Positions 1-64,000 of a stretch of 64,000 bases of DNA are shown here, in pieces. Location of the stretch: NCBI RefSeq assembly GCF_000515335.1, contig NZ_KI911563.1, positions 1,690,056 through 1,754,055 on the forward strand, read 5' to 3'. The stretch's first letter is position 1. Each line of letters begins with the position of its first letter. The notes below the pieces were generated by a model. That model was not told where the DNA came from. It ran no database searches and saw nothing but the letters and a program-made list of their open reading frames with translations. The position numbers and the translations under genes were made by a program. The DNA comes from Cohnella panacarvi Gsoil 349 (GTDB lineage: Bacteria; Bacillota; Bacilli; Paenibacillales; Paenibacillaceae).

Positions 1-411
1 CGCCCGGTTCCGGTTCATGGAGAGCGGATAGAACTCTCCGATGGGCGTCGAGATATAGATCGATTGAATGAGCGGCTCCGCGATGCGGGCTTGAGAGAAC
101 ACGTTATCCATGTTGGTCAAATGCGTGAAGTAAGCGCGGTCGTTGCCGCTCGTCGCGTCTTTAAGCATATTCTGGAACGAGCTGCTAATCATAAACGTCA
201 TCATGACGAGCATGAGCTTGTTCAACTTCTCGTCGACGATCTGCGCGGATTTGACGACGCTGTCCTGGGTTAGCTTAAGCGCGTTATTCTCCAGAATGTT
301 CGCCGTCGTCGTGTAGGAGAAAAATCCGGTAATGAGAATAGACAGGATCGCGAGCGCGATGAACGCGGACTGCAGCTTATTGCGAAACGATAGCTTAGAT
401 CCGATCTTCAT
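1..411 (-). CDS. Sensor histidine kinase, N-terminal fragment (cut by window edge)
   Basis: The 137 visible residues begin MKIGSKLSFRNKLQ, followed by one membrane segment (about 15-35, AFIALAILSILITGFFSYT). An extracytoplasmic sensor region follows, typical in style of YesM-type two-component kinases of Paenibacillaceae (TTTANILENNALKLTQDS, then QARIAEPLIQSIYISTPIGEFYP). No catalytic domain is inside the window, so the kinase call rests on this N-terminal pattern. A chemoreceptor with the same sensor fold is possible. The ATG is preceded by a clear GGAGG site. The gene runs off the left edge. Confidence 0.6.
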   Translation of the reverse strand, partial: MKIGSKLSFRNKLQSAFIALAILSILITGFFSYTTTANILENNALKLTQDSVVKSAQIVDEKLNKLMLVMMTFMISSSFQNMLKDATSGNDRAYFTHLTNMDNVFSQARIAEPLIQSIYISTPIGEFYPLSMNRNRA

Positions 412-563
412 GGCTGGCCTCCGTATTCGTTCTCGTCTTCGTTCAACTAGCGTAGACGCTCGCAGCTACGGGCAAGGAGCGGTATAGCGACTGGCTTGGG
501 CGGCGATTTCACTAAAAATATTGTGCGATGGGGCTGAAGCGGTATCCCGAGAAAAGCTCGAGG

Positions 564-3059
564 TTACCGACCCGGAGGCTTCGCCCGGCGCGTCGCCTGG
601 GCTTCGAGGGGGTCGTCCGGCCAATAGTGCTTCGGATATCGTCCCTTCAAATCTTTGCGAACCTCGAAATACGCGCTGCGCCAGAAGCTCGCCAGATCGC
701 GCGTCACTTGCACGGGGCGCTGCGCCGGCGACAGCAAATGCAGCGTTAGCGCTACGCGCCCTCCCGCGATGCAAGGCGTCTCGGGCAGGCCGAACAGCTC
801 CTGCAGCCGAACGGCCAGCACGGGAGCTTCGATGTCCGCGTAATCGATCGGAAGGCGCGAGCCGCTTGGCACGGTCCAATGCGTCGGCGCGTACGTATCG
901 AGCAAGCGTCTCTGCTCCCAGTTCAGCATCGCTTCGAGCAGCTCCTTGACGTTAAGGCGCTGCAAATCCGATCGCCCTCTCATCCCCTCCACATAAGGAG
1001 CGAGCCATTCTTCCAGGCCTTCCAACAACGCATCGTCGGAAAGATCCGGCCATTGCGGATCGTGATGACGCACGAACACGACGCGTTCCTGATATTGCCG
1101 AGCCGCGCGCGTCCAAGGCAGTATACCCAAACCCTCTGCCCGAATGCCCTTCAGCAGCCCGGCAAGCACGAGCTCTGCCGGAGGCCGGTTCGTCGGGGTT
1201 TCTTCCAGCACGATCGCCCCGAGCCTCCGTCGCGTTCGCGCTCTTACCGAATGGGATTCCGAATCCCAATACACGTCCGTCTCCTCATCAATATCTTCTT
1301 TCAAGTGCTCGAGCAGCTTCGAATAGGCGAGCGGGGCCGCCAGCCGGATTCGGCTGTCCGTGCCGGCATCGTCCACGTCCGCGACGACGATCCATTCTTC
1401 CCCGGATAGCGCTTGTCCGCTTGCGAACGCCGCTCCTCTGCCCCCGCTGAGCAAATACTTGCCGGTATCGCGCCGGCGAGCGATGCGATCGGGATAGGCG
1501 AAAGCCAACAGCAAACCGCAGTCGTCCGCTGCGCCTGCGCCTTCGCCTTTTACGTCTAGCTCCCGCTTCAGTCTTCCCGCTTCGTCCAGCAGCCTCCGCC
1601 GCGCGCCTTCGTCCGCTGTCGTGCCGCCTCTTCCGTGGAGCGCATCTAACCGCAGCCTGATGTCGGCGCCCGCGCGCCCTTTAACGATATCCCGTTCGCT
1701 CAGGAGCACCGCAAGCTCGCAAGCGATCGCGCCCAAACCGAGCGGCAGCGCCTTAATCAGCATGTGCGCGACGCGCGGATGGACGCCGTGCTCGCTCATG
1801 CGTTTGCCGTGCGCCGTGATTGCGCCGCTTCCCGCATCCAGTGCGCCAAGCTGCGTCAGCAACTCCTTCGCTTGCTGTTGGGCAGGGAGCGGCGGCGCAT
1901 CGAGCCATGCCAGCTCGGCCGGATCGCGGACTCCCCAGACGGCCAGCTCGAGCAGCAAAGGCGATAAATCCGCCTCCATGATCTCGGGAATGCCGCGCGG
2001 GGCGAGCCGATCCTGCTCCTCGCGGCTCCATAAGCGGTAGCACGTCCCCAGACCTAAGCGGCCGGCGCGTCCCCTCCGCTGGTCCGCCGATGCCGCGGAC
2101 ACGGGAACGGTCTCGAGTCTGGACATCCCCGTACGCGGAGAGAATCGCGACACGCGCATGAGTCCGGCGTCGATGACGACCGTAATGCCCTCGACGGTCA
2201 AGCTCGTCTCCGCGACCGACGTGGACAGCACGACTTTGCGGCCGCCGGTCCGGTTAGGCGCGATCGCCGCGTCCTGCTCCCCGATCGGCAGGCTTCCATG
2301 CAGCGGGTGAATCCGCACGCCGCCGCTCCCGTTCATCCCCGCGACCATGCCGCCCAGCTTCGCCTCTACCGCTCGAATTTCGCCGATGCCCGGCAGGAAC
2401 GCGAGAACGTCCCCCTCGTGCGCCCGCAAGGCATCGACTACAGCGGATGCGACCGCATCCTCCAAGTACGTGCCCGCGGCATGCGGACGATAGATCGTCT
2501 CAACGGGATATGCGCGCCCTTCGCTGACGACGACGGGAGCGTCGCCAAGCAGCTTCGCGACAGGCTCCGCCTCGAGCGTAGCGCTCATGACGAGCAGCTT
2601 CAGATCCTCGCGGAACAGCACCTGCGATTGCAAGCTCAGCGCCAGCCCCAAGTCGGCTTGAAGGCTGCGTTCATGGAATTCGTCGAAGATGACGAGCCCT
2701 ACCCCGTCGAGCGCCGGATCGTCCTGCAGCATCCGGGTGAGCACGCCTTCGGTAACGACTTCGATCCGCGTCCGAGGACCGACCTTCGTATCCATCCGAA
2801 CGCGGTATCCGACCGTCTCCCCGACGGCCTCGCCGATCGCGGAAGCCATGTATTTCGCGGCGCTCCGGGCGGCCAGCCGCCTCGGCTCCAGCATGATGAT
2901 CCTGTTGCCTGCGAGCCATGCCTCGTTCAGCAAAGCCAGCGGTACGCGCGTCGTCTTGCCCGCGCCGGGCGCGGCGATCAGCACCGCGTTGGCGTGACCT
3001 TCCAGCCCTCGCCTTAGATCCGGAAGTACCGATTCTATAGGTAGCTTATCTATCGTCAA
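564..3059 (-). CDS. hrpB: ATP-dependent helicase HrpB
   Basis: DEAH-box RNA helicase of the HrpB family, 831 aa from the chosen start, a normal length for the family. Visible motifs in order: Walker A APGAGKTT (about residue 30), DEFHERS (motif II, DEFH form), SATLEAEPV (motif III), STSVAETSLTV and DQRRGRAGR (motif VI), then the HrpB-specific C-terminal region (LAPYVEGMRGRSDL, WPDDPLEAQATRR). A longer frame opens at 3194, but that ATG lies inside the terminator of the preceding operon. The TTG at 3059 has an AAGGAG site 11 nt upstream, so I take it as the start. It probably acts in RNA metabolism; its role in Gram-positives is not well defined. Confidence 0.93.
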   Translation of the reverse strand: MTIDKLPIESVLPDLRRGLEGHANAVLIAAPGAGKTTRVPLALLNEAWLAGNRIIMLEPRRLAARSAAKYMASAIGEAVGETVGYRVRMDTKVGPRTRIEVVTEGVLTRMLQDDPALDGVGLVIFDEFHERSLQADLGLALSLQSQVLFREDLKLLVMSATLEAEPVAKLLGDAPVVVSEGRAYPVETIYRPHAAGTYLEDAVASAVVDALRAHEGDVLAFLPGIGEIRAVEAKLGGMVAGMNGSGGVRIHPLHGSLPIGEQDAAIAPNRTGGRKVVLSTSVAETSLTVEGITVVIDAGLMRVSRFSPRTGMSRLETVPVSAASADQRRGRAGRLGLGTCYRLWSREEQDRLAPRGIPEIMEADLSPLLLELAVWGVRDPAELAWLDAPPLPAQQQAKELLTQLGALDAGSGAITAHGKRMSEHGVHPRVAHMLIKALPLGLGAIACELAVLLSERDIVKGRAGADIRLRLDALHGRGGTTADEGARRRLLDEAGRLKRELDVKGEGAGAADDCGLLLAFAYPDRIARRRDTGKYLLSGGRGAAFASGQALSGEEWIVVADVDDAGTDSRIRLAAPLAYSKLLEHLKEDIDEETDVYWDSESHSVRARTRRRLGAIVLEETPTNRPPAELVLAGLLKGIRAEGLGILPWTRAARQYQERVVFVRHHDPQWPDLSDDALLEGLEEWLAPYVEGMRGRSDLQRLNVKELLEAMLNWEQRRLLDTYAPTHWTVPSGSRLPIDYADIEAPVLAVRLQELFGLPETPCIAGGRVALTLHLLSPAQRPVQVTRDLASFWRSAYFEVRKDLKGRYPKHYWPDDPLEAQATRRAKPPGR

Positions 3060-3142
3060 TGGAACGAACTCTCCTTCGCTTCCTTCGCGGCTAATCGTTA
3101 ATCTATCATTATTATTATAACAGGACGATCCCCGGCCACGCG

Positions 3143-3190
3143 AAAAAGCCTTTGCTGCGACTCGGCATGACCGAGCGTTCGCAAAGGCTT
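3143..3190 (-). terminator. Rho-independent terminator of the exporter operon
   Basis: On the minus strand AAGCCTTTGC and its complement GCAAAGGCTT form a 10-bp stem around a 25-nt loop, followed by TTTTT. It lies directly after the stop of the last exporter gene (3209) and before hrpB. It supports ending the operon here and starting hrpB downstream. Confidence 0.85.
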
Positions 3191-3208
3191 GCACTTAGCG
3201 ATCCGTAT

Positions 3209-4096
3209 TCAAGACGCTTCCTCCGGCGAAGTCAGCACGATTTTGCCCTCTACCAATTCGAGCTTGACCTTGTTCGTATCTTTGACGCCGATCGATTCCA
3301 ATAACGCCGCGGGCACTTGCAGCCGACCCGCGCGGTCAAGAATCGCGTATTCGACGTGGGAATCGCCTTCCGCCTGCTTGATCCCGCGCTCCAGCTCCTC
3401 CAGCTCTTCCGAGTACGACTTGCGCCGCAGCATCTCGGAGGAGATCTTGCCGTCGCGGATCGCGACGACGCGGTCCACCTTCTTCGCGAGCAGCGGGTCG
3501 TGCGTAACGATTACGATCGTAATGCCGATCGTCCGGTTCAACTCGCGGAACAGGTCGAGAATTTGATCCGCCATCTTCGAGTCGACCGAGCCCGTCGGTT
3601 CGTCGGCGAGCAGCAGCTTCGGATGGTTCGCCAGCGCGATGGCGATCGCCACCCGCTGTTGTTCGCCGCCCGACAGCTCCTGCAGCTTGTTGTTCTTCCG
3701 ATGGGTGAGACCGACGGCCTCGAGCAGCTCGAGCGCCCGCATCCGCTTGCGCTTGCCCTTGAGCAGAATCGGCAGCTCGACGTTCTCAAGCGCCGTCAAG
3801 TACGGAATCAAGTTGCGCGCGTTGTTCTGCCACACGAACCCGACGCTTTCCCTCTTGTATCTCACAAGATCGCGCTCGTTCATCTTCAGCATGTTCTTCC
3901 CGTCGATCGTCAGTTGTCCGGCGGAGGGCCGGTCAAGCCCTCCCAGCATGTTCAGCAGCGTGGATTTGCCGCTTCCGCTGTTGCCGATGATCGCCATAAG
4001 CTCTCCGCTCTCTACCGTCAGATCGAGCCCTTGGAGCGCGAACACCTCGAGATCCGCCGCTTTGTATATTTTGACCAAGCCTTCGCAGTGAATCAT
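3209..4096 (-). CDS. ABC transporter ATP-binding protein with C-terminal AbrB-like domain
   Basis: This is a 295-aa MacB/LolD-type ATPase. Walker A GNSGSGKST is near residue 40, the signature LSGGEQQR near 142, Walker B LLLADEPTGSVDS near 160, and the H-loop THD follows. After the ATPase core (about 225 aa) a linker leads to a C-terminal segment, EYAILDRAGRLQVPAALLE then GKIVLTSPEEAS. This matches the SpoVT/AbrB swapped-hairpin pattern (DxxGRlxiP ... GkIvl), normally a DNA-binding or dimerisation fold. The gene starts 3 nt after the permease stop, so it is the last gene of the operon. It is one of two ATPases in the operon. The role of the tail is unknown: a regulatory or dimerisation module is an inference. 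Confidence 0.9.
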   Translation of the reverse strand: MIHCEGLVKIYKAADLEVFALQGLDLTVESGELMAIIGNSGSGKSTLLNMLGGLDRPSAGQLTIDGKNMLKMNERDLVRYKRESVGFVWQNNARNLIPYLTALENVELPILLKGKRKRMRALELLEAVGLTHRKNNKLQELSGGEQQRVAIAIALANHPKLLLADEPTGSVDSKMADQILDLFRELNRTIGITIVIVTHDPLLAKKVDRVVAIRDGKISSEMLRRKSYSEELEELERGIKQAEGDSHVEYAILDRAGRLQVPAALLESIGVKDTNKVKLELVEGKIVLTSPEEAS

Positions 4097-4099
4097 CGA

Positions 4100-6979
4100 T
4101 TAGTCCTCCCCTAGTTTCAGCGCTTGATGGACGCGGATGCGGGAGAGCATGAAAGACAGGATGCCCAGCCCGAGCAACAGCATGATAATGACGATGGAAT
4201 AGAGTCGGAAGAAATCGGCCGCATCGAACATGACCTTGAACGGCGGCACGAGGCTGCTCGGATTAAAGGCGAATTGGAAGTTCGGCACGTACAGGCGGCT
4301 GGCGACGTTGCCGACGAGAACCCCGATCCCGATCGCCACCCCGGACGTCAGAAGCTGTTCAAGTCCCAGCATGCCGATCAGTTGGCGAAGCGACAACCCG
4401 ATCGCCCTCATAATGCCGTTCTGAAGCGTGCGTCCCTTCAACGACAAAATCCAGTAGAGCAGGAAGCCGACGAAGCTGATGACGATGGATATGATGAACC
4501 CGAGCGTCAATATGCCGTTGAGGGCGAGCAGGAACGGATCGTTCTTCGCTTTGGCGAGCAGCTCTCGCGAGTTGACGACGCTGAATATGTCGAGCCTGCT
4601 CTCTTCGATCCCCTTGTAGAGCTCGCTAGTCGGAGCGTCGGGCTTCATCTTCATCCATACTTGATACGGCTCAAGCGCCAATTGGAACTGAATCCGTCCC
4701 AGATGGCCGACGATGAGCATCGGCGCGTTTTTCTTCGCGGCGTCCGCCACGTTAATCGACCCCGTCGGCGGATTCGGATTGAACGTCGGGAAGTAATCGA
4801 TAATGCCGTACACGATGAACGGCTGAGATTGGATGTTCTCCCACCCGACGTTGATCGAATCGCCGACCTTCACGCCCTTCTGCTCGGCGAGCGTCTTCGA
4901 GATGAGCACCGCTCTCGTATCGGTCGCCATCAGGTTCAAATACTCGTTCAGATGATGATCGATCAGATTGTCCGGAAACCACGTCGTCTGCCCGAATTCG
5001 TCCGTATCGATGCCGATCAGCATCGCGCTTCCCGTGCCCGATCCAGCGCCGAAGCTGGCGTTCGGCTTCACGAACACTTTGGCCGCATGCTCGACGCCCG
5101 GCAGCTTCGTGTAGGGATCGAAAGACGGTTCGATATAGTGAATCACCTTAGGTATAGGCTGCTCCGTCGTCGGAGGCCCCCCCATCGGTCCCGTCACCGG
5201 CGGCGGCTTGTCGTTCGGCCAGTTCGCCTGCGTCACGAAATCGGCTCCGTTGCCATAGCGAATCCGGTCTTCCGTGTTGGCGTTGATCGTTCTCGCCGCG
5301 CCGGCGCTGAAGACGCCGATGGCGATCGTCATGATGAGGAAAACCATCAGGAATTGGTACTGGCTATTGGAGCGGCCTACCTGAATGAGCGTCGAGTACA
5401 AGGAAGGCGGCCACCATTTACGTCCGATCCAATAGATCAGCCTTAACACGTACGGGTACAGCCGAAGAAGAAGCAGTCCGGCTCCGACGACGAACAGGGC
5501 GGGCAGCACGAATTGCAACGGATCGATGTTCAGATCGTCGGCGTTAAGCCCGAGTCTCTGGATGTCTTCCAGACGGTTGCGAATCGAGTAAAGCCCATAG
5601 ATGGCTAAACCAAGCGCGAGCACGTCCAGGAACGCCTTATGCCAGAGCGGCATTCTCATCGAACGCGCCATCTGCTGCTTATGGCCGACGATCGTCACGC
5701 GCGTCGCGAGCAGCGCCGGGATGAGCATCATGACGAACGATACGCCGGCGGCGATCGCTCCGTACTTATACGCGTCGGGATTCAATCTTACGTTCATCGA
5801 AGTGCGCTGGACGAACTCCAGGAATCCGTTCGAGGAGCCTAACACCTTCGTCAGTCCGAGTCCGATGAACGGCCCTGCCGCGAGAGCGATACAGCAAAGG
5901 ATCATCGCTTCGACCGCGAAAGAAACCATGATCTGCCACCTTGCCGCGCCTCGGCTCCGCAAGACGGCGATCTCGTTCTTCTGCCTGTCGGTAATCAGGT
6001 TGGATACCATGAACATGTAGAAACCGAGCATGATCAATACCGGCACGTTGAGCGACCACATGAGCTTATCGAGCTGCTTGGCCCGATCGAAATATTTCGT
6101 GATCGTATCCAGCGCCGGCACGTTGAAATCCGCCTGGAAAACGACGACGCGCGATTTGACGAAGTCGCGGATCGATTGGTCCGTATCGATAAAAGCGTTG
6201 ACGTTGCGCAAATTCATTTGGCTGTAATCGAGCACGAAGAACCAGCTGCTTAAGGCCAGCGGGATTTTATTCCCCCTGACGATCTCCCGATCGAACAGCG
6301 TATCGTTCATAAGGAACGCGGAATTCCAATCGGCGAGCCCCGCGCTTCTGAAATACGGGTCGTCGTCCCGTTTCTTCGCGGCGATGCCGACCGGTTTGAT
6401 CTTAATCGTGCTTGCGACTTTGTCGTCCTGCACGACGAATACTTTGTCCAGAACGGTCTTGAATTTGGCTAGCGCCCCGTTCGTGACGAGCACCTCGTAG
6501 ACGCCGTTCACCGGCTCCTTCGCCGGCATTCTTCCGTCTTCGAGCGTAATATGCTCCTCCAAGTCCGTATAGGAGCGAAGCGTCGCGCTCGGCTTCGATT
6601 TCCTCGTATCCTCGACGCCTTCCTCCGGAACGAAGACGAACGGCTTCGTGCGCCGCTCCGTTACGAGCTCGGTCACCGGAATGCCGAAGCTTGGCGCTGC
6701 CTTGTCCTGCATGAACTGGTCGAGCTCTTGGAGAATACGCTGCTTTTTATCCAAAGGCTCGTTATAGAATCCGACGCTGGACCAGTGCGCTCCCGGATAG
6801 AGCGATCGATCCTTCTGGAACGTCTCTAGGTCTTTGACGAGCATCCGGGACAGAATCGCCTCCGAGTAGATCGGCATCGTGCTCACGAGCGCGACGGTCA
6901 TCAGAATGCCGAAGAACATGCTGAGGACGAGCCACTTGTTCTGAATCATTTTGCGAATAATCATGACGAATAAGGCCAC
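4100..6979 (-). CDS. ABC transporter permease, two FtsX-like domains (MacB superfamily)
   Basis: This membrane protein of about 959 aa has one N-terminal transmembrane helix (WLVLSMFFGILMTVALVS), a large extracytoplasmic domain, and a first FtsX block (MLGFYMFMVSNLITDRQKNEIAVLRSRGA; the basic loop is typical). A second extracytoplasmic domain and a C-terminal FtsX block (ILSLKGRTLQNGIMRAIGLSLRQLIGMLG) follow. The frame opens at a GTG (6994) that sits inside GGGAGG. The next GTG (6979) is 7 nt after GGGAGG and is the likely start. FtsX permeases usually extrude or mechanically signal rather than import. With the lipoprotein adaptor upstream and the ATPases either side, it forms a MacAB-like exporter whose substrate cannot be read from sequence. 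Confidence 0.9.
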   Translation of the reverse strand: MALFVMIIRKMIQNKWLVLSMFFGILMTVALVSTMPIYSEAILSRMLVKDLETFQKDRSLYPGAHWSSVGFYNEPLDKKQRILQELDQFMQDKAAPSFGIPVTELVTERRTKPFVFVPEEGVEDTRKSKPSATLRSYTDLEEHITLEDGRMPAKEPVNGVYEVLVTNGALAKFKTVLDKVFVVQDDKVASTIKIKPVGIAAKKRDDDPYFRSAGLADWNSAFLMNDTLFDREIVRGNKIPLALSSWFFVLDYSQMNLRNVNAFIDTDQSIRDFVKSRVVVFQADFNVPALDTITKYFDRAKQLDKLMWSLNVPVLIMLGFYMFMVSNLITDRQKNEIAVLRSRGAARWQIMVSFAVEAMILCCIALAAGPFIGLGLTKVLGSSNGFLEFVQRTSMNVRLNPDAYKYGAIAAGVSFVMMLIPALLATRVTIVGHKQQMARSMRMPLWHKAFLDVLALGLAIYGLYSIRNRLEDIQRLGLNADDLNIDPLQFVLPALFVVGAGLLLLRLYPYVLRLIYWIGRKWWPPSLYSTLIQVGRSNSQYQFLMVFLIMTIAIGVFSAGAARTINANTEDRIRYGNGADFVTQANWPNDKPPPVTGPMGGPPTTEQPIPKVIHYIEPSFDPYTKLPGVEHAAKVFVKPNASFGAGSGTGSAMLIGIDTDEFGQTTWFPDNLIDHHLNEYLNLMATDTRAVLISKTLAEQKGVKVGDSINVGWENIQSQPFIVYGIIDYFPTFNPNPPTGSINVADAAKKNAPMLIVGHLGRIQFQLALEPYQVWMKMKPDAPTSELYKGIEESRLDIFSVVNSRELLAKAKNDPFLLALNGILTLGFIISIVISFVGFLLYWILSLKGRTLQNGIMRAIGLSLRQLIGMLGLEQLLTSGVAIGIGVLVGNVASRLYVPNFQFAFNPSSLVPPFKVMFDAADFFRLYSIVIIMLLLGLGILSFMLSRIRVHQALKLGED

Positions 6980-7015
6980 GGTTAAGCCTCCCACCGATCG
7001 GATTACGGGGATGAA

Positions 7016-8038
7016 TTACTGAAGCACGATCTCTTGTCCTTCTTCGAGCCCCCTGATGATTTCAACTTCCGTAGGCGTCGTCAACCCGGGTTCGACGTCG
7101 ACCTCGCGCAGCTTATTGCCGTCCTCCATAATCCGTACGAAGTTGCGCCCCAAGTACGAACGCAAGCCGCTCTTCGGAATTTTAATGGCGTTGTCGCGCT
7201 GTTGCGTAATGATCTTCACGCCGGCCAGCTTGCCGATTTCGACTTCCGGCGGCAATTCATCCATATCGATATAGACCGTCTGCGCGTATTTTTGCGCGAG
7301 CTCCTGGTTGTCCGTGACCGGAGCGGAGGAGGGGGCCTGCGTCACCGTTCCTACGTATTTCTTCTCTTTGAACGTGATTTCCGCCTCGACGCCGACTTTC
7401 ACTTCCGTACGGTCCGCGGGGTTGGTTAGCGGAAGCGCCAGACGAAGCTTCTTCGTATCCGAGATGACGACCAGCGTCTGGTACGCTTCGACGAAATCCC
7501 CCTCTTTAAGCGATTCGGCGTAAGTGACTTCGCCGTCGATCCGGGCGACTAACTGCTTGCTGTCGTAAAGCTTGCTCAGCTTGTCGTACTTCAATTGCTC
7601 GATTTCCAGCTGCAGTCCGGCGATCTTAAGCGCTTGCTCGTCTCCGTCCCGGGTCTGCATGAAATTGTATTTCGCTTTCTCGAACGCGAGCTGCTGCTCT
7701 TTGAGCTGAAGATCAAGCCCGTCGACGAGCAGCCTCGCGAGAACGTCGCCCTTCTTGACTTGATCTCCCGCCTTGACGAGAATCTCGTCGATCCGTCCTC
7801 CCGCCCCCGTGAATTGGGCCGAGTCCGTCGAATAGGACTCGAAGGTTCCGCTTCCGTTTATCGTTTTCATGACGGTGCCTTTCTCGGCTTTCGTCGTCGA
7901 ATAGTTCTCTTTGGCCGGTTTGACGAGCGGCGGGCTAAGCGCTTCCTCTTCCTTCGGAAGCAGCGAGCATCCGGCCAATGCTGCGCCGAGCATGACGGTC
8001 AGGCCTAATGCGGCAGCTTTATTGACTGTGCGAGACAA
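7016..8038 (-). CDS. HlyD/MacA-type efflux adaptor lipoprotein
   Basis: A signal peptide with lipobox LAGC near residue 26 predicts a membrane-anchored lipoprotein. The mature part has a biotinyl-lipoyl-like barrel in two halves (GGRIDEILVKAGDQVKKGDVL and ARIDGEVTYAESLKEGDFV) around a short helical hairpin (EQQLAFEKAKYNFMQTRD), then a beta-barrel region, as in MacA/HlyD adaptors. It overlaps the preceding ATPase by about 20 nt. The in-frame ATG at 8047 abuts GGAGG with no spacing. The TTG at 8038 is 9 nt after GGAGG and is preferred, giving 340 aa. It is likely to couple the FtsX permease to substrate at the cell surface. Confidence 0.88.
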   Translation of the reverse strand: MSRTVNKAAALGLTVMLGAALAGCSLLPKEEEALSPPLVKPAKENYSTTKAEKGTVMKTINGSGTFESYSTDSAQFTGAGGRIDEILVKAGDQVKKGDVLARLLVDGLDLQLKEQQLAFEKAKYNFMQTRDGDEQALKIAGLQLEIEQLKYDKLSKLYDSKQLVARIDGEVTYAESLKEGDFVEAYQTLVVISDTKKLRLALPLTNPADRTEVKVGVEAEITFKEKKYVGTVTQAPSSAPVTDNQELAQKYAQTVYIDMDELPPEVEIGKLAGVKIITQQRDNAIKIPKSGLRSYLGRNFVRIMEDGNKLREVDVEPGLTTPTEVEIIRGLEEGQEIVLQ

Positions 8039-8714
8039 TTTGTCCATCCTCCAGTTCGTATACGTGGTCGACGATCTCCATAATGGCCGGATCGTGCGTC
8101 GTAAGAGCGATCGTAATGCCGCTCTGTTCGACCAGATCGCGAAACACCCTAATGATATGCAAGCCCGTCCGGCTATCGAGCTCGGCGGTCGGTTCGTCCG
8201 CCAGGATCAGCTTCGGTTTGTGGGCGATCGCTCGCGCGATCGCGGTGCGTTGCTGCTCGCCCCCGGACAACTCGAACGGACGATGGTGCATTCTCGCTTT
8301 TATCCCGACTTGATCGAGCGCTTCGGTCGCCGCCGCTTTCCTCTCTCCGGCCGGTACGCCCGCGATCCGCAACACGAACTCGACGTTCTCGTAAGCGGAC
8401 ATGAGCGGAATGAGCGCGAACGATTGAAAGATGAGTCCCATCTCCGTCCGCCTGACTTCGTCCCGCTCCTTGTTCGACATCGCCGTCAAATCCCGGCCGT
8501 CGAATACGATCGTCCCTTCCGTCGGGCGGTCGAGCGCGCTAAGCAAGTTAATGAGCGTCGTCTTGCCAGAGCCTGAACGACCCTTGAACGCGACCAGCTT
8601 GCCGGCGGGAAGCCGGATATCTACGCCCTTGAGTACGGTAACCGCGCCAGACCCTCTGCCGAAGACGCGTTTAATGCCCGATGCTTGAATAATAGATTGG
8701 GTGATTACAGCCAT
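8019..8714 (-). CDS. ABC transporter ATP-binding protein (MacB/LolD type)
   Basis: The 231-aa ATPase carries Walker A FKGRSGSGKTT, Q-loop LIFQSFALIP, signature LSGGEQQR, Walker B LILADEPTAELDS and H-loop LTTHD. The ATG at 8714 has AAGGAGG 11 nt upstream. A longer frame to 8777 would overlap the LacI gene and lacks such a site. It lies about 60 nt after the LacI gene with no terminator between them, so it is probably cotranscribed with the repressor. It powers the FtsX permease, alone or with the second, AbrB-tailed ATPase at the operon end. Confidence 0.92.
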   Translation of the reverse strand: MAVITQSIIQASGIKRVFGRGSGAVTVLKGVDIRLPAGKLVAFKGRSGSGKTTLINLLSALDRPTEGTIVFDGRDLTAMSNKERDEVRRTEMGLIFQSFALIPLMSAYENVEFVLRIAGVPAGERKAAATEALDQVGIKARMHHRPFELSGGEQQRTAIARAIAHKPKLILADEPTAELDSRTGLHIIRVFRDLVEQSGITIALTTHDPAIMEIVDHVYELEDGQIVSHSQ

Positions 8715-8773
8715 CTGAATGCTTGCCTCCTTGATAGAAACGACTCTGCGTCGGCTCGGAACCAACTCGCCCT

Positions 8774-9832
8774 TCAATCTCGCGTTCGCCTGTCCGCCAC
8801 CGTCTGCCGTTCGACAAGTTCGGGCTTCGCCATGACCAGACGCCCCGGCTTCCCTTCGAACAATTCGTTCAGTAGGGGGACGACCGACGATTGACCATGC
8901 CTGATCGTCGTTAGCGGAGGGTTGATGAATTTCGCGAGCAAGTCGTCGTCATACCCGATGACGGAGAAATCCTCCGGCACGCGTAGCCCGCCCTTCTGCA
9001 AATTGGAGATCGCGCCGGTCGCCATCAGATCGTTCGCGCCGAACACCGCCGTCATCTCCGGATGGGCTTCGCGCAGCTTCATCAATGCCGCTTCACCGCT
9101 TGCGGCGGTAAAGTTGCCCTCGGCGACAAGGCTGGCAGGATGGATGATTCCGTACTCCGCAAGCGCTTCCACGAATCCTTGATATCGTTGTTTGCAGATC
9201 CGCAAATGCGACGGGCCGTTTATGTACCCGATGACCCGATGACCGGCTTCCAACAATCTTCTTCCGGCAATCCGGCCTCCTTCCGTATCGTCGGATAAGA
9301 CCGACGAGCAATGCGGACCTAAGACGCCCTCGAAATTGACGCACGGCACTTGGATTCGCAGCGCTTCTCTCGTGAGCGGATGATGCTCGTCAAAGGCGGG
9401 AAACAGGACACACCCTTCAAGGTTGCGAGACTGAACGCTCTCTATCAGTCTTTGTCCTTCGTATACGACGAGAGGAACAAAGTAGAATATCACATCTTTT
9501 CCATACTTTTGAATGCTTTTCTGAATCGACGAGAACATATCCCCGAAAGACATGTTGTCATGCTCGAATTCCGGGACGTAAACCCCGATCAGATTGCTGC
9601 GCTTACCTACGAGCTGCTGCGCGCCCATGTTCGGCACGTAGCCCATCTCCTTGGCCGTCTTCTCGACAAGCTTCCTCGTCTCCGGATTAACGCCAGGAAC
9701 GCCGTTCAGCGCTCTGGACACCGTGCTGGCGGATAGCCGCAGCGCTTCGGCGATCGCTTTGATGCCGACCTCGCGGGAGGCGAGCGCTTCTCTCCGTCCG
9801 CTATTGCCGCTGCCTCCATTAGAGATGGTCAT
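8774..9832 (-). CDS. LacI family transcriptional repressor
   Basis: This 352-aa regulator has an N-terminal LacI helix-turn-helix (GIKAIAEALRLSASTVSRAL then NGVPGVNPETRKLVEKTAKEMGY, about residues 23-65). A periplasmic-binding-protein-like sensor core follows (NLIGVYVPEF, LEGCVLFP, GRRLLEAGHRVIGYINGP, FGANDLMATGAI, FSVIGYDDDLLAKFINPPLTTI). It is the first gene of the exporter operon, and a perfect palindrome covers its own promoter, so autoregulation together with the exporter is likely. LacI proteins usually sense sugars or nucleosides. Control of a MacB-like exporter is unusual, and the ligand is unknown. The Shine-Dalgarno before the ATG is weak (GGGCGGG). Confidence 0.93.
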   Translation of the reverse strand: MTISNGGSGNSGRREALASREVGIKAIAEALRLSASTVSRALNGVPGVNPETRKLVEKTAKEMGYVPNMGAQQLVGKRSNLIGVYVPEFEHDNMSFGDMFSSIQKSIQKYGKDVIFYFVPLVVYEGQRLIESVQSRNLEGCVLFPAFDEHHPLTREALRIQVPCVNFEGVLGPHCSSVLSDDTEGGRIAGRRLLEAGHRVIGYINGPSHLRICKQRYQGFVEALAEYGIIHPASLVAEGNFTAASGEAALMKLREAHPEMTAVFGANDLMATGAISNLQKGGLRVPEDFSVIGYDDDLLAKFINPPLTTIRHGQSSVVPLLNELFEGKPGRLVMAKPELVERQTVADRRTRD

Positions 9833-9901
9833 ACCCGCCCGGCAAGCCCGTTTTTGAGCTTCCGCATGACGTCACTCCCCCCGTTTTTCAAGCTCGAAAG
9901 G

Positions 9902-9923
9902 TTGTTGCAAACGTTTGCAACAA
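9902..9923. promoter_or_regulatory. Perfect 22-bp palindromic operator (LacI-type; also fits cre)
   Basis: Two 11-nt arms, TTGTTGCAAAC and GTTTGCAACAA, form a perfect palindrome with a central CG, as in LacI-family operators. It sits just downstream of the -10 of the lacI promoter, across the expected transcription start, an ideal position for repression. The inner TGCAAACGTTTGCA also fits the catabolite-responsive consensus TGNAANCGNTNNCA, so CcpA could bind instead of, or as well as, the local repressor. Confidence 0.85.
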
Positions 9924-9933
9924 AGTCACTTTT

Positions 9934-9962
9934 ACTATATATGGGAAGTAAAATTCTGTCAA
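9934..9962 (-). promoter_or_regulatory. Sigma-A promoter of the lacI-exporter operon
   Basis: On the minus strand TTGACA (9957-9962) is followed by exactly 17 nt and TATAGT (9934-9939). The transcription start should fall near 9927, next to the palindromic operator. Confidence 0.85.
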
Positions 9963-9973
9963 ACCTATAGCAA

Positions 9974-10018
9974 TAGAAAACCGCCCTCGCGCGGCACGTG
10001 TTAGCCGGCGACGGCGGT
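9974..10018 (-). terminator. Terminator of first secreted paralog
   Basis: Arms AACCGCC and GGCGGTT enclose a GC-rich loop, followed on the minus strand by TTTTC. It lies just after the stop of the 10042-10584 gene. A diverged copy lies after the paralog gene upstream. Confidence 0.7.
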
Positions 10019-10041
10019 TCGATATTCGGTTCCTCTAACCG

Positions 10042-10584
10042 TTACGGTAATATCCAAGCCTCAATGAAATGATTGATCGCGTCTAGATCGGACTGTAAGA
10101 AACCCACCTCTTGTACGATTAGAGCGGCATCAAAGCCCATTTGGCTTCTATACTTCGAATAGTTATTGAGTTCGTCCCATGTTACGGAGGTTCTATTCCA
10201 ATCCTTCAAAAACTTGTCCAAAACGGCGCGATAATAACTATAGTTCTTCGCAAATTCATCAATATATTCACGCAATTCGGTGTAGTCGAGGCTCTCGCGA
10301 ATATTCAAGGTAAACGACCTGATGCCCGTCGCATGCAACCCGCTCGGACTGTATTCGATTTCCGTGGCGCATTTAAACGTATAATACTTGGCAATAAACC
10401 CGGAGTAGCTGCACACGTTCGGCACTCCTCCCTTAACTCCCGGAAACGGCTTGTCCGCGAAACTTCTGGCAGGCGCGGGTTCATACGGAGAAGGCGTAAT
10501 TACTTTGGCGGCAACCGCCTGCCCCAGCACGCCTAGCACCAATACGATAAGCAATACGGACGACATTAACACTTTACGGTTCAT
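10042..10584 (-). CDS. Secreted protein of unknown function, tandem paralog 1
   Basis: The 180-aa protein begins with a Sec signal peptide (MNRKVLMSSVLLIVLVLGVL then GQAVA-A, cleavage about residue 26). Mature sequence marks are KPFPGVKGGVPNVCSYSG, two cysteines (CSYS and KCATEIEY, possibly a disulfide), and a helical C-terminal half rich in Tyr/Leu/Asp (DYTELREYIDEFAKNYSYYR, LDKFLKDWNRTSVTWDELNNY) ending in an AINHFIEAWI-like helix. The next gene upstream has the same layout and length, so this is a tandem duplication. I recognise no family. An extracellular or wall-associated role is all that can be inferred. Confidence 0.75.
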   Translation of the reverse strand: MNRKVLMSSVLLIVLVLGVLGQAVAAKVITPSPYEPAPARSFADKPFPGVKGGVPNVCSYSGFIAKYYTFKCATEIEYSPSGLHATGIRSFTLNIRESLDYTELREYIDEFAKNYSYYRAVLDKFLKDWNRTSVTWDELNNYSKYRSQMGFDAALIVQEVGFLQSDLDAINHFIEAWILP

Positions 10585-10627
10585 TCGATAATCCTCCTCG
10601 TTCTCTGCATCCTTATGATGGATAGAA

Positions 10628-10658
10628 AACCACCCTCACACGGCGCATGCTAGCCGGC
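10628..10658 (-). terminator. Terminator of second secreted paralog (diverged copy)
   Basis: On the minus strand ACCGCC pairs with GGGTGGT, with one G-U pair, and TTTTC follows. The sequence is a recognisable copy of the terminator at 9974-10018, including the shared TAGCCGGCGACGGCGGT, showing that the duplication unit included the terminator. Confidence 0.55.
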
Positions 10659-10723
10659 GACGGCGGTGATCGGAATAATTTCGGTATAGTTTCTTCTGTT
10701 TCGATTAACGATTCTTTTCTCCG

Positions 10724-11266
10724 TTACGGCGCTACCCAAAAATCGATTTCATTATTAATATACTCGATTTGCCCCTCTAAATATTGCCAATTAATGAGGG
10801 CAAGTTTCGCATAAGAGCCTACTATATCTGCATTTCTCGCATAGTATTTGAGCTCGTTCCATGTTAATGAGGCCCTGTTCAACTCCTCCAAAAGCAAGCT
10901 CAATTCACGAAGATAGTTCTGATACATGGATACAAGGTTATCAATGTCTTCACGCAAATATCTAAGAGTTAACTTGTCCTCGAATATATTCAGATCGAAT
11001 GTCCTTTTGTCTATTGCGTAAAACCCGTACGGACTATAATTAATATCTTGGGCGCATGTTATAGTAAAAAATGTTTGATTCGGACTGGAGTAGCTGCACA
11101 TATACGGCACCCCGCCCTTGACCCCCGGCAACGGCTGACCAATGATTCCACCGGAAGCGATTTTATTCCGGGAATACACAATTCCGTTGGCAGCAACCGC
11201 TTGCCCCAGCACGCCCAGCGCCAATACGATACTCATAACAATCGAAATAAACATATTTCTTCTCAC
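10724..11266 (-). CDS. Secreted protein of unknown function, tandem paralog 2
   Basis: The protein is 180 aa from the GTG at 11266, which has GGAGG 9 nt upstream. Longer frames lack a site. A signal peptide (MRRNMFISIVMSIVLALGVL then GQAVA) is followed by QPLPGVKGGVPYMCSYSS, a second Cys in ITCAQDINYSPYGFYAID, and a helical C-terminus (LLLEELNRASLTWNELKYYA). Order, length and both cysteines match paralog 1, but the DNA is much more AT-rich, so the copies have diverged substantially or differ in origin. Function unknown. Confidence 0.72.
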   Translation of the reverse strand: MRRNMFISIVMSIVLALGVLGQAVAANGIVYSRNKIASGGIIGQPLPGVKGGVPYMCSYSSPNQTFFTITCAQDINYSPYGFYAIDKRTFDLNIFEDKLTLRYLREDIDNLVSMYQNYLRELSLLLEELNRASLTWNELKYYARNADIVGSYAKLALINWQYLEGQIEYINNEIDFWVAP

Positions 11267-11533
11267 ACGATATTCCCTCCAATACGTTGAATTGAGACGA
11301 CATTTCAGCAAAAGCTATTATGGCTCCTCCAACACAGCTTAACAACAACAATTAATTAATCCATCCAACAAAAGTCCTTTTTTGATAAATATGTAAAAAC
11401 GACTAGGTTTAGTTCATTTTCTTTCGGTCCGTAAGCGAATAGTCGCATGTCATTTCATCATTCACATCATTAAACATTGGAATAGATACTCATGACAGTC
11501 GCCATAAACATTTTTAGTTAGATGGAGTGTCTA

Positions 11534-11562
11534 TTGAGAAAATTATTTTCATTTTATATAAT
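11534..11562 (+). promoter_or_regulatory. Sigma-A promoter of the rpiR-nagB-nagA operon
   Basis: TTGAGA (11534-11539), a 17-nt spacer and a consensus TATAAT (11557-11562). The start would fall near 11570, between the two palindromic repeats. It lies 42 nt upstream of the rpiR ATG. Confidence 0.82.
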
Positions 11563-11583
11563 ATAATTACGAAATTAATTTTC
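11538..11583. promoter_or_regulatory. Paired palindromic operators around the nag promoter
   Basis: GAAAATTATTTTC (11538-11550) is a perfect 13-nt palindrome overlapping the -35 and spacer. GAAATTAATTTTC (11571-11583) is a near-identical copy with one arm mismatch, at the transcription start. The centres are 33 bp apart, close to three helical turns, so two dimers could bind the same face. The natural candidate is the RpiR-type protein encoded immediately downstream. Confidence 0.7.
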
Positions 11584-11603
11584 TCTCAAAGCGTGGTGCG
11601 ACC

Positions 11604-12470
11604 ATGAGCTTACTGAATGCGATTCGCGAAAAGTTGGAAACCCTTCACCCGAAGGAGCGCAGGCTCGCGGACTTCGTGCTGTCCGACCCCTCGGCAGCCG
11701 TCCAAATGACGATCACGGAGCTCTCCGGCCATTCGGGCAGCAGCACGGCGACGATATCGCGGTTCTGTAAGTCGTTCCAATGCCAGAACTTCCCCGAATT
11801 CAAACGCAAGCTTGCTACCGAGCTCGTTCAACTTACGGCGACGCCGAACCAATATCAGGATATCGTCGCCGGCAATCCGCTGTCGGACATCGTGCACGCG
11901 ATAACGGCGAACCACATGAGGTCGCTCACCGATACGACGAGGCTGCTCGACGTCGCCCAGCTCAAATCGGCGATCGCGGCGCTGCACGCGGCCGGACGAA
12001 TCGACCTGTACGGCTCGGGGACGTCCGGAATCGTCGCGCAGGACTTGTTCCACAAGCTGATCCGAATCGGCAAAGCGGCGGCCGCGTTCTCGGACCCGCA
12101 CATGCAGCTTACGTCAGCGGCTTCGCTCGCCTCCCGCGACGTAGCGGTAGGCATTTCCTATTCCGGCGAGACGCTAGAGACGATTCACTCGCTTCGCACC
12201 GCCGCCGAGCAAGGCGCGACGACGATATCGATCACGAAGTACGGTTCGAACGGCTTGGCCGATACCGCGTCGATCCGGCTGTTCACTTCCTCTGCGGAAG
12301 CCGGGATGCGGCGCGGCGACATGGCTTCGCGAATCGCGCAGCTGCACATCGTCGATATTCTGTTCACGGGACTCGTCAGCGAGCATTTCGAGGAATACGT
12401 GCCGCGGTTGGAGCGGTCTTTTCAGACGGTTACGCATTATACGGGCAAAAAGGAGAAATCGACGCGATGA
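11604..12470 (+). CDS. MurR/RpiR family transcriptional regulator
   Basis: The 288-aa regulator has an N-terminal RpiR helix-turn-helix (PKERRLADFVLSDPSAAVQ, then MTITELSGHSGSSTATISRF, about residues 15-60). A C-terminal SIS sugar-phosphate-binding domain follows (GRIDLYGSGTSGIVAQDL near 133, VAVGISYSGETLETI near 180, ITKYGSNGLADTASI). It overlaps nagB by ATGA, so regulator and enzymes form one operon. The likely effector is an amino-sugar phosphate such as GlcNAc-6-P or GlcN-6-P, by analogy with other RpiR regulators of nag/mur genes. This differs from the GntR-type NagR/YvoA regulator of Bacillus subtilis. Confidence 0.93.
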   Translation: MSLLNAIREKLETLHPKERRLADFVLSDPSAAVQMTITELSGHSGSSTATISRFCKSFQCQNFPEFKRKLATELVQLTATPNQYQDIVAGNPLSDIVHAITANHMRSLTDTTRLLDVAQLKSAIAALHAAGRIDLYGSGTSGIVAQDLFHKLIRIGKAAAAFSDPHMQLTSAASLASRDVAVGISYSGETLETIHSLRTAAEQGATTISITKYGSNGLADTASIRLFTSSAEAGMRRGDMASRIAQLHIVDILFTGLVSEHFEEYVPRLERSFQTVTHYTGKKEKSTR

Positions 12471-13210
12471 ACATTCTGACATTCGACAGCGACGGCAAAT
12501 TAAACGAAGCCGCCGCGGGCATTATTATAGGCACGGTTCAGACGACTCCGCGCGCCGTGCTGGGCTTGGCAACGGGAGGCACGCCGGTCGGCATTTACGG
12601 GGAAGTCGTAAAGGAATTCAAGCGGGGCATGATCAGCTTCCGGAACGCGGTATCGTTCAATCTGGACGAATACGTGAATATTCCGGCCGATCATCCCGAA
12701 AGCTATCATTCCTATATGAACCAGCATCTGTTCTCCCATATCGATCTTCCCGCATCCCAGCGCTATATCCCGAACGGCAACGCTCCCGATCCGGAAGCGG
12801 AATGCCTGCGATACGACTCGCTGATCGAACAGGCGGGCCAGATCGATCTTCAATTGCTCGGACTCGGCCATAACGGGCATATCGGCTTTAACGAGCCCGC
12901 TCATGCCCTGATTCGCGGTACGCACGTCGTTGATCTGGCAGAGGAAACGCGCGAAGCGAACGCCCGGTTCTTCGACTCGATCGACGAGGTGCCGAAGCAG
13001 GCGCTTACGATGGGGGTAGGGACGATTCTGAAAGCGAAGAAAATATTGCTCGTCGTCAAAGGCGCGGACAAAGCCGATATCGTCGCGCGCGCGCTGCAAG
13101 GACCGATTACGACGGATTGCCCGGCCTCGCTGCTGCAGACGCATCCGAACCTGGTCGTCCTGCTCGACGAACCGGCGGCATCGAAGCTGAAGCAGGAGAA
13201 CCGCCAATGA
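12467..13210 (+). CDS. nagB: Glucosamine-6-phosphate deaminase
   Basis: NagB converts glucosamine-6-phosphate to fructose-6-phosphate plus ammonia in the cytoplasm. The 247-aa protein shows ATGGTP (35-40, phosphate binding), FNLDEYV (64-70, with the catalytic Asp) and GLGHNGHIGFNEP (132-144, containing the Asp/His/Glu active-site set). The ATG overlaps the rpiR stop (ATGA) and has AAGGAG 11 nt upstream. A longer open frame upstream is a shadow of rpiR. Downstream it overlaps nagA in the same way, so the three genes should be translationally coupled. Confidence 0.96.
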   Translation: MNILTFDSDGKLNEAAAGIIIGTVQTTPRAVLGLATGGTPVGIYGEVVKEFKRGMISFRNAVSFNLDEYVNIPADHPESYHSYMNQHLFSHIDLPASQRYIPNGNAPDPEAECLRYDSLIEQAGQIDLQLLGLGHNGHIGFNEPAHALIRGTHVVDLAEETREANARFFDSIDEVPKQALTMGVGTILKAKKILLVVKGADKADIVARALQGPITTDCPASLLQTHPNLVVLLDEPAASKLKQENRQ

Positions 13211-14382
13211 GAGCTCCCGACACCGGCAAGTTCTTAATCGTCGGCGCCGACATCGTAACCGAGGACCAAGTGATCGAGAACGGCTGGCTTCTTGTCAGCG
13301 ACGGCAGGATCGAGTCGATCGGAGACGATTCGAGCTCCGCCCCAGCGGCGCCGGAGCATGAAATCGTAGACGCCCAAGGCGGCATCGTACTGCCTGGATT
13401 CATCGACGTGCACGTGCATGGCGGCGCCGGGCACGACTTCATGGACGCGGATCGGGACGAATTGCTCGCGATTACCCGATTCCACGCGGAGCATGGCACG
13501 ACGGGGCTATTGGCCACGTCTTTAACGGCGGCAAGGGATGAATTGACCGCCGTGTTGGAACGGGTGAACGCCTTCATGTCGGAACCGATGCCTTATTCGC
13601 AGGTGCTCGGCGTGCACTTCGAAGGTCCGTTCATCAGCGAATCGTGGAAAGGCGCGCAGAATCCGGCTTACATCGTGCCTCCCCAGCCGGAGTGGCTGGA
13701 AGCATGGACGGCGCGTTTCCCCGGCGTGATCAAGATCCAGACGCTCGCGCCGGAATCGGAAGGCGCGTTAGCTTACATCGGACTGCTGGCGCGGCACGGC
13801 ATCGTTCCGAGCTGCGGACATACGGACGCGACGTACGAACGGATCGTAGCGGCCGCCGACCATGGCTTGCGGCATGCGGTTCACACGTTTAACGCGATGC
13901 GAGCCTTCCACCACCGCGAGCCCGGCACGGTCGGAGCCGTGCTTACGGACAAGCGCATCATGGCCGAAGTGATCGCGGACGGGCATCACGTTCATCCTGC
14001 CGGCATTAAGATGCTTACCGCTGCCAAAGGCGAGGATAACGTCATGCTCGTGACCGACGCCATGGCTGCCGCCGGCATGCCGGACGGCGACTACGAGCTT
14101 GGCGGCTTGCCCGTCCGCATGACGTGCGGCGTCGCCCGTCTGAAAGCTTCCGGCAACCTCGCGGGAAGCACGCTCACGATGATCGAAGCGTTCCGCTACA
14201 TCGTTCGCGAGATCGGCATTCCGCTAGTCGGTGCGAGCAAGATGGCGAGCTTGAACCCGGCCCGCCAGCTCGGGGTCGACGGCGACCGCGGGGCGATCGC
14301 TCCGGGCAAGCGGGCCGACCTGCTGCTGACGGACGACTCCCTTAAGCTTAGGCATGTATGGATCGGCGGCAAGTCGATCTGA
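13207..14382 (+). CDS. nagA: N-acetylglucosamine-6-phosphate deacetylase
   Basis: NagA removes acetate from GlcNAc-6-P, feeding NagB. The 391-aa amidohydrolase has the HxH metal motif (FIDVHVHGG, 65-73), GVHFEGPFIS (135-144, the metal-binding Glu), SCGHTDATYE, AVHTFNAMRAFHHREPG, DGHHVHP, and TDAMAAAGMPDG with the catalytic Asp. The ATG overlaps the nagB stop and has AGGAGA upstream. Together the operon handles amino sugars from chitin or cell-wall turnover. No transporter gene lies next to it, so uptake must be encoded elsewhere. Confidence 0.96.
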   Translation: MRAPDTGKFLIVGADIVTEDQVIENGWLLVSDGRIESIGDDSSSAPAAPEHEIVDAQGGIVLPGFIDVHVHGGAGHDFMDADRDELLAITRFHAEHGTTGLLATSLTAARDELTAVLERVNAFMSEPMPYSQVLGVHFEGPFISESWKGAQNPAYIVPPQPEWLEAWTARFPGVIKIQTLAPESEGALAYIGLLARHGIVPSCGHTDATYERIVAAADHGLRHAVHTFNAMRAFHHREPGTVGAVLTDKRIMAEVIADGHHVHPAGIKMLTAAKGEDNVMLVTDAMAAAGMPDGDYELGGLPVRMTCGVARLKASGNLAGSTLTMIEAFRYIVREIGIPLVGASKMASLNPARQLGVDGDRGAIAPGKRADLLLTDDSLKLRHVWIGGKSI

Positions 14383-14389
14383 TTCCATA

Positions 14390-14430
14390 CGGAAGCTCCT
14401 GCGCGTACGCCGCCGGAGCTTCCGTTTCGT
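14390..14430 (+). terminator. Terminator of the nag operon
   Basis: CGGAAGCTCC (14390-14399) and GGAGCTTCCG (14415-14424) form a perfect 10-bp stem with a 15-nt loop, followed by TTTCGTT. It starts 7 nt after the nagA stop. Confidence 0.85.
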
Positions 14431-14447
14431 TCGCCGCAATATCCCAT

Positions 14448-14484
14448 GGAAAACGTTTCAAGAACCGACAATTTCACTTATAAT
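14448..14484 (+). promoter_or_regulatory. Possible promoter of the two-component operon with cre-like dyad
   Basis: A good -10 TATAAT (14479-14484) is preceded at 17 nt by a poor -35, TTTCAA (14456-14461). GGAAAACGTTTCAA (14448-14461) overlaps the -35 and resembles a catabolite-responsive element with two mismatches. Both readings are tentative. Confidence 0.4.
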
Positions 14485-14526
14485 ACGACTTAGACGAAAT
14501 ACACCAAGCAGATTGAGGTGACTTCC

Positions 14527-15210
14527 ATGATCCGAATCGTCATTGCAGACGATCAGAGGCTCATGCGCGACGGGTTGCATACGATGATCGGCCTTACCGA
14601 AGACATGGAAGTCGTCGGCCTCGCCGAAACCGGCGCCAAGGCTGTCGAGCTCGTCGCCCTCCATCGTCCCGACCTTGTGCTCATGGATATTCAAATGCCC
14701 GAGATGGACGGAATCGTCGCCACGAAGCGGATCCGGGAGCAATATCCCGACACGGAAGTGCTTATCTTAACGACATACGCCGAGGATAACTATATTATCG
14801 ATGCGCTTGTATACGGCGCCAAAGGCTTCCTGCTCAAGGATTTGCCCGGCGAGACGATCATGACCGCCATCCGCGACACCATGGCGGGCTCGCTGCTCAT
14901 GCCTCCTGCGATCGCCGCCAAGCTTGCCTCGCGCCTGAACTTTCTCTCATCGACCGCTCCGGCGCCTCCGCATGCATCGAATTCGCTAAGAACGGCATCG
15001 GTGTTGGACGCCTACGCTTTTACGGACCGGGAGAAAGACATCATCATCCGCATGGCCGAAGGCAAAAGCAATCGGGAAATCGCGTCCGAGCTGTTCATCA
15101 GCGAGGGCACTATCCGCAATTATATCAGCATCATCTATAACAAGATCGGCGTCAACGACCGCCTGAAAGCCGTCACTTTGCTTAGAGAATGGCTGCAGCG
15201 GGACAGCTGA
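14527..15210 (+). CDS. NarL/LuxR-family response regulator
   Basis: The 227-aa regulator has an N-terminal receiver: acidic pocket IADDQ, phosphoacceptor Asp in LVLMDIQMPEMDG near residue 54, then ILTTYAE and the KGFLLKD lysine. A Ser/Pro/Ala linker leads to a C-terminal LuxR helix-turn-helix (FTDREKDIIIRMAEGKSNRE, then IASELFISEGTIRNYISIIY). A GTG at 14518 overlaps the Shine-Dalgarno (GAGGTG), so the ATG at 14527 is chosen. The downstream hybrid kinase ends in a HisKA_3-type core, the kinase class that normally partners LuxR-type regulators. Confidence 0.94.
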   Translation: MIRIVIADDQRLMRDGLHTMIGLTEDMEVVGLAETGAKAVELVALHRPDLVLMDIQMPEMDGIVATKRIREQYPDTEVLILTTYAEDNYIIDALVYGAKGFLLKDLPGETIMTAIRDTMAGSLLMPPAIAAKLASRLNFLSSTAPAPPHASNSLRTASVLDAYAFTDREKDIIIRMAEGKSNREIASELFISEGTIRNYISIIYNKIGVNDRLKAVTLLREWLQRDS

Positions 15211-15233
15211 AGCACGCTGACGGGGGACTATTC

Positions 15234-18200
15234 ATGTTCGGATTATCGTATAGGCAATTGCTTAAAGGACTCGGACTTACGCTATGCGTACTGCTCGGAT
15301 GGCTCGCCCCGATTTTATTCTTGAACGAGAACGCGGATGCGCGGCTGATGAATTTGACCGAAAGATCCGATTGGCAAGTACATGCGGGCGATCTGCCCAA
15401 GGGCGCGTACGGAGAGCCGCTCTTCGACGATGCCGAATGGGAGCCTTTCGATACGGACGGCGCCAAGAAGCGCTTGGACTCTCCGGGAATCTATTGGCTC
15501 AGAATCCAAATTCATTCGCAGGAATGGCGCGACCCGCACCTGTTCGTCCACGATCTGAAATCGTACGAACTGTATTGGGGCGAAGAGCGGCTGTTCGAAT
15601 TCAATTTCAGCGATCGCAACCCGTATATGCTTCCTTATTACGAATGGAACCTCGTCTCGCTGCCGTTCGGTTATCCGAACGATCCGCTCCTATTCCGCGT
15701 TTATTCCGAGGACGGCGTCATAAGTCCCGGCATCGTCCATGCCGGCAACGCCTCCGATTTCATCGTGCGCATTCTTCATCGCGACGGCGACAAGCTGCTG
15801 TATACGATCATATTCTCTTCGATCTTCGTCGTGGCCGCGCTCTTCTATCTGAATACCAAACGCCGGCTTTACTTCTATTTCGGGCTGCTTGCTTTCTGCG
15901 CCGCGTACGGGAGCATATGCCGGACCTTCGCGCTCGGCTTGTTCATCGATGCGCCGATGGCCATCTATGTGCACGAGCTGATGCTGCCGCTAGGCGTATT
16001 CGCGTTCCATGGATTTTTCGAGCAGATGTTCGGATTGCGTCCCGTCCGCGGCCGCCGTATGGCCCGATACGTCATGCTGCTGTTCTCCTTTGTCTGTTTC
16101 GCCGCTAGTTTAATAGAGGTAGAGCTGTATCGCATTCTGATCTATAAAGTGTTTCCGGTCCTGTTCATCCTCATCGCCATATTCTCTTTTATCGCCATTC
16201 ATCGGATTTATAAAGGCAAAAGGACGACCGAGACGTTCATTATGGTGTTCGGTTATCTGTCGTCCACCGTAACGACGCTGGTTTCTTCTTTGCTTCTGCT
16301 CTATCCGAAGCTGCGCGACATTCTATCCTCGAACGCCCCATGGCTGTCGCCTTACGTTCGGGAAGATCAACTGCCGCTTTTCGTAGGTATATTCATATTT
16401 TTGTGCTGTATGGCTACGATCGTCATGCTGCGGGAGAACGAGCTGCACCGTCAGGTGAACGAATACGCGCAGGAGCTCGTCGAGAAAAACCGCCAGCTCG
16501 AAGCGATCGACAAGCTGAAGGACGAGTTTCTCGCCAATACGTCGCATGAGCTTCGAACGCCGCTCAATGGGATTATCGGCATTACGGAATCGCTGCTCGA
16601 CGGCGTCGGCGGACCTCTTAACGAGCTTACCCGCAGCAACCTGGCCATGGTCGTCGCCAGCGGCAAGCGGTTATCGGGTCTCATTAACGATATCCTCGAC
16701 TTTTCGAAGCTTAAGCATGCCGGCATGACGCTGCACATTCAAGGCGTCGACATGAAGCGGACCGCCGATTTCGTCGTCAAGGTGCTTCAACCGATCGCCA
16801 TCATGAAAGAGATCGAGCTCGTCAACCTGATCGACGATCGTCTTCCTCTCGCGGCCGCGGACGAAAACCGCGTCATGCAAATCCTGTACAATCTGGTCGG
16901 CAACGCGCTCAAATTCACCGAGTCCGGCACGGTCGAGCTGTCCGCGCATCAGGACGACGACCTGCTGTACGTCTCGATCAAGGATACGGGAATCGGCATT
17001 CCCGCCGATAAGCTTGATGCGATCTTCGAACCGTTCGAGCAAGGCGAAGGCTCCGCAGAACGGCTCTATGAAGGGGCCGGCCTCGGGCTCTCGATCACGA
17101 AGAAGCTTCTCGATCTCCACGGCGGCACGATCGGCTTGCAATCGACGATCGGCAAAGGCTCGACGTTCACCTTCACGCTGCCCCTGTACGAGAACGAGAA
17201 GCCGGCGGCCGCTCACGCGGACAGCAGCTGGAAGCAGCAGGCTCCGACGCTGCAGCCTCCGATCGCCTGGAACGAAACCGCGGCGGCCGGCGTGCTGCCA
17301 GTCCTCGAACAAGCGGACGGCGAAGTCGAGGCGCAGGAGGAACAGGAAGCCCTGCTGCTGCTCGTCGACGACGATCCGGTCAACCTCCAGGTGCTGTCCA
17401 ATTTCCTGGCAGCCGAGCCGTGCAAGATCGTTAAGGCCGCCAACGGGCTGGAAGCCGTGCGGCTCTTCGAGCAAGGCCTCCGGCCAGACCTGGTGTTGAC
17501 GGATATCATGATGCCGCGGATGACGGGCTACGACTTAACGAGGCTCATCCGCAAATCGTATAAATCGAACGAGTTGCCGATCATTCTGCTCACCGCGAAA
17601 AATCAGGTTTCCGATCTCGTGGAAGGGTTCGACGCCGGCGCGAACGATTACTTGATTAAACCGGTCGAGAAAAGAGAGCTGCTCGCCCGCATCGCTTTGC
17701 ACTTGACCGTCGCCCAGTTGACTCGCAATTTGGAACGCAAAGTCGCCCAACGGACGAAAGCGCTGCAGGAAACGAACAACCAGCTTCAGGAGTCTCTGAG
17801 AGATACGGCGGAAGCTTTAGCGGAAGCGTCGGTGCTCGAGGAACGCAACCGGATCGCCTTCGACATCCACAACACCGTCGGACATTCGCTTACCGCCTCC
17901 ATCGCCCAGATGGAAGCGGCCAAGATGCTCATCGCCCACAACAGGTCCGAACAGGCGATTCCGAAGCTGGACACCGCGAGAGAGCTCGTAAGCAAAGGAC
18001 TTAACGATATACGCGGAACGGTCCGCATGCTGAAGCTGGAAAGCACGGAAGGGGATTTGGGAAGCTCCGTCCGGGGACTGATCGAAGAGACGAGGCGCAC
18101 CGCGGGAGTGGAAATTACCGAAAGCATCGGATCGTTGCCTCCGCTCGGTTCCGCGCAGAAGAGGGCGCTCTTCCATGCGCTGATGGAGGGCTTGACCAAC

Positions 18201-18458
18201 GGCATCCGGCACGGTCAAAGCACGCGGTTCAGGTTCGAGCTGCGCGTTAACGGCGGACAGCTCGAGTTCCGGCTCGCGAACAACGGGCGCAAGTACGAAC
18301 CGTCGGCATTCGGCTTCGGCTTGTCCGCGATGCGCGATAACATCGCTCGGCTTGGAGGAACGCTCGCCATCGCGCCGCTAGACGATCACGGGACCGAGCT
18401 ATCGATCGAGCTGCCGCTCGACTGGCGCGCGCAAAGCCGCTTTTTGGAGAAGTCTTGA
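15234..18458 (+). CDS. Hybrid sensor with two histidine-kinase cores: 7TM-DISM, HisKA, REC, HisKA_3
   Basis: About 1074 aa. The N-terminal extracytoplasmic domain is 7TMR-DISM-like (WLRIQIHSQEWRDPHLFVHD, LRVYSEDGVISPGIVHAG), followed by a seven-helix membrane block (about 195-400). The first kinase core has EFLANTSHELRTPLNGIIG with His about 438, then a HATPase (ENRVMQILYNLVGNALKF, DTGIGIP, GAGLGLSI). A receiver follows, LLLVDDDPVN, with Asp about 757 in DLVLTDIMMP. A coiled coil leads to a second, HisKA_3-type core (ERNRIAFDIHNTVGHSL, His about 879) with its own HATPase (MEGLTNGIRHGQ, GFGLSAMRDNI). I chose the ATG at 15234 after GGGGGA; an ATG at 15189 overlaps the regulator and has no good site. 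The layout suggests an internal HisKA-to-REC relay that gates a DesK/NarX-type output kinase. Confidence 0.92.
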   Translation: MFGLSYRQLLKGLGLTLCVLLGWLAPILFLNENADARLMNLTERSDWQVHAGDLPKGAYGEPLFDDAEWEPFDTDGAKKRLDSPGIYWLRIQIHSQEWRDPHLFVHDLKSYELYWGEERLFEFNFSDRNPYMLPYYEWNLVSLPFGYPNDPLLFRVYSEDGVISPGIVHAGNASDFIVRILHRDGDKLLYTIIFSSIFVVAALFYLNTKRRLYFYFGLLAFCAAYGSICRTFALGLFIDAPMAIYVHELMLPLGVFAFHGFFEQMFGLRPVRGRRMARYVMLLFSFVCFAASLIEVELYRILIYKVFPVLFILIAIFSFIAIHRIYKGKRTTETFIMVFGYLSSTVTTLVSSLLLLYPKLRDILSSNAPWLSPYVREDQLPLFVGIFIFLCCMATIVMLRENELHRQVNEYAQELVEKNRQLEAIDKLKDEFLANTSHELRTPLNGIIGITESLLDGVGGPLNELTRSNLAMVVASGKRLSGLINDILDFSKLKHAGMTLHIQGVDMKRTADFVVKVLQPIAIMKEIELVNLIDDRLPLAAADENRVMQILYNLVGNALKFTESGTVELSAHQDDDLLYVSIKDTGIGIPADKLDAIFEPFEQGEGSAERLYEGAGLGLSITKKLLDLHGGTIGLQSTIGKGSTFTFTLPLYENEKPAAAHADSSWKQQAPTLQPPIAWNETAAAGVLPVLEQADGEVEAQEEQEALLLLVDDDPVNLQVLSNFLAAEPCKIVKAANGLEAVRLFEQGLRPDLVLTDIMMPRMTGYDLTRLIRKSYKSNELPIILLTAKNQVSDLVEGFDAGANDYLIKPVEKRELLARIALHLTVAQLTRNLERKVAQRTKALQETNNQLQESLRDTAEALAEASVLEERNRIAFDIHNTVGHSLTASIAQMEAAKMLIAHNRSEQAIPKLDTARELVSKGLNDIRGTVRMLKLESTEGDLGSSVRGLIEETRRTAGVEITESIGSLPPLGSAQKRALFHALMEGLTNGIRHGQSTRFRFELRVNGGQLEFRLANNGRKYEPSAFGFGLSAMRDNIARLGGTLAIAPLDDHGTELSIELPLDWRAQSRFLEKS

Positions 18459-18463
18459 TGCCT

Positions 18464-18545
18464 GACATCTGCTCCGAACGAAGGCTCGGCGACCGCGTTT
18501 TCCGACATCTGATCCCGAACGAGGGCTCGACGACCGCGTGTTTCC
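18464..18545. repeat. 40-bp imperfect tandem duplication
   Basis: GACATCTGCTCCGAACGAAG (from 18464) recurs as GACATCTGATCCCGAACGAG (from 18504). Both copies continue into GGCTCG-CGACCGCG and TTTCC, with a few substitutions and indels. The repeat begins just after the hybrid-kinase stop. Confidence 0.7.
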
Positions 18546-18546
18546 G

Positions 18547-18692
18547 AATAACAACCATTTGCAGTTATTTCACTGAAAATCTCGTTATATGGCAAAATAA
18601 CAACAGTACGCAGTTATTCGGAGCGAGAAACGGTAATCCGCAGCAAACGCTCTCAAATAACTATCGTTCTGTTGTTATTTTTCTTCCGGCGT
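18547..18692. repeat. Three imperfect AATAAC...GTTATT dyad units
   Basis: Units AATAACAACCATTTGCAGTT, AATAACAACAGTACGCAGTT and AATAACTATCGTTCTGTTGTT each pair their AATAAC end with a following GTTATT (small loop). They occur about 55-60 bp apart. They resemble small dispersed intergenic repeats; whether they recur elsewhere in the genome cannot be seen here. Confidence 0.5.
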
Positions 18693-18745
18693 AAAATTTG
18701 TTCTAAATACCTATTGATATGACGCTATTCCTCTCGCCCTTACAT

Positions 18746-18829
18746 CGATATCCCCTTCGCTCAGAAGTGTCGTAGCCTCCTCCTTCCAGAAGTGTCGTAA
18801 CTTCCTCCCCCTGAGCGAAGGGGATATCG
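18746..18829. repeat. 19-bp perfect inverted repeat with nested direct repeat
   Basis: CGATATCCCCTTCGCTCAG (18746-18764) and its exact reverse complement (18811-18829) flank a 46-nt loop. Across the left arm and loop, CAGAAGTGTCGTA-C-TCCTCC occurs twice with a 25-bp period (18762-18783 and 18787-18808). No poly-T tract follows, so it is not a simple terminator. A separate terminator lies 23 nt further on. Confidence 0.75.
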
Positions 18830-18851
18830 TTCAAAGGAAGGAGGAACGAAC

Positions 18852-18876
18852 AAAGGCAGCCCCCGGGGCTGCCTTT
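18852..18876. terminator. Bidirectional terminator
   Basis: AAAGGCAGCC and GGCTGCCTTT form an 11-bp-class perfect stem with a tiny C/G loop between converging genes (hybrid kinase on plus, ParM-like on minus). Confidence 0.85.
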
Positions 18877-18883
18877 GACTCTA

Positions 18884-19981
18884 TTAAGATACCACTTCGT
18901 TCTGCGAAGTTTTGTTGCGTGCCAGCTTCAGGTAACCGAATACGTTCTGCAGCTCGCTGTCGTCCACGAAGCGCAAGCGCATGTTCTCGGCCGCGTCCAG
19001 AATGTACGGCTTGAGCGCCGCTGCTCCGCCGCCTAGAACGTAGAAACATTGGATGTCCGGATACTTCTTCCAGCGTTTGCGAATCAGGTCGACGATCTTC
19101 TGCGCCGCGCGCGAGAAGTAGTTGTCAACGATCGGACGAATGTCCGCTTGACCTTCGCCGACTCGCTGGATGATGAAATCGTGTCTGCGAATGCGGTGAA
19201 TCAGCTTCGTGCGGCTCGGGAACTTGTAGCCGTATTGATCTTCGACATCGCGAATGATCGAATCGAGGTAGGATGCGAGGCCAAGCTGCTCGCCCGTGCT
19301 GAATTGGTTGTCGATACTCATGCGCTTAACGACCGGGAAGTCCGTCGTTAACGCGCCCATCTCGCAAATGCCGATGCATCCGTTGTACAGCTCTTCGTCG
19401 CGAACCGACAGGTTCTCGTGCGTCGCCATATGGAACAGCGCCGCTGCCCCTTCGATCGAGACGATCGCGCGGCGGATGTTGACCCGCACCGTGCGTCCGC
19501 GCAATCTTGGCGTCGACAGGAACGTTACTTCGTGCTCGCCGACGAGCCGTTCCTCGAACGTCTGATGGAATCTCGCGTACGTGCGAACCGGCAACCCGGT
19601 CCCGATGACGTACTCGACTTGCTCGATCGACTGGCCAGGCTGGAGCGTCTGAGCCACGCTCGTTACGCTGGCGTATGCTAGCGCCGTCAACGCCACGATC
19701 AGCGATTGGTCGCTGGTCGCTTTGTTGTCCGTCTCCTCCAGCTCCGCGTTGTCTTGATCTTCGGAAGCTAGCAAGCCTACGAAGTATCTTTGGCTCTTCT
19801 TGCGCAGTTTCGGGCTATAAACCATGACGTCCAACGCCTTGAGCGGGGAATCTTCCTCCTGGAGGACATGCCGTTCGTAGCCGGGCGAGATGACGCTCGG
19901 AATAATAATAGGTTCGTTGGAACCGCTGACGACTAATTTAACGCTATCGTTGCCGATATCAATCCCTGCTAATCTGATCAT
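18884..19981 (-). CDS. ParM/StbA-family actin-like protein
   Basis: The 365-aa actin-fold ATPase has phosphate-1 loop GIDIGNDSVK (residues 6-15), a phosphate-2-like segment GICEMGALTTDFPVV (about 205) and adenosine motif VLGGGAAALKPYI (about 330). IEGAAALFH and the Arg-rich RRAIVSIEG are also seen in this family. Phosphate-2 reads E-x-G...TTD where ParM-type actins normally have D-x-G. ParM proteins drive plasmid segregation, but here there is no adjacent ParR or centromere-like array, and the neighbours are chromosomal cell-envelope genes. A cytoskeletal or morphogenetic role fits better (inference). AAGGAGG precedes the ATG. A second AAAAGGAGGATTTT lies about 85 nt further upstream in the leader without a usable start. 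Confidence 0.85.
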   Translation of the reverse strand: MIRLAGIDIGNDSVKLVVSGSNEPIIIPSVISPGYERHVLQEEDSPLKALDVMVYSPKLRKKSQRYFVGLLASEDQDNAELEETDNKATSDQSLIVALTALAYASVTSVAQTLQPGQSIEQVEYVIGTGLPVRTYARFHQTFEERLVGEHEVTFLSTPRLRGRTVRVNIRRAIVSIEGAAALFHMATHENLSVRDEELYNGCIGICEMGALTTDFPVVKRMSIDNQFSTGEQLGLASYLDSIIRDVEDQYGYKFPSRTKLIHRIRRHDFIIQRVGEGQADIRPIVDNYFSRAAQKIVDLIRKRWKKYPDIQCFYVLGGGAAALKPYILDAAENMRLRFVDDSELQNVFGYLKLARNKTSQNEVVS

Positions 19982-20244
19982 AAGATCCTCCTTACGATTG
20001 CACGCCGGTTGATGTTTACCGTAATCCGGAACACTCGATGATACTGAGTTCGCTTTTTTACGACAAAATCCTCCTTTTGCAGGATGGTTTATGACGTTTT
20101 TTTTCGGTAAAAAAGGATTATGGTCATTTTTGGTCGAAGATATTGTGAATGGTCAACGAGAATAGCAAAGGAAAATGAGGCTAGCAAGATGCCTTTAGAC
20201 AGATGGACTCGATGAATATCGTTGCTAGATTCAGGAGGCAAGTC

Positions 20245-21264
20245 ATGAAATGGAGCCGTAAGAGATTCACCTTCATGGTGATTCCGGACGCCAACAGCTC
20301 AGTGATTCGATTCCAGCTCTCCGCAGTCGTACTGATTACAGGCGTCGTGTTATTCGTCGCGATCTTGGCGAGCGCGATTACCGCTTTTCTTCTCTACAGG
20401 GGCAATCATAGCCAGATCGGTCACTTGCAGAACCGGATTTCCGCTTCGACCGGTCAATACGAACAGATCATTCAAGACAAAGACGTACATATCAACGAGC
20501 TGCAGACCGAAATCGTCGGCCTGTCGGAGCAAGCCAAATCGATCGACAACCATATGAGCGACCTCAAGGAACTCGAATCGCAGCTCAAACAGATGGCGGG
20601 CATAGAAGACGGCGGCGATACCAAGGCTGCCGCGAAGCTGGACGGTCTTGAAATCGATTCCGACTTCGTCGAGACGGAGATCGAGATGGAAGGCGGGACA
20701 GGCGGCGAAGAGCTCCCTGTCACCGACGCGGAGATGAATGCGTTGATCGGCGAAACGCGGGACTTTTACTCCGATCTCGCGCAACGCGCCGAAACCTTGC
20801 GGCCGGAGCTTGAGCAGACCAAGGCTGATGTATTGAAGATGGCCGCCATTCTGCGAGTCACTCCGACGATCTGGCCGACGGACTCGCGCAAGCTCACCTC
20901 CCCGTTCGGCGTTCGCAAGGATCCTTTCACGAAAAGAGCGAAGTTCCATGCGGGTCTCGATATCGGCGGCGATTATGGCGATTCGATCTACGCTACGGCG
21001 GACGGTACCGTTCTCTCCGCGGAACGCACGAGCTCGCATGGGCTTAACATATGGATTTCCCATTCTAACGGCGTGCGCACGCATTACTCGCATCTCAGCA
21101 AGATGCTCGTAGGGCCAGGAGACAAAGTGAAGAAAGGCGACCTGATCGCCAAGATGGGTTCGACAGGCAGAAGTACAGGACCGCACCTTCATTACGAAGT
21201 AGCGGTTAACGGCACCAACGTAGACCCCAAACCTTATCTCAAAGCGACTAGAAGGGAAAATTGA
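20245..21264 (+). CDS. Membrane-anchored M23 (LytM-type) metallopeptidase
   Basis: About 339 aa from the ATG at 20245, which follows AGGAGG by 6 nt; two in-frame ATGs upstream lack a site. A short cytoplasmic start is followed by a transmembrane helix (LSAVVLITGVVLFVAILASA), a coiled-coil/linker region (about 70-200), and a C-terminal peptidase M23 domain with zinc ligands in FHAGLDIGG and HLHYEV and the conserved YSHLSKM. The family cleaves peptidoglycan cross-links or stem peptides. It is immediately followed by a bactofilin gene, a conserved pairing in which the bactofilin scaffold localises or controls the M23 enzyme. Confidence 0.94.
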   Translation: MKWSRKRFTFMVIPDANSSVIRFQLSAVVLITGVVLFVAILASAITAFLLYRGNHSQIGHLQNRISASTGQYEQIIQDKDVHINELQTEIVGLSEQAKSIDNHMSDLKELESQLKQMAGIEDGGDTKAAAKLDGLEIDSDFVETEIEMEGGTGGEELPVTDAEMNALIGETRDFYSDLAQRAETLRPELEQTKADVLKMAAILRVTPTIWPTDSRKLTSPFGVRKDPFTKRAKFHAGLDIGGDYGDSIYATADGTVLSAERTSSHGLNIWISHSNGVRTHYSHLSKMLVGPGDKVKKGDLIAKMGSTGRSTGPHLHYEVAVNGTNVDPKPYLKATRREN

Positions 21265-21265
21265 C

Positions 21266-21721
21266 ATGTTCAAATCCAGCAAATCCGCGAAAATAGACCC
21301 CAACTCGACCGATACGCTCATCGGCGAAGGCAGCTCGTTCGAAGGTAAAATTCAGTCCGAAGCCGGCTTGCGCGTCGAAGGCCGGATCATCGGGGACATC
21401 GATTGCACGGGAGACGTAACGATCGGAGAGAACGGAACCGCCAAGTCGAACATTAAAGCACGCAACGTCATCATCGCCGGACAAGTGACAGGCAACGTGG
21501 CCGCTTCAGGCAAGCTGACGATCAAGGCGACCGGCAAGCTGCATGGCAACCTGTCGGCGCTGGAGCTATCGATCGAAACCGGCGCCGTCTTCCACGGCCT
21601 CAGCAAGATGGATGCATCGCAGCAGCCGGTTGCCGAAGAAACGCCGCCAGCCCGCGAGCCCGATTCGAAGCAGGCGCATGCGCCTGCCGACGAGACGCCG
21701 TCCCTTCTCAAAACCTGGTAA
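21266..21721 (+). CDS. Bactofilin (polymer-forming cytoskeletal protein)
   Basis: The 151-aa protein has the bactofilin beta-helix core: TLIGEGSSFEGKIQSEAGLR, VEGRIIGDIDC, VTIGENGTAKSNIKARNVII, AGQVTGNVAA, KLTIKATGKLHGNLSALELS. A disordered Pro/Glu/Ala-rich tail follows from about residue 115. It starts 1 nt after the M23 stop and is surely cotranscribed. Bactofilins self-assemble without nucleotide into filaments at the membrane and recruit wall enzymes. Confidence 0.95.
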   Translation: MFKSSKSAKIDPNSTDTLIGEGSSFEGKIQSEAGLRVEGRIIGDIDCTGDVTIGENGTAKSNIKARNVIIAGQVTGNVAASGKLTIKATGKLHGNLSALELSIETGAVFHGLSKMDASQQPVAEETPPAREPDSKQAHAPADETPSLLKTW

Positions 21722-21731
21722 TCGACAGGAT

Positions 21732-21764
21732 AACCCGCCTCTAACCGGTAGAGGCGGGTTTGTT
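21732..21764 (+). terminator. Terminator of the M23-bactofilin operon
   Basis: AACCCGCCTCTA and TAGAGGCGGGTT form a perfect 12-bp stem with a short loop and are followed by TGTTATT. It is 10 nt after the bactofilin stop. Confidence 0.85.
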
Positions 21765-21783
21765 ATTGCCCGGAGCCTCGGAT

Positions 21784-21813
21784 TTGCGCGTGCTTCCGAT
21801 ATTCGTGTATGAT
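21784..21813 (+). promoter_or_regulatory. Possible promoter of the J-domain-like gene
   Basis: TTGCGC (21784-21789), 18-nt spacer and TATGAT (21808-21813), lying between the preceding terminator and the GTG start at 21850. Confidence 0.5.
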
Positions 21814-21849
21814 GCTTTAATAAGGACCTATCATCGGGAGAGTACGGGA

Positions 21850-22713
21850 GTGAAACCTTTGGAAGAAGAGCTGAAGAAAGCTTACGAGACGCTTGGTCTG
21901 CCGACCGACGCCACTCGCGAGCAGGTTGAAAAGCGTTATTTTATCCTCATGAAGAAAGTACGCACGCAACATCAAAGAGCCGGCGACGACGAGGATGGAG
22001 ACGACCGGAAGATCGATCTTGGAGAATACTCCCGGGCCTATAAACTCATTCTCGGCATCGAGTCGGAGAAAGCCAGCACGCAGCCTAAACAAAGTAAACT
22101 CGGCCATTTTTTCTATTACTATAAAGTTCATCTCATCGTCAGCATCGTGATCCTGTTGATCGCCGGATATTCCGTTAAGGAAGCCGTCGATAAGCGCAAC
22201 GAAGAAAGAAGGCTCGGTCCGATCGACTTGTCTATCGGCATGATGGGCAACTTCTACTTCGCCGACATGGACCTGCTCAAAGGCAACTTGATGAAGCTCG
22301 TCCCGGAATGGAACCGCATCGAACCGAAGCTGTCGTACATTCCGTTGGAAATCAGAACGGAGCAGGATATCGCTTATCAGCAGAAGAGCGTCCTCAATTT
22401 AATTGCGGATCATGACGAGATGTATTTCGTAGACCGAAGGAACTTCGACAACCTCGTCATGCAAGGAGCGTTCCGCAAACTCGAGGAGCTGCAAGGGTTC
22501 TCCGCCCTGAACGTGCCCGAAGAACGACTTCGCTTATCCCAGTCCGACGAAGATCCGAGCCCGGCCGCTTACGGGATCGAGATATCCGGCAATCCGATCT
22601 TTAACGGCATCGAGCTGACCGGCGAGGACGTCATCGTGGGCATACGGACCGAAGACGAACGATTGCCTAAGACGTTCGAGCTGCTAACGCAGATTTTGAA
22701 GTTGCAACCCTAA
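21850..22713 (+). CDS. Single-pass membrane protein with degenerate J-domain
   Basis: About 287 aa from the GTG at 21850 (GGGAGA 8 nt upstream). The open frame extends to 21760, but that part runs through the terminator. Residues about 5-75 look like a J-domain (ELKKAYETLGLPTDATREQV, then EYSRAYKLILG) without the HPD signature, so classical DnaK stimulation is unlikely. One transmembrane helix follows (HLIVSIVILLIAGYSV, about 100). The extracytoplasmic C-terminal domain of about 180 aa (LSIGMMGNFYFADMDLLKG, MYFVDRRNFDNLVMQGAFRK) is not a family I recognise. Confidence 0.72.
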   Translation: MKPLEEELKKAYETLGLPTDATREQVEKRYFILMKKVRTQHQRAGDDEDGDDRKIDLGEYSRAYKLILGIESEKASTQPKQSKLGHFFYYYKVHLIVSIVILLIAGYSVKEAVDKRNEERRLGPIDLSIGMMGNFYFADMDLLKGNLMKLVPEWNRIEPKLSYIPLEIRTEQDIAYQQKSVLNLIADHDEMYFVDRRNFDNLVMQGAFRKLEELQGFSALNVPEERLRLSQSDEDPSPAAYGIEISGNPIFNGIELTGEDVIVGIRTEDERLPKTFELLTQILKLQP

Positions 22714-22718
22714 CATAT

Positions 22719-22765
22719 AGGGGGTATCCCTAAGTCATCTTGATGACTTTCGGGATACCCCCTTT
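22719..22765. terminator. Strong bidirectional terminator
   Basis: AGGGGGTATCCC and GGGATACCCCCT form a 12-bp stem, with inner AAGTCATC/GATGACTT pairing that extends it. It serves the J-domain-like gene (plus) and the SLH gene (minus). Confidence 0.9.
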
Positions 22766-22778
22766 GCTTGCTTCCGGG

Positions 22779-24833
22779 TTACCAGCGGGCAGAGTACACG
22801 ATCGCGATCGGATCGTTGCCGTTCTTCGTCTTGAGCCCGTTCCATCTCGATGCGTCCGTAATAACGCCTTCATTGAACGTCATCCGATATTCCCAGCCTG
22901 GCACCATCTCTTGGTCCAGCTTCAGCACGACATCCCAGACGAGCGCGTTACGATTGTTCAGCTCATCGCCCTCGATCTCGATAAGCTTCCCGTCGAGCTG
23001 CTTGACCGTGAACGCCGCTTCGTCCACGTTCGTTACCGGTTCGCTGAAACTTACCTTTACCCGCCCTTTATCGATTGCTTTGACTTCGGTTACGTACGGA
23101 GGCGGATTATCGACGTTCGTTCCCGCGAATTCAAGCTCGTCGGCGGCATCGGAAGTCAAGAGCGAAGCCGCGCCGGATACGCGAGCAAGGTAATAATGGC
23201 CGGGATTGAACAGCTTCGGATCGCCGGACGCTTTCGTGCGGAATTGGATCGTTGCCGACTTGTCGTCCTTGCGCAGCGCGTATTGGTTCCATCCGTCCAT
23301 CGAGACGTTCGCGCCGTTGTCTTTCAGAATATAGGCTTTCAAGTTCGCGATATCCTGATCGGTAATCGAACGGCTGAAGCCGACCTCAACCGTGTTGTTG
23401 TTGACGGCCTTGATCCATTGGAGCCGAACCGGAATTTCAGGATTGGCGATGCCTCCGAACTTCCAGTTCGTCGAAGTATCCATGCGGTTGCCGGCAAGGT
23501 CGCGGATGTCGCTGACCGTCAGCTTGTAAAGCACGCCGTCCTGCTGCGGCGCCGTTCTGAGCGATACGGTTTTGCCGTCGCTTTCCAGAGTGGCCTGCGT
23601 GACCGCGAGACCTTTGTCGATGGCGTACCTGTTCGTCTGCTTGGCATCGTCGGGATTGATTTTCTCGTTGAACTTAACGGTGACGACCGCCGTATTGTTC
23701 ACTTGCACCGACGTTACCGTAGGTTTGTTGTAGTCGCTTGAGATCGAACGCGTGACCTGATCGAGCGCGTTGTCCGACTTGTCTTTGACGCCCCGGATCG
23801 TAAGCTCGTAACTCCAGCCGTCCTGCTGCTCGTTCGTCGTCAAAAGCACTTTGCGATCCGTAGTCAAATCCGCGTCCTGAACGCGAAGTCCGTTGTTGAA
23901 CCGGTAATTGTGCTCGTTCTCCGCGGAAGCTTTGTCGACCGCCTCGTTGAAGATGACCTCTACCGTTCGGTTGTTCAGCGGCGTTACGGATTGCAGTTGC
24001 GGCTTCGTCGTATCCTCGACATAGGAAATAAAGCCCCATGGACTACCGCCATCGACGGTCAACGTATGCGGGACGCCGCCGAACATCCGATCCGTCCACA
24101 GCGTAATCGTTCTGCCGTCCCTGCTGACGGAAGAAACCCCTACTCTAATCTTGTTGCCGTAAAGGTCGACGAGGGTAAATCTTTTGTCCTCTACTTTGGT
24201 GGCCGGTTGGAAGAGCGTAACTTTAAGCTCGCGGTTCGATACCGCCTCGACGTTCATGACCGTGAGCGCTGGCTCGTTCAGATCCTTGAATATCGCATAG
24301 ATCGCCTCTACGAGCTGCCCGCGGGTCGCGTAAGCGGTATAATCGTCCGCTTTGTCGATCAGGTCGTTGTCTAGCGCGGTGCGCACGGCGCCTCTCGCCC
24401 ATGTCGAAACCGTGCCGGTGACGAATCCGGAGCTTCTGCTCTCGTAGCCCGTTGCGCGGACGAGTATGGCGGCAAGCTGTTCGACGGTCACGTTATTCTC
24501 GGGAGAAAACTTCCGCCCGTCGCCTACCATGAGACCGGATTTGTTAACGGCTTCGACTACCGTGAACGACCAGCGGTTTCTCTCGACGTCGTCGAAGCTT
24601 TTCGTGCGCGGGGAGTCCGCGAGCTCGAAAACGCGGTATAACACGACGGCGAACTCTTCGCGCGACATCGCGTTGTATAACTTGGACGAGCCGTCTGGGT
24701 AACCGGTGAAGATCCCTTCTTTTTTCAGCGAATTGAATTTCTCTTCGGTCGATATGTCCGCAGCCGATGCGACGTTATAGGCGACACTTGCGAACAAAAC
24801 GAGGGATAGGAGCAGCACAACGATTTTCTTCAC
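22779..24833 (-). CDS. S-layer-homology protein with bacterial Ig-like (SbsA-type) modules
   Basis: The protein is 684 aa from a GTG 8 nt after GGAGG; the frame opens earlier, but with no site. A signal peptide (VKKIVVLLLSLVLFASVAYN) is followed by three SLH repeats in about the first 190 residues (FTGYPDGSSKLYNAMSREEF; FDDVERNRW...GLMVGDGRKFSPENNVTVEQ; AYATRGQLVEAIYAIF). About four or five Ig-like modules follow, with the recurring pattern VEVIFNEAV / VTVKFNEKI / VKVSFSEPV and NRTVEV or AGNRMD. SLH repeats bind pyruvylated secondary wall polymer, so this is a surface protein. No catalytic domain is visible; a structural S-layer or surface-display role is likely. Confidence 0.9.
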   Translation of the reverse strand: MKKIVVLLLSLVLFASVAYNVASAADISTEEKFNSLKKEGIFTGYPDGSSKLYNAMSREEFAVVLYRVFELADSPRTKSFDDVERNRWSFTVVEAVNKSGLMVGDGRKFSPENNVTVEQLAAILVRATGYESRSSGFVTGTVSTWARGAVRTALDNDLIDKADDYTAYATRGQLVEAIYAIFKDLNEPALTVMNVEAVSNRELKVTLFQPATKVEDKRFTLVDLYGNKIRVGVSSVSRDGRTITLWTDRMFGGVPHTLTVDGGSPWGFISYVEDTTKPQLQSVTPLNNRTVEVIFNEAVDKASAENEHNYRFNNGLRVQDADLTTDRKVLLTTNEQQDGWSYELTIRGVKDKSDNALDQVTRSISSDYNKPTVTSVQVNNTAVVTVKFNEKINPDDAKQTNRYAIDKGLAVTQATLESDGKTVSLRTAPQQDGVLYKLTVSDIRDLAGNRMDTSTNWKFGGIANPEIPVRLQWIKAVNNNTVEVGFSRSITDQDIANLKAYILKDNGANVSMDGWNQYALRKDDKSATIQFRTKASGDPKLFNPGHYYLARVSGAASLLTSDAADELEFAGTNVDNPPPYVTEVKAIDKGRVKVSFSEPVTNVDEAAFTVKQLDGKLIEIEGDELNNRNALVWDVVLKLDQEMVPGWEYRMTFNEGVITDASRWNGLKTKNGNDPIAIVYSARW

Positions 24834-25215
24834 TTTCGCAACCTCCTTTGTTCCGCCCAGGTTAGGTTGAGATAAGCAGCGTTGGCGGCGGTTAATCCTT
24901 TTGACGCAGGTTCGATACGTTTTGTTTCTCAATAAGCAAAAATATGGGCAAAATGAGACGAAGTGTAACAACTTGTCCATGGGTTCATGCGGAGAAGGAG
25001 CAAGCTATTGCGATAGTTTGAAAGTTTGTGGATGTTCATCTCATTTGGGCATTTCAGGTGTAGCGGGACTTCAGTCGGAAGATGATCTTACGGAGTATCG
25101 AGGTAGCTCGAAGGTTAGTGGTGTTTCGGCGCGTTACGGTCTCTCAGACCGCTAGGGCGTCGCGATCTCGCTATCTGTATCTGCACCGTGCAGCGGTCTC
25201 TCAGACCGCTACAAC
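24834..25215. other. Intergenic region upstream of the SLH gene
   Basis: About 380 bp. It holds the SLH gene leader and two identical 17-nt palindromic repeats (25137-25153 and 25192-25210). I see no convincing gene and no clear consensus promoter. Confidence 0.5.
25137..25210. repeat. Two copies of a 17-nt palindromic repeat
   Basis: CGGTCTCTCAGACCGCT occurs at 25137-25153 and again at 25194-25210, the latter extended to AGCGGTCTCTCAGACCGCT. Each can form an AGCGGTCT/AGACCGCT hairpin with a 3-nt CTC loop. Neither copy has a T-tract. Confidence 0.65.
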
Positions 25216-25216
25216 G

Positions 25217-25240
25217 AAAAACCGCCTCGCGAGGAGGCGG
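25217..25240 (-). terminator. Terminator of the aldehyde/aldonolactone operon
   Basis: CCGCCTC and GAGGCGG form the stem, followed on the minus strand by TTTTT. It lies 6 nt after the phosphoesterase stop. Confidence 0.8.
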
Positions 25241-25245
25241 CGCGG

Positions 25246-26187
25246 TTACGCTTTGGAGTACCAGGTCGGCCAGTGCTTGCGCGGGTTGGCGACTTTGCGG
25301 CCGTCGGCGAGACGCAGCCACGTATCGAACGGCTTGCCGTTGCGCAGCCGGATGATGCGCGCGCCGCGCTGGAACAGCCAACGGCCGTAGGTCGAGTAGC
25401 CCGTTGCGCGGCCGTAGCATAGGCGTATGCCGAAAAGCTCTCCAGCGTAATCGTTAATGTGATCGTGACCGCAGAATACGCCTTGGATCGACTTCGCGTC
25501 CAGCATCGCCGCGAAGAGACCCGAATTAACCGGCGCGCAGCCGACCTTCTCGTACCGATGTCCGAAACAGACGCGGTGATTCCAGACGTCGCGGTATTCG
25601 GGAATCGGTATGTGCATGAACGCCAATGCAGGCAACGGTTCGCCGCCGTTGAATTGACGGTACGCTTTGGCCTCTTGACGGAACCATGCCAGTTGAAGCT
25701 CCCGAATCCATCCGTAGCCGGCCGCTTCCTCATGGTCGGAATAGTCTCCGCTATCGAGGAAATAGAGCGCGGCTCTCAACCGCCCCTCCCTATCTTCGAT
25801 CCGCAGCGAGAAATTGCCCACTCCTTCGATCTCCGGCGGACCGGATTGCGCCACGTTCCCCGGCAACTCCAGTTGCGCCTGCATAAGCTGCTCCCGCGTT
25901 ACGTTGCCTTCGCTGTCGTGATTGCCGAATACCGCTGCCCAGGGAATTCCGCTGGAAGCCGCCACGGACAGCGCGTCCCGGAAAGACTTCACCGGATCGC
26001 GGCAGCGCCGGCTCTCGATAATGTCGCCGGTAAACACGACCAAATCCGGTTTCTCCGCAGCCAACACGCGCTCCATTAACGCCCGCGTCCTCAAGTCCGC
26101 CGCCCCTCCGTTGTTCCAGTGCAGGTCGGTGAACTGTACGATCGTGAACGTTCCGTCCGGTCGCATGCGAAGGGCTCGGTCCATCAT
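25246..26187 (-). CDS. Calcineurin-like metallophosphoesterase
   Basis: The 313-aa protein carries the metallophosphoesterase blocks: QFTDLHWNNGG (DxH), LVVFTGDIIES (GD), AAVFGNHDSEG (GNHD), ALAFMHIPIPE (H), GVFCGHDHINDYAG (GHDH). It resembles the YkuE/Dcr2-like phosphatase group; the substrate cannot be inferred. Its ATG overlaps the stop of the DUF1904 gene (ATGA), making it the last gene of a five-gene operon. There is no signal peptide. Confidence 0.9.
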   Translation of the reverse strand: MMDRALRMRPDGTFTIVQFTDLHWNNGGAADLRTRALMERVLAAEKPDLVVFTGDIIESRRCRDPVKSFRDALSVAASSGIPWAAVFGNHDSEGNVTREQLMQAQLELPGNVAQSGPPEIEGVGNFSLRIEDREGRLRAALYFLDSGDYSDHEEAAGYGWIRELQLAWFRQEAKAYRQFNGGEPLPALAFMHIPIPEYRDVWNHRVCFGHRYEKVGCAPVNSGLFAAMLDAKSIQGVFCGHDHINDYAGELFGIRLCYGRATGYSTYGRWLFQRGARIIRLRNGKPFDTWLRLADGRKVANPRKHWPTWYSKA

Positions 26188-26672
26188 TCTCTCAGCGCGT
26201 CGCGCAGCTTGCTGGACATCGAAGACATCGCTCCGCCGCCGAGCGTCGCCCCGTGGAGCGCCTTGCGCGTCCGATCCAGATCGTCCTTCAGCTTGGCGTT
26301 CTTCGCCCTCAGCTCCGCAAGCTCGCCAGCGGAAGGATCGTCCCCTAGCCGTTGCCCGTTCGAGTAATAAGCATCCGGCGTATATACTCGAAATGCGATT
26401 TCCATCTCCTCGAGCCCGAGCGCCTCGCGCACATACCTATCGACGCAAGCCGCAGCCGCATCTCTAGCCGCCGTTCCGCGCTCGAACCAGACGACCTCGA
26501 CGAACGGGTACGAAGCGACGCGCTTGCCCGCGAATACGGCAGTCGTATGCATGCACTCCAACAAAATATGGTCGGACGGACAATCGAATATAACCGCCAG
26601 TTCTCCCGCCAAAGCTTCGCTTACGGAAGCAAGGCGATCGGGATCTACGCCCCGAATCAATAAATGCGGCAC
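26184..26672 (-). CDS. DUF1904 family protein with helical C-terminal extension
   Basis: The start GTG at 26672 gives a PHLLIRGVDPDRL N-terminus that fits the family; an ATG two codons earlier is too close to AGGA. The N-terminal 105 residues match the DUF1904 pattern (LAVIFDCPSDHILLEC, YPFVEVVWFERG, YYSNGQRL), a small tautomerase-like fold of unknown function. Residues about 115-162 add a charged coiled coil (ELRAKNAKLKDDLDRTRKAL) not typical of the family. It is coupled to the phosphoesterase. Confidence 0.78.
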   Translation of the reverse strand: MPHLLIRGVDPDRLASVSEALAGELAVIFDCPSDHILLECMHTTAVFAGKRVASYPFVEVVWFERGTAARDAAAACVDRYVREALGLEEMEIAFRVYTPDAYYSNGQRLGDDPSAGELAELRAKNAKLKDDLDRTRKALHGATLGGGAMSSMSSKLRDALRE

Positions 26673-26703
26673 TGCCATCACTTCCTGTTCGCTTGTAAAT
26701 CGA

Positions 26704-28008
26704 TTATCGTCCGAATACGCGGCGCAAATAACCGTTCAGTAAAATTCCGTCCGGATCTAGCCGGTCCCTTACCTCGCCGAACTTCTCCCACATCGGGTAA
26801 GCCTTGGAGAGCTGCTCCGCCTGAAGCGTATGCAGCTTGCCCCAGTGCGGCCGGCCGCCGTATCGCAAGAAGATGCGCTCCATGTCGGCGAAGTACTTCT
26901 CGTGCGGCATGCCCCGGTACATATGTACGGCGATGTATGCCGAATCCCTGCCGTAAGCCGGGCTGAGCCAGATATCGTCGGCTTTGACGTAACGGCATTC
27001 GATCGGAAAATGGACCCGGTGCTTCTCCCGCGCCATCGTCTCCCTCATCTCGCGAATGACGTCCGCCATCGCCTCGGCCGGTATATTGTACTCCATCTCG
27101 TTGAACCGCACGAGCCGCGTCGTCGCGTACACGCGATGGCTCATCTCGACTTTGCGCGTAACCGGCACGGAAGCCGCGCATATGCGGCTGACCGTTCCGC
27201 ACAACGCCGGCACTCTTCGCGCCAGTCCGGATAAGGCTCCGAATGCGGCATTTTCCAGAATGACGTCGCTGACGTAATCGCGAACTTTACGGGAAGTCAC
27301 GGGCTCCTCCGTCTCGTTCGTCATTTTCAGCTGGCACGGCTCCGCGTAAGGGAACCAGTAAAATTCGAAGTTGCGATGCGCCGCGTTAAGCTCAGGCAAC
27401 CGCGACAAGCAATCCTCGAGCGGCACGCGCGCGCTCTCGTAACGCAACTTGTAGGACGGGCGAAGCCGCAACGTCACCTGCGCGATGATCCCGAGCGAGC
27501 CGATCGATACCTGCAACGCCCTGAACAGCTCCGGATGCGAAACCTCCGTACAGCTTATGACCTCGCCGGTGCCCGTAATAACCGTAAGTCCGACGACTTG
27601 CGTAGCGATCGTTCCGAACGCGTTCCCCGTGCCGTGCGTGCCCGTGCTGATGGCGCCGGCGATCGATTGGACGTCGATATCGCCCAAGTTCTCTTGGGCG
27701 AGTCCTTCCGCGTGGAGCAGCTCTCCGAGCAGCTTCAACTTCGTCCCCGCCCACACGGTAGCCGTCCGAGCCGCAGCATCCGCTTCCACGATACCCTGCA
27801 TGGTATCCAGAGACACGAGAATATCGTCCGACGCGGCTACCGCCGTAAAAGAATGCCCCGATCCGACGACACGCAGACGGCGTCCCTCGCGCCTGCACAG
27901 CCGCACGAGATCCACGATTTCCTCGATCGACGAAGGGTAGACAACGTCTCGCGGCGTCGTCCGCACGATGCCCGACCAGTTGCGCCACTTGTGCCCGCTC
28001 TTCGTCAT
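26704..28008 (-). CDS. FAD-linked aldonolactone oxidase (D-arabinono-1,4-lactone oxidase family)
   Basis: The 434-aa flavoprotein has an N-terminal FAD_binding_4 domain (VVYPSSIEEIVDLVRLCRRE, RLRVVGSGHSFTAVAASDD, GAISTGTHGTGNAFG, about 20-180). The C-terminal ALO domain contains the conserved HWGK (GGRPHWGKLH) and LDPDGILLNGYL. The family oxidises aldono-lactones or alditols with O2, giving H2O2. It overlaps the preceding deaminase/aldolase gene by ATGA. Polyol oxidase is an alternative substrate class. Confidence 0.9.
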   Translation of the reverse strand: MTKSGHKWRNWSGIVRTTPRDVVYPSSIEEIVDLVRLCRREGRRLRVVGSGHSFTAVAASDDILVSLDTMQGIVEADAAARTATVWAGTKLKLLGELLHAEGLAQENLGDIDVQSIAGAISTGTHGTGNAFGTIATQVVGLTVITGTGEVISCTEVSHPELFRALQVSIGSLGIIAQVTLRLRPSYKLRYESARVPLEDCLSRLPELNAAHRNFEFYWFPYAEPCQLKMTNETEEPVTSRKVRDYVSDVILENAAFGALSGLARRVPALCGTVSRICAASVPVTRKVEMSHRVYATTRLVRFNEMEYNIPAEAMADVIREMRETMAREKHRVHFPIECRYVKADDIWLSPAYGRDSAYIAVHMYRGMPHEKYFADMERIFLRYGGRPHWGKLHTLQAEQLSKAYPMWEKFGEVRDRLDPDGILLNGYLRRVFGR

Positions 28009-29234
28009 AAGAAATGCTCCCCCATGCCTCTATAAGTCTCGTACTCGTCAACGATGGCGCCTTCGGATACGACATAGAGTCTATCGAAACGCTCGCATAG
28101 CTCGCCGGCTTTGGCATGGCGGAAAAACACGGGATCACCTAAATCCAACGCTAGTCCGCGCGCTTCTCGGCCTATCTTGAGCGGCGTCTGCACTTCTCCC
28201 GCCCCTTCGAGCGGGAACAATGACAATCCCGCCGGCAGATACGGCCCCGGAAGCTTCGTTCCGTCCGCCGCGCCCGAAGCCGTATAACCCCCGCCCATGC
28301 ACGTAACGATGTCCGGGCGAGGCTTGCGCACGATCTCTACGGCGAATCCGGCCGCTGGACGATAGCGGAAATCCTTATAGTTATCGAAGAGCAGCGGCGA
28401 ATAGAATCCGGAACCCGCCGTTATCTCCGTCACGACGCGCTCCGCGCGCGAAGTCGCCAAGCTCCCCGTTCCGCCGGCATTGACGAAACGCAACGGCATC
28501 CCGAGCGCGCGAATTTTCCGGACGACCTCTTCCCTTCTAGCGGCGACGTCTTTAATCGATCTCGCCTTCAAATAGCGAACGATCGCATTTTTAAGCGCTT
28601 GGCCGGGAACGCGGTCTCCCACGCCGGCGATTTGCGCCTCGTAACCCATCATACCGTCCAGCCACACCCATGACGATGACCTGATTCTTTCCGCGACGGG
28701 ACGAACCGCCTCCCATCCGTCAAGCGGCGAACGCCATACGCCGAATCTTAAGCCCGGATAGCTCGCGGACATATCGATATCCAAGCAGAGCGGAATCCGC
28801 ACGCCGCGTTGCCGGGCGAGCCGCTCCAGATGCTCGACGTGCGCGACCGAATCGACCATGAACGTGATCGAATGCCCTTCCCCGATGAGATCGAGCAGCG
28901 GCATGACGCCTTGCTCGTCCCACGTCGGGTACCCGAGCAGCAAATCCTGAAAGCCTTGGCGCGCCAGGAAGGCCGCTTCACCCGCCGTATAGCACATTAC
29001 GCCTCGGAACGTATCGCTTGAACGCAGAATGCGACGCAGCACCGAGACGCTTCGGATCGACTTGCTGGCGATTCGGATCGTTTTGCTTCCGGCCGCCTTG
29101 TCAATATCGCTTATGTTTCGATCCAGCAAATCCAAGTCCAAGAAAGCGAAAGGCATCGGAATGCCGGAGAAAATCGATTTGTACGTTGCGTAATCGGGCG
29201 TCTGAATAGGGATCGTCCTCTCGTCGTTCGTCAT
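28005..29234 (-). CDS. PLP-dependent amino acid deaminase/aldolase (D-threonine aldolase-like, alanine-racemase fold)
   Basis: About 409 aa. The N-terminal alanine-racemase-like TIM barrel has PFAFLDLDLLDRNI and IRIASKSIRSVSVLRRIL; the PLP-binding Lys is likely in ASKS. CYTAGEAAFLARQGFQDLLL and LCLDIDMSASYPGLRFG follow, then a C-terminal barrel with the metal-type motif GDPVFFRHAKAGELCERFD. The family acts on D-hydroxyamino acids or D-amino acids. It is next to the aldonolactone oxidase and aldehyde dehydrogenase. The start at 29234 has only a weak Shine-Dalgarno; a TTG at 29249 is no better. Confidence 0.85.
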   Translation of the reverse strand: MTNDERTIPIQTPDYATYKSIFSGIPMPFAFLDLDLLDRNISDIDKAAGSKTIRIASKSIRSVSVLRRILRSSDTFRGVMCYTAGEAAFLARQGFQDLLLGYPTWDEQGVMPLLDLIGEGHSITFMVDSVAHVEHLERLARQRGVRIPLCLDIDMSASYPGLRFGVWRSPLDGWEAVRPVAERIRSSSWVWLDGMMGYEAQIAGVGDRVPGQALKNAIVRYLKARSIKDVAARREEVVRKIRALGMPLRFVNAGGTGSLATSRAERVVTEITAGSGFYSPLLFDNYKDFRYRPAAGFAVEIVRKPRPDIVTCMGGGYTASGAADGTKLPGPYLPAGLSLFPLEGAGEVQTPLKIGREARGLALDLGDPVFFRHAKAGELCERFDRLYVVSEGAIVDEYETYRGMGEHFL

Positions 29235-29268
29235 AACGTCGGATCGCAATTCGTTGTCTCGCAGCCCG

Positions 29269-30660
29269 TCAGCGGAGCAGCTTGCGGATGACTTTCATGC
29301 CCCATTTGGAGTCCGGATAGCGGAAAGGCGGGTCGAACAAGTTCGTCATTGTCAAAATGCTCTTGTAGTGCGAGAACGCGCGGAACCCGTACTCCCCGTG
29401 GTAGCTGCCGATGCCGCTGCTTCCGACCCCGCCGATCGGCAGATAAGGAGAACCGAAATGCATGACGGTATCGTTGATGCACGCGTCGCCGAAGCGAATG
29501 CGTTCGACGATCCTTCCGGCGAAAGCCTTATTCCTCGTAAACACGTACAACGCCAGCGGCTTCGGATTCGCCTCGACGACCGCTTCGATTTCCGCCTCGT
29601 CCTCGTACTCCACGATCGGCAGCAGCGGCCCGAATATTTCTTCGCGCATAATCGGCGAGTCGAGCGGCACTTGATCGAGCAGCGTCGGAGCGATCTTCAA
29701 GCTCGTCCCGTCGGTCTGCCCGCCGAAGACGATCCGGCCGTCGTCCAGATAGCCGGTCAACCGCTTGTAATGGCGTTCGTTCACGATGCGTCCGTATTCC
29801 GGGCTCTCCATCGGACGCTCGCCGTAGAAGCGCGTAACGACTTCGGCCAGCTTCTCGACGAAAGCTTCCTTCACCTCGCGATGCACGAACGCGTAATCCG
29901 GAGCGACGCACGTCTGGCCCGCGTTCGTGAACTTCCCGAAAGCGATTCGCTTGGCCGCGAGCTGCAAGTCCGCATCTTTATCGACGATGCACGGGCTTTT
30001 GCCGCCGAGCTCGAGCGTAACCGGAATAAGCTGCTTCGCCGCGGCTTCCATGACGATGCGGCCGACCGCGGGGCTCCCGGTGAAGAAAATATGGTCGAAC
30101 GGCTGCCGCAGCAGCTCCGCGCTAACCTGCGCGTCGCCCTCCACGACCGCAACGTAGTCGGAGGAGAACGTCTCGCGTATGAGCTCGGCGATGAGCATGG
30201 ACACGTTCGGCGTCAGCTCGGAAGGCTTCAGCACCGCCGTGTTGCCCGCGGCGATCGCGGAGATGAGCGGGGCGATCGTCAGCATGAACGGATAGTTCCA
30301 CGGCGAGACGATGAGCGTCGTCCCGTACGGCTCCGGCACGATCCGGCTCGATGCCCCGGAATGGGACATCGGCGTCTTGGCCCGCTTGGGCTTGGCCCAT
30401 CCGCGCACGCCGCGCAGCGCGACGCGAAGCTCCGTTAAGGCGATGCCGATCTCGGTGGCGTAAGCTTCCCGTTCGGATTTGTTCAAATCTTGCCGCAGCG
30501 CGGCGAGCAGACGCGGCTCGAAGCGGACGATCGCCTCTCGCAGTTTGCGCAGCCGGTCTACGCGGAAGGAGACGGGTCTCGTCGCTCCATCTCGGAAGAA
30601 CGCGTGCTGGCGTCTGACGATTTCAGATGGCGGTAGAGCGGATACTGGCATAGTAGACAC
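29269..30660 (-). CDS. Aldehyde dehydrogenase (class 3-like)
   Basis: About 463 aa from the GTG at 30660, 7 nt after AAGGAG. NAD(P)-dependent ALDH motifs: IVSPWNYPFML, GNTAVLKPSELTP, FFTGSPAVGRIVMEAAA, the general base Glu in VTLELGGKSP, catalytic Cys in NAGQTCVAPDY, EEIFGPLLPI and FGSPYLPIGGVGSSGIG. The short length and motif set match the fatty-aldehyde/class 3 group (YwdH/AldX-like). It is the first gene of an operon with the deaminase/aldolase and the oxidase, so it may oxidise the aldehyde product of that aldolase (inference). Confidence 0.94.
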   Translation of the reverse strand: MSTMPVSALPPSEIVRRQHAFFRDGATRPVSFRVDRLRKLREAIVRFEPRLLAALRQDLNKSEREAYATEIGIALTELRVALRGVRGWAKPKRAKTPMSHSGASSRIVPEPYGTTLIVSPWNYPFMLTIAPLISAIAAGNTAVLKPSELTPNVSMLIAELIRETFSSDYVAVVEGDAQVSAELLRQPFDHIFFTGSPAVGRIVMEAAAKQLIPVTLELGGKSPCIVDKDADLQLAAKRIAFGKFTNAGQTCVAPDYAFVHREVKEAFVEKLAEVVTRFYGERPMESPEYGRIVNERHYKRLTGYLDDGRIVFGGQTDGTSLKIAPTLLDQVPLDSPIMREEIFGPLLPIVEYEDEAEIEAVVEANPKPLALYVFTRNKAFAGRIVERIRFGDACINDTVMHFGSPYLPIGGVGSSGIGSYHGEYGFRAFSHYKSILTMTNLFDPPFRYPDSKWGMKVIRKLLR

Positions 30661-30822
30661 AATCAAGCTCCTTCCGTCGTTCATCGTTAAGTAGCCATTC
30701 AACTCTATATTCCGAATTATCGAACGAATCCGCCCCGCATGTAAAGAGTTTTCGCGTAAGCGCCGTCTTGCGCGGGACTCCCGGCCTGCTGTATGATGAG
30801 ATCAAATTCGGAGGTGATCCCT

Positions 30823-31107
30823 ATGGGAATGTCGAAAGCAAAACGGGCAAGACGCAAGCATGAGAGAGAAGGCGAACTCGGCCCCGCCATTAGACGGGGA
30901 CAGTGGCATCGCAAGCCGCAAACGCAAATCGTCATGAATAAGAAAGCAGATCAGCGCCGAACGCAATGCCGCCATCCAGGCAGCCGCGACGGCGCTGATT
31001 CGTTGTTAGGGGGATTACGCGAGCCGGCGATCTACAGCACGTACAGCAAAATCGCGAAGAAATGCATGGCCGATCCCGCGAGCACGAACAGATGCCAGAC
31101 GGCATGA
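30823..31107 (+). CDS. Small basic hypothetical protein
   Basis: 94 aa. The ATG has a near-ideal CGGAGGTGATCCCT leader, which is the main evidence. MGMSKAKRARRKHEREGELG then PAIRRGQWHRKPQTQ resembles the short, highly basic K/R-rich proteins common in Bacilli that end near DGSF (here SRDGADSLL, residues about 55-63). The tail beyond residue 65 is unlike that group and overlaps the 3' end of the hemolysin III gene on the other strand by 76 bp. A recently extended C-terminus is possible. Function unknown. Confidence 0.6.
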   Translation: MGMSKAKRARRKHEREGELGPAIRRGQWHRKPQTQIVMNKKADQRRTQCRHPGSRDGADSLLGGLREPAIYSTYSKIAKKCMADPASTNRCQTA

Positions 31108-31670
31108 TGATGCGGGAAGCCGCGCCATATATAGAAGATCGAGCCGACCGTATACAGCACGCCGCCGATGACGAGCAGCCGAATGCCGCCCGGTTGCAGC
31201 AGCGTTTGCAGAGGTTGCCACGCGAAGACGATCATCCACCCCATCAGCACGTAGAACAGCGTCGACAGCACGAGATATTTTTTCGTGAAGAACGCCTTGA
31301 ACACGACGCCTCCCACCGCAAGTCCCCAGACGATTCCGAACAACGTCCAGCCGAGCGGACTTCGCAGCGTAACGAGCAAGATCGGCGTATAGGTGCCCGC
31401 AATGAACAAATAAATGCAAGAATGATCGAACGTCTCGAACAAGTCTTTGACTTTGCCTTCCGGGAACGCATGGACGAGCGTCGAAGCCGTATAGAGCAGC
31501 AGCATCGTAACGCCGTAAATCGTAAAGCTCACGACGTGCCAAGACGTTCCTTCGAGCGATGCGAAAACGATCAACAACGTCAATCCCGCAATGCTGAGCA
31601 GCGTCCCTAAGCCATGCGTGATCGCGTTAACGACTTCCTCCCGTCTCGTGTACACGTACGTATTCGCCAT
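31032..31670 (-). CDS. Hemolysin III family (PAQR-type) membrane protein
   Basis: The 212-aa protein has seven predicted transmembrane helices and the family signatures: REEVVNAITHGLG near the start, STLVHAFPEGK, LFETFDHSCIYLFIAGTYTP (the conserved D-H and TYTP), and the histidine motif AVWHLFVLAGSAMHF at the C-terminus. The three conserved His and the Asp/Ser are the expected metal site of PAQR proteins. In Bacillus the family includes YplQ. Despite the name, a lipid or envelope role is more likely than haemolysis. Confidence 0.93.
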   Translation of the reverse strand: MANTYVYTRREEVVNAITHGLGTLLSIAGLTLLIVFASLEGTSWHVVSFTIYGVTMLLLYTASTLVHAFPEGKVKDLFETFDHSCIYLFIAGTYTPILLVTLRSPLGWTLFGIVWGLAVGGVVFKAFFTKKYLVLSTLFYVLMGWMIVFAWQPLQTLLQPGGIRLLVIGGVLYTVGSIFYIWRGFPHHHAVWHLFVLAGSAMHFFAILLYVL

Positions 31671-31736
31671 AGTCGCGCCTTCCTTCCGACATCGGTTGTC
31701 ACCCTATTGTATGTGAATCTGGGCGTTTCGCGATCG

Positions 31737-31835
31737 TTAGACGGCTAAACCCCCGATCGACGAACCGATGATGCCCGATACGCCGAAGAACAGCACGGTA
31801 AGCATCGTCTGTCCGGACGCCGGCGTTATCACGAA
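31737..31835 (-). pseudogene. Possible C-terminal remnant of an MFS transporter
   Basis: Immediately after the DUF72 stop, in another frame, the minus strand reads FVITPASGQTMLTVLFFGVS then GIIGSSIGGLAV and a stop. The pattern resembles the GQT...FFG-SGIIGS-GG helix of major-facilitator permeases. No upstream remainder is visible because the DUF72 gene occupies the DNA. A 22-residue hydrophobic peptide starting at the ATG at 31805 is an alternative reading, with only a poor ribosome site. Confidence 0.3.
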
Positions 31836-31836
31836 C

Positions 31837-32727
31837 TTATTCTTCCGTATGGAACAGATCGAGCTGGCGGGGGATCTCGCGCGTCGTCTGACCGAGCATG
31901 CGCATGAATTGCTTCGCGTTGCCCGCCGCGTGCCCGCCCGAATTGTTGTTGAACAGCACGCATACTTGCTTCGTCTCCCGAAGCAGCAGCTCTAGGCCGC
32001 CGACCCACTCCGCCAGCTCTTCCGGGTTATATTGATACAAGTAGCGGATTTCCCGCCAATTCGGCGACCCGCTCTGGTTCCAGCCCGCGACGTTGCGCCC
32101 GTGCATGCGCACGATCGTGACGTCTTCCGTCGTCGGCGCCAGGACGGTCGGGATCGAGCCCGAGCCAGCCTGCGGTTCGTCGCACACGCTGTGAATCCAG
32201 CCTTGCTCTTTCATGAAAACGATCGTCTTGTCGCGATACTCGGGCGAGAACCAGCTTTGATGACGGAACTCGAGCGCGCAGGGCACGTCCCCCATTCGCT
32301 GCTTCGTCTCCCTGAGCAGCCTGACGTTCTGTTTCGTGCAATCGAACCAAGGCGGGTATTGGAACAGTACGACAATCAGCTTCCCCGCGGCCCGGATCGG
32401 CTCCAGCGATTCGAGGAATGCCGCGTACATCTCTTCCGCGTTCTCGTACGGAGATTGGCCCGGTCCTCCTCGCTGGTGGCCCGTCATCCCCTGGTACGCC
32501 TTCACGACGAACCGGAACGAAGACGGCGTATCCGCCGCCCAGCGGGCCGAACGCTCCGGCGGCTGAATCGCGTAGAACGAGCTGTCGACTTCGACGACGG
32601 GGAAAAACTCGCCGTACTGCGCCAGCCGATCCTTAGACGCCGTGCCCGGCGGATACAGCTCGTTATGATCTCCCCAGCCTGCGAGTCCGACGATCACGCG
32701 TTCCGACATGTCTACGCGCCCGTTCAT
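31837..32727 (-). CDS. DUF72 family protein
   Basis: The 296-aa TIM-barrel protein of the DUF72/YecE family shows VGLAGWGDHNELYPPGT, FFPVVEVDSSFYAIQPPE, FRFVVKAYQGMTGHQRG, GDVPCALEFRHQSWF, VCDEPQAG, IVRMHGRN and CVLFNNNSGGHAAGNAKQF. These cover the conserved E/D, H and N residues of the pocket. Biochemical function is unsettled. It overlaps the upstream oxidoreductase by ATGA, so the two are coupled. Confidence 0.92.
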   Translation of the reverse strand: MNGRVDMSERVIVGLAGWGDHNELYPPGTASKDRLAQYGEFFPVVEVDSSFYAIQPPERSARWAADTPSSFRFVVKAYQGMTGHQRGGPGQSPYENAEEMYAAFLESLEPIRAAGKLIVVLFQYPPWFDCTKQNVRLLRETKQRMGDVPCALEFRHQSWFSPEYRDKTIVFMKEQGWIHSVCDEPQAGSGSIPTVLAPTTEDVTIVRMHGRNVAGWNQSGSPNWREIRYLYQYNPEELAEWVGGLELLLRETKQVCVLFNNNSGGHAAGNAKQFMRMLGQTTREIPRQLDLFHTEE

Positions 32728-33716
32728 CCGCTTGTCCGATCCGCCGGATACGCAAGTCCGATCTGCTTGCGCGCTTCGTCCATGACGCGCATCGCGTTCA
32801 AGGAGTTCGTCCAGCTATTGGTCGGCGACTCGAGCGTGCCGTCCTCCGCGAGCTCGATGAAATGCTCAAGCTCGTAGTACATGAACTTGTTCGGCTGCGG
32901 CCGCGTCAGCACGTCGACGGAGCCGTCGCGATACCGAATTTCCACGTGCTCCGGCGTATTGATCTTGTCGATGACCATCGTGCCGTTCTCTCCTTGAATT
33001 TCCGCGGGCGCGTAGGAAGACGAGATCTTGGAGTACAGGATCGACGCGTTCATCTCCCCGTAGTTCAACTGGAGGCCGCCTTGCCCGTCGACGCCGGATT
33101 CGAGCATATAGGCGTCCGCTTGTACGCGCTTCGGAGCGCCGAACAGCGTCACGAGCGGATAAAGGCAATAGATTCCCAGATCCAGCAACGCTCCATTGGA
33201 AAGCTCCGGCTTGAACGCGTTAAGCACGTTGCCTTCCTTGTACGCGTCATAGCGGGAGGAGTACTGGCAATAGCTCGCGAAGTAACGCCGGATCGTCCCG
33301 AGCTTGTGCAAGTTGTCCTCGATCGCGCGGAAATTCGGCAACAGCGTCGTCAGCAGCGCCTCCATGAAAGTCACTTTGTTCCGGCGCGCGGCTTCGATCA
33401 TCCGCCGAAGCTCGGCTTCGTTCGAAGCGACCGGCTTCTCGCACAGCACGTGCTTTCCCGCGTTCATGCACGCGATCGCTTGCTCCGCGTGGAGCGAATT
33501 CGGCGACGCGACGTACACGGCATCGAACGTCTCGCCGGACGCGAACGCCCGAAGGTCCGTATAGACGTGCGCCGCGCCGTGCTTGTCCGCGAACGCTCTC
33601 CCTTTAGCCTCCGTCCTCGAATAGACGGCCGTCAGCGCGAACTTCCCGCTCTCCCTCGCCGCATCGATAAACCGTTCCGTAATCCAATTCGTTCCGACTA
33701 TTCCGAATCTGATCAT
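32724..33716 (-). CDS. Gfo/Idh/MocA family NAD(P)-dependent oxidoreductase
   Basis: The 330-aa protein has an N-terminal Rossmann fold (IRFGIVGTNWITERFIDAA), AVYSRTEAKGRAFADKHG, DAVYVASPNSLHAEQAI, the hallmark HVLCEKPVASNEAEL (about 90-104), and the C-terminal alpha/beta domain (GNVLNAFKPELSNGALLDLG, IYCLYPL). It has GGAGG before its ATG. These enzymes act on sugars, inositols or related polyols. The substrate is not evident, and no transporter is nearby. Confidence 0.93.
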   Translation of the reverse strand: MIRFGIVGTNWITERFIDAARESGKFALTAVYSRTEAKGRAFADKHGAAHVYTDLRAFASGETFDAVYVASPNSLHAEQAIACMNAGKHVLCEKPVASNEAELRRMIEAARRNKVTFMEALLTTLLPNFRAIEDNLHKLGTIRRYFASYCQYSSRYDAYKEGNVLNAFKPELSNGALLDLGIYCLYPLVTLFGAPKRVQADAYMLESGVDGQGGLQLNYGEMNASILYSKISSSYAPAEIQGENGTMVIDKINTPEHVEIRYRDGSVDVLTRPQPNKFMYYELEHFIELAEDGTLESPTNSWTNSLNAMRVMDEARKQIGLAYPADRTSG

Positions 33717-33822
33717 GCCGCTCAGCCTCCAGTCTTCCAGCTAACCCCATACGTCTATTTTAACTGCAAATGATGTCGATTACCTAATGAAGCCGCGAAA
33801 TCGACTGAATTCCTATCACGTC

Positions 33823-34875
33823 TTAAAGGTCATTTTGACCTCTATTTCGGCTTCACGCGGGAGCGGCTTCTCGCGGGAGCGGCTTCTCGCGGGATCAGTT
33901 ACTTTTAAAGGTCATTTCGACCTCTATTTCGGCATCATGCGGGATCAGTTACTTTTAAAGGTCATTTTGACCTCTATTGCGACTTCTCGCGGGATCAGTT
34001 ACTTTTAAAGGTCATTTTGACCTCTATTTCGGCATCATGCGGGATCAGTTACTTTTAAAGGTCATTTTGACCTCTATTTCGGCATCACGCGGGATCAGTT
34101 ACTTTTAAAGGTCATTTTGACCTCTATTGCGACTTCTCGCGGGACCAGTTACTTTTAAAGGTCATTTTGACCTCTATTGCGACTTCTCGCGGGAACAGTC
34201 ACTTTTAAAGGTCATTTTGACCTCTATTTCGGCATCACGCGGGATCAGTTACTTTTAAAGGTCATTTTGACCTCTATTTCGGCATCACGCGGGACCAGTT
34301 ACTTTTAAAGGTCATTTTGACCTCTATTGCGACTTCTCGCGGGACCAGTTACTTTTAAAGGTCATTTTGACCTCTATTTCGGCATCACGCGGGATCAGTT
34401 ACTTTTAAAGGTCATTTTGACCTCTATTGCGACTTCTCGCGGGAACAGTCACTTTTAAAGGTCATTTTGACCTCTATTTCGGCATCACGCGGGAACAGTT
34501 ACTTTTAAAGGTCATTTTGACCTCTATTGCGACTTTTCGCGGGAACAGTTACTTTTAAAGGTCATTTCGACCTCTATTTCGGCATCACGCGGGGACAGTC
34601 ACTTTTAAAGGTCATTTTGACCTCTATTTCGGCATCACGCGGGACCAGTTGCTTTTAAAGGTCGTTTCGACCTCTATTTCGGCTTCACGCGGGATCAGTT
34701 ACTTTTAAAGGTCATTTTGACCTCTATTTCGGCATCACGCGGGATCAGTTACTTTTAAAGGTCATTTTGACCTCTATTGCGACTTCTCGCGGGATCAGTC
34801 ACTTTTAAAGGTCATTTTGACCTCTATTGCGACTTCTCGCGGGAAAAGTTACTTTTAAAGGTCATTTTGACCTCT
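33823..34875. repeat. Tandem array A: 21 units, 50-bp period, each with an AGGTCA/TGACCT dyad
   Basis: The dyad AAAGGTCATTTTGACCTCT occurs 21 times. The first copy starts near 33825. Copies 2-21 (middle decamers at 33911, 33961, ... 34861) are spaced exactly 50 bp apart. The linker has two alternating subtypes: TTTCGGCATCACGCGGG (12 units, minor variants) and TTGCGACTTCTCGCGGG (8 units), followed by A(T/C/A)CAGT(T/C)ACTTTT. The first unit has two extra 16-bp insertions of AGCGGCTTCTCGCGGG. Copy 17 reads GGTCGTTTCGACC, where both arms have changed together and pairing is kept. The array fills the divergent gap between the Gfo/Idh/MocA gene and the plus-strand operon at 35022. There are no unique spacers, so it is not CRISPR. 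Confidence 0.95.
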
Positions 34876-35021
34876 GCAGCAACGCCCCCGTTAGCACGTC
34901 CTTTAATTACAATCTTTAAAATTGCAACATTTTGTACCCATGGGCGTTCAATATACGTTATCCTTAACAGAGCTTTAACCTCTTGAAGCAAAACAAACAG
35001 AAAGGTGCACGCCAACGAACC
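34876..35021. other. Leader between array A and the next operon
   Basis: This 146-bp AT-richer segment after the last repeat should hold the promoter of the 35022 gene. TTGCAA, TATACG and similar elements occur, but I see no well-spaced consensus pair. Confidence 0.35.
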
Positions 35022-35456
35022 ATGAGAACGACGGAATTACAACCAGCAGTCGCAACCGATGCGTATCGCCAGACCGCGCCTAGAAAGCGCAATTCTTCGG
35101 CAATCTTATTTTTCATCCTCCTATGGGTATTATTGATCGCATGCGGAGTCGCCGGGGCCAAGTGGTATTCCGACCGCATTCAGAACCAAGTGTCCGACCG
35201 ATTGGAGACGCAGACCGCTGCGCAAATCGCCCGAATGCAGCAAGAGTACGACGCGCGAATGACGCAGCTCGAAACCGGCTACAAAGCGCAGCTCGCCCAG
35301 CTGGAGAGCAAGATCGAGACGCTTAACGAGCTGCTTACCTTTACGAAAGACAACGCGGATACGAAGACGGACAACAGCAATAAGCTGTACACGCAGCTGG
35401 CCGAGGTGAAGAAGCAGCTCGCCGAGCTGAAGAAGAACCTGGACGTGCTCCGATGA
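35022..35456 (+). CDS. Single-pass membrane coiled-coil protein
   Basis: The 144-aa protein starts MRTTELQPAVATDAYRQTAP. Residues about 25-46 form a transmembrane helix (SAILFFILLWVLLIACGVAG). A long extracytoplasmic coiled coil extends to the C-terminus (MQQEYDARMTQLETGYKAQL, KKQLAELKKNLDVL). The stop overlaps the start of the phosphodiester glycosidase gene (ATGA), so the two are translationally coupled and may form a membrane complex. The Shine-Dalgarno is weak (AAAGGTG, 14 nt away), and a TTG start at 34983 is possible. Not a family I recognise. Confidence 0.68.
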   Translation: MRTTELQPAVATDAYRQTAPRKRNSSAILFFILLWVLLIACGVAGAKWYSDRIQNQVSDRLETQTAAQIARMQQEYDARMTQLETGYKAQLAQLESKIETLNELLTFTKDNADTKTDNSNKLYTQLAEVKKQLAELKKNLDVLR

Positions 35457-36529
35457 GCGCGGCTTTCGCCCGCGGGCTTAACCGTACGATGCTGCTCGCG
35501 TGCGCGCCCTTCGTCGGTCTGTTCGTCTGGCTTGCGATCGGCAGCGTGAACGTCGGCTTGACGAACGACGCATTCCCGCAAGTTGCCGCCGGCAACGGCA
35601 ATCCGGCGGCCGCAACCGCCGCGGCGCTGAACGGGCTCGCGCAAGCCGAGACGTCCGCCGAAATCACCGGGCAGATGATCAAGCGGCAACTCAAGCTTTA
35701 CAACCGGACGAACGCCGACATGAAGACGATCGCAAGCTTAGCGAGTTCGCAAGCGGCGCGTCCATACCTCATCTACGACAAGCGCATCACGGGCAAGCTC
35801 GGGAAACCCGCAACCACGATCGATTCGGACAAGCTGCGCGCGCAGCTATTCTATATGAACAACGGAAACTTCCGCAGTTACGCGCTCAAGGTCAAGCTCA
35901 AGAACAAGGACGCCATGAAGCTCGTGCTGGCCGGCGATCAACCGGGCAAGTCGGAGACCACGTTAAGCGCCGTCAAGCGCAACAAGGCCGCGGTCGGCGT
36001 GAACGCCGGCGGATTCGCGGACGGCCGCGGCGGAAGATATCCGCTAAGCACGACGATCGTGGACGGCGAGTACGTCGGCGGTTTCGAGGCGAGCTATAAA
36101 GACCTGTTCTTCGTCGGTCTTAGCGAGAGCAACAAGCTGATCGGAGGTAAATTCCGCAGCCGCTCCCAGCTCGACGCCCTCAAGCCGAAGTTCGGCGCCT
36201 CCTTCGTGCCGATCCTGCTGGACAACGGCAAGAAGACGGCGATACCGGCCAAGTGGCAGACCAGTCCCAAGCGGGCGCCGAGAACGGTCATCGGCAGCTA
36301 CAAGGACGACCAGCTGCTGTTCGTCGTCGCCGACGGCTACAACGAGCGGGGCAGCTCCGGCGCGACGCTCGAGGAAATGCAGTCGATGCTGAAAAGCTTC
36401 GGCGCGATCGACGGCTATAACCTGGACGGCGGCGGCTCGTCTACGCTCGTCTTTAACGGACGCGTCATCAACAGCCCTTCGGACGGCCGGCTTCGCAAGC
36501 TGCCGACGAACTTCGTCTTTTTCAAATAA
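35453..36529 (+). CDS. Phosphodiester glycosidase (NAGPA-domain) membrane-anchored protein
   Basis: The 358-aa protein has an N-terminal membrane anchor (MLLACAPFVGLFVWLAIGSV), an Ala/Asn-rich linker, then a NAGPA-like domain (about 110-358) with VGVNAGGFAD, the recurring RTVIGSYKDDQLLFVVADGY, and the family hallmark GYNLDGGGSSTLVFNG near the C-terminus. This domain cleaves or transfers sugar phosphodiesters; bacterial members are linked to extracellular polysaccharide or wall glycopolymers. It is coupled to the coiled-coil protein upstream. A second NAGPA protein lies 3 kb away. Confidence 0.9.
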   Translation: MSAAFARGLNRTMLLACAPFVGLFVWLAIGSVNVGLTNDAFPQVAAGNGNPAAATAAALNGLAQAETSAEITGQMIKRQLKLYNRTNADMKTIASLASSQAARPYLIYDKRITGKLGKPATTIDSDKLRAQLFYMNNGNFRSYALKVKLKNKDAMKLVLAGDQPGKSETTLSAVKRNKAAVGVNAGGFADGRGGRYPLSTTIVDGEYVGGFEASYKDLFFVGLSESNKLIGGKFRSRSQLDALKPKFGASFVPILLDNGKKTAIPAKWQTSPKRAPRTVIGSYKDDQLLFVVADGYNERGSSGATLEEMQSMLKSFGAIDGYNLDGGGSSTLVFNGRVINSPSDGRLRKLPTNFVFFK

Positions 36530-36533
36530 TAGT

Positions 36534-36588
36534 AAAGGCTGTCTGCCTTGACGGGGTGCGCTTCAACCCTCGGGCAAACAGCCTTTTC
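36534..36588. terminator. Terminator after the phosphodiester glycosidase
   Basis: AAAGGCTGTCTGCC and GGGCAAACAGCCTTTT form a long imperfect stem ending in TTTTCGC on the plus strand. It lies between converging genes, so it may serve both. Confidence 0.78.
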
Positions 36589-36594
36589 GCTTCG

Positions 36595-37623
36595 TTAATC
36601 GATAAATTCCACTTGATAGCCTCTATGCTCAAGCTCCTCTACCAAGCCGTGTTCTCCGACCATGTGCAGCGATCCGACGGCGAATAAATACGTTCCCGCT
36701 TCGCCTTCGCTCAAGTAACGGTCGATTTTCTCCACCATGCCGATATTCCGGTTCACTAGAAACTCTCTGTCGAACTCGTCGAACAAGTCTCCCATCGTCT
36801 TGCTGCCTTCTTCGAGATAAGAATCATGCATTTTCTCCAGTATTCTAACGTCTCCGATCGTCCACATATCCAGCATCTGCTTCATCCCGATCGACGCCAG
36901 CCCCGCTCCTTTCACCGTTTGGTGAAAATAGTTCTCCTGAAGCTCGTCCGTAAAGCCGTCGAATATGCCCAACTGCGAATCGACGCTCTCCAGCTCGATG
37001 ATCGTTTTCCCGTTCTCGTGCGCTTCCTTCGCGAGGTGGAGGTCTATGCCGTCGGCTTCTTTATATTTCGTCGCCGGCAATGCTTCAAGCGTCATGGCGC
37101 CGTACCATGGCTCGTACTTGTCGAACGCGCTTGCGCCGACGATGCCCAGCGACTTCTTCATCAGTTGCTTGAACTTCTCGTAATCTTCCTCGGACACGTG
37201 ATCCTTGAGCTCCGTCCCGTCCGCGAGCAGCGCTTTCTCCGCCACAAGCTTCGCCATCGCCAGTTGATCGACCGTCGTTAAGTCCAGCTCCAACCCGATA
37301 TAATCCGAATCCGCGACCGCACGCTTGAGATCTTCGTCGAGCGGGTACATTCCCTTCCTCGCCACATGGATCGTACCGACCAAGTAACCCGAATTCTCGC
37401 CGCCCGTCACGCGCCACAGAAAACCTTTGGAGCCCGGCTTTTGCGGTTCGCCTTCGGCTGCCGGCACGGACGGCGATTCCGCCTCCGCAGACGCGATGAC
37501 CGTAGAGGAGACCGGCTCCGCGCCCTCACCCGGCTGCGAATCGTCGTTCGACGAAGAGCCGCAAGCCGCCAACAACGCCAACAGCAGTAACCCTGCAATG
37601 CCCGTTATAGATCTTTGTCTCAA
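36595..37623 (-). CDS. TraB/GumN-family lipoprotein
   Basis: 342 aa, starting at a TTG 8 nt after GGGGGA. Signal peptide with lipobox LAAC (residues 18-21), then a Ser/Glu/Pro-rich spacer, then the TraB/GumN domain: SGYLVGTIHVARKGMYPLDE, IGLELDLTTVDQ, YGAMTLEALPATKY, GKTIIELESVDSQLGIFDGF and the C-terminal GTYLFAVGSLHMVGEHGLVE with conserved GSLH. The family is proposed to be a metal-dependent protease-like (Tiki-type) fold. It is expected on the outer face of the membrane. Confidence 0.9.
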   Translation of the reverse strand: MRQRSITGIAGLLLLALLAACGSSSNDDSQPGEGAEPVSSTVIASAEAESPSVPAAEGEPQKPGSKGFLWRVTGGENSGYLVGTIHVARKGMYPLDEDLKRAVADSDYIGLELDLTTVDQLAMAKLVAEKALLADGTELKDHVSEEDYEKFKQLMKKSLGIVGASAFDKYEPWYGAMTLEALPATKYKEADGIDLHLAKEAHENGKTIIELESVDSQLGIFDGFTDELQENYFHQTVKGAGLASIGMKQMLDMWTIGDVRILEKMHDSYLEEGSKTMGDLFDEFDREFLVNRNIGMVEKIDRYLSEGEAGTYLFAVGSLHMVGEHGLVEELEHRGYQVEFID

Positions 37624-37788
37624 ACCCGTAATCCCCCGCTTCGATTAGATTGAGGCCGCTTTCCGCTCGACATTTCCCGGGGAATACCGACAGTCTAATG
37701 CTCGATCCCGGTTGTAGTAACGTATACGCATAATTCAGAAGAGAGGTTCATAGACTTCATCATCTAGCAATTTCTAAGAGGTGAGCGT

Positions 37789-38130
37789 ATGCGCCAAGAG
37801 AGATTGATGCTCTATTGCCAATTGAAAGAAGAACAGAAACGAATCGAAGACGCCCTAGATACGCTTCGCGAGGAAATTATCGCCGCCTATGCTTCGGACG
37901 CGGAATTCCATCTGCACAATTACACGCTCAAAATCATCTACCAGGAGAAAAGAGTGTACGACGACAAGCTCGTGTTCTCGGCGCTTCCCGATCCCGAGCT
38001 ATGGAAAGCGGTGTGCAAGACGGACCCGTCCAAAATCGCCGCGCTCGTCAAGACGAACGTGCTCCCGGAGCGACTGCTCGAAGGGACGTACCGGACGACG
38101 AGGACCGCTTACTTATACGTGCAACCGTAA
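37789..38130 (+). CDS. Conserved-looking hypothetical protein, 113 aa
   Basis: ATG after a good AGAGGTGA site. The N-terminal helix (LYCQLKEEQKRIEDALDTLR) is followed by a mixed region (FHLHNYTLKIIYQEKRVYDD, LPDPELWKAVCKTDPSKIAA) ending LEGTYRTTRTAYLYVQ. The pattern of a charged helix, then a strand, then LW...DP.KI..L resembles phage/Gam-like or DUF2800-type helper proteins, but I do not recognise the family. It converges on hprK with a 2-nt gap and no clear terminator. Confidence 0.65.
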   Translation: MRQERLMLYCQLKEEQKRIEDALDTLREEIIAAYASDAEFHLHNYTLKIIYQEKRVYDDKLVFSALPDPELWKAVCKTDPSKIAALVKTNVLPERLLEGTYRTTRTAYLYVQP

Positions 38131-38132
38131 CG

Positions 38133-39068
38133 TTAACCGCCGCTGCCCATCTCTTCCTCGATCCGTTTCATGAACTCCTCCGCCGCGCTGTAGCCTTGCT
38201 GTTTCAAATACCAGTTGTTAGCGGCCGCCTCGATCATGCCGGCGACGTCCCGCCCCGGTTGCAGCTGGATCTCGATATAAGGAACCTTCACGCCCATATA
38301 TTCCGAGAACTTCTGCTCCAGCTCCAAGTCGTTGTTGAGCGCGTTGTCCTGCCACGGCGCGAGCTCGATGTCAAGCACGATGCGGGACTCGTCCTGGAAC
38401 GCTTTGCGTCCGTAAAGGCGGACGACGTTCACGAGTCCGATGCTGCGCAGCGCGAGAAATTCGCGCGTCGTCTCGTTATGCGTGCCGAGCAGCGTCTGCG
38501 AGCTTAGCTTCTTCAGCACGACGACGTCGTCGGCGACGAGCCGGTGGCCGCGGCGGATGAGCGTATGCGCGGTTTCGCTCTTGCCGATGCCGGACTTGCC
38601 GCGCAGCAGGATGCCGATTCCCGATACGTTAAGGCAGACGCCGTGAACGGCGATTTCGGGCGCCAATTGTTTCAAGAGATAATGGTCCAGTTTTCCTACG
38701 AATTCAGTCGTATTGTCTTTCGTCCGCAACAGCGGAATGCCTTCTTGCTGGCAGTAGAGGAGCAAATACTTCAATCCCTTATATTCCTGATTCGACGTCA
38801 CGATGAAGCAGGGGGGATGATATTTAACGACGTTGCCGATATGCAAATTTCGTTCTTCTTCGCTTAACGTATGTAAATAGCTGATTTCTTTGCGCCCAAG
38901 CACCTGAACCCGTTCCATCGGAAAAAAGTCGAAATAACCGACGAATTCGAGGCCCGGCCGATGCGATCTCGCCTTCGTGATGACGCGATCGAGCCGATCC
39001 CCGCCGGACAGAATCTCCAGCTTGAAATGCTCCTGCAAGCTTTGAACCGTAATCGACTTCGATTTCAT
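38133..39068 (-). CDS. hprK: HPr kinase/phosphorylase
   Basis: The 311-aa bifunctional enzyme phosphorylates and dephosphorylates HPr on Ser46, controlling CcpA-dependent catabolite repression. Visible motifs: P-loop GKSGIGKSET (157-166), the upstream catalytic-type VHG (about 142), RRGHRLVADDVV, and the HprK signature REFLALRSIGLVNVVRLYG followed by VLDIELAPW. GGAGGGG precedes the ATG. In many Bacilli hprK is followed by lgt; here the downstream gene converges, so that linkage is absent. Confidence 0.97.
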   Translation of the reverse strand: MKSKSITVQSLQEHFKLEILSGGDRLDRVITKARSHRPGLEFVGYFDFFPMERVQVLGRKEISYLHTLSEEERNLHIGNVVKYHPPCFIVTSNQEYKGLKYLLLYCQQEGIPLLRTKDNTTEFVGKLDHYLLKQLAPEIAVHGVCLNVSGIGILLRGKSGIGKSETAHTLIRRGHRLVADDVVVLKKLSSQTLLGTHNETTREFLALRSIGLVNVVRLYGRKAFQDESRIVLDIELAPWQDNALNNDLELEQKFSEYMGVKVPYIEIQLQPGRDVAGMIEAAANNWYLKQQGYSAAEEFMKRIEEEMGSGG

Positions 39069-39141
39069 CGTGTTCCCCTCCGCGTTACCTTGCTTTTATC
39101 CACTTCTTATTTTCACCGAACCTCCGCGTAATTCCTGCCTG

Positions 39142-39951
39142 TCAGTCCACGCCGATCATCTGAACGACCGGTCTTCCGTCGCCCATCAGCTTCGCTTCGC
39201 GCGCCAGCAATTGCGAGGAGCCGTCTCCGTCGAGGAAGATTCCGTCGATCAGACGGTTCGGGAGCGACTTGCCGTAGCTTTGAATCGTCTTTCGAAAGTC
39301 TTCCGCCGTGCACCCCATATTCGCGACGATCAAATACACGCCGTCCTCGGCATAGGCCATCGCGCTGCGCAGACGATTGTCGTCCGGCGCGGGGATCGCT
39401 TGCGTATCGGCTTGCATTCGCCAACCGGCATCATCCTGCAGATTGAGGCTGACGCCTCCTTGCGCCCAGTAGTCGGAGCGATCCGTCACGTTCAATTGAC
39501 TCGCGTCGCCGACGACCTGTACCGAGTACGCTTGCGTCCGTCCGTCGTACACGAGCGTTCCCCGGGCGTATTTGGCGTTGAACCAGCCCGACTCGCGCGC
39601 CCCGGGCTCCCCGCCGACGGGTACATCGTCCTGCACGGCGATGCTGAGCAACTGCTTTTCCCAGAAAAAACCGCCGTTCACGCCGACGATCCCTGATGCC
39701 GTAACGTTGTTGTCGATCCGGCGCAAGCGGATGTACTTCGGGTTCGTCTTAATGACTTGTAAAGTGATATCGTTGTCGGCGACATAGCTTTCATATTCGT
39801 AATTCGCGCTGGCCGGTTCGGGCGTCGCCGATTCCAGAAACGATAGATGCGTTAAGACGTAAATCCCGGACGCGATCAGGAAAAGAGCGATATACATGAT
39901 TTTGAATCGGAAGAAGTGCCTTGCCAGAACTTTAACCGTTGATGGCAACAT
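39142..39951 (-). CDS. Phosphodiester glycosidase (NAGPA-domain) protein, second copy
   Basis: The 269-aa protein has an N-terminal transmembrane anchor (IMYIALFLIASGIYVLTHLS) and then a NAGPA-like domain: GIVGVNGGFFWEKQLLSIAV, RSAMAYAEDGVYLIVANMG and the hallmark GIFLDGDGSSQLLA. It lacks the long linker of the 35453 gene and reads DGDGSS rather than DGGGSS. It sits between hprK and a YkuK-like gene, all on the minus strand. GGGGAAAATC precedes the ATG. A surface glycopolymer role is likely, by family. Confidence 0.86.
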   Translation of the reverse strand: MLPSTVKVLARHFFRFKIMYIALFLIASGIYVLTHLSFLESATPEPASANYEYESYVADNDITLQVIKTNPKYIRLRRIDNNVTASGIVGVNGGFFWEKQLLSIAVQDDVPVGGEPGARESGWFNAKYARGTLVYDGRTQAYSVQVVGDASQLNVTDRSDYWAQGGVSLNLQDDAGWRMQADTQAIPAPDDNRLRSAMAYAEDGVYLIVANMGCTAEDFRKTIQSYGKSLPNRLIDGIFLDGDGSSQLLAREAKLMGDGRPVVQMIGVD

Positions 39952-39975
39952 GATTTTCCCCTTACAAGACTCGGT

Positions 39976-40539
39976 TTAGTTTTTCGTATGCCGGTTCGCA
40001 TAGGACGAAGCCGCATAGGCGTCGGGCTTGACGCGCGGTTCGTATTTTCCCGTTACGGCCACCAGCCCGACCATCTCCTGCACGCACTCCGCGGTTTTAT
40101 TCACTTGCGGCACGGTACCGGCGTCGATGTCGATATATGCGAGCAGCGAAGCGGATGCTCCGGGCTTGCCGAATGGAACGGCCGGGTTCCGGCAGCCTCG
40201 GAGTTCAGCCGGATCGAAGCGCCTCGCCACTTCCAACGACAGTATCGTCTCTAGCATCAGCTTTTCGCGGATCGTTGTCAATTGTCTGGGAAATGAGAAT
40301 TGCCGATAACAGGCCCATGCGCCTTGGCCGAGCCGATGAATGACGACGCCCGTCGCGAACTTCGTATACCCGCGGTGCCCTTGGCTGTCGGTGCCGATGA
40401 TGAAATGGTAGCTCGCTTCCGGCGCGTCCGCCACGTACCTTGCGACGCGTTCGCGCACGTCTTCCAGGCGGAGCTCGCGCTCGGTTTGGTTCTGGAACGA
40501 GACGAGCGTAAGAGCGGCCAGGCTGTGAAACATGGTCAT
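39976..40539 (-). CDS. YkuK-like (DUF458, RNase H-like fold) protein
   Basis: 187 aa from the ATG at 40539, which has GGGGGTGA 5 nt upstream; an earlier in-frame ATG has no site. Family marks: YHFIIGTDSQGHRGYTKFAT (Asp of the RNase H-like first strand), VVIHRLGQGAWACYRQFSFP, ASLLAYIDIDAGTVPQVNKT and VGLVAVTGKYEPRVKPDAYA. Bacillus YkuK is a conserved cytoplasmic protein linked to stationary phase; its activity is unproven. Confidence 0.85.
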   Translation of the reverse strand: MTMFHSLAALTLVSFQNQTERELRLEDVRERVARYVADAPEASYHFIIGTDSQGHRGYTKFATGVVIHRLGQGAWACYRQFSFPRQLTTIREKLMLETILSLEVARRFDPAELRGCRNPAVPFGKPGASASLLAYIDIDAGTVPQVNKTAECVQEMVGLVAVTGKYEPRVKPDAYAASSYANRHTKN

Positions 40540-40721
40540 GCGAATCACCCCCTTCATCTTGCGGGCTAAGCGCGGGATTGTTCTATTGTATGACGGATGC
40601 CGCTCGGCTCATTTTTGTTATTCCGGGTTGCAACCAAATTGAACCATTATGCGTCAATGATTGTAATCGCAAACAAATCGAGGCATGAAGCAGTCACTTA
40701 TTGTCCTGGGGGGATATAATC

Positions 40722-43271
40722 ATGGTTAAAACAACGATCGCGGGGATGCTGTTAGCCGGCTTTATTCTCGTCGCGTCTACGGTCGCCGCGCCGCCGGGCA
40801 AAGCTCCGGCGAAACCGGCAGCGGCAGCCGCCGTTGACTTTAAAGGCAGCATCGTCGTGAACGGCGTCGCGTTGAAGCTCTCGCAACCGACCTATACGGT
40901 GAATAAGGTCACGATGGTGCCGTTGAAGCCGATCGCGGAGGCGCTCGGAGCTAAGATCTCTTCGGGAACGGACGCCGAAGGCCGTTCTTACGCGAAGCTG
41001 ACGCGCGGCAAGAGCAATGCCGAGATCACGGCGGGAGTCGCTCGAATGGTCGCGAACGACCGGACGTTCAAGCTGGACGTCGCGCCGGAGCTTCGGAACG
41101 GATCGATCATGGTTCCGGTGCGGGCGATATCGGAAGCGCTCGGCACGATCGTCGCATGGGACGGCGTCGCGAACGCCATCCGCATCGACGATCCGAAGCA
41201 GCTCCCTGTCGTCGGCACGCAGAAGAAGCTGGATGAGCTGATGCAAGAAATTCGCGACAATGGCGGGATGTTCGATATGCGAGAAGGCGGAATCGTCGTA
41301 TCCGATCAGATGATGATGAAGTCGATCCCGCCGAACGCTGCCGTCGCTGCTCCGCAAGCATCCTCGGTTAATGGGGCCGCTTCGGGGGCGGACAATGCGG
41401 ACGGAGGCTCCGGTTCAGGAGAGGGTGCGGATTATTCGAAGACGAACGTGCAGGTGCAGGGCGTCGACGAAGCCGACTGGGCGAAGACGGACGGGAAGTT
41501 CGTCTACCAGATCAGCGGCAACCGGGGGCTCATCTCCGACATCTCCAACCCTTCCGCGCCGAAGCTGGCGGCAACGCTGGAATATAAGGCGGAAGACCAT
41601 TTCTATCCGACCGAGATGTACGTAGACGATCATCGCTTGGTCGTGATCGGACAGCATAACGTCGTCCTGCCTATGGCAGGCGAATCCGCCGGCTCCGGTT
41701 CGAGCGGTTCAAGCTCGGCTTCGGGCGATACTTCGACGTTGGAGAAGAAAATCGGCATCATGCCGATCGTTCCGATGGCGAGCACGGTTCAGACGAAAAT
41801 ATACGGGCTCGACGATGCCGGCATCCCGACTTTAAAGCGCGAGACCGAGATTGAAGGCAGCTATGTCTCTTCAAGGAAGATCGACGGCGCGCTATACGTC
41901 GTGACGAACAAATACAACTACAATTACGTATACCCGATGGAGAAGAGGAAGCTTGTCGACAGTCTGCCCGCTCAGCCGTCTTCCGGCAGCGGCATCGAAC
42001 CGGTGTACGGCGACAGCGCTTCGGCGAAGGAGCTCCGGAAGCTTCCGCTTAGCGATATCCGCTACTTCCCGAACGCCGTCGACAACAGCATGATGCTCAT
42101 CGGAGCGCTAGATCTCGACCGTCCGGAGCAAGCTTTCCAAGTATCCGCTTATCTCGGCTCCGGCCAGACGATCTATGCATCCTCCAAGCATCTTTACGTC
42201 TCGATCGCCAAGCCTGTTCCGGACGGCGATAACAACTATCCAATGCAAACGCGCATTTATAAATTCCGCCTCGATCAAGGCAACGTCGTCTACGCCGGAG
42301 AGGGCAGCGTTCCCGGCAACGCGCTGAACCAGTTCTCGATGGATGAGCATAACGGCTACTTCCGGATCGCGACGACGAAAGACGCTTGGACGATGAAAGG
42401 CGAATACCGCTCCTCGAACAATCTGTACGTGCTCGACGAGCAATTGAAGACGATCGGCAAACTCGAGGATCTCGCGCCGGGAGAGCGCATTTACTCGGCG
42501 CGGTTCATGGGCGGCAGAGCCTACATGGTAACGTTCCGCCAAGTCGACCCGCTCTTCGTCCTCGATCTTCGCAGCCCGACGAAACCCGCGGTGCTCGGTC
42601 AGCTCAAAATTCCGGGCTACAGCGATTACTTGCACCCGTACGACGACAACCACATCATCGGCTTCGGCAAAGAAACGGTCGAGCTGCCGGTGAAAGGCGC
42701 GGACGAGGAAACGACGATGGCCTATTATCAAGGCATGAAAATCGCGCTTTTCGACGTCACCGACGTCAACCATCCGAAGGAAAAGTTCAAGGAGGTCATC
42801 GGCGACCGCGGCACGAGCTCCGAGCTGCTGTACAACCATAAAGCGCTGCTGTTCTCCAAGGAAAAAGGGCTGATGGCGTTCCCGGTCGAGCTAATGGAAG
42901 TCCAGAATAAGGACCGGATCGAGCAGGGCGGCTTCCCGGCATACGGGCAATTCGTCTACCAAGGCGCATACGTCTACTGCATCGATCCGAACAAAGGCTT
43001 CGACTTGCGCGGACGGATTACCCATCTGTCGCAAGACGATCTCGCCAAGAGCGGACAGTACGGCTATAACTACGGCAAGTCCGTTCGCCGTATCCTGTAC
43101 GCGGGCGACACGCTGTACACGCTGTCCGAAAGCATGCTGAAAGCGAACGATCTCGGCAGCCTAAGCGAACGCGGGACGCTCGAGTATCCGCCTCTGCCCG
43201 GAATGAACGAGCTGTACGGCAACTCCGCGATCGACGTCGTTCCGGCAACTGCGGCTCCCGCTTCAAGGTAA
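40722..43271 (+). CDS. Secreted beta-propeller protein with copper-amine-oxidase-like N-domain
   Basis: 849 aa from the ATG at 40722, after TCCTGGGGGGAT. Signal peptide (MVKTTIAGMLLAGFILVAST), then a copper amine oxidase N-terminal-like domain (about 45-160: VVNGVALKLSQPTYTVNKVT, NGSIMVPVRAISEALG), a common Paenibacillus wall-type module. A Gly/Ser-rich spacer follows, then the beta-propeller domain seen in secreted proteins (GVDEADWAKTDGKFVYQISG, LSDIRYFPNAVDNSMMLIGA, RIYSARFMGGRAYMVTFRQV, HPYDDNHIIGFGKE). The domain is non-catalytic as far as known. An extracellular scaffolding or binding role is likely. Confidence 0.9.
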   Translation: MVKTTIAGMLLAGFILVASTVAAPPGKAPAKPAAAAAVDFKGSIVVNGVALKLSQPTYTVNKVTMVPLKPIAEALGAKISSGTDAEGRSYAKLTRGKSNAEITAGVARMVANDRTFKLDVAPELRNGSIMVPVRAISEALGTIVAWDGVANAIRIDDPKQLPVVGTQKKLDELMQEIRDNGGMFDMREGGIVVSDQMMMKSIPPNAAVAAPQASSVNGAASGADNADGGSGSGEGADYSKTNVQVQGVDEADWAKTDGKFVYQISGNRGLISDISNPSAPKLAATLEYKAEDHFYPTEMYVDDHRLVVIGQHNVVLPMAGESAGSGSSGSSSASGDTSTLEKKIGIMPIVPMASTVQTKIYGLDDAGIPTLKRETEIEGSYVSSRKIDGALYVVTNKYNYNYVYPMEKRKLVDSLPAQPSSGSGIEPVYGDSASAKELRKLPLSDIRYFPNAVDNSMMLIGALDLDRPEQAFQVSAYLGSGQTIYASSKHLYVSIAKPVPDGDNNYPMQTRIYKFRLDQGNVVYAGEGSVPGNALNQFSMDEHNGYFRIATTKDAWTMKGEYRSSNNLYVLDEQLKTIGKLEDLAPGERIYSARFMGGRAYMVTFRQVDPLFVLDLRSPTKPAVLGQLKIPGYSDYLHPYDDNHIIGFGKETVELPVKGADEETTMAYYQGMKIALFDVTDVNHPKEKFKEVIGDRGTSSELLYNHKALLFSKEKGLMAFPVELMEVQNKDRIEQGGFPAYGQFVYQGAYVYCIDPNKGFDLRGRITHLSQDDLAKSGQYGYNYGKSVRRILYAGDTLYTLSESMLKANDLGSLSERGTLEYPPLPGMNELYGNSAIDVVPATAAPASR

Positions 43272-43282
43272 CTTTGCTTAGC

Positions 43283-43319
43283 ACCGCCCCACAGTCGTTG
43301 AGACTATGGGGCGGTTTTT
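43283..43319 (+). terminator. Terminator of the beta-propeller gene
   Basis: ACCGCCCCA and TGGGGCGGT form a 9-bp stem followed by TTTTC, 11 nt after the stop. Confidence 0.88.
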
Positions 43320-43427
43320 CGTTGGGCCGGCGTTATCCCTTTGGCTCAGGATTTGTTTCCTGTCCGAAGTTAGTCGCCCTAACCGACTCATTCTCCCCAG
43401 TACCCGTCCCGTGCCCGCATCTATGGC

Positions 43428-43457
43428 TTGGACTCTCCTTATGGAAGGGACTATAAT
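43428..43457 (+). promoter_or_regulatory. Probable sigma-A promoter of mqnBD
   Basis: TTGGAC (43428-43433), 18-nt spacer and consensus TATAAT (43452-43457), 45 nt upstream of the mqnB ATG. Confidence 0.6.
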
Positions 43458-43501
43458 GAGGTAAGTTGAACGCACGGAATAGAAGGAGAGACGAGGAGCA
43501 C

Positions 43502-44152
43502 ATGAACGGTAAAATATTGGTCATGACCGCCGTGGAAGCTGAGCGGAACGCCGTGTTGCGCGGGGTTAACGGAGACGATCGGTTCGAGGTGCAACTGGCG
43601 GGCGTCGGTCCGGTAGCGGCCGCGATCAGCACGACGACGGCCTTGCTGAGCGGCGAGTACCGCCTGGTCATCAGCTCCGGCATCGCCGGGGGCTTCGAAG
43701 GACGCGCGGAGATCGGCGACGTTGTCGTCGCGACCGAGATCGTGGCCGCCGACTTAGGCGTCGAGACGCCCGAAGGGTTCAGCAGCGTGGACGAGCTCGG
43801 CTTCGGCACGTCCCGCGTTCAAGCGGACATTCCGGAAGCCGGCCGGGTTGTAAGCGCGCTGTCGGCAGGCGGAATCCAAACAAGCTATGGTCCGATCGTC
43901 ACCGTAAACACGGCAACCGGTACGGCAGGTACCGCCGCGCGGCTCGCCGCGCGCGTGGCCGGCGTCATCGCCGAAGGCATGGAAGGCTATGGCGTCGCCG
44001 CCGCCGCGCAAGCCAGAGGAGTTCCCGCGCTCGAAATCCGCGCGATCTCCAATCGCGTCGGCCCGCGCGACCGGTCCGCATGGCGAATCGGCGACGCTCT
44101 CAGGTCGCTGGAGGCCGCATTCGATCAACTAACGGAGGGATGGCAACCATGA
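43502..44152 (+). CDS. mqnB: Futalosine hydrolase
   Basis: 216 aa from the ATG at 43502 (GAGGAG 3-8 nt upstream); the frame opens at 43466 with no site. It is a nucleoside-phosphorylase/hydrolase fold: KILVMTAVEAERNAVLRG, AGVGPVAAAISTTTAL, VISSGIAGGFEGRAEIGDVV, EGMEGYGVAAAAQ and ALEIRAISNRVGPRD. It cleaves futalosine to adenine and dehypoxanthine-futalosine product in the alternative menaquinone pathway. The close relatives MTA/SAH nucleosidases share the fold, but the overlap with mqnD makes MqnB the better call. Confidence 0.92.
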   Translation: MNGKILVMTAVEAERNAVLRGVNGDDRFEVQLAGVGPVAAAISTTTALLSGEYRLVISSGIAGGFEGRAEIGDVVVATEIVAADLGVETPEGFSSVDELGFGTSRVQADIPEAGRVVSALSAGGIQTSYGPIVTVNTATGTAGTAARLAARVAGVIAEGMEGYGVAAAAQARGVPALEIRAISNRVGPRDRSAWRIGDALRSLEAAFDQLTEGWQP

Positions 44153-44988
44153 GAATCGCTTATTCGCCTTGCCCGAACGATACTTTCGTCTTCCATGCCT
44201 GGGCTCACGGGTTAGTTCCCGGAGCGCCCGAGCTGGACGTTACATATGCCGATATCGATATTACGAATTATTTGGCGCTTCAAGGGGAAGGCCCCGAGGT
44301 GATGAAAATATCGTACGCCGCCCTCCCATGGGTGTTGGACCAGTACGCGTTGCTTCCCTGCGGAGGCGCGCTCGGCCGCGGCTGCGGACCGCTCGTCCTG
44401 ACCGCCGGCAAAGCAGCGAACCCGCAAGACCCGGCGCAGCTGTCCGGCGCCGTCGTCGCCGTGCCGAGCGAACGTTCCACCGCGTACTTGCTGTTCCGGC
44501 TATGGGCTGCCAAGAACGTGCCGGGCGGCGTCGGCCGAATCGTCGTCATGCCGTTCCATGAGATTATGCCAGCCGTTCAGAACGGACAAGTCGATGCGGG
44601 GCTCGTCATCCACGAGGCCCGTTTCACTTACGGCTCGTACGGGCTTTCCTTACTCGAAGACATGGGCGGCTGGTGGGAGCAGGATACCGGCTTGCCGATC
44701 CCGCTCGGTGCGATTATTGCCCGGAGAGGACTCGACACCGAAGCCATCGCCGGATGGATTCGCGCATCGGTCGATTACGCGTGGACGCATCCGGAGGCGT
44801 CGAGCGACTATGTCCGTCAACACGCGCAAGAGATGGACCCTTCGGTAGCCAAAGCGCACATCGAGCTTTACGTGAACGCCTTCACCGCCAACCTCGGAGA
44901 GGACGGATACGCCGCAGTCGAGAGTCTGCTAGGCCGAGCGATGAACGAGGGACTCGTACCGCCGTTCGACCTCGCCAAGCTCCGTTAA
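44149..44988 (+). CDS. mqnD: 1,4-dihydroxy-6-naphthoate synthase
   Basis: The 279-aa solute-binding-protein-like enzyme begins MRIAYSPCPNDTFVFHAWAH, the MqnD signature. GEGPEVMKISYAALPWVLDQ, GPLVLTAGK, VPSERSTAYLLFRL, DAGLVIHEARFTYGSYGLSL and WWEQDTGLPIPLGAIIARR follow. It converts cyclic dehypoxanthine futalosine to dihydroxynaphthoate. The ATG overlaps the mqnB stop and is 9 nt after GGAGGG. mqnA, mqnC and the late genes are not in the window. Confidence 0.95.
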   Translation: MRIAYSPCPNDTFVFHAWAHGLVPGAPELDVTYADIDITNYLALQGEGPEVMKISYAALPWVLDQYALLPCGGALGRGCGPLVLTAGKAANPQDPAQLSGAVVAVPSERSTAYLLFRLWAAKNVPGGVGRIVVMPFHEIMPAVQNGQVDAGLVIHEARFTYGSYGLSLLEDMGGWWEQDTGLPIPLGAIIARRGLDTEAIAGWIRASVDYAWTHPEASSDYVRQHAQEMDPSVAKAHIELYVNAFTANLGEDGYAAVESLLGRAMNEGLVPPFDLAKLR

Positions 44989-44994
44989 ACGAAG

Positions 44995-45042
44995 AACACC
45001 GCCCCCTGTTTCGTCGAATGCGACGGTAGGGTAGGCGGTGTT
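44995..45042. terminator. Bidirectional terminator after mqnD
   Basis: AACACCGCC (44995-45003) pairs perfectly with GGCGGTGTT (45034-45042) between converging genes. Inner ACGGTAGGGT further shapes the loop. The T-tract is short. Confidence 0.75.
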
Positions 45043-45047
45043 GTATA

Positions 45048-45698
45048 TTACATGACCATATCCAGCAATATCCCCGTCATGGACAGGCGCAAGCCCGCAT
45101 GCAGTCTGGGCGGATACCCCGGTTTCAGTTTCGTGTCGAAAAGTTTATCGTTCAACAGCTGGCTAACCGGAACGCCGATATATCGATTGGTCGCTTCCTT
45201 CAACGCGGCAGGCAGCCCGCGGCCGTCGCTCAGCGCTTCCAGCGCCTGAGCTTCGTTGCCCCCGAACCGCTCGCGAAACGCATCTTCGTCCAGCTCCAGG
45301 CTTCCGTCTTCCGCGAGGCGAACGCCGAGTCGATCGTATTCGCTCGCCTCGACTTGCAGCTCTATACCGCCCGGAACATTCGGACTCAAGAACGTGCCCG
45401 CGTCCTTCATTTGCTCGCGAAGGTTGTTATAGGACAATACGATCTTGCGCACGTAATCGATCGCGGATTCGTCCTCGGAATCGTCTTCCGACGCTGCCCG
45501 ATTAGCATCCTGCATGGCGAATAGCACATTGACGATGCCGATCGCCGCCGATCTGGCTCTGCGGTCGAAGATTTTCGAGGGGACTCCTCTTCTTGCGCCG
45601 GGGCGATAACGGGTTTCCGCCCATTGGTCGAACGGAAATTGGGCGTATGTCGGCATAACCCGAGATGCACGAACAACGCGTTCGGTAGACGGAACCAT
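45048..45698 (-). CDS. Hypothetical protein with flagellar-cap-like C-terminal pattern
   Basis: 216 aa from the ATG at 45698 (AAAGGGG, 6-nt spacing). An N-terminal basic region (RRGVPSKIFDRRARSAAIGI) is followed by a central helix (AIDYVRKIVLSYNNLREQMK) and YDRLGVRLAEDGSLELDEDA, then FRERFGGNEAQALEALSDGR. The L-G--L--DG-L-LDE--F---F motif is also seen at the C-terminus of flagellar cap protein FliD, but the rest is different and no flagellar genes are nearby. I would not assign a function. Confidence 0.68.
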   Translation of the reverse strand: MVPSTERVVRASRVMPTYAQFPFDQWAETRYRPGARRGVPSKIFDRRARSAAIGIVNVLFAMQDANRAASEDDSEDESAIDYVRKIVLSYNNLREQMKDAGTFLSPNVPGGIELQVEASEYDRLGVRLAEDGSLELDEDAFRERFGGNEAQALEALSDGRGLPAALKEATNRYIGVPVSQLLNDKLFDTKLKPGYPPRLHAGLRLSMTGILLDMVM

Positions 45699-45769
45699 AG
45701 GATCGCCCCTTTGCATTGGATTATTTTAACTATAACACGCCTTGGCGGATTTCCGCGACCCTTGCCCCG

Positions 45770-47785
45770 TTACTGTACCAGAGACACCTCCGGCAATATA
45801 AGCAAATATTGAATCGCCGCCAACTCCTGCTTCGTCAGAACCCTCTCCGAATGATAATCCGCCAAGCCGCCTTGCTTGGCGACTTCCGGTCCATGCAGCT
45901 CTAGATCGATGACTTGCTGTACCGCGGACTCCGCCCATTCGGACGTTCCGGGCGCAAGCACGGTGTTGCTCGGTTGAGGCGGGATGCCCGATACGACGAG
46001 CAATCTCGAGAGGATGACGGCTGCTTCCTCGCGCTTGATCGGAACGTCCGGACGGAACATCTGTCGGCCGGTCCCGTGAACCAGTCCGAGTTCCGCCGCC
46101 GTTTGAATTTCCGCGCGATACGGGGATTCCCCGATATCCTGGAATGCTGGCGCGTTGTTCGAGCCCGGGATTCCGAATTGCTTCATCAGCGCATGAATGA
46201 ACTGCCCTCTCGTAACCGTCTCCTCTACGCCGAATGCTCCGGATTCGTTAGCCTCCACGATGCCTAGATCGTGCAGGACGTTAATGTATTTTGCATAAGA
46301 ATGGCCTGCAGGAACGTCGGCGAACGGCTTCGCGCTCGCCACCTTCGAGGCATAGCTGCCCGGATTCGCGTAATTATACTTCATGTACTGTACGCGTCCT
46401 TCGCGGTCCAATTGGAACGCCATCGGCATGCCGTCCTCGTCGACGAACAGCGAATCGTCCACTTGCTTCAGCTCTCGACGAATGCCGGCCGAGTTGCCTG
46501 CCGAGAGCGTACCGTCGCCGACTACTCGCACGCTGTTAACCGCACCGACCCTCAGATCTTGGTAATGCCCTTCGAATTTGGCCAGCTCAGCGGCGGATTG
46601 TTCCTTGAACCCGGCGTCGCCCAGCTTCGACTGTCCGGGGAAGAAGCGGTCCATGAATTCGCTGAACAGCTCAATGGAAAGCGGCGAATTCGCGTTATAA
46701 GATACGAATACGCCCGTGCGGCGATCCGGCAGCATCCACAACAGCGATTCGAAACCGGTGATGCTGCCGCCTTTCATGATGACGTTATGCCCGTTGGCGT
46801 CCACGAACGGCCCCTCGAAGCCGTAAGTCGAGTCGAGTACGTCGGGATGGATCGCTTGATGGTAAGAGGACATCGCTTGGATTGATTCAGGCGATAAGAT
46901 CCGCTTGCCGTCGGCGGTCGTCCCGCCTCCTAAGTAAGCAAGCATGAATTTGCTCATATCCTCGGCGGTCGTAAGCATGCTGCCCTCCGGTATCACGTCG
47001 GGGGATAGCCGGTAGACGGGTACCGCCGCGCCGGTCGGGTCATAGACCGTCGGCGTCTCGGCAAGCAGTCGATCCTCTTGCAAGAAGCTGCTGGAATCCA
47101 TGCCGAGCGGTCCGAAAATATGTTGCCGCATATAGTCGTTGAAGCTTTGTCCGCTCGCCTGCTGAACGATATAGCCCGCAAGCCCGTAGGCGAAGTTGTC
47201 GTACATATAGGAAGTGCCCGGTTCTCTTGCGACGGGCGGAAAGTTCGCGACGATCGCTTCTTTGAGCGCGACCGGTTGTTGCGCCGGATCGAAGAGGATA
47301 TTGGCAGCCGTCGGATCCCTGACCTCAAAGCCCGTCGTATGGGTGAGCAGCATGGCGACGGTGACCGGTTGAGCGAACGGATTGTCAACCTTGTAACCGT
47401 CCAAATACTTCTCGATATTGTCTTCTAACGAGACCTTGCCTTGCTCGACTAACTGCATAAGAGCAGCCGCCGTGAATACTTTCGACACGGAACCGACTCG
47501 GAACGTCGTTCTCGTCGGATCGACGGCTTGCTTCGTTTCGCGGTTCGTCACGCCATAGCCTCGGGCAACGACGACTTGTCCGTCCTTCACGACGGCTACG
47601 GCCGCGGCCCCGGCTTGCGCGATCGCTTCCGGCCTCGAGAAAAATTCGTCCATAAAGCCGAGCGCCTCCCGGGCGTCCGTCTCGACGGCCGCCGAGACTG
47701 GCTTGGCGAGCGCCAAGCTCCATAGCGGCGTGCTCAGCGCGATGGACAACGCTAGCAAATAAGCCGTCGTTCGTTTCTTTGCCAT
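45770..47785 (-). CDS. S-layer-anchored serine hydrolase (class C beta-lactamase/penicillin-binding fold)
   Basis: 671 aa from the ATG at 47785 (GGAGG, 9-nt spacing). A signal peptide of about 33 residues is followed by a beta-lactamase-related domain: SxxK as SVSK (99-102, nucleophile S99), YMYDNFAYGLAGYIV (Y-x-N), GLGLMG-like VIMKGGSITGFESL (K-G/T-G-type block). A linker leads to about three SLH repeats at the C-terminus (FADVPAGHSYAKYINVLHDL, FQDIGESPYRAEIQTAAELG, RRQMFRPDVPIKREEAAVIL). It is likely an esterase or D-aminopeptidase/carboxypeptidase displayed on the wall. Confidence 0.93.
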   Translation of the reverse strand: MAKKRTTAYLLALSIALSTPLWSLALAKPVSAAVETDAREALGFMDEFFSRPEAIAQAGAAAVAVVKDGQVVVARGYGVTNRETKQAVDPTRTTFRVGSVSKVFTAAALMQLVEQGKVSLEDNIEKYLDGYKVDNPFAQPVTVAMLLTHTTGFEVRDPTAANILFDPAQQPVALKEAIVANFPPVAREPGTSYMYDNFAYGLAGYIVQQASGQSFNDYMRQHIFGPLGMDSSSFLQEDRLLAETPTVYDPTGAAVPVYRLSPDVIPEGSMLTTAEDMSKFMLAYLGGGTTADGKRILSPESIQAMSSYHQAIHPDVLDSTYGFEGPFVDANGHNVIMKGGSITGFESLLWMLPDRRTGVFVSYNANSPLSIELFSEFMDRFFPGQSKLGDAGFKEQSAAELAKFEGHYQDLRVGAVNSVRVVGDGTLSAGNSAGIRRELKQVDDSLFVDEDGMPMAFQLDREGRVQYMKYNYANPGSYASKVASAKPFADVPAGHSYAKYINVLHDLGIVEANESGAFGVEETVTRGQFIHALMKQFGIPGSNNAPAFQDIGESPYRAEIQTAAELGLVHGTGRQMFRPDVPIKREEAAVILSRLLVVSGIPPQPSNTVLAPGTSEWAESAVQQVIDLELHGPEVAKQGGLADYHSERVLTKQELAAIQYLLILPEVSLVQ

Positions 47786-47839
47786 GATTCGTAACCTCCG
47801 CATCCTTCTTCTCGTCTCTCGCTTGCACGTTGATTGTAA

Positions 47840-48174
47840 CAAAGGATACCCATCCAAATAATGGACCTAAGTCCAGTCTATAGACGAACGAAAGTAGGAT
47901 TGCTTCGACGGCAAAGGCGTTCACCCGGTCACCGTTGATGTTCGTTGCTCTCGGTTTTAGCAACATGCGATCCCGCTCAAGGAGGCCTCGAAGCTCCAGG
48001 CCGTAGATTTGCGCGGGTTGCCGTTGCACGAACCGGCCTCTGGCGGACGTCCGCTTAGCCCGCATGAATCCGAGTCGGCCGTTTCGTCTTTCGTCGGCGC
48101 GCCGCCCGGATCGCCCGTCCCATCGCGAGGCCAGCCTGTCCGCCGCCGATAATGAGAACTTCCTTCCGAATCAT
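47840..48174 (-). pseudogene. Decayed flavin-containing monooxygenase (CzcO-like)
   Basis: From an ATG at 48174 with a good AGGAAGGTGA site, the frame reads MIRKEVLIIGGGQAGLAMGR, a textbook FAD Rossmann N-terminus, but stops after 39 codons (48055). In a different frame (about 48038-47840) the same strand reads GRFVQRQPAQIYGLELRGLL then LLKPRATNINGDRV and YRLDLGPLFGW. This matches the later part of NAD(P)/FAD monooxygenases, in which R-GRFV...GLELR-L and a late ATGYRPDY block are typical. The middle (probably over 150 codons) is missing, so this is a deleted and frameshifted remnant. Confidence 0.72.
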
Positions 48175-48481
48175 CGGGTTCACCTTCCTCTAATCGTTTA
48201 GTCCCTTCATAATAGGACGAAAATAACGCTCGGACGCAAAAATCTTGCGCGCCCGCGCAAATTTTGGCATCAGGAAGATATTGCGGCGGCTTTTGAAGCA
48301 TAATGTAGAAAGCCGTTCGGGAACCGTGGAGTGCACGCTATGAATGATCTATAAATTAGATCGTTATCATGTTTAATCATCATTTTTATATCTGACTCGA
48401 AAGCGTTAGAATAAATCTGAAGAGCAGCGCCGATTGCGGCGCAATACTAGGTAATCCAACATGAACATAGAGGGATGCGGA

Positions 48482-51352
48482 ATGTCAGAATTCAAAGCAA
48501 ACTCGCAAGGACAATGGCAGCAATTTTATGGTCCCAATCTCGGTTATATCCAAGAGCAATACGAAATTTATTCGAACGATCCCGAAGCGGTAAGCAAAGC
48601 CTATCGCGACTTGTTCGCGGCTTTGGGCGCCCCGCCGCGCTCCGAGGCGCTGGAAGCGGCGGCGGAAGCACGCGTATCATCCGGGACGCTGGATACGGGT
48701 TCGCTCAAGAAAGCGATTGCCGCCGGACAGCTGGCCTGGAACATCCGCGCGTTCGGACATTTAGCGGCGGACATCGATCCGCTTGAGCTTAATATGAAAG
48801 CTAGCGCGAATATGATCGAACCTTCGACTTACGGGTTAACGGAAGCCGATCTTCGCGGCCTGCCTCCGGAGTGCGTATGGGAAGACGCTCCGTATGCGCT
48901 GGCGAACAGCTGGGAAGCGTACCGCAAGCTGCTTGAAGCTTATACCGGACCGATCGCGTTCGAATTCGGCCACGTGCATAACGAAGAAGAGATCAAATGG
49001 CTGAAGAAGCAAGCGGAATCGAAGATTCCTTCCAAGAAGCTTCTCGCGTCCGAGAAGGAAGCTTTGCTTAGAAAGCTGCTGGAAGCCGAGCAATTCGAAG
49101 ATTTCCTGCAACGCACGTTCGTCGGACAGAAGCGATTCTCCGTCGAAGGCAACGAAGCGCTCATCCCGCTGTTAGACGAAATCGTTCACGAGCTCATTAA
49201 CGACGGCGCGCGCAACATCGTCATGGGGATGGCGCACCGCGGCCGCTTGAACGTGCTTGCTCACGTATTAGGCAAGCCGTACGGCAATATTTTCTCCGAG
49301 TTCCATCATTCGCCGAACAAGAACCTGATCCCGTCCGAAGGCTCGATCGGCATCAATTACGGCTGGACGGGCGACGTCAAATATCACTTAGGCGCGAATC
49401 GTTCGATTCAAACCGGCGAAACGGCGGAAACCCGCCTTACGATGGCGAACAACCCGAGCCACTTGGAATACGTGAACCCGGTCGTTGCCGGCTTTGCCCG
49501 CGCCGCTCAGGACGATCGCTCCGAGCCGGGCTTCCCGACGCAGAACTTCGATTCTGCCGCGTCCATCATCATGCACGGCGACGCCGCGTTCTCCGGCGAA
49601 GGCATCGTCGCGGAGACGCTCAACTTCAATAACCTTCGCGGTTATTCTAACGGCGGCACGGTCCACATTATCGTCAACAACCGGATCGGCTTCACGACGG
49701 AAAGCTTCGATTCCCGCTCGACGCATTACTCGAGCGACGTGGCCAAAGGCTACGAAATTCCGATCATTCACGTCAACGCCGACGAACCGGAAGCGGTCAT
49801 CGCGGCTGCGCGTATGGCAAGCACATACCGCACGCTTTTCAAAAAAGACTTCGTCATCGACCTCATCGGCTACCGCCGCTATGGCCATAACGAGACGGAT
49901 GATCCGGAAACGACGCAGCCGCTTATTTATAAGAAAGTTAAAGCACACTCGCCGGTTGCCAAGCTTTACGCGGACAAACTCGTTCGCGAAGGCACGCTGA
50001 CCGCGGAAGCCGCGGAAGCGATCAAACAAGACGTGCTTCGCAAGCTCAAAGCCGCTTACGATCAAGTGAAGAGCCAAGAGCATAAAGATCCCGTCCATCA
50101 GACGCAACCGGACGCGAACGCGTTGGCAAGCAAGCCGGTAACGGCCGTTAAAGCCGATACGCTTCGCAAAATCAACAAGGGATTGCTTTCCTTCCCTGAA
50201 AGCTTCACCGTCTATCCGAAGCTGCAGCGTATACTCGAGCGTCGCTCAGACGCGCTTAACGACGGGGAGAAAGTCGACTGGGGCCACGCGGAGACGCTGG
50301 CGTTCGCCTCGATTCTCGCCGACGGCACGCCGATCCGACTGAGCGGCCAAGACGTGGAGCGAGCGACGTTCGCGCACCGCAACCTTGTCCTGCACGACCC
50401 GGTTACGGGCGAAGTGTTCTGCCCGCTGCACGAGCTGCCGGAATCGAAAGCTTCGTTCGCCATCCACAACAGTCCGTTGTCGGAAGCCGGCGTACTCGGT
50501 TTCGAATACGGGTACAACGTGTACGCGCCGGAAACGATGACGATCTGGGAAGCGCAATACGGCGACTTCGTTAACGTCGCCCAAGTGCTGATCGACCAAT
50601 TCATCTCCGCCGGACGTTCGAAGTGGCAGCAGCGCTCCGGCCTGGTCATGCTCCTTCCGCACGGCTACGAAGGCCAAGGGCCCGAGCATTCCAGCGCGCG
50701 TATGGAACGGTTCCTGCAGCTTTGCGGAGAAGAGAACTGGACGGTCGCATACTTGTCCAGCGCGGCGCAGTACTTCCACCTGCTCCGCCACCAAGCGGCG
50801 ATCTTGAATACCGAAGCGGCTCGCCCGCTCGTCGTCATGGCGCCGAAGAGCTTGATCCGCAACCCGCACGTCGCTTCGCCGGCGTCGGCGCTGAGCGAAG
50901 GTTCGTTCCAGCCCGTTCTCGAGCAACCGGGCCTCGGCCAACATACGAAGCGCGTTCAACGGCTCGTTCTGTGCACGGGTAAAGTCGCGATCGACCTGGC
51001 CGACGAGCTTACGAAAAACACCGATGCGGACCGCGATTGGTTGCACGTCGTTCGCGTCGAGCAGCTGTATCCGTTCCCGAAGGCGGAGCTTCAAGCGATC
51101 ATCGACCGCTATCCGGAGCTGAACGAGATCGTCTGGGCTCAGGAAGAGCCGAAAAATATGGGCGCATGGTTCTACATGGAGCCGCGCATTCGCGAGATCG
51201 CTCCGGCGGAAGCGACGGTCAGCTATATCGGACGGCCGGAACGCTCCAGCCCGGCAAGCGGCTTCCAGCAAGTACACGTCCTCGAACAGCAATATATCGT
51301 CACGCAAGCGCTCGTCCAAAAAAAGAAAAGCGTTGTTAAATCCGGGAGGTAA
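48482..51352 (+). CDS. odhA: 2-oxoglutarate dehydrogenase E1 component
   Basis: About 956 aa from the ATG at 48482 (GAGGGA, 6-nt spacing; an ATG at 48461 lacks a site). The thiamine-diphosphate enzyme of the TCA cycle has the SucA N-terminal arm (QFYGPNLGYIQEQYEIYSND), FLQRTFVGQKRFSVEGNEAL, VMGMAHRGRLNVLAHVLGK, the TPP motif GDAAFSGEGIVAETLNFNNL, IGYRRYGHNETDDP, and the transketolase-like C-terminal half (FEYGYNVYAPETMTIWEAQY, GDFVNVAQVLIDQF; LPHGYEGQGPEHSSARMERF). It forms the standard odhAB operon with odhB. E3 is not in the window. Confidence 0.97.
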   Translation: MSEFKANSQGQWQQFYGPNLGYIQEQYEIYSNDPEAVSKAYRDLFAALGAPPRSEALEAAAEARVSSGTLDTGSLKKAIAAGQLAWNIRAFGHLAADIDPLELNMKASANMIEPSTYGLTEADLRGLPPECVWEDAPYALANSWEAYRKLLEAYTGPIAFEFGHVHNEEEIKWLKKQAESKIPSKKLLASEKEALLRKLLEAEQFEDFLQRTFVGQKRFSVEGNEALIPLLDEIVHELINDGARNIVMGMAHRGRLNVLAHVLGKPYGNIFSEFHHSPNKNLIPSEGSIGINYGWTGDVKYHLGANRSIQTGETAETRLTMANNPSHLEYVNPVVAGFARAAQDDRSEPGFPTQNFDSAASIIMHGDAAFSGEGIVAETLNFNNLRGYSNGGTVHIIVNNRIGFTTESFDSRSTHYSSDVAKGYEIPIIHVNADEPEAVIAAARMASTYRTLFKKDFVIDLIGYRRYGHNETDDPETTQPLIYKKVKAHSPVAKLYADKLVREGTLTAEAAEAIKQDVLRKLKAAYDQVKSQEHKDPVHQTQPDANALASKPVTAVKADTLRKINKGLLSFPESFTVYPKLQRILERRSDALNDGEKVDWGHAETLAFASILADGTPIRLSGQDVERATFAHRNLVLHDPVTGEVFCPLHELPESKASFAIHNSPLSEAGVLGFEYGYNVYAPETMTIWEAQYGDFVNVAQVLIDQFISAGRSKWQQRSGLVMLLPHGYEGQGPEHSSARMERFLQLCGEENWTVAYLSSAAQYFHLLRHQAAILNTEAARPLVVMAPKSLIRNPHVASPASALSEGSFQPVLEQPGLGQHTKRVQRLVLCTGKVAIDLADELTKNTDADRDWLHVVRVEQLYPFPKAELQAIIDRYPELNEIVWAQEEPKNMGAWFYMEPRIREIAPAEATVSYIGRPERSSPASGFQQVHVLEQQYIVTQALVQKKKSVVKSGR

Positions 51353-51358
51353 CTTCGA

Positions 51359-52597
51359 ATGCATGACATTATCGTTCCAGCAATGGGTGAATCCATCACG
51401 GAAGGCACGATCTCCAAATGGATCGTTCAAGTAGGAGACGCCGTTAAACAAGGTGACTTGCTGCTAGAGCTGGAGACCGACAAAGTAAACTTGGAAATCA
51501 GCGCCGAACAGGATGGCGTCGTTACCGCTATTCTGGCTAAAGAAGGCGATACCGTTAAAATCGGCGAAACCGTCGGCACGATCGGAGCCGCTGGCGCGGC
51601 TCCGGCAGTTGCTCCGGCAGCGCCGCCTGCAGCGGTTGCCCCTCCGGCGGCAGCCGCTGCGCCTGCTCCTTCGGCTGCACCGGCGCCCGCTGCGTCGGCT
51701 GGCCAGACGCTCGCTTCGCCGGCCGCACGCAAGCTTGCCCGCGAGCAAGGCATCGACCTGAGCAGCGTACCGGCGCGCGATCCGATCGGCCGCATCACTC
51801 CTGCCGACGTGAAATCCGCAGGCAACGCGCCTGCTCCGGCAGCGCAAGCTGCGCCTAGCCCGGCGTCGGACAAGACCGCGACGGCCAACTACGCGAAACC
51901 GGAAGAGCGCCGCAAGATGTCCCGCCGCCGCATGACGATCGCGAAGCGTCTCGTCGAAGCGCAGCAGACGGCCGCGATGCTGACGACGTTCAACGAAGTC
52001 GACATGTCCGCCATCATGGAAATCCGCAAACGCCGCAAAGACTCGTTCAAAGAAAAGCACGACGTCGGCCTCGGTTTCATGTCCTTCTTCACGAAAGCGG
52101 TCGTCGGCGCCCTTAAGGCGTTCCCTCTGCTTAACGCGGAAATTAGCGGCGACGATATCATCGTCAAGAAGTACTACGACATCGGCATCGCCGTATCGGC
52201 CAAAGAAGGCTTGGTCGTACCGGTCGTTCGCGAGGCCGACCGCCTAGGCTTCGCTGAAATCGAGCGCACTATCGTGAACCTCGCGACCAAAGCGCGCAGC
52301 AACACGCTCGAACTGTCCGAGCTTCAAGGAGGCACGTTCACGATCACGAACGGCGGCACGTTCGGCTCGCTGCTCTCGACGCCGATCCTGAACGCTCCGC
52401 AAGTCGGCATTCTCGGCATGCACAAGATCCAGCTTCGTCCGGTCGCGATCGACGCGGAGCGGATGGAGAACCGCCCGATGATGTACATCGCCCTCTCCTA
52501 CGACCACCGTATCGTCGACGGCGCCGAAGCCGTGCAATTCCTCGTCAAAGTCAAGGAAATGCTCGAAGATCCGGAAACGCTGCTTCTTGAAGGCTAA
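51359..52597 (+). CDS. odhB: Dihydrolipoyllysine succinyltransferase (E2 of 2-oxoglutarate dehydrogenase)
   Basis: The 412-aa protein has an N-terminal lipoyl domain with the modified Lys about 42 in [10 protein letters not shown] long Ala/Pro-rich flexible linker leads to a peripheral-subunit-binding domain ([20 protein letters not shown]), a second linker, and the catalytic domain ([20 protein letters not shown]; active-site His about 383 and Asp about 387 in [12 protein letters not shown]). GGGAGG precedes the ATG, 6 nt after odhA ends. Confidence 0.97.
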
Positions 52598-52609
52598 TTT
52601 GTTCCTTAC

Positions 52610-52653
52610 GCGCCGCTGTAACGGTATAAGATACCGCTGCAGCGGCGCTTTTT
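52610..52653 (+). terminator. Terminator of odhAB
   Basis: GCGCCGCTG (52610-52618) and CAGCGGCGC (52640-52648), with inner ACGGTAT/ATACCG, form a strong stem followed by TTTTTC. Confidence 0.9.
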
Positions 52654-52700
52654 CGTGTTTCCTCGGGGATAAATCCCCCATTTCCCGCGTCCCCCCCACC

Positions 52701-53871
52701 TAGAGGTCACATCGACCTCTAATTCCCCGATTTCGCACAAACCACTCACCTAGAGGTCAAATCGCCCTCTAAATCCCCGATTTCCCGCAAACCATCCACC
52801 TAGAGGTCAAATCGACCCCTAAATCCCCGTTTTCCTGCAAACCATCCACCTAGAGGTCAAATCGCCCTCTAAATCCCCCATTTCCCGCAAACCATCCACC
52901 TAGAGGTCAAATCGCCCTCTAAATCCCCCATTTCCCGCAAACCATCCACCTAGAGGTCAAATCGACCCCTAAATCCCCGATTTCCCGCAAACCATCCACC
53001 TAGAGGTCACATCGACCTCTAAATCCCCGATTTCCCGCAAACCATCCACCTAGAGGTCACATCGACCTCTAAATCCCCGATTTCCCGCAAACCATCCAAC
53101 TAGAGGTCAAATCGCCCTCTAAATCCCCGTTTTCCCGCGAATCCCCCACATAGAGGTCAAATCGCCCTCTAAATCCCCGATTTCCCGCAAACCATCCACC
53201 TAGAGGTCAAATCGACCCCTAAATCCCCGATTTCCCGCAAACCATCCACATAGAGGTCAAATCGCCCTCTAAATCCCCGTTTTCCCGCGAATCCCCCACC
53301 TAGAGGTCAAATCGACCCCTAAATCCCTGATTTCCCGCAAACCATCCACCTAGAGGTCAAATCGACCCCTAAATCCCCGATTTCCCGCGTTTCCCCCACC
53401 TAGAGGTCAAATCGCCCTCTAAATCCCCGTTTTCCCGCAAACCATCCACATAGAGGTCAAATCGCCCTCTAAATCCCCCATTTCCCGCAAACCATCCACC
53501 TAGAGGTCACATCGACCTCTAAATCCCCGATTTCCCGCAAACCATCCACCTAGAGGTCAAATCGCCCTCTAAATCCCCGATTTCCCGCAAACCATCCACC
53601 TAGAGGTCAAATCGACCCCTAAATCCCCGATTTCCCGCAAACCATCCACATAGAGGTCAAATCGACCTCTAAATCCCCGATTTCTCGCAAACCATCCACC
53701 TAGAGGTCAAATCGACCCCTAAATCCCCGATTTCCCGCGTTTCCCCCACCTAGAGGTCAAATCGCCCTCTAAATCCCCGATTTCCCGCAAACCATCCACC
53801 TAGAGGTCAAATCGACCCCTAAATCCCCGATTTCCCGCAAACCATCCACATAGAGGTCAAATCACCCTCTA
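52701..53871. repeat. Tandem array B: 24 units, exact 50-bp period, GAGGTC/GACCTC dyad
   Basis: Each unit begins TAGAGGTCAAATCG, then an eight-base right arm, AAATCCCCGATTTCCCGC and AAACCATCCACC. Units start at 52701, 52751 and every 50 bp to 53851. The left arm TAGAGGTC is identical in all 24. The right arm is CGCCCTCT in 10 units, CGACCCCT in 8, CGACCTCT (the perfect complement) in 5 and CACCCTCT in 1. So the hairpin is fully intact in only five units (1, 7, 8, 17, 20). The array lies between the odhAB terminator and a terminator of the opposing gene, that is, in convergent space. There are no unique spacers, so it is not CRISPR. Confidence 0.95.
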
Positions 53872-53873
53872 TC

Positions 53874-53925
53874 AAAAAACCTGTTCCCAACACGAGCGCA
53901 TCAAGCGCTCAGCGGGAACAGGTTT
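53874..53925. terminator. Terminator adjoining array B
   Basis: AACCTGTTCCC (53878-53888) and GGGAACAGGTT (53914-53924) pair perfectly, with an inner GAGCGC/GCGCTC. AAAAAA on the left (TTTTTT on the minus strand) makes it the terminator of the minus-strand small genes at 53944-54326. Confidence 0.85.
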
Positions 53926-53943
53926 GTATTAAACAAATATCGA

Positions 53944-54142
53944 TTATTGCTGATCAGGCCGTCCGCTTTCTTCTTCACGCCCGGCGCGGCCGGCACGCAG
54001 CCTAAGAAGTTCCTCCTCCGTATAAGCATTTTGGATGATTCGGCTGCGGAACGACCGATTTCACTTGTTCGCACAATCGATCGATCTCATCTTCCTTGAT
54101 CGCCCAACTCGTTCGGCCCAGCAAGCTCCGCGCGTCACTCAT
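53944..54142 (-). pseudogene. Small gene with a frameshift, function unknown
   Basis: From an ATG at 54142, five nt after the previous gene's stop, the frame reads MSDARSLLGRTSWAIKEDEI then DRLCEQVKSVV, but runs out at TAG soon after PQPNHPKCLYGGGTS. In the next frame the sequence IIQNAYTEEELLRLRAGRAG then REEESGRPDQQ and TAA continues as plausible coding sequence. The total length is 199 nt, one more than a multiple of three, so a one-base insertion (or two-base loss) around 54040-54065 would join them into about 65 residues. This is either a recent frameshift or a sequencing error. Confidence 0.55.
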
Positions 54143-54146
54143 CCGC

Positions 54147-54326
54147 CTACACGCCCGTTCTCTTCTTCTGATTGTTCGGTTTCTTCTTAATCTGGCTTTT
54201 CATCGCCTTTACGCCGGTCGAATAATGGTCTTGACGGCTTTTCCCCTGCTGCTGCGCTTGTTTCTTCTGTTCCAACATTCGTTTCATGGCGTCTCCGAGG
54301 CTGACTTTTTTCGGTTCGTCGTTCAT
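54147..54326 (-). CDS. Small basic hypothetical protein (59 aa)
   Basis: The ATG at 54326 follows AAGGGTGA by 9 nt; a longer frame from 54407 has no site. MNDEPKKVSLGDAMKRMLEQ, then KKQAQQQGKSRQ, and a Lys-rich end (KSQIKKKPNNQKKRTGV). It looks like a soluble, helical, highly basic protein. Its stop lies 4 nt before the next start, forming an operon with the frameshifted gene. No family recognised. Confidence 0.62.
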   Translation of the reverse strand: MNDEPKKVSLGDAMKRMLEQKKQAQQQGKSRQDHYSTGVKAMKSQIKKKPNNQKKRTGV

Positions 54327-54460
54327 TCGAGGTTCACCCTTCGTCAATGATGTGTTCAGTATACCATAGCGGAACTTTCCGTACATGCAGGAGGAATTTA
54401 TGCCCAATTTAGCGAAGTAATAGGTTCACCAAAATTCAACAAGGCGGGCGAGAGTTCGAC

Positions 54461-54832
54461 ATGAAAAAAGGTATCCTCGCGCTCATCTGCTGTCTCCTGA
54501 TGACGGCGTGCGGCGACAATCCAAGAAGTTCGAAAGTTAAACCGGCGTACAAGCCTACCTTGAACGTGAAGCTGGACCTGGACGGCAATAAATTGAAAGT
54601 GACCGTCGATACCGACATGCACATATCGCCAGAGCACTACGGCATGCAGCGCAAAGAAGGCGAAGGCCACATCCATATGTACCTGGACGACCAAGCCAGG
54701 ATCGGAGTGAAAGAGAATATATACGAGTTTCCTCCTCTTGCGCCCGGTCGCCATACGATTAAAGTCAGCTTGCACAATAACGACCATACGCCTTACGACG
54801 TTACGGTTAAGAAGGAATTCGATATCCAATGA
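54461..54832 (+). CDS. Small lipoprotein with His-rich motif
   Basis: 123 aa. Signal peptide MKKGILALICCLLMTAC with lipobox MTAC at residues 14-17. The mature domain is a small beta-sandwich-like sequence (LNVKLDLDGNKLKVTVDTDM) with EGEGHIHMYLDDQARIGV, FPPLAPGRHTIKVSLHNNDH then TPYDVT. The GHIHMYLDD and PGRHTIKVSLHNNDH blocks resemble DUF4399/YtkA-like extracellular domains with possible metal-binding His. It overlaps the histidine-kinase gene by ATGA, suggesting it is a sensor partner of the kinase. Confidence 0.75.
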   Translation: MKKGILALICCLLMTACGDNPRSSKVKPAYKPTLNVKLDLDGNKLKVTVDTDMHISPEHYGMQRKEGEGHIHMYLDDQARIGVKENIYEFPPLAPGRHTIKVSLHNNDHTPYDVTVKKEFDIQ

Positions 54833-56364
54833 CGACAGCTACCCAGAAGCCTGCGCCCCAACATCGCCGACTTAGCCTGCAGACCAAGCTGCTTATGCTC
54901 GTTACGGTCGTTACCGTCGCCATGATGTCCGTCATCGTATGGTTCGACACCTACAGCCTCCGCAAATCAGTCGAAGAGACGTACGTGAGCCAGCTCGACG
55001 GAATGACGACCGCCATCAACGGCAGGTACGAGGAATCTCACTCTATCCAGGACGTACAGCAAATTTTCGACTATATCCAGTATAAAAATCAGGATGTGCT
55101 GCAGCTCACGCTGTTCGGCGAGAACGAAATCCAAGCATCGACGGACCGCAGCCGCGTCGGCGAGCCTTCTCCTCCGAACCTGCTCAGTCTGCTGGAGAAC
55201 GATCGTACGCTCGTCGAGCATCTCGACGACGAAGACGGCATTCCGAAGGACCGGCTGACCGCTCCGCTCAAGGAAGACGGAGTCACGATCGGCGCAATCG
55301 AGCTGCTCATCGACACTTCCGACAGCAATGCGTTAATCCGCACGCGCGTACAGATCATTATCGTCGTCGGATTAGCGATCACCGTTCTGTTGTTGCTGTC
55401 GCTGTCTTACATCATCCGCAAGCTGCTGCTTCGTCCGCTTCTGAAGCTTAGGACAGCCGCCGTATCCGTTAAACAAGGCTTGCCCTACAAGGACATCTCG
55501 CTCAACTCCAGCCATGAGATCAACGAGGTCGCTTCCGCGTTCAACGAGATGGTCATCAACCTCGAAGGACGATATACCGAACTGAAGAAAGCGATGGATA
55601 TCGTGCAGCATACGCAGAAGCAATTGGTCGAATCGGAGAAAATGGTCGCCTTGGGCAATCTCGTCGCCGGCGTATCGCACGAGATCAATACGCCGATCGG
55701 AATCGGCGTGACCGCCGTCTCGTTCATGGATGAGAAATCGAAGGAGTTCCAAGCCATATACGCGAGCGGGAAGATGAAGCGATCGGATCTTGACGAGTAC
55801 TTGCACGTGATTCAAGACACGACCGGAATGATTCAGACGAATCTGTTCCGCGCTTCGGAGCTCATTCGCAGCTTTAAGCAGGTCGCGGTCGACAGCAGCG
55901 CGCAAGCGAAGCGGCGATTCAAGCTGAAAACCTACATCCAAGAAGTGCTCGTCAGCCTGCAACCGAATTTGAAGAAGACGAAACATCTCGTCGAGGTTCA
56001 CGGATCGGATCAGATCGAACTGAACACGGACCCCGGCACGATCTCTCAGCTGTTGACCAATTTCATCATGAACTCTCTGATCCATGCCTTCGCCGATAAA
56101 GACGAGGGCAAGATCGAGATCCACGTGCTCGAGTACAACGGCAAGGTCACGATGCGGTATTCCGACAACGGCAAAGGAATGCCCCCCGAGGTCGCCGCGC
56201 AAATATTCGAACCGTTCTTCACGACGAATCGCAGCGGCGGCGGTACGGGGCTCGGCATGCATATCGTCTATAATCTCGTCGTCCAGTCGCTCGGCGGCAC
56301 GATTACGTGCGAAAGCGAGCTCGGACAAGGCACCGCGTTCACCATAGAAATACCGAATTCTTGA
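54829..56364 (+). CDS. Membrane sensor histidine kinase
   Basis: The 511-aa kinase has TM1 (LLMLVTVVTVAMMSVIVWF, about 22-40) and an extracytoplasmic sensor of about 130 aa (QLDGMTTAINGRYEESHSIQ, LTAPLKEDGVTIGAIELLID). TM2 (IIIVVGLAITVLLLLSLSYI, about 180) is followed by HAMP, a coiled coil, the phosphoacceptor block NLVAGVSHEINTPIGIGVTA, and a HATPase with ISQLLTNFIMNSLIHAF, YSDNGKGMPPE and GGGTGLGMHIVYNLV. It is coupled to the upstream lipoprotein and followed after 13 nt by an HD-GYP response regulator, its likely partner. Confidence 0.94.
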   Translation: MTTATQKPAPQHRRLSLQTKLLMLVTVVTVAMMSVIVWFDTYSLRKSVEETYVSQLDGMTTAINGRYEESHSIQDVQQIFDYIQYKNQDVLQLTLFGENEIQASTDRSRVGEPSPPNLLSLLENDRTLVEHLDDEDGIPKDRLTAPLKEDGVTIGAIELLIDTSDSNALIRTRVQIIIVVGLAITVLLLLSLSYIIRKLLLRPLLKLRTAAVSVKQGLPYKDISLNSSHEINEVASAFNEMVINLEGRYTELKKAMDIVQHTQKQLVESEKMVALGNLVAGVSHEINTPIGIGVTAVSFMDEKSKEFQAIYASGKMKRSDLDEYLHVIQDTTGMIQTNLFRASELIRSFKQVAVDSSAQAKRRFKLKTYIQEVLVSLQPNLKKTKHLVEVHGSDQIELNTDPGTISQLLTNFIMNSLIHAFADKDEGKIEIHVLEYNGKVTMRYSDNGKGMPPEVAAQIFEPFFTTNRSGGGTGLGMHIVYNLVVQSLGGTITCESELGQGTAFTIEIPNS

Positions 56365-56377
56365 GGAGGCATCATTC

Positions 56378-57934
56378 ATGACGACGAATCACGCAGACGA
56401 TTTCCTCGTTTTCGCGGAAGAAGATCACGCGGAATCGCCGAACGGCGAATCAGGCGGCAACGATCTATGGAAAGTCATTATCGTCGATGACGAAATAGAA
56501 GTTCATCAGCTTACTCGCATGGTACTCGGCGATTTCGCGTTCGACGGCAAACGGCTGCAGTTTATCAGCGCTTATTCCGAGACGGAGGCGCGCTCGCTCA
56601 TCGAGGAGCATGCGGACGCCGCGGTCATCTTGCTCGACGTCGTGATGGACGAGGACGATACCGGTTTGAAGCTCGTCAAATACATACGCGAAGACCTCGG
56701 CAGAACCTCGGTTCGCATTATTCTGCGCACCGGACAGCCCGGTCAAGCCCCGGAACGAGTCGTGATCGCGAATTACGATATTAACGATTATAAGGAAAAA
56801 ACCGAGTTAACCTCGCAGAAGCTGTTCACGACGATGATGGCGGCGCTTCGTTCTTTTCGGGATATTATGGTCATCGAGAACAATAAAGTCGGCTTGGAGA
56901 AAATCATTAACTCCTCCGCCGACCTGTTCGAGCTCAAATCGATGCGCAAGTTCGCTTCCGGCGTCCTGACGCAGCTGACTTCGATTCTGAACCTGAACAA
57001 GAACGCGCTCCATTGCAACAGCTTCGCCGCCGCGAAAGGCGGGCAGGAGGAAATTTATATTCTGGCGGCATCCGGGGACTACTCCTTCAAAGATAACGAG
57101 AAAATCGAGAACGTCGTTCCTCCGCACGTCTACCATTGTATCGAGCAGACGTTCAGGAGCAAGACCAGCGAGTTTCAGGACTCTTACTTCACTTGTTATT
57201 TCCGCAGCAAGTCCGGTAAGGAAAACGTCATTTATTTCGAAGGGTCCCAAGACTTGAACGAATGGAACCGCTACTTAATCGGGATTTACTGCGCCAACGT
57301 ATCGATCGCGTTCGAGAACATTTATTTGAACGAGGAAGTCGAGAACACGCAGAAGGAAATTATATTTACCCTAGGGGAGATTGCGGAGACGCGCTCCAAG
57401 GAAACCGGCCATCACGTTAAGCGCGTGGCCGAATATACGAAGCTGCTGGCGCTCAAATACGGCATTCCCGAGGATGAAGCGGAGATGGTCAAGCTTGCGT
57501 CGTCGATGCACGACGTCGGCAAAGTTGCCGTTCCGGACGCGATCCTGAACAAACCCGGCAAGCTGACGCCCGCCGAGTTCGACGTCATCAAGAACCATGC
57601 CAATTACGGTTACGCCATGCTTAACCACTCGCAGCGCGAGATCATCCAGACCGCCGCGATCATCGCTTACCAGCACCACGAGAAGTTCGACGGCACAGGC
57701 TATCCGAACGGGCTCGCCGGCGATGACATTCATATTTACGGGCGGATCGTCGCTTTGGCGGACGTGTTCGACGCGCTCGGCAGCGACAGAGTGTACAAGA
57801 AAGCATGGCCGCTGGACGAAATCTTGGCTTACTTCAAGGAACAAAGCGGACGTCATTTCGATCCGGCTCTCGTGAACATTTTCTTGAACAACTTGGATAG
57901 CATGCTGGCGATCAGAGATCAATACGCGGATTAA
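56378..57934 (+). CDS. Response regulator with DUF3369 and HD-GYP (c-di-GMP phosphodiesterase)
   Basis: The 518-aa protein has a receiver with VIIVDDE and phosphoacceptor Asp in AVILLDVVMDEDDTG near residue 88. A DUF3369 region follows (INDYKEKTELTSQKLFTTMM, LIGIYCANVSIAFENIYLNE). The C-terminal HD-GYP domain has HHVKRVAEYTKLLALKYG, the HD pair in SSMHDVGKVAVPDAILNKPG, FDVIKNHANYGYAML, AYQHHEKFDGTGYPNGLAGD (GYP present) and ALADVFDALGSDRVYKKAWP. The metal and GYP residues are intact, so it should hydrolyse c-di-GMP. Regulation through the upstream lipoprotein and kinase is inferred from the operon. Confidence 0.95.
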   Translation: MTTNHADDFLVFAEEDHAESPNGESGGNDLWKVIIVDDEIEVHQLTRMVLGDFAFDGKRLQFISAYSETEARSLIEEHADAAVILLDVVMDEDDTGLKLVKYIREDLGRTSVRIILRTGQPGQAPERVVIANYDINDYKEKTELTSQKLFTTMMAALRSFRDIMVIENNKVGLEKIINSSADLFELKSMRKFASGVLTQLTSILNLNKNALHCNSFAAAKGGQEEIYILAASGDYSFKDNEKIENVVPPHVYHCIEQTFRSKTSEFQDSYFTCYFRSKSGKENVIYFEGSQDLNEWNRYLIGIYCANVSIAFENIYLNEEVENTQKEIIFTLGEIAETRSKETGHHVKRVAEYTKLLALKYGIPEDEAEMVKLASSMHDVGKVAVPDAILNKPGKLTPAEFDVIKNHANYGYAMLNHSQREIIQTAAIIAYQHHEKFDGTGYPNGLAGDDIHIYGRIVALADVFDALGSDRVYKKAWPLDEILAYFKEQSGRHFDPALVNIFLNNLDSMLAIRDQYAD

Positions 57935-57999
57935 CGCTGCGGACTTGAGGCAACACCCGGCTTTCGCGAGAATGAGTCGAATTGGGCGACTAACGACAT

Positions 58000-58046
58000 G
58001 AACACCGGTAGCGCGCGGACTTGAAGTCCTTGCACCACCGGCGTTC
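58000..58046. terminator. Possible bidirectional hairpin terminator
   Basis: GAACaCCGGT and ACCGGcGTTC pair with bulges and are followed by TTTAT; an inner GGACTT/AAGTCC hairpin lies in the loop. It lies between the HD-GYP gene and the AviRa-like gene on the opposite strand. Confidence 0.5.
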
Positions 58047-58047
58047 T

Positions 58048-58782
58048 TTATCTTATAGGTTCGAATATTCCGAACACCCTCTTGCCGATCCTGGCCGACT
58101 GAAGCCGCTTGAACTTGTCGTGCTTCAGCTTCCGGCTCTTGTCCGCGATAATCGCAAGCACGGAACGGGAGGGCTCCATCCTCTCGTAGGCGAGCTCGAA
58201 CAAGTCGTTCACCGGGTCAGCGCTGTCCCCGGTCCAACTGGCGATGTCGCCGTACGGAAGATCGGTGATGACAAGATTCAAGTCCCTGCACAGCTCCTGC
58301 ACTTGTCCGGGCCTCGTAATGTCGGCGGCGAACGTCTCGACGCTCTCGATGCTGGAGCCGGCGAGAAGGCCGCCTAACCTGTCGGCGCTAGCAACCGCAT
58401 CCCGATGGGAGAGCTTGCCGTACAACTCGATCAGCTTGTTCAGCTCGGCTCGCCGCCCGCCGAGCCCTTCCGACGTTAGCAGCGATAGGTTCTTGCCCGC
58501 GATGCCCAACACGTCCGGGTTGCTGTCCGAGGCATAAATGCGATTCATTCTGCCGCCGTGAAGCAAGCCGATCACCGTCAGCAGATAAGCTCCTCCGCAG
58601 CAAGGGTCGTATACCGAATACGGTCCGCTCGCCCCCCTGCTCTCGAGAACCCCGATACAAAGTTGCGCGATTTCGCTCGCCAGCCTCACGGGGAACGCCG
58701 TCGTTCCCCGCGCGTTATACAGCACTCGACCGCTCGCGAAATCTTCGTAGTTACGGTCGGCCGTCTCGAAGAGGTACTCCAT
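58048..58782 (-). CDS. 23S rRNA methyltransferase, AviRa family
   Basis: The 244-aa SAM-dependent methyltransferase has [37 protein letters not shown], the SAM-binding YDPCCGGAYLLTVIGLL (about 65-80), YASDSNPDVLGIAGKNLSLL and the catalytic-type NLVITDLPYGDIASWTG. This matches the AviRa family, which methylates a guanine of 23S rRNA and confers avilamycin resistance in Streptomyces. It is encoded here without an antibiotic cluster, so it may be a housekeeping relative. The ATG overlaps the htpG stop (TAATG), so it is coupled to htpG. Confidence 0.85.
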   Translation of the reverse strand: MEYLFETADRNYEDFASGRVLYNARGTTAFPVRLASEIAQLCIGVLESRGASGPYSVYDPCCGGAYLLTVIGLLHGGRMNRIYASDSNPDVLGIAGKNLSLLTSEGLGGRRAELNKLIELYGKLSHRDAVASADRLGGLLAGSSIESVETFAADITRPGQVQELCRDLNLVITDLPYGDIASWTGDSADPVNDLFELAYERMEPSRSVLAIIADKSRKLKHDKFKRLQSARIGKRVFGIFEPIR

Positions 58783-60656
58783 TACACCATCACTTTGCAA
58801 ATATCGTTCGTGAATGCGACCGGATCTTCGATCGGCAATCCTTCGATCAGCAGCGCTTGATGATAGAGCAACGTCGTGTACAGCTCAAGCTTCGTCTTAT
58901 CGTTCTCGTACGCGTCCTTCAGCGACTGGAACACCGGATGGTTCACGTTGATCTCCAGCACTTTGTCCGCTTTGACGTCGCCGGCGTTCGGCATTTGTTT
59001 CAGCACCTTCTCCATCTCGATCGTCAGCTCGCCTTCCGTGGAGAAGCAGACCGGATGGGATTTCAGGCGCTTCGAAGCACGGACGTTCTTCACCTTATCC
59101 GACAGCTGCGACTTCATCGCTTCGAACAGGTCATTGTTCTCCGCCCCTTCGTCCTTGGCGTCCTTCTCGTCCGCTTCGATGCCGAGATCTCCGCTGGATA
59201 CGGATTTGAATTCCTTCTCCTTGTACTTGCCGATCATCTTGATCGCGAATTCGTCGATATCGTCGGTGAAGTACAAAATTTCGTAGCCTTTGTCCGCGAC
59301 GAGCTCCGTCTGCGGCAGCTTCTCGATTCGTTCGATCGATTCTCCCGACGCGTAATAGATATACTTCTGGTCTTCCGGCATGCTGGCGATATATTCGTCG
59401 AGCGTGACTTGCTTCTTCTCCTTGGACGAATAGAACAGGAGCAGATCCTGAAGCGTCTCCTTGTTCATGCCGTAGTCGCTGTAGACGCCGAACTTCAGCT
59501 GTCTGCCGAACGCCTTGTAGAACTCCTCGTACTTGTCCCGTTCGTCCTTCAGCAAGCTTTGAAACTGGCTCTTGATCTTGCTTTGGATGTTCTTCGCGAT
59601 CAGCTTCAGCTGGCGGTCGTGTTGCAGCATCTCGCGGGAAATGTTCAACGACAGATCCTCGGAGTCGACGAGACCTTTCACGAAGCTGAAGTAGTCCGGC
59701 AGCAGATCCGCGCATTTGTTCATGATCAGAACGCCGCTGGAATACAGCTCGAGGCCTTTCTCGTATTCCTTCGTATAGTAGTCGAACGGCATGCTGCCCG
59801 GAATGTACAGTATCGCGTTATAGCGGACCGCCCCGTCGACGCTGATATGGATATGCTTGATCGGCGTATCGAAGCCGTAATGCTTCTCATTGTAGAAATT
59901 GTTGTAGTCCTCGGTCGTCAGCTCGCTCTTGTTCTTCTTCCAGATCGGAACGAGGCTGTTGATCGTCTGCTCTTCTTCGTATTGCTCGTATTCGTCCTCC
60001 GTCCCTTCCTTCTTGCGGCTGCGGGACACGTCCATCTTGATCGGATAACGTATGAAGTCGGAGTACTTCTTGATGATCGAACGAAGGCGATATTCCTCGA
60101 GGAACTCGTCGTAGCTGTCGTCTTCCGTGTTCGCTTTGATTTTCAGAATAATTTCCGTGCCGACTTCGGCTTTCTCTGCCGACTCGATCGAGTAGCCGTC
60201 GGCTCCTTCGGACTCCCACTTGAATGCTCCGTCGCCGTCAAGCGGGCGGCTGATGACCGTCACGCGGTCGGCGACCATGAAAGCGGAGTAGAAACCGACG
60301 CCGAATTGACCGATGATGTCATGGCCGTCTTTCGACTCGTTCTCGTTCTTGAAGGCGAGGGAGCCGCTCTTGGCGATGATGCCGAGATTGTTCTCGAGTT
60401 CCTCGCGGGTCATGCCGATGCCGGTATCGCGGATCGTAAGCGTTCTGTTATCTTTGTCCGCTATTACTTTTATGTAGTAATTGTCTTTGTCGAATACGAT
60501 GGAGTCGTCGGTTAGCGCGCGGTAATAAATTTTATCGATGGCGTCGCTGGCATTCGAAATAAGCTCTCTTAAGAAAATCTCCCGCTGCGTGTAGATCGAG
60601 TTGATCATCATCTCGAGCAGACGCTTGGATTCGGCTTTGAACTGTTGCTTGGACAT
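58782..60656 (-). CDS. htpG: Molecular chaperone HtpG (Hsp90)
   Basis: 624 aa from the ATG at 60656 (AAAGGGG, 9-nt spacing), the usual length for bacterial HtpG. The GHKL ATPase domain carries [55 protein letters not shown] and [16 protein letters not shown]. The middle domain ([51 protein letters not shown]) and C-terminal dimerisation domain follow. The operon also encodes the AviRa-like methyltransferase. A near-perfect CIRCE element lies in its leader, so HrcA control is expected. Confidence 0.97.
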
Positions 60657-60681
60657 TGCGATTACCCCTTTGCGACATAGA

Positions 60682-60708
60682 TTAGCACTCTTGCCACCAG
60701 AGTGCCAA
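60682..60708. promoter_or_regulatory. CIRCE operator (HrcA binding site)
   Basis: On the plus strand TTAGCACTC, nine nt, GAGTGCCAA: one mismatch from the consensus TTAGCACTC-N9-GAGTGCTAA. It lies 26 nt upstream of the htpG ATG and immediately downstream of the promoter -10, the normal CIRCE position. CIRCE usually controls groE and dnaK; htpG control is less common. Confidence 0.93.
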
Positions 60709-60715
60709 CACTTAC

Positions 60716-60745
60716 TTTTTATCATTATCCCCGTTCGCCTGTCAA
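60716..60745 (-). promoter_or_regulatory. htpG promoter
   Basis: On the minus strand a consensus -35 TTGACA (60740-60745) is followed at 18 nt by a -10-like TAAAAA (60716-60721). The start would fall at the edge of the CIRCE palindrome. Confidence 0.65.
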
Positions 60746-60752
60746 GGTGCGC

Positions 60753-60775
60753 AAAAAAACGGCATCGCTGCCGTT
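60753..60775 (-). terminator. Terminator of the germination operon
   Basis: AACGGCA and TGCCGTT form a stem with a 4-nt loop, followed on the minus strand by seven T. It follows the gerB-type gene and precedes the htpG promoter. Confidence 0.88.
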
Positions 60776-60812
60776 AACGCGATAAGACTTGGCGAACCGA
60801 GAACATTCCGGT

Positions 60813-61916
60813 TTACCCCGCCTGTCGCAGCCTGCCGCGGAGAATAACCGCGAGTCCCAGCATGACGACAGGCAGCCCGAAGGCGATCGGAACCGCGATG
60901 TACGGCCATACCTTCTCAAGATACTGCATGGCTCTGAAGTGATCGCCGACGATCCGATAGCTGAAGCCGCCGATGAGCAGGCATGCCGGGACGATCATCC
61001 ATCTGTTGCTTCGCATTCCGAACAGCTTCGACATCGAAACCGACGTTCCATAGATGCAGATCATAATCTCGAACAGTACGGGGATGGAGTATAAAGCGAT
61101 CATAATCATCTCGTAACGTTGCATGAAGTCGCCGATATGCGCGTTCCTAGCCAACTTCATGCAGGAGACCGTGTATCGGGACGTTACCTCCGCGGACAGA
61201 ACGGCCCCCTCCAATAACGCCCAGATTAGCGTCACCATCCCCGTTGCCGCCAAGCCGGTCATGCCGACCTTTCCGCCATGCTTATCGGCGTTGTTGACGA
61301 ACGGCATGACGATCGCGGCCATCATGATCGCCATCGCGCAATCCGCGTCATAGTGCAGACTCGCTTCCGCCGCCGAGGGGAATCCTTGTTCAAGCACGGG
61401 AAGCAAGTTGCGAATATCGAACTCTTGGGTCGACCCGATAATGATAAGCACGTTCAGCAGGAAAATAAACAGCATGCCAAGGAGCGCCAACCGCGCGACG
61501 ACCTCTAATCCGTAGAAACAGCCCAGCGCGCCGACGAGCAGCGAGGAGACGAGGAACAGCGACAGCGGCGCCTCCGGCAGAAAGTAATCCTGCAGATGAT
61601 AGACGAAAGTAATCATAATCGGGCCGCTGGAGGCGATGAAGAACGTTAGCACGACCAAAGCAACGATCTTCCCGAGCCAATTGCCCAGCAAGGCCTCGCC
61701 TATCGCGAGGAAATTCATGCCCGGCGCGCGCTTCATGACCAGATATGCGACGTACATGAACAGCATGCCTTGAAGCGTACCGAGCAACGTCGCAAGCCAC
61801 ATATCTTGGCCGGCGATTCGCGCCAGCGTCCCTTGCGTAACGCCGATCGATTTGACGAAGATCATGTTGACGATCATGGAGATGAACATCCCGTTGCTAA
61901 TCCGGAGTTTCGTCAT
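60813..61916 (-). CDS. Spore germination permease (GerAB/GerKB family)
   Basis: The 367-aa membrane protein is of the amino-acid/polyamine/organocation fold, with about ten helices. It begins MTKLRISNGMFISMIVNMIF and has QDMWLATLLGTLQGMLFMYV, GPIMITFVYHLQDYFLPEAP and LLPVLEQGFPSAAEAS. It is thought to be the germinant-binding or gating subunit of a Ger receptor, together with the A- and C-type proteins upstream. The ATG overlaps the stop of the C gene (ATGA). The order is A, C, B; which germinant it senses is not evident. Confidence 0.93.
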   Translation of the reverse strand: MTKLRISNGMFISMIVNMIFVKSIGVTQGTLARIAGQDMWLATLLGTLQGMLFMYVAYLVMKRAPGMNFLAIGEALLGNWLGKIVALVVLTFFIASSGPIMITFVYHLQDYFLPEAPLSLFLVSSLLVGALGCFYGLEVVARLALLGMLFIFLLNVLIIIGSTQEFDIRNLLPVLEQGFPSAAEASLHYDADCAMAIMMAAIVMPFVNNADKHGGKVGMTGLAATGMVTLIWALLEGAVLSAEVTSRYTVSCMKLARNAHIGDFMQRYEMIMIALYSIPVLFEIMICIYGTSVSMSKLFGMRSNRWMIVPACLLIGGFSYRIVGDHFRAMQYLEKVWPYIAVPIAFGLPVVMLGLAVILRGRLRQAG

Positions 61917-63097
61917 TGGCTACTTTCCTCCGATTTCAGTACGACGCTCTTCACGTTCGCTTTCACCGCGACATCGACCCGGGCTTCGGAGAATGCGGAG
62001 CTCCAACGGTCTCCGATCTTGCGCCATTCCGCCGGGAACTTGTTGCGGAAGACGTCCGCCAGCTTCAAGACGTCGGAATGGTATTCCCGCTGCGCTTTGC
62101 GCAGGAGCGCCTCGATTTCGCCTTTCAGCCGTTCCTCCAATGCCCGTTCGATGTCGGGTCGGATCTTGGCGATATTCGTCCCGCATCCCGACTCCACGAC
62201 GTCCGCTTTCGCGCGGAGCTCGATTCGAAACTCCGGCCGCTCATTCCGATAGGACGGCTTGACCTTGAGTCTGGCGTCGCGGAATTCCAAGGACAGCTTG
62301 TTGCCGCTGTTCGGACAGCCGACGACCTCGATGCCGCTTTCCAGCCGTTCCGTAAAAAACAGCAGCCCGCGCGTCTCCTCCGGCGAAAGCCAGCCGACCA
62401 TCCTTCCTTCTTTGAAAACAGCCGCCCCCGCCAATTCCACCTGCTTGAGCGAACCGTGCTCCTGCGGCTTCTTGTTCGAAATTCCTCTCGACACGAGCGT
62501 TAATCTAGCGAGTATCGGTTCGGAAGAGCGGCTTAAGTAGGCCTCTTCCAGATTCATCATATCGCTTGACGGCGCCTGGCCGACGATCTCGTTGTCCTGG
62601 AACAAATTATCTACCGCCTGGCCCGGCACGACTTCAAGTCCCGTAATCGTCGAGATGACCTCGGCCGGAGAGTCGGACGTCACGGCTACCCGCGTGTTCA
62701 TTCGCAATTCGTGGTTGCGGGTGAAGAAATCGACCATGTCCTCTATGCCGTTCCTGGCGTAATCCTCTTGCATGACGATGAGGAAGTTGTGTGCCCAGTA
62801 CACTCGGCGGGAGACGAATCGCCCAAGGTTGCGAATCGCGTCGAATATCGTCTGTCCCTCGGCTAACGCGGAATAGATCGGTTGTCCGGTTCCGCCCGAA
62901 GGAGCTCCGGTCTGCCCTCTCGCATCCGACGGGCGAATAATTTGCGCCGAGAGTCTAATCGTGCCGGGTTTCTGTCCGTTCTCGATGCCGACCGCCGTCA
63001 CGATCGCCAGCTCGTTGATTTGTCGTTGGCCGACGCAAGAGACGCACGTCATTAACGCGGCCAGCGACGAGAACAAGATTAGGATCTTCCTGGTCAT
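61913..63097 (-). CDS. Ger(x)C family spore germination lipoprotein
   Basis: 394 aa. Signal peptide with lipobox CVSC (residues 18-21), then the GerC fold in three domains: QINELAIVTAVGIENGQKPG, QTIFDAIRNLGRFVSRRVYW, VDFFTRNHELRMNTRVAVTS, AGAAVFKEGRMVGWLSPEET and RKAQREYHSDVLKLADVFRN. It sits on the outer face of the spore inner membrane, with the A and B subunits of the receptor. It overlaps both neighbours by ATGA. Confidence 0.95.
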   Translation of the reverse strand: MTRKILILFSSLAALMTCVSCVGQRQINELAIVTAVGIENGQKPGTIRLSAQIIRPSDARGQTGAPSGGTGQPIYSALAEGQTIFDAIRNLGRFVSRRVYWAHNFLIVMQEDYARNGIEDMVDFFTRNHELRMNTRVAVTSDSPAEVISTITGLEVVPGQAVDNLFQDNEIVGQAPSSDMMNLEEAYLSRSSEPILARLTLVSRGISNKKPQEHGSLKQVELAGAAVFKEGRMVGWLSPEETRGLLFFTERLESGIEVVGCPNSGNKLSLEFRDARLKVKPSYRNERPEFRIELRAKADVVESGCGTNIAKIRPDIERALEERLKGEIEALLRKAQREYHSDVLKLADVFRNKFPAEWRKIGDRWSSAFSEARVDVAVKANVKSVVLKSEESSQ

Positions 63098-64000
63098 GAT
63101 TTCCCTTTCCCCGGCCGCGGCATCTGCCGATCTCCTTCGCGTTGCGTATCTTGGGCGAATTGCGGCCTTTTATCCATCATCCATATCGGCAGCCTGAACA
63201 CCATGTCGCGTTGTTCGGAGTGACGGTACGGGCTTGCCGGCGCCAAGTACGGTTCGCCGAACGAACGGATCGAGAGCGCGTGCAGCAAAAGCGCGAAGAA
63301 CATCGTCGCGAATCCCAGCAGGCCGAAGAGACCGGAAGCGATCAAGATCGGGAACCGGAACAGCCGGATCGCCAGCGAGGAAGTATAGCTCGGAATCGCG
63401 AACGACGAGATGCCCGTGATCGCCACGACGATGACCATGAACGGCGATACCAACCCTGCTTGGACGGCCGCTTGGCCGATGATGAGCGAGCCGACGATGC
63501 TGACCGCTTGGCCGATCGGCTTGGGCATGCGAAGCCCCGCTTCGCGCATGAGCTCGAACGCGAGCTCCATCAACAACGCCTCAAGGAGGACGGGAAACGG
63601 CACGACTTCCCGCCCGGAGGCGATCGTCAAAGCCAACGAGGTCGGAATCATCTCGTGATGGAACGATACGAGCATGACGTATACGGAGGGCAGCAATAAG
63701 CTGATGAAGAAAGCGACGTAGCGAATGATTCGGAAGAAGGATCCCACCCAATAACGGTCGTAATAATCGTCCGGCGCTTGGATGAACTGCCAGAAGTACG
63801 TGGGAACGATCAGCACGACGGGCGTGTTGTCGACGAATATCGCCACCCTGCCCTCCAGCAGCGCGGCCGCCACCTTATCCGGCCGTTCCGTGCTCTGCAC
63901 CGTATTGAACGGGGACAGCGGCGCGTCCTCGATCAATTCCTCGATATATCCGCTTTCCAGAATCGCGTCGATCTTAATGTCGCCGAGCCGCCTTGTGACT
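63094..64000 (-). CDS. Spore germination protein, GerAA/GerKA family (5' end outside window)
   Basis: About 301 visible residues. The fragment begins VTRRLGDIKIDAILESGYIE and continues with APLSPFNTVQSTERPDKVAA, ALLEGRVAIFVDNTPVVLIV and PTYFWQFIQAPDDYYDRYWV, all characteristic of GerA proteins. The membrane part has LLPSVYVMLVSFHHEMIP, LEALLMELAFELMREAGLRM and PIGQAVSIVGSLIIGQAAVQ. A basic, Pro-rich cytoplasmic tail ends the protein. The reading frame is open to the right edge. It is the first gene of the A-C-B receptor operon. Confidence 0.95.
   Translation of the reverse strand, partial: VTRRLGDIKIDAILESGYIEELIEDAPLSPFNTVQSTERPDKVAAALLEGRVAIFVDNTPVVLIVPTYFWQFIQAPDDYYDRYWVGSFFRIIRYVAFFISLLLPSVYVMLVSFHHEMIPTSLALTIASGREVVPFPVLLEALLMELAFELMREAGLRMPKPIGQAVSIVGSLIIGQAAVQAGLVSPFMVIVVAITGISSFAIPSYTSSLAIRLFRFPILIASGLFGLLGFATMFFALLLHALSIRSFGEPYLAPASPYRHSEQRDMVFRLPIWMMDKRPQFAQDTQREGDRQMPRPGKGKS

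Follow-up and report, generated by a model that had tools for sequence, protein, structure and literature searches.

The analyzed window is a 64,000-nt stretch of the complete 4.77-Mb genome of Cohnella panacarvi Gsoil 349. It contains two tandem arrays of palindromic sites (dyads), termed A and B, and the following features:

25134..25211, no strand assigned: isolated pair of related dyads 57 bp apart, cores GGTCTCTCAGACC, flanks TTAC..GCTA and CAGC..GCTA
32724..33716, minus strand: GFO/IDH/MocA oxidoreductase gene, left of array A (context only)
33824..34876, minus strand: array A, 21 dyads TAAAGGTC-N5-GACCTCTA (read on the plus strand), period 50 bp, flanked by two divergent genes
33848..33894, no strand assigned: about three copies of the 16-bp piece CGGCTTCTCGCGGGAG in the first gap of array A
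34983..35456, plus strand: ORF right of array A, all matches below curated cut-offs (context only)
35453-36529: phosphodiester glycosidase (NAGPA) gene, following that ORF (context only)
48461..51352, plus strand: 2-oxoglutarate dehydrogenase E1 gene (context only)
51359..52597, plus strand: odhB, 2-oxoacid dehydrogenase acyltransferase gene, upstream of array B (context only)
52670..53871, plus strand: array B, 24 dyads TAGAGGTCAAATCG(A/C)CC(T/C)CTA at 52701-53871, period 50 bp

Both arrays had been reported in a preliminary description with a 50-bp period, and TRF confirmed them (A: 33880-34875, period 50, 19.9 copies, 91% matches; B: 52670-53871, period 50, 24.0 copies, 89% matches). The repeat units quoted there and their 11- or 12-nt distance to a (C)GCGGGA motif proved correct on the sequence. 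Because the dyad is nearly symmetric, the proposed opposite orientation of A and B depends on their spacers. The leftmost dyad of array A starts at 33824, and the first gap spans 82 bp rather than the usual 50 because the 16-bp piece is repeated there. All 21 dyads of array A retain an intact GGTC-N5-GACC core. In array B, 13 of 24 do so, with the right side changed to GCCC in ten and to ACCC in one; this damage in 11 of 24 dyads counts against a binding-site model. Array B sits between convergent genes, downstream of odhB. One terminator-like hairpin lies just after odhB, and two such hairpins bracket the array (all read by eye).

The shared design of A and B extends beyond the window. Six arrays of this genome, A and B included, carry the 21-bp dyad TA(G/A)AGGTC-N5-GACCTCTA, and the remaining four keep to the 50-51-bp period but differ in their spacers. 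One repeat family with just two expansions, as the preliminary description had considered, is not supported. Counted on both strands, the genome contains 93 copies of the string AGGTCN5GACCTCTA and none of its reversed control, which excludes a chance origin. GCGGGA, previously regarded as a shared element, is found 21 times in each of arrays A and B and on neither strand of the other four GGTC-core arrays, and was therefore discarded as part of the motif. The same plan is followed by a second core, TARCGGCA-N5-TGCCGYTA (GGCA; this genome has 81 copies and relatives as many as 189), and by further cores, among them a GTTG core present in two arrays of this genome. Nearly all of these arrays would have escaped the profile suggested earlier, which combined GGTC-N5-GACCTCTA with GCGGGA.

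A search of this and related genomes, which had been proposed as a check, yielded many further arrays. In random stretches, and with 40-42-, 44-, 46-, 55- and 77-bp arrays and CRISPR repeats left out of the counts, period 50-52 is the commonest tandem-array class in Cohnella (14 in 800 kb); other genera showed two in 800 kb. Many unrelated periods and cores had been named as evidence against a common system. Cores and spacers do vary widely, but the one period class of 50-52 bp dominates. The cores occur genome-wide, the same core recurring at loci with other spacers; the dominant core differs among genomes and species, with one or two dominant cores in array-rich species. Dyads with at least six of eight paired positions were present in 50 of 67 unique arrays versus 17% of shuffled units, while even-centred dyads showed no enrichment in arrays. 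Inside arrays, the number of variants per position was 3-16 in the dyad arms, 20-29 in the centre and on average 21 in the spacer. We also considered single dyads as regulator sites. Among 11 places in two genomes (G019 and G024) chosen because they appeared single in the strict dyad list, ten were pairs or short arrays under relaxed criteria and only one (L304) remained a single dyad; this candidate was rejected. The GGTC, GGCA and further arrays form a large set in Cohnella that is apparently undescribed; in agreement with the preliminary description, no account of such arrays was found in the literature as judged from titles and abstract openings.

To what extent is the distance between dyads kept independently of sequence? 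We considered spacers unlike the others in their own array; this count, like the locus set used for comparing spacer kinship, omits loci judged unrelated or duplicate. Of 33 such unrelated spacers, 26 place the dyads 50-52 bp apart, four 62-64 bp and one 41 bp. This gives 31 of 33 at helical spacings, as in iteron arrays, and bears out the suggested common geometry. The exceptions measure 66 bp and 57 bp, the latter being the off-phase pair at 25134. In eleven of the 33 cases the pair stands alone and offers no other spacer for comparison; of the remaining 22, 21 fit. Among the 76 forward-strand GGCA pairs listed, with about ten at most per genome (counted by hand, 43-66 bp allowed), 71 were spaced by 50-53 bp and five by 62-64 bp. 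Variation was assessed in 53 arrays of at least four dyads each, with dyads under a mismatch limit and with Thermobacillus and duplicate loci left out. These contained 641 distinct spacer substitutions; across their 374 spacings, length changed by no more than 8 bp in seven cases and by 10 bp in one, and three gaps were double. Some Cohnella repeats downstream of odhB have other periods (46, 55 and 77 bp).

Spacer composition follows the helix as well. Similarity filtering cut the 78 array rows to 58, a set in which spacers of remote common origin still occur. A/T runs were phased to the dyad centre at 10.2 bp in 57 of these 58 arrays (z 13.5). Since tandem arrays show only periods that divide their unit, this estimate of 10.2 bp is not independent. 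In 33 arrays without the GGTC core, a set that excludes two arrays one step from this core, 10.2-bp power reached z 12 relative to shuffles and about z 7 relative to intergenic windows free of arrays; in only 21 of the 33 was A/T phased with the best dyad (z 4.1). Together, the kept spacing, the A/T phasing and the genome-specific dominant cores point to a phased binding lattice. Of the options raised earlier, the best fit is a common geometry maintained by one binding protein.

The cores also occur elsewhere. Outside Paenibacillaceae, dyad pairs of these cores were detected on 13 viral contigs and at four genome loci, and in 13 of these 17 cases a gene with an HTH_36 or replication-initiation match contains or adjoins them. 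Three Desulfocapsaceae loci with dyad matches carry an HTH_36 gene. A range-matched control (pairs at 25-55 bp) returned seven viral contigs for GGCA, one for GGTC (L325, which has no initiator ORF) and none for four other cores; the viral initiator link is specific to GGCA only, not GGTC. The GTTG core had no viral match. L322, counted by eye as an initiator locus, was dropped because a profile built without it missed it. Like the initiator iterons of the lambda O type and of HTH_36 phages and plasmids, the arrays consist of short sites that are repeated and often keep helical spacings, and dyads with the same cores occur within or adjoining HTH_36 or initiator genes, both in phages and in a Desulfocapsaceae element. 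They differ in that dozens of arrays are spread over gene ends around the Cohnella chromosome, and their spacing is mostly 51 bp rather than 22 bp. In phages, 22 bp (two turns) is the commonest spacing (10 of 33), with 20 of 33 differing from 21-22 bp. These differing spacings, and the fact that phages whose initiators are related infect unrelated hosts, weigh against the binding model proposed below. A further difference is the lack of an adjoining initiator gene at the Cohnella loci examined: no HTH_36 gene was found beside the arrays, and no ORF of these loci was a close relative of the phage initiators, the three best matches examined being GntR-type regulators. A phage origin of the arrays was rejected, as no viral contig had two GGTC dyads 43-59 bp apart. 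For GGCA, pairs 43-66 bp apart were present on five viral contigs.

We tentatively propose, with a probability of roughly 0.45, that the arrays serve a dimeric, sequence-specific DNA-binding protein as landing platforms with all sites on one face of the helix. The most likely candidate would be a winged-helix protein of the HTH_36 replication-initiator type. One dimer would occupy each 21-bp dyad, with its 8-bp arms, 5-bp centre and outer ends that are often TA. With dyads whole helical turns apart (about four, five or six, mostly five, that is, 50-52 bp), bound dimers would align on one face of the DNA; in-phase A/T runs would let it bend smoothly around them, and the DNA between dyads would be free to vary. 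Arrays would grow by local tandem copying, become homogenized within a locus, be born and lost frequently and track a reader protein of drifting specificity, for which one or two dominant cores per array-rich species are the expected outcome. The data show the geometry, the phasing, the spread, the position between genes, the species-specific cores and the connection of these cores elsewhere with HTH_36 or initiator genes; protein binding, the identity of the reader in Cohnella, bending and any benefit are what we infer from these patterns. The model predicts a 21-bp-dyad binder whose specificity shifts with the core of the species, which is directly testable. A genus-wide system that conserves helical distance more than sequence would allow protein-DNA lattices to be studied as a natural experiment; if the reader is a replication initiator, whether domesticated or hostile, this would mean either a new chromosome-organizing system or a new immunity based on binding-site decoys.

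The genomic setting bears on several other explanations. Arrays lie mostly downstream of at least one gene, and convergent gaps are over-represented: among 55 typed arrays (17 of 72 were untypable for gene orientation), 19 were in convergent, 32 in codirectional and four in divergent gaps, against 32:153:56 for background gaps. Arrays occur downstream of odhB in eight of 30 genomes. As controls, period 50-52 arrays followed hemL, where this genome has none, in six of 30 genomes, and arrays followed a third gene of the S-layer type in three of 15. With control genes carrying arrays too, orthologous retention at odhB is ruled out, and the odhB arrays reflect the general frequency at gene ends and fast turnover.

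Bacterial minisatellites (VNTRs, for example, MIRU) are tandem intergenic arrays with units of about 50 bp, much like the arrays described here. Plain minisatellites formed by replication slippage, in which the palindrome stalls the polymerase, a duplication of about 51 bp expands without any protein reader and template switching keeps the arms complementary, are an unlikely but serious alternative. As slippage predicts, most arrays are homogeneous internally and different between loci, and fast turnover is evident from the different arrays that different species carry downstream of one same gene. Slippage does not, however, predict a preference for 51 bp, and against it stand the persistence of spacing across unrelated spacers, the A/T phasing and the reuse of one core genome-wide at loci with other spacers. 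In Cohnella, unlike in minisatellites, dissimilar sequences share one period and contain a dyad, and the distance is kept even without repeated spacers.

BIME elements at gene ends bind gyrase. Architectural sites of this kind for a general nucleoid factor or topoisomerase would account for the convergent-gap excess, and 10-bp A/T phasing suits DNA wrapping, but specific cores that differ among species are hard to square with a universal factor, making this account rather improbable. REP and BIME elements resemble the arrays in being palindromic, intergenic, present at many loci and near gene 3' ends; the Cohnella elements differ in forming long tandem arrays whose helical spacing is fixed and whose 21-bp dyads are centred on 5 bp.

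Further down in plausibility, the arrays might be chromosomal decoys, several dozen phased iteron-like arrays holding HTH_36-type initiators of incoming phages or plasmids. Titration of the initiator or array-array pairing would then block replication of the invader, and species-specific cores would record an arms race. Plasmid-borne lambda iterons block initiation of lambda replication provided that oop is transcribed as well (PMC3349717), which gives the decoy principle a precedent; immunity through decoy arrays across a whole genome would be new. We regard this as a long shot.

Arrays of RNA hairpins that work in transcripts, either as attenuators or by stabilizing 3' ends, are very unlikely: the dyads can fold and lie near gene 3' ends, but at gathering thresholds neither the window nor ten array loci matched any Rfam family, array B is enclosed by its two hairpins, and a 10-bp phase belongs to double-helical DNA. 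REP-like or MITE-like elements mobilized by a Y1 (RAYT or IS200-type) transposase would likewise be dispersed, intergenic and palindromic, and GGCA-rich genomes G010 and G015 have one Y1 match each, but of the five Cohnella genomes in which GGTC arrays are clear, four (G000, G019, G031 and G032) give no Y1_Tnp (PF01797) match and the fifth (G024) has one fragment with a stop; GGCA-rich G005 and G026 give none either. The RAYT/REP reading was rejected for most array genomes and is barely credible overall.

A protein-coding repeat (17 amino acids, 51 nt) was rejected because the period of 50 in A and B shifts the frame with every unit. Most sampled arrays do not overlap a predicted gene; three (L153 (4216), L169 and L171) overlap predicted ORFs, which we take, without proof, to be false calls. 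CRISPR arrays are similar in alternating a repeat of about 21 bp with about 30 bp, and a few arrays (for example, L310) have all-different spacers. Rather than unique spacers between constant repeats, however, most arrays have near-identical spacers and a variable dyad centre. Separately, a CRISPR-like array of period 65 was observed in L040.

The two tandem arrays A and B belong to a complete 4.77-Mb genome (G000, Cohnella panacarvi; window at C1:1690056-1754055), in which a genome pattern scan with the GGTC-type dyad, a 21-bp inverted repeat with 8-bp arms and a 5-bp centre (core GGTC-N5-GACC), returned six arrays:

Array A, window 33824-34876: 21 copies of the 21-bp dyad, 50-bp period
Array B, window, dyads at 52701-53871: 24 copies of the 21-bp dyad, 50-bp period
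All GGTC-dyad arrays of G000: at about 0.161, 1.031, 1.199, 1.724 (A), 1.743 (B) and 3.311 Mb

All six shared this dyad and repeated every 50 or 51 bp, while the spacer between neighbouring dyads was uniform within each array and differed from one array to another. The hexamer GCGGGA, put forward in the preliminary description as an element of shared design, is indeed present in A and B but confined to these two among the six. The further ~50-bp arrays that this description proposed to scan for were found, with four more in G000 and others across Cohnella genomes. The arrays are intergenic. Genes flanking 72 of them were codirectional in 32 cases, convergent in 19, divergent in 4 and untyped in 17, compared to 153 codirectional, 32 convergent and 56 divergent among background gaps (≥100 bp), indicating enrichment in convergent gaps (p = 0.0005; counts are approximate because the gene caller was simple). 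Array A is among the few in a divergent gap. Elsewhere in the window, two copies of a 41-bp sequence (18464-18547), with several frames open, are probably coding.

Across 37 Cohnella genomes including G000, the strict dyad TANNGGTCN5GACCNNTA was concentrated in four (G032, 167; G000, 83; G019, 37; G024, 32) and scarce elsewhere (G031, 7; G023, 4; remaining genomes, 0-2). Scanning genome_contigs with the GGTC dyad yielded 66 stretches in C. terricola, C. phaseoli, three other Cohnella and one Thermobacillus and, outside Paenibacillaceae, three Desulfocapsaceae contigs (two MAGs) and one Chloroflexi contig. Arms vary by species with complementarity largely retained (TAACGGTC/GACCGTTA, TAGAGGTC/GACCTCTA, TAGCGGTC/GACCGCTA). 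Cohnella arrays are not limited to one core: a GGCA core, TARCGGCA-N5-TGCCGYTA, occurred 189 times in G005, 187 in G010, 83 in G015, 81 in G000 and 80 in G026, with 0 or 1 match for reversed-pattern controls. One Thermobacillus genome carries GGTC and another (G392) GGCA, spacings in both alternating between ~52 and 62-63 bp. Isolated GGCA dyad pairs with 50-51-bp spacing were seen at G048:C1:3141801, G247:C32:156615 and G282:C45:13584, each the sole match of its genus (g2, g8 and g11) in the GGCA pair search. Two other family genera, g15 and g16, contain period-51 arrays (L184 18828-19254, L222 12412-12900, G302, G321); the g15 dyad is GGTC-N5-GACC with unsymmetric flanks.

Random 20-kb stretches totalling 800 kb from 13 Cohnella genomes contained 14 period 50-52 arrays, two of them weak (one with 2.3 copies, one with 73% matches), versus 2 in an equal 800 kb from other family genera. 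Six of the 14 fell within 440 kb of G000, which extrapolates to a genome-wide total of ~65 (95% range, 24-142). Such arrays lay 3′ of odhB, where array B sits in G000, in 8 of 30 Cohnella genomes, with differing sequences, and 3′ of the control gene hemL in 6 of 30. Among 123 unique tandem arrays from sampled Cohnella DNA, part of it selected for containing dyads, 64 had period 50-52, and every other single period accounted for at most 5.

An odd-centred dyad with at least six of eight arm positions paired was present in 50 of 67 unique period 50-52 arrays (two from g15 and g16) versus 17% of shuffled units; even-centred dyads were not enriched. TA stood at both outer ends in 11 of 25 such dyads lacking the GGTC core (shuffles, 2.2%). 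Neighbouring dyads are usually 50-52 bp apart, otherwise 62-64 bp. This spacing reflects more than copying alone, since 31 of 33 spacers unlike any other of their own array were still at 41, 50-52 or 62-64 bp. Of these 33, 11 come from lone pairs, which offer no further spacer for comparison; among the remaining 22, 21 fit. In L310, four dyads with three mutually unrelated spacers are 51, 50 and 50 bp apart, and four-dyad elements at about five, six and five turns occur in L013, in L086, which is the same site, and in L301. Over 53 arrays, we counted 641 distinct spacer substitutions versus 7 length deviations (≤8 bp) in 374 spacings; the normal indel share is far higher. Spacer A/T content peaked at one-fifth of the unit (~10.2 bp), phased to the dyad centre, in 57 of 58 arrays (z = 13.5). 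For 33 arrays without the GGTC core, 10.2-bp power was 0.764, versus 0.248 in shuffles and 0.336 in array-free intergenic windows (s.d. 0.060, maximum 0.536, 300 samples), and A/T was phased to the best dyad in 21. Apparently interrelated G000 arrays of period 40-42 (L202 12274-12617, L207 5601-5839, L209 11576-12074) possibly form a class at about four turns.

At gathering thresholds, Rfam had no match in the window or in 10 array loci, and Y1/RAYT transposases were not matched in most array-bearing genomes (one each in G010 and G015). Dyad pairs were detected in 13 viral contigs (GGTC core at 21-59 bp or GGCA core at 21-66 bp). Ten clusters lie inside, overlap or abut an ORF matching Pfam HTH_36, a winged-helix domain of phage and plasmid replication initiators, or PHROGs replication-initiation:

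L318-L321, L323, L324, L326, L328-L330: viral loci with an initiator-type ORF (in L318, L321 and L330, HTH_36 scored under the cut-off and assignment is via PHROGs)

Two groups are closely related among themselves: L323, L324 and L326, and L319 with L320. L322, L325 and L327 had no such match, and L322 was also missed by a profile built without it. At 25-55 bp, seven viral contigs matched the GGCA core, one (L325) the GGTC core and none four other cores; viral specificity is thus established for GGCA only. A profile derived from these viral initiators, applied to the 13,691 ORFs in the remaining loci, ranked the three GGTC-bearing Desulfocapsaceae loci (L028, L048, L090) top; in this search the Chloroflexi dyad pair (L052) had no initiator match. 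The Desulfocapsaceae HTH_36 gene (E about 4e-13) stops 95 bp ahead of 4-6 dyads spaced at 31-32 and 57 bp; in L028, the distance is 10 bp when a poorer dyad is included, and the spacing to an outlying sixth dyad is 86 bp. The element looks conjugative, with conjugation-type genes recognised by eye. The HTH_36 proteins of the three loci are near-identical and hence represent one lineage. The element offers a compact natural protein-site pair useful for biochemistry. Overall, dyad pairs lay in or next to an HTH_36 or replication-initiation gene at 13 of 17 non-Paenibacillaceae loci; no HTH_36-type initiator gene was seen beside Cohnella arrays among the ORFs of the loci examined.

We tentatively propose, at a probability of about 0.45, that the arrays may be platforms on which dimers of a winged-helix protein bind along one face of the helix, the protein's specificity drifting between species. 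This reader may be either host-encoded or a mobile element's initiator. The boldest reading compatible with the data, that the arrays act as decoys for replication initiators, is improbable; PMC3349717 describes plasmid-borne lambda iterons plus oop blocking lambda replication initiation. Titles and abstract openings in our literature search, with subscription journals mostly outside its coverage, contained no description of such arrays.

Two other repeat types were encountered. A Cohnella family around CCCCTTCGNNCAGG, 3′ of odhB (L141, L142, L146, L136, L147) and of hemL (L241), has periods of 44, 46, 55 and 77 bp that do not fit whole helical turns. CRISPR-like arrays of period about 65-67 (L040 5739-6228, L249 622-1261; C. 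phaseoli and G035) carry repeats of the type GTCGCATCC...GGATGCG(T)GGATTGAAAT.
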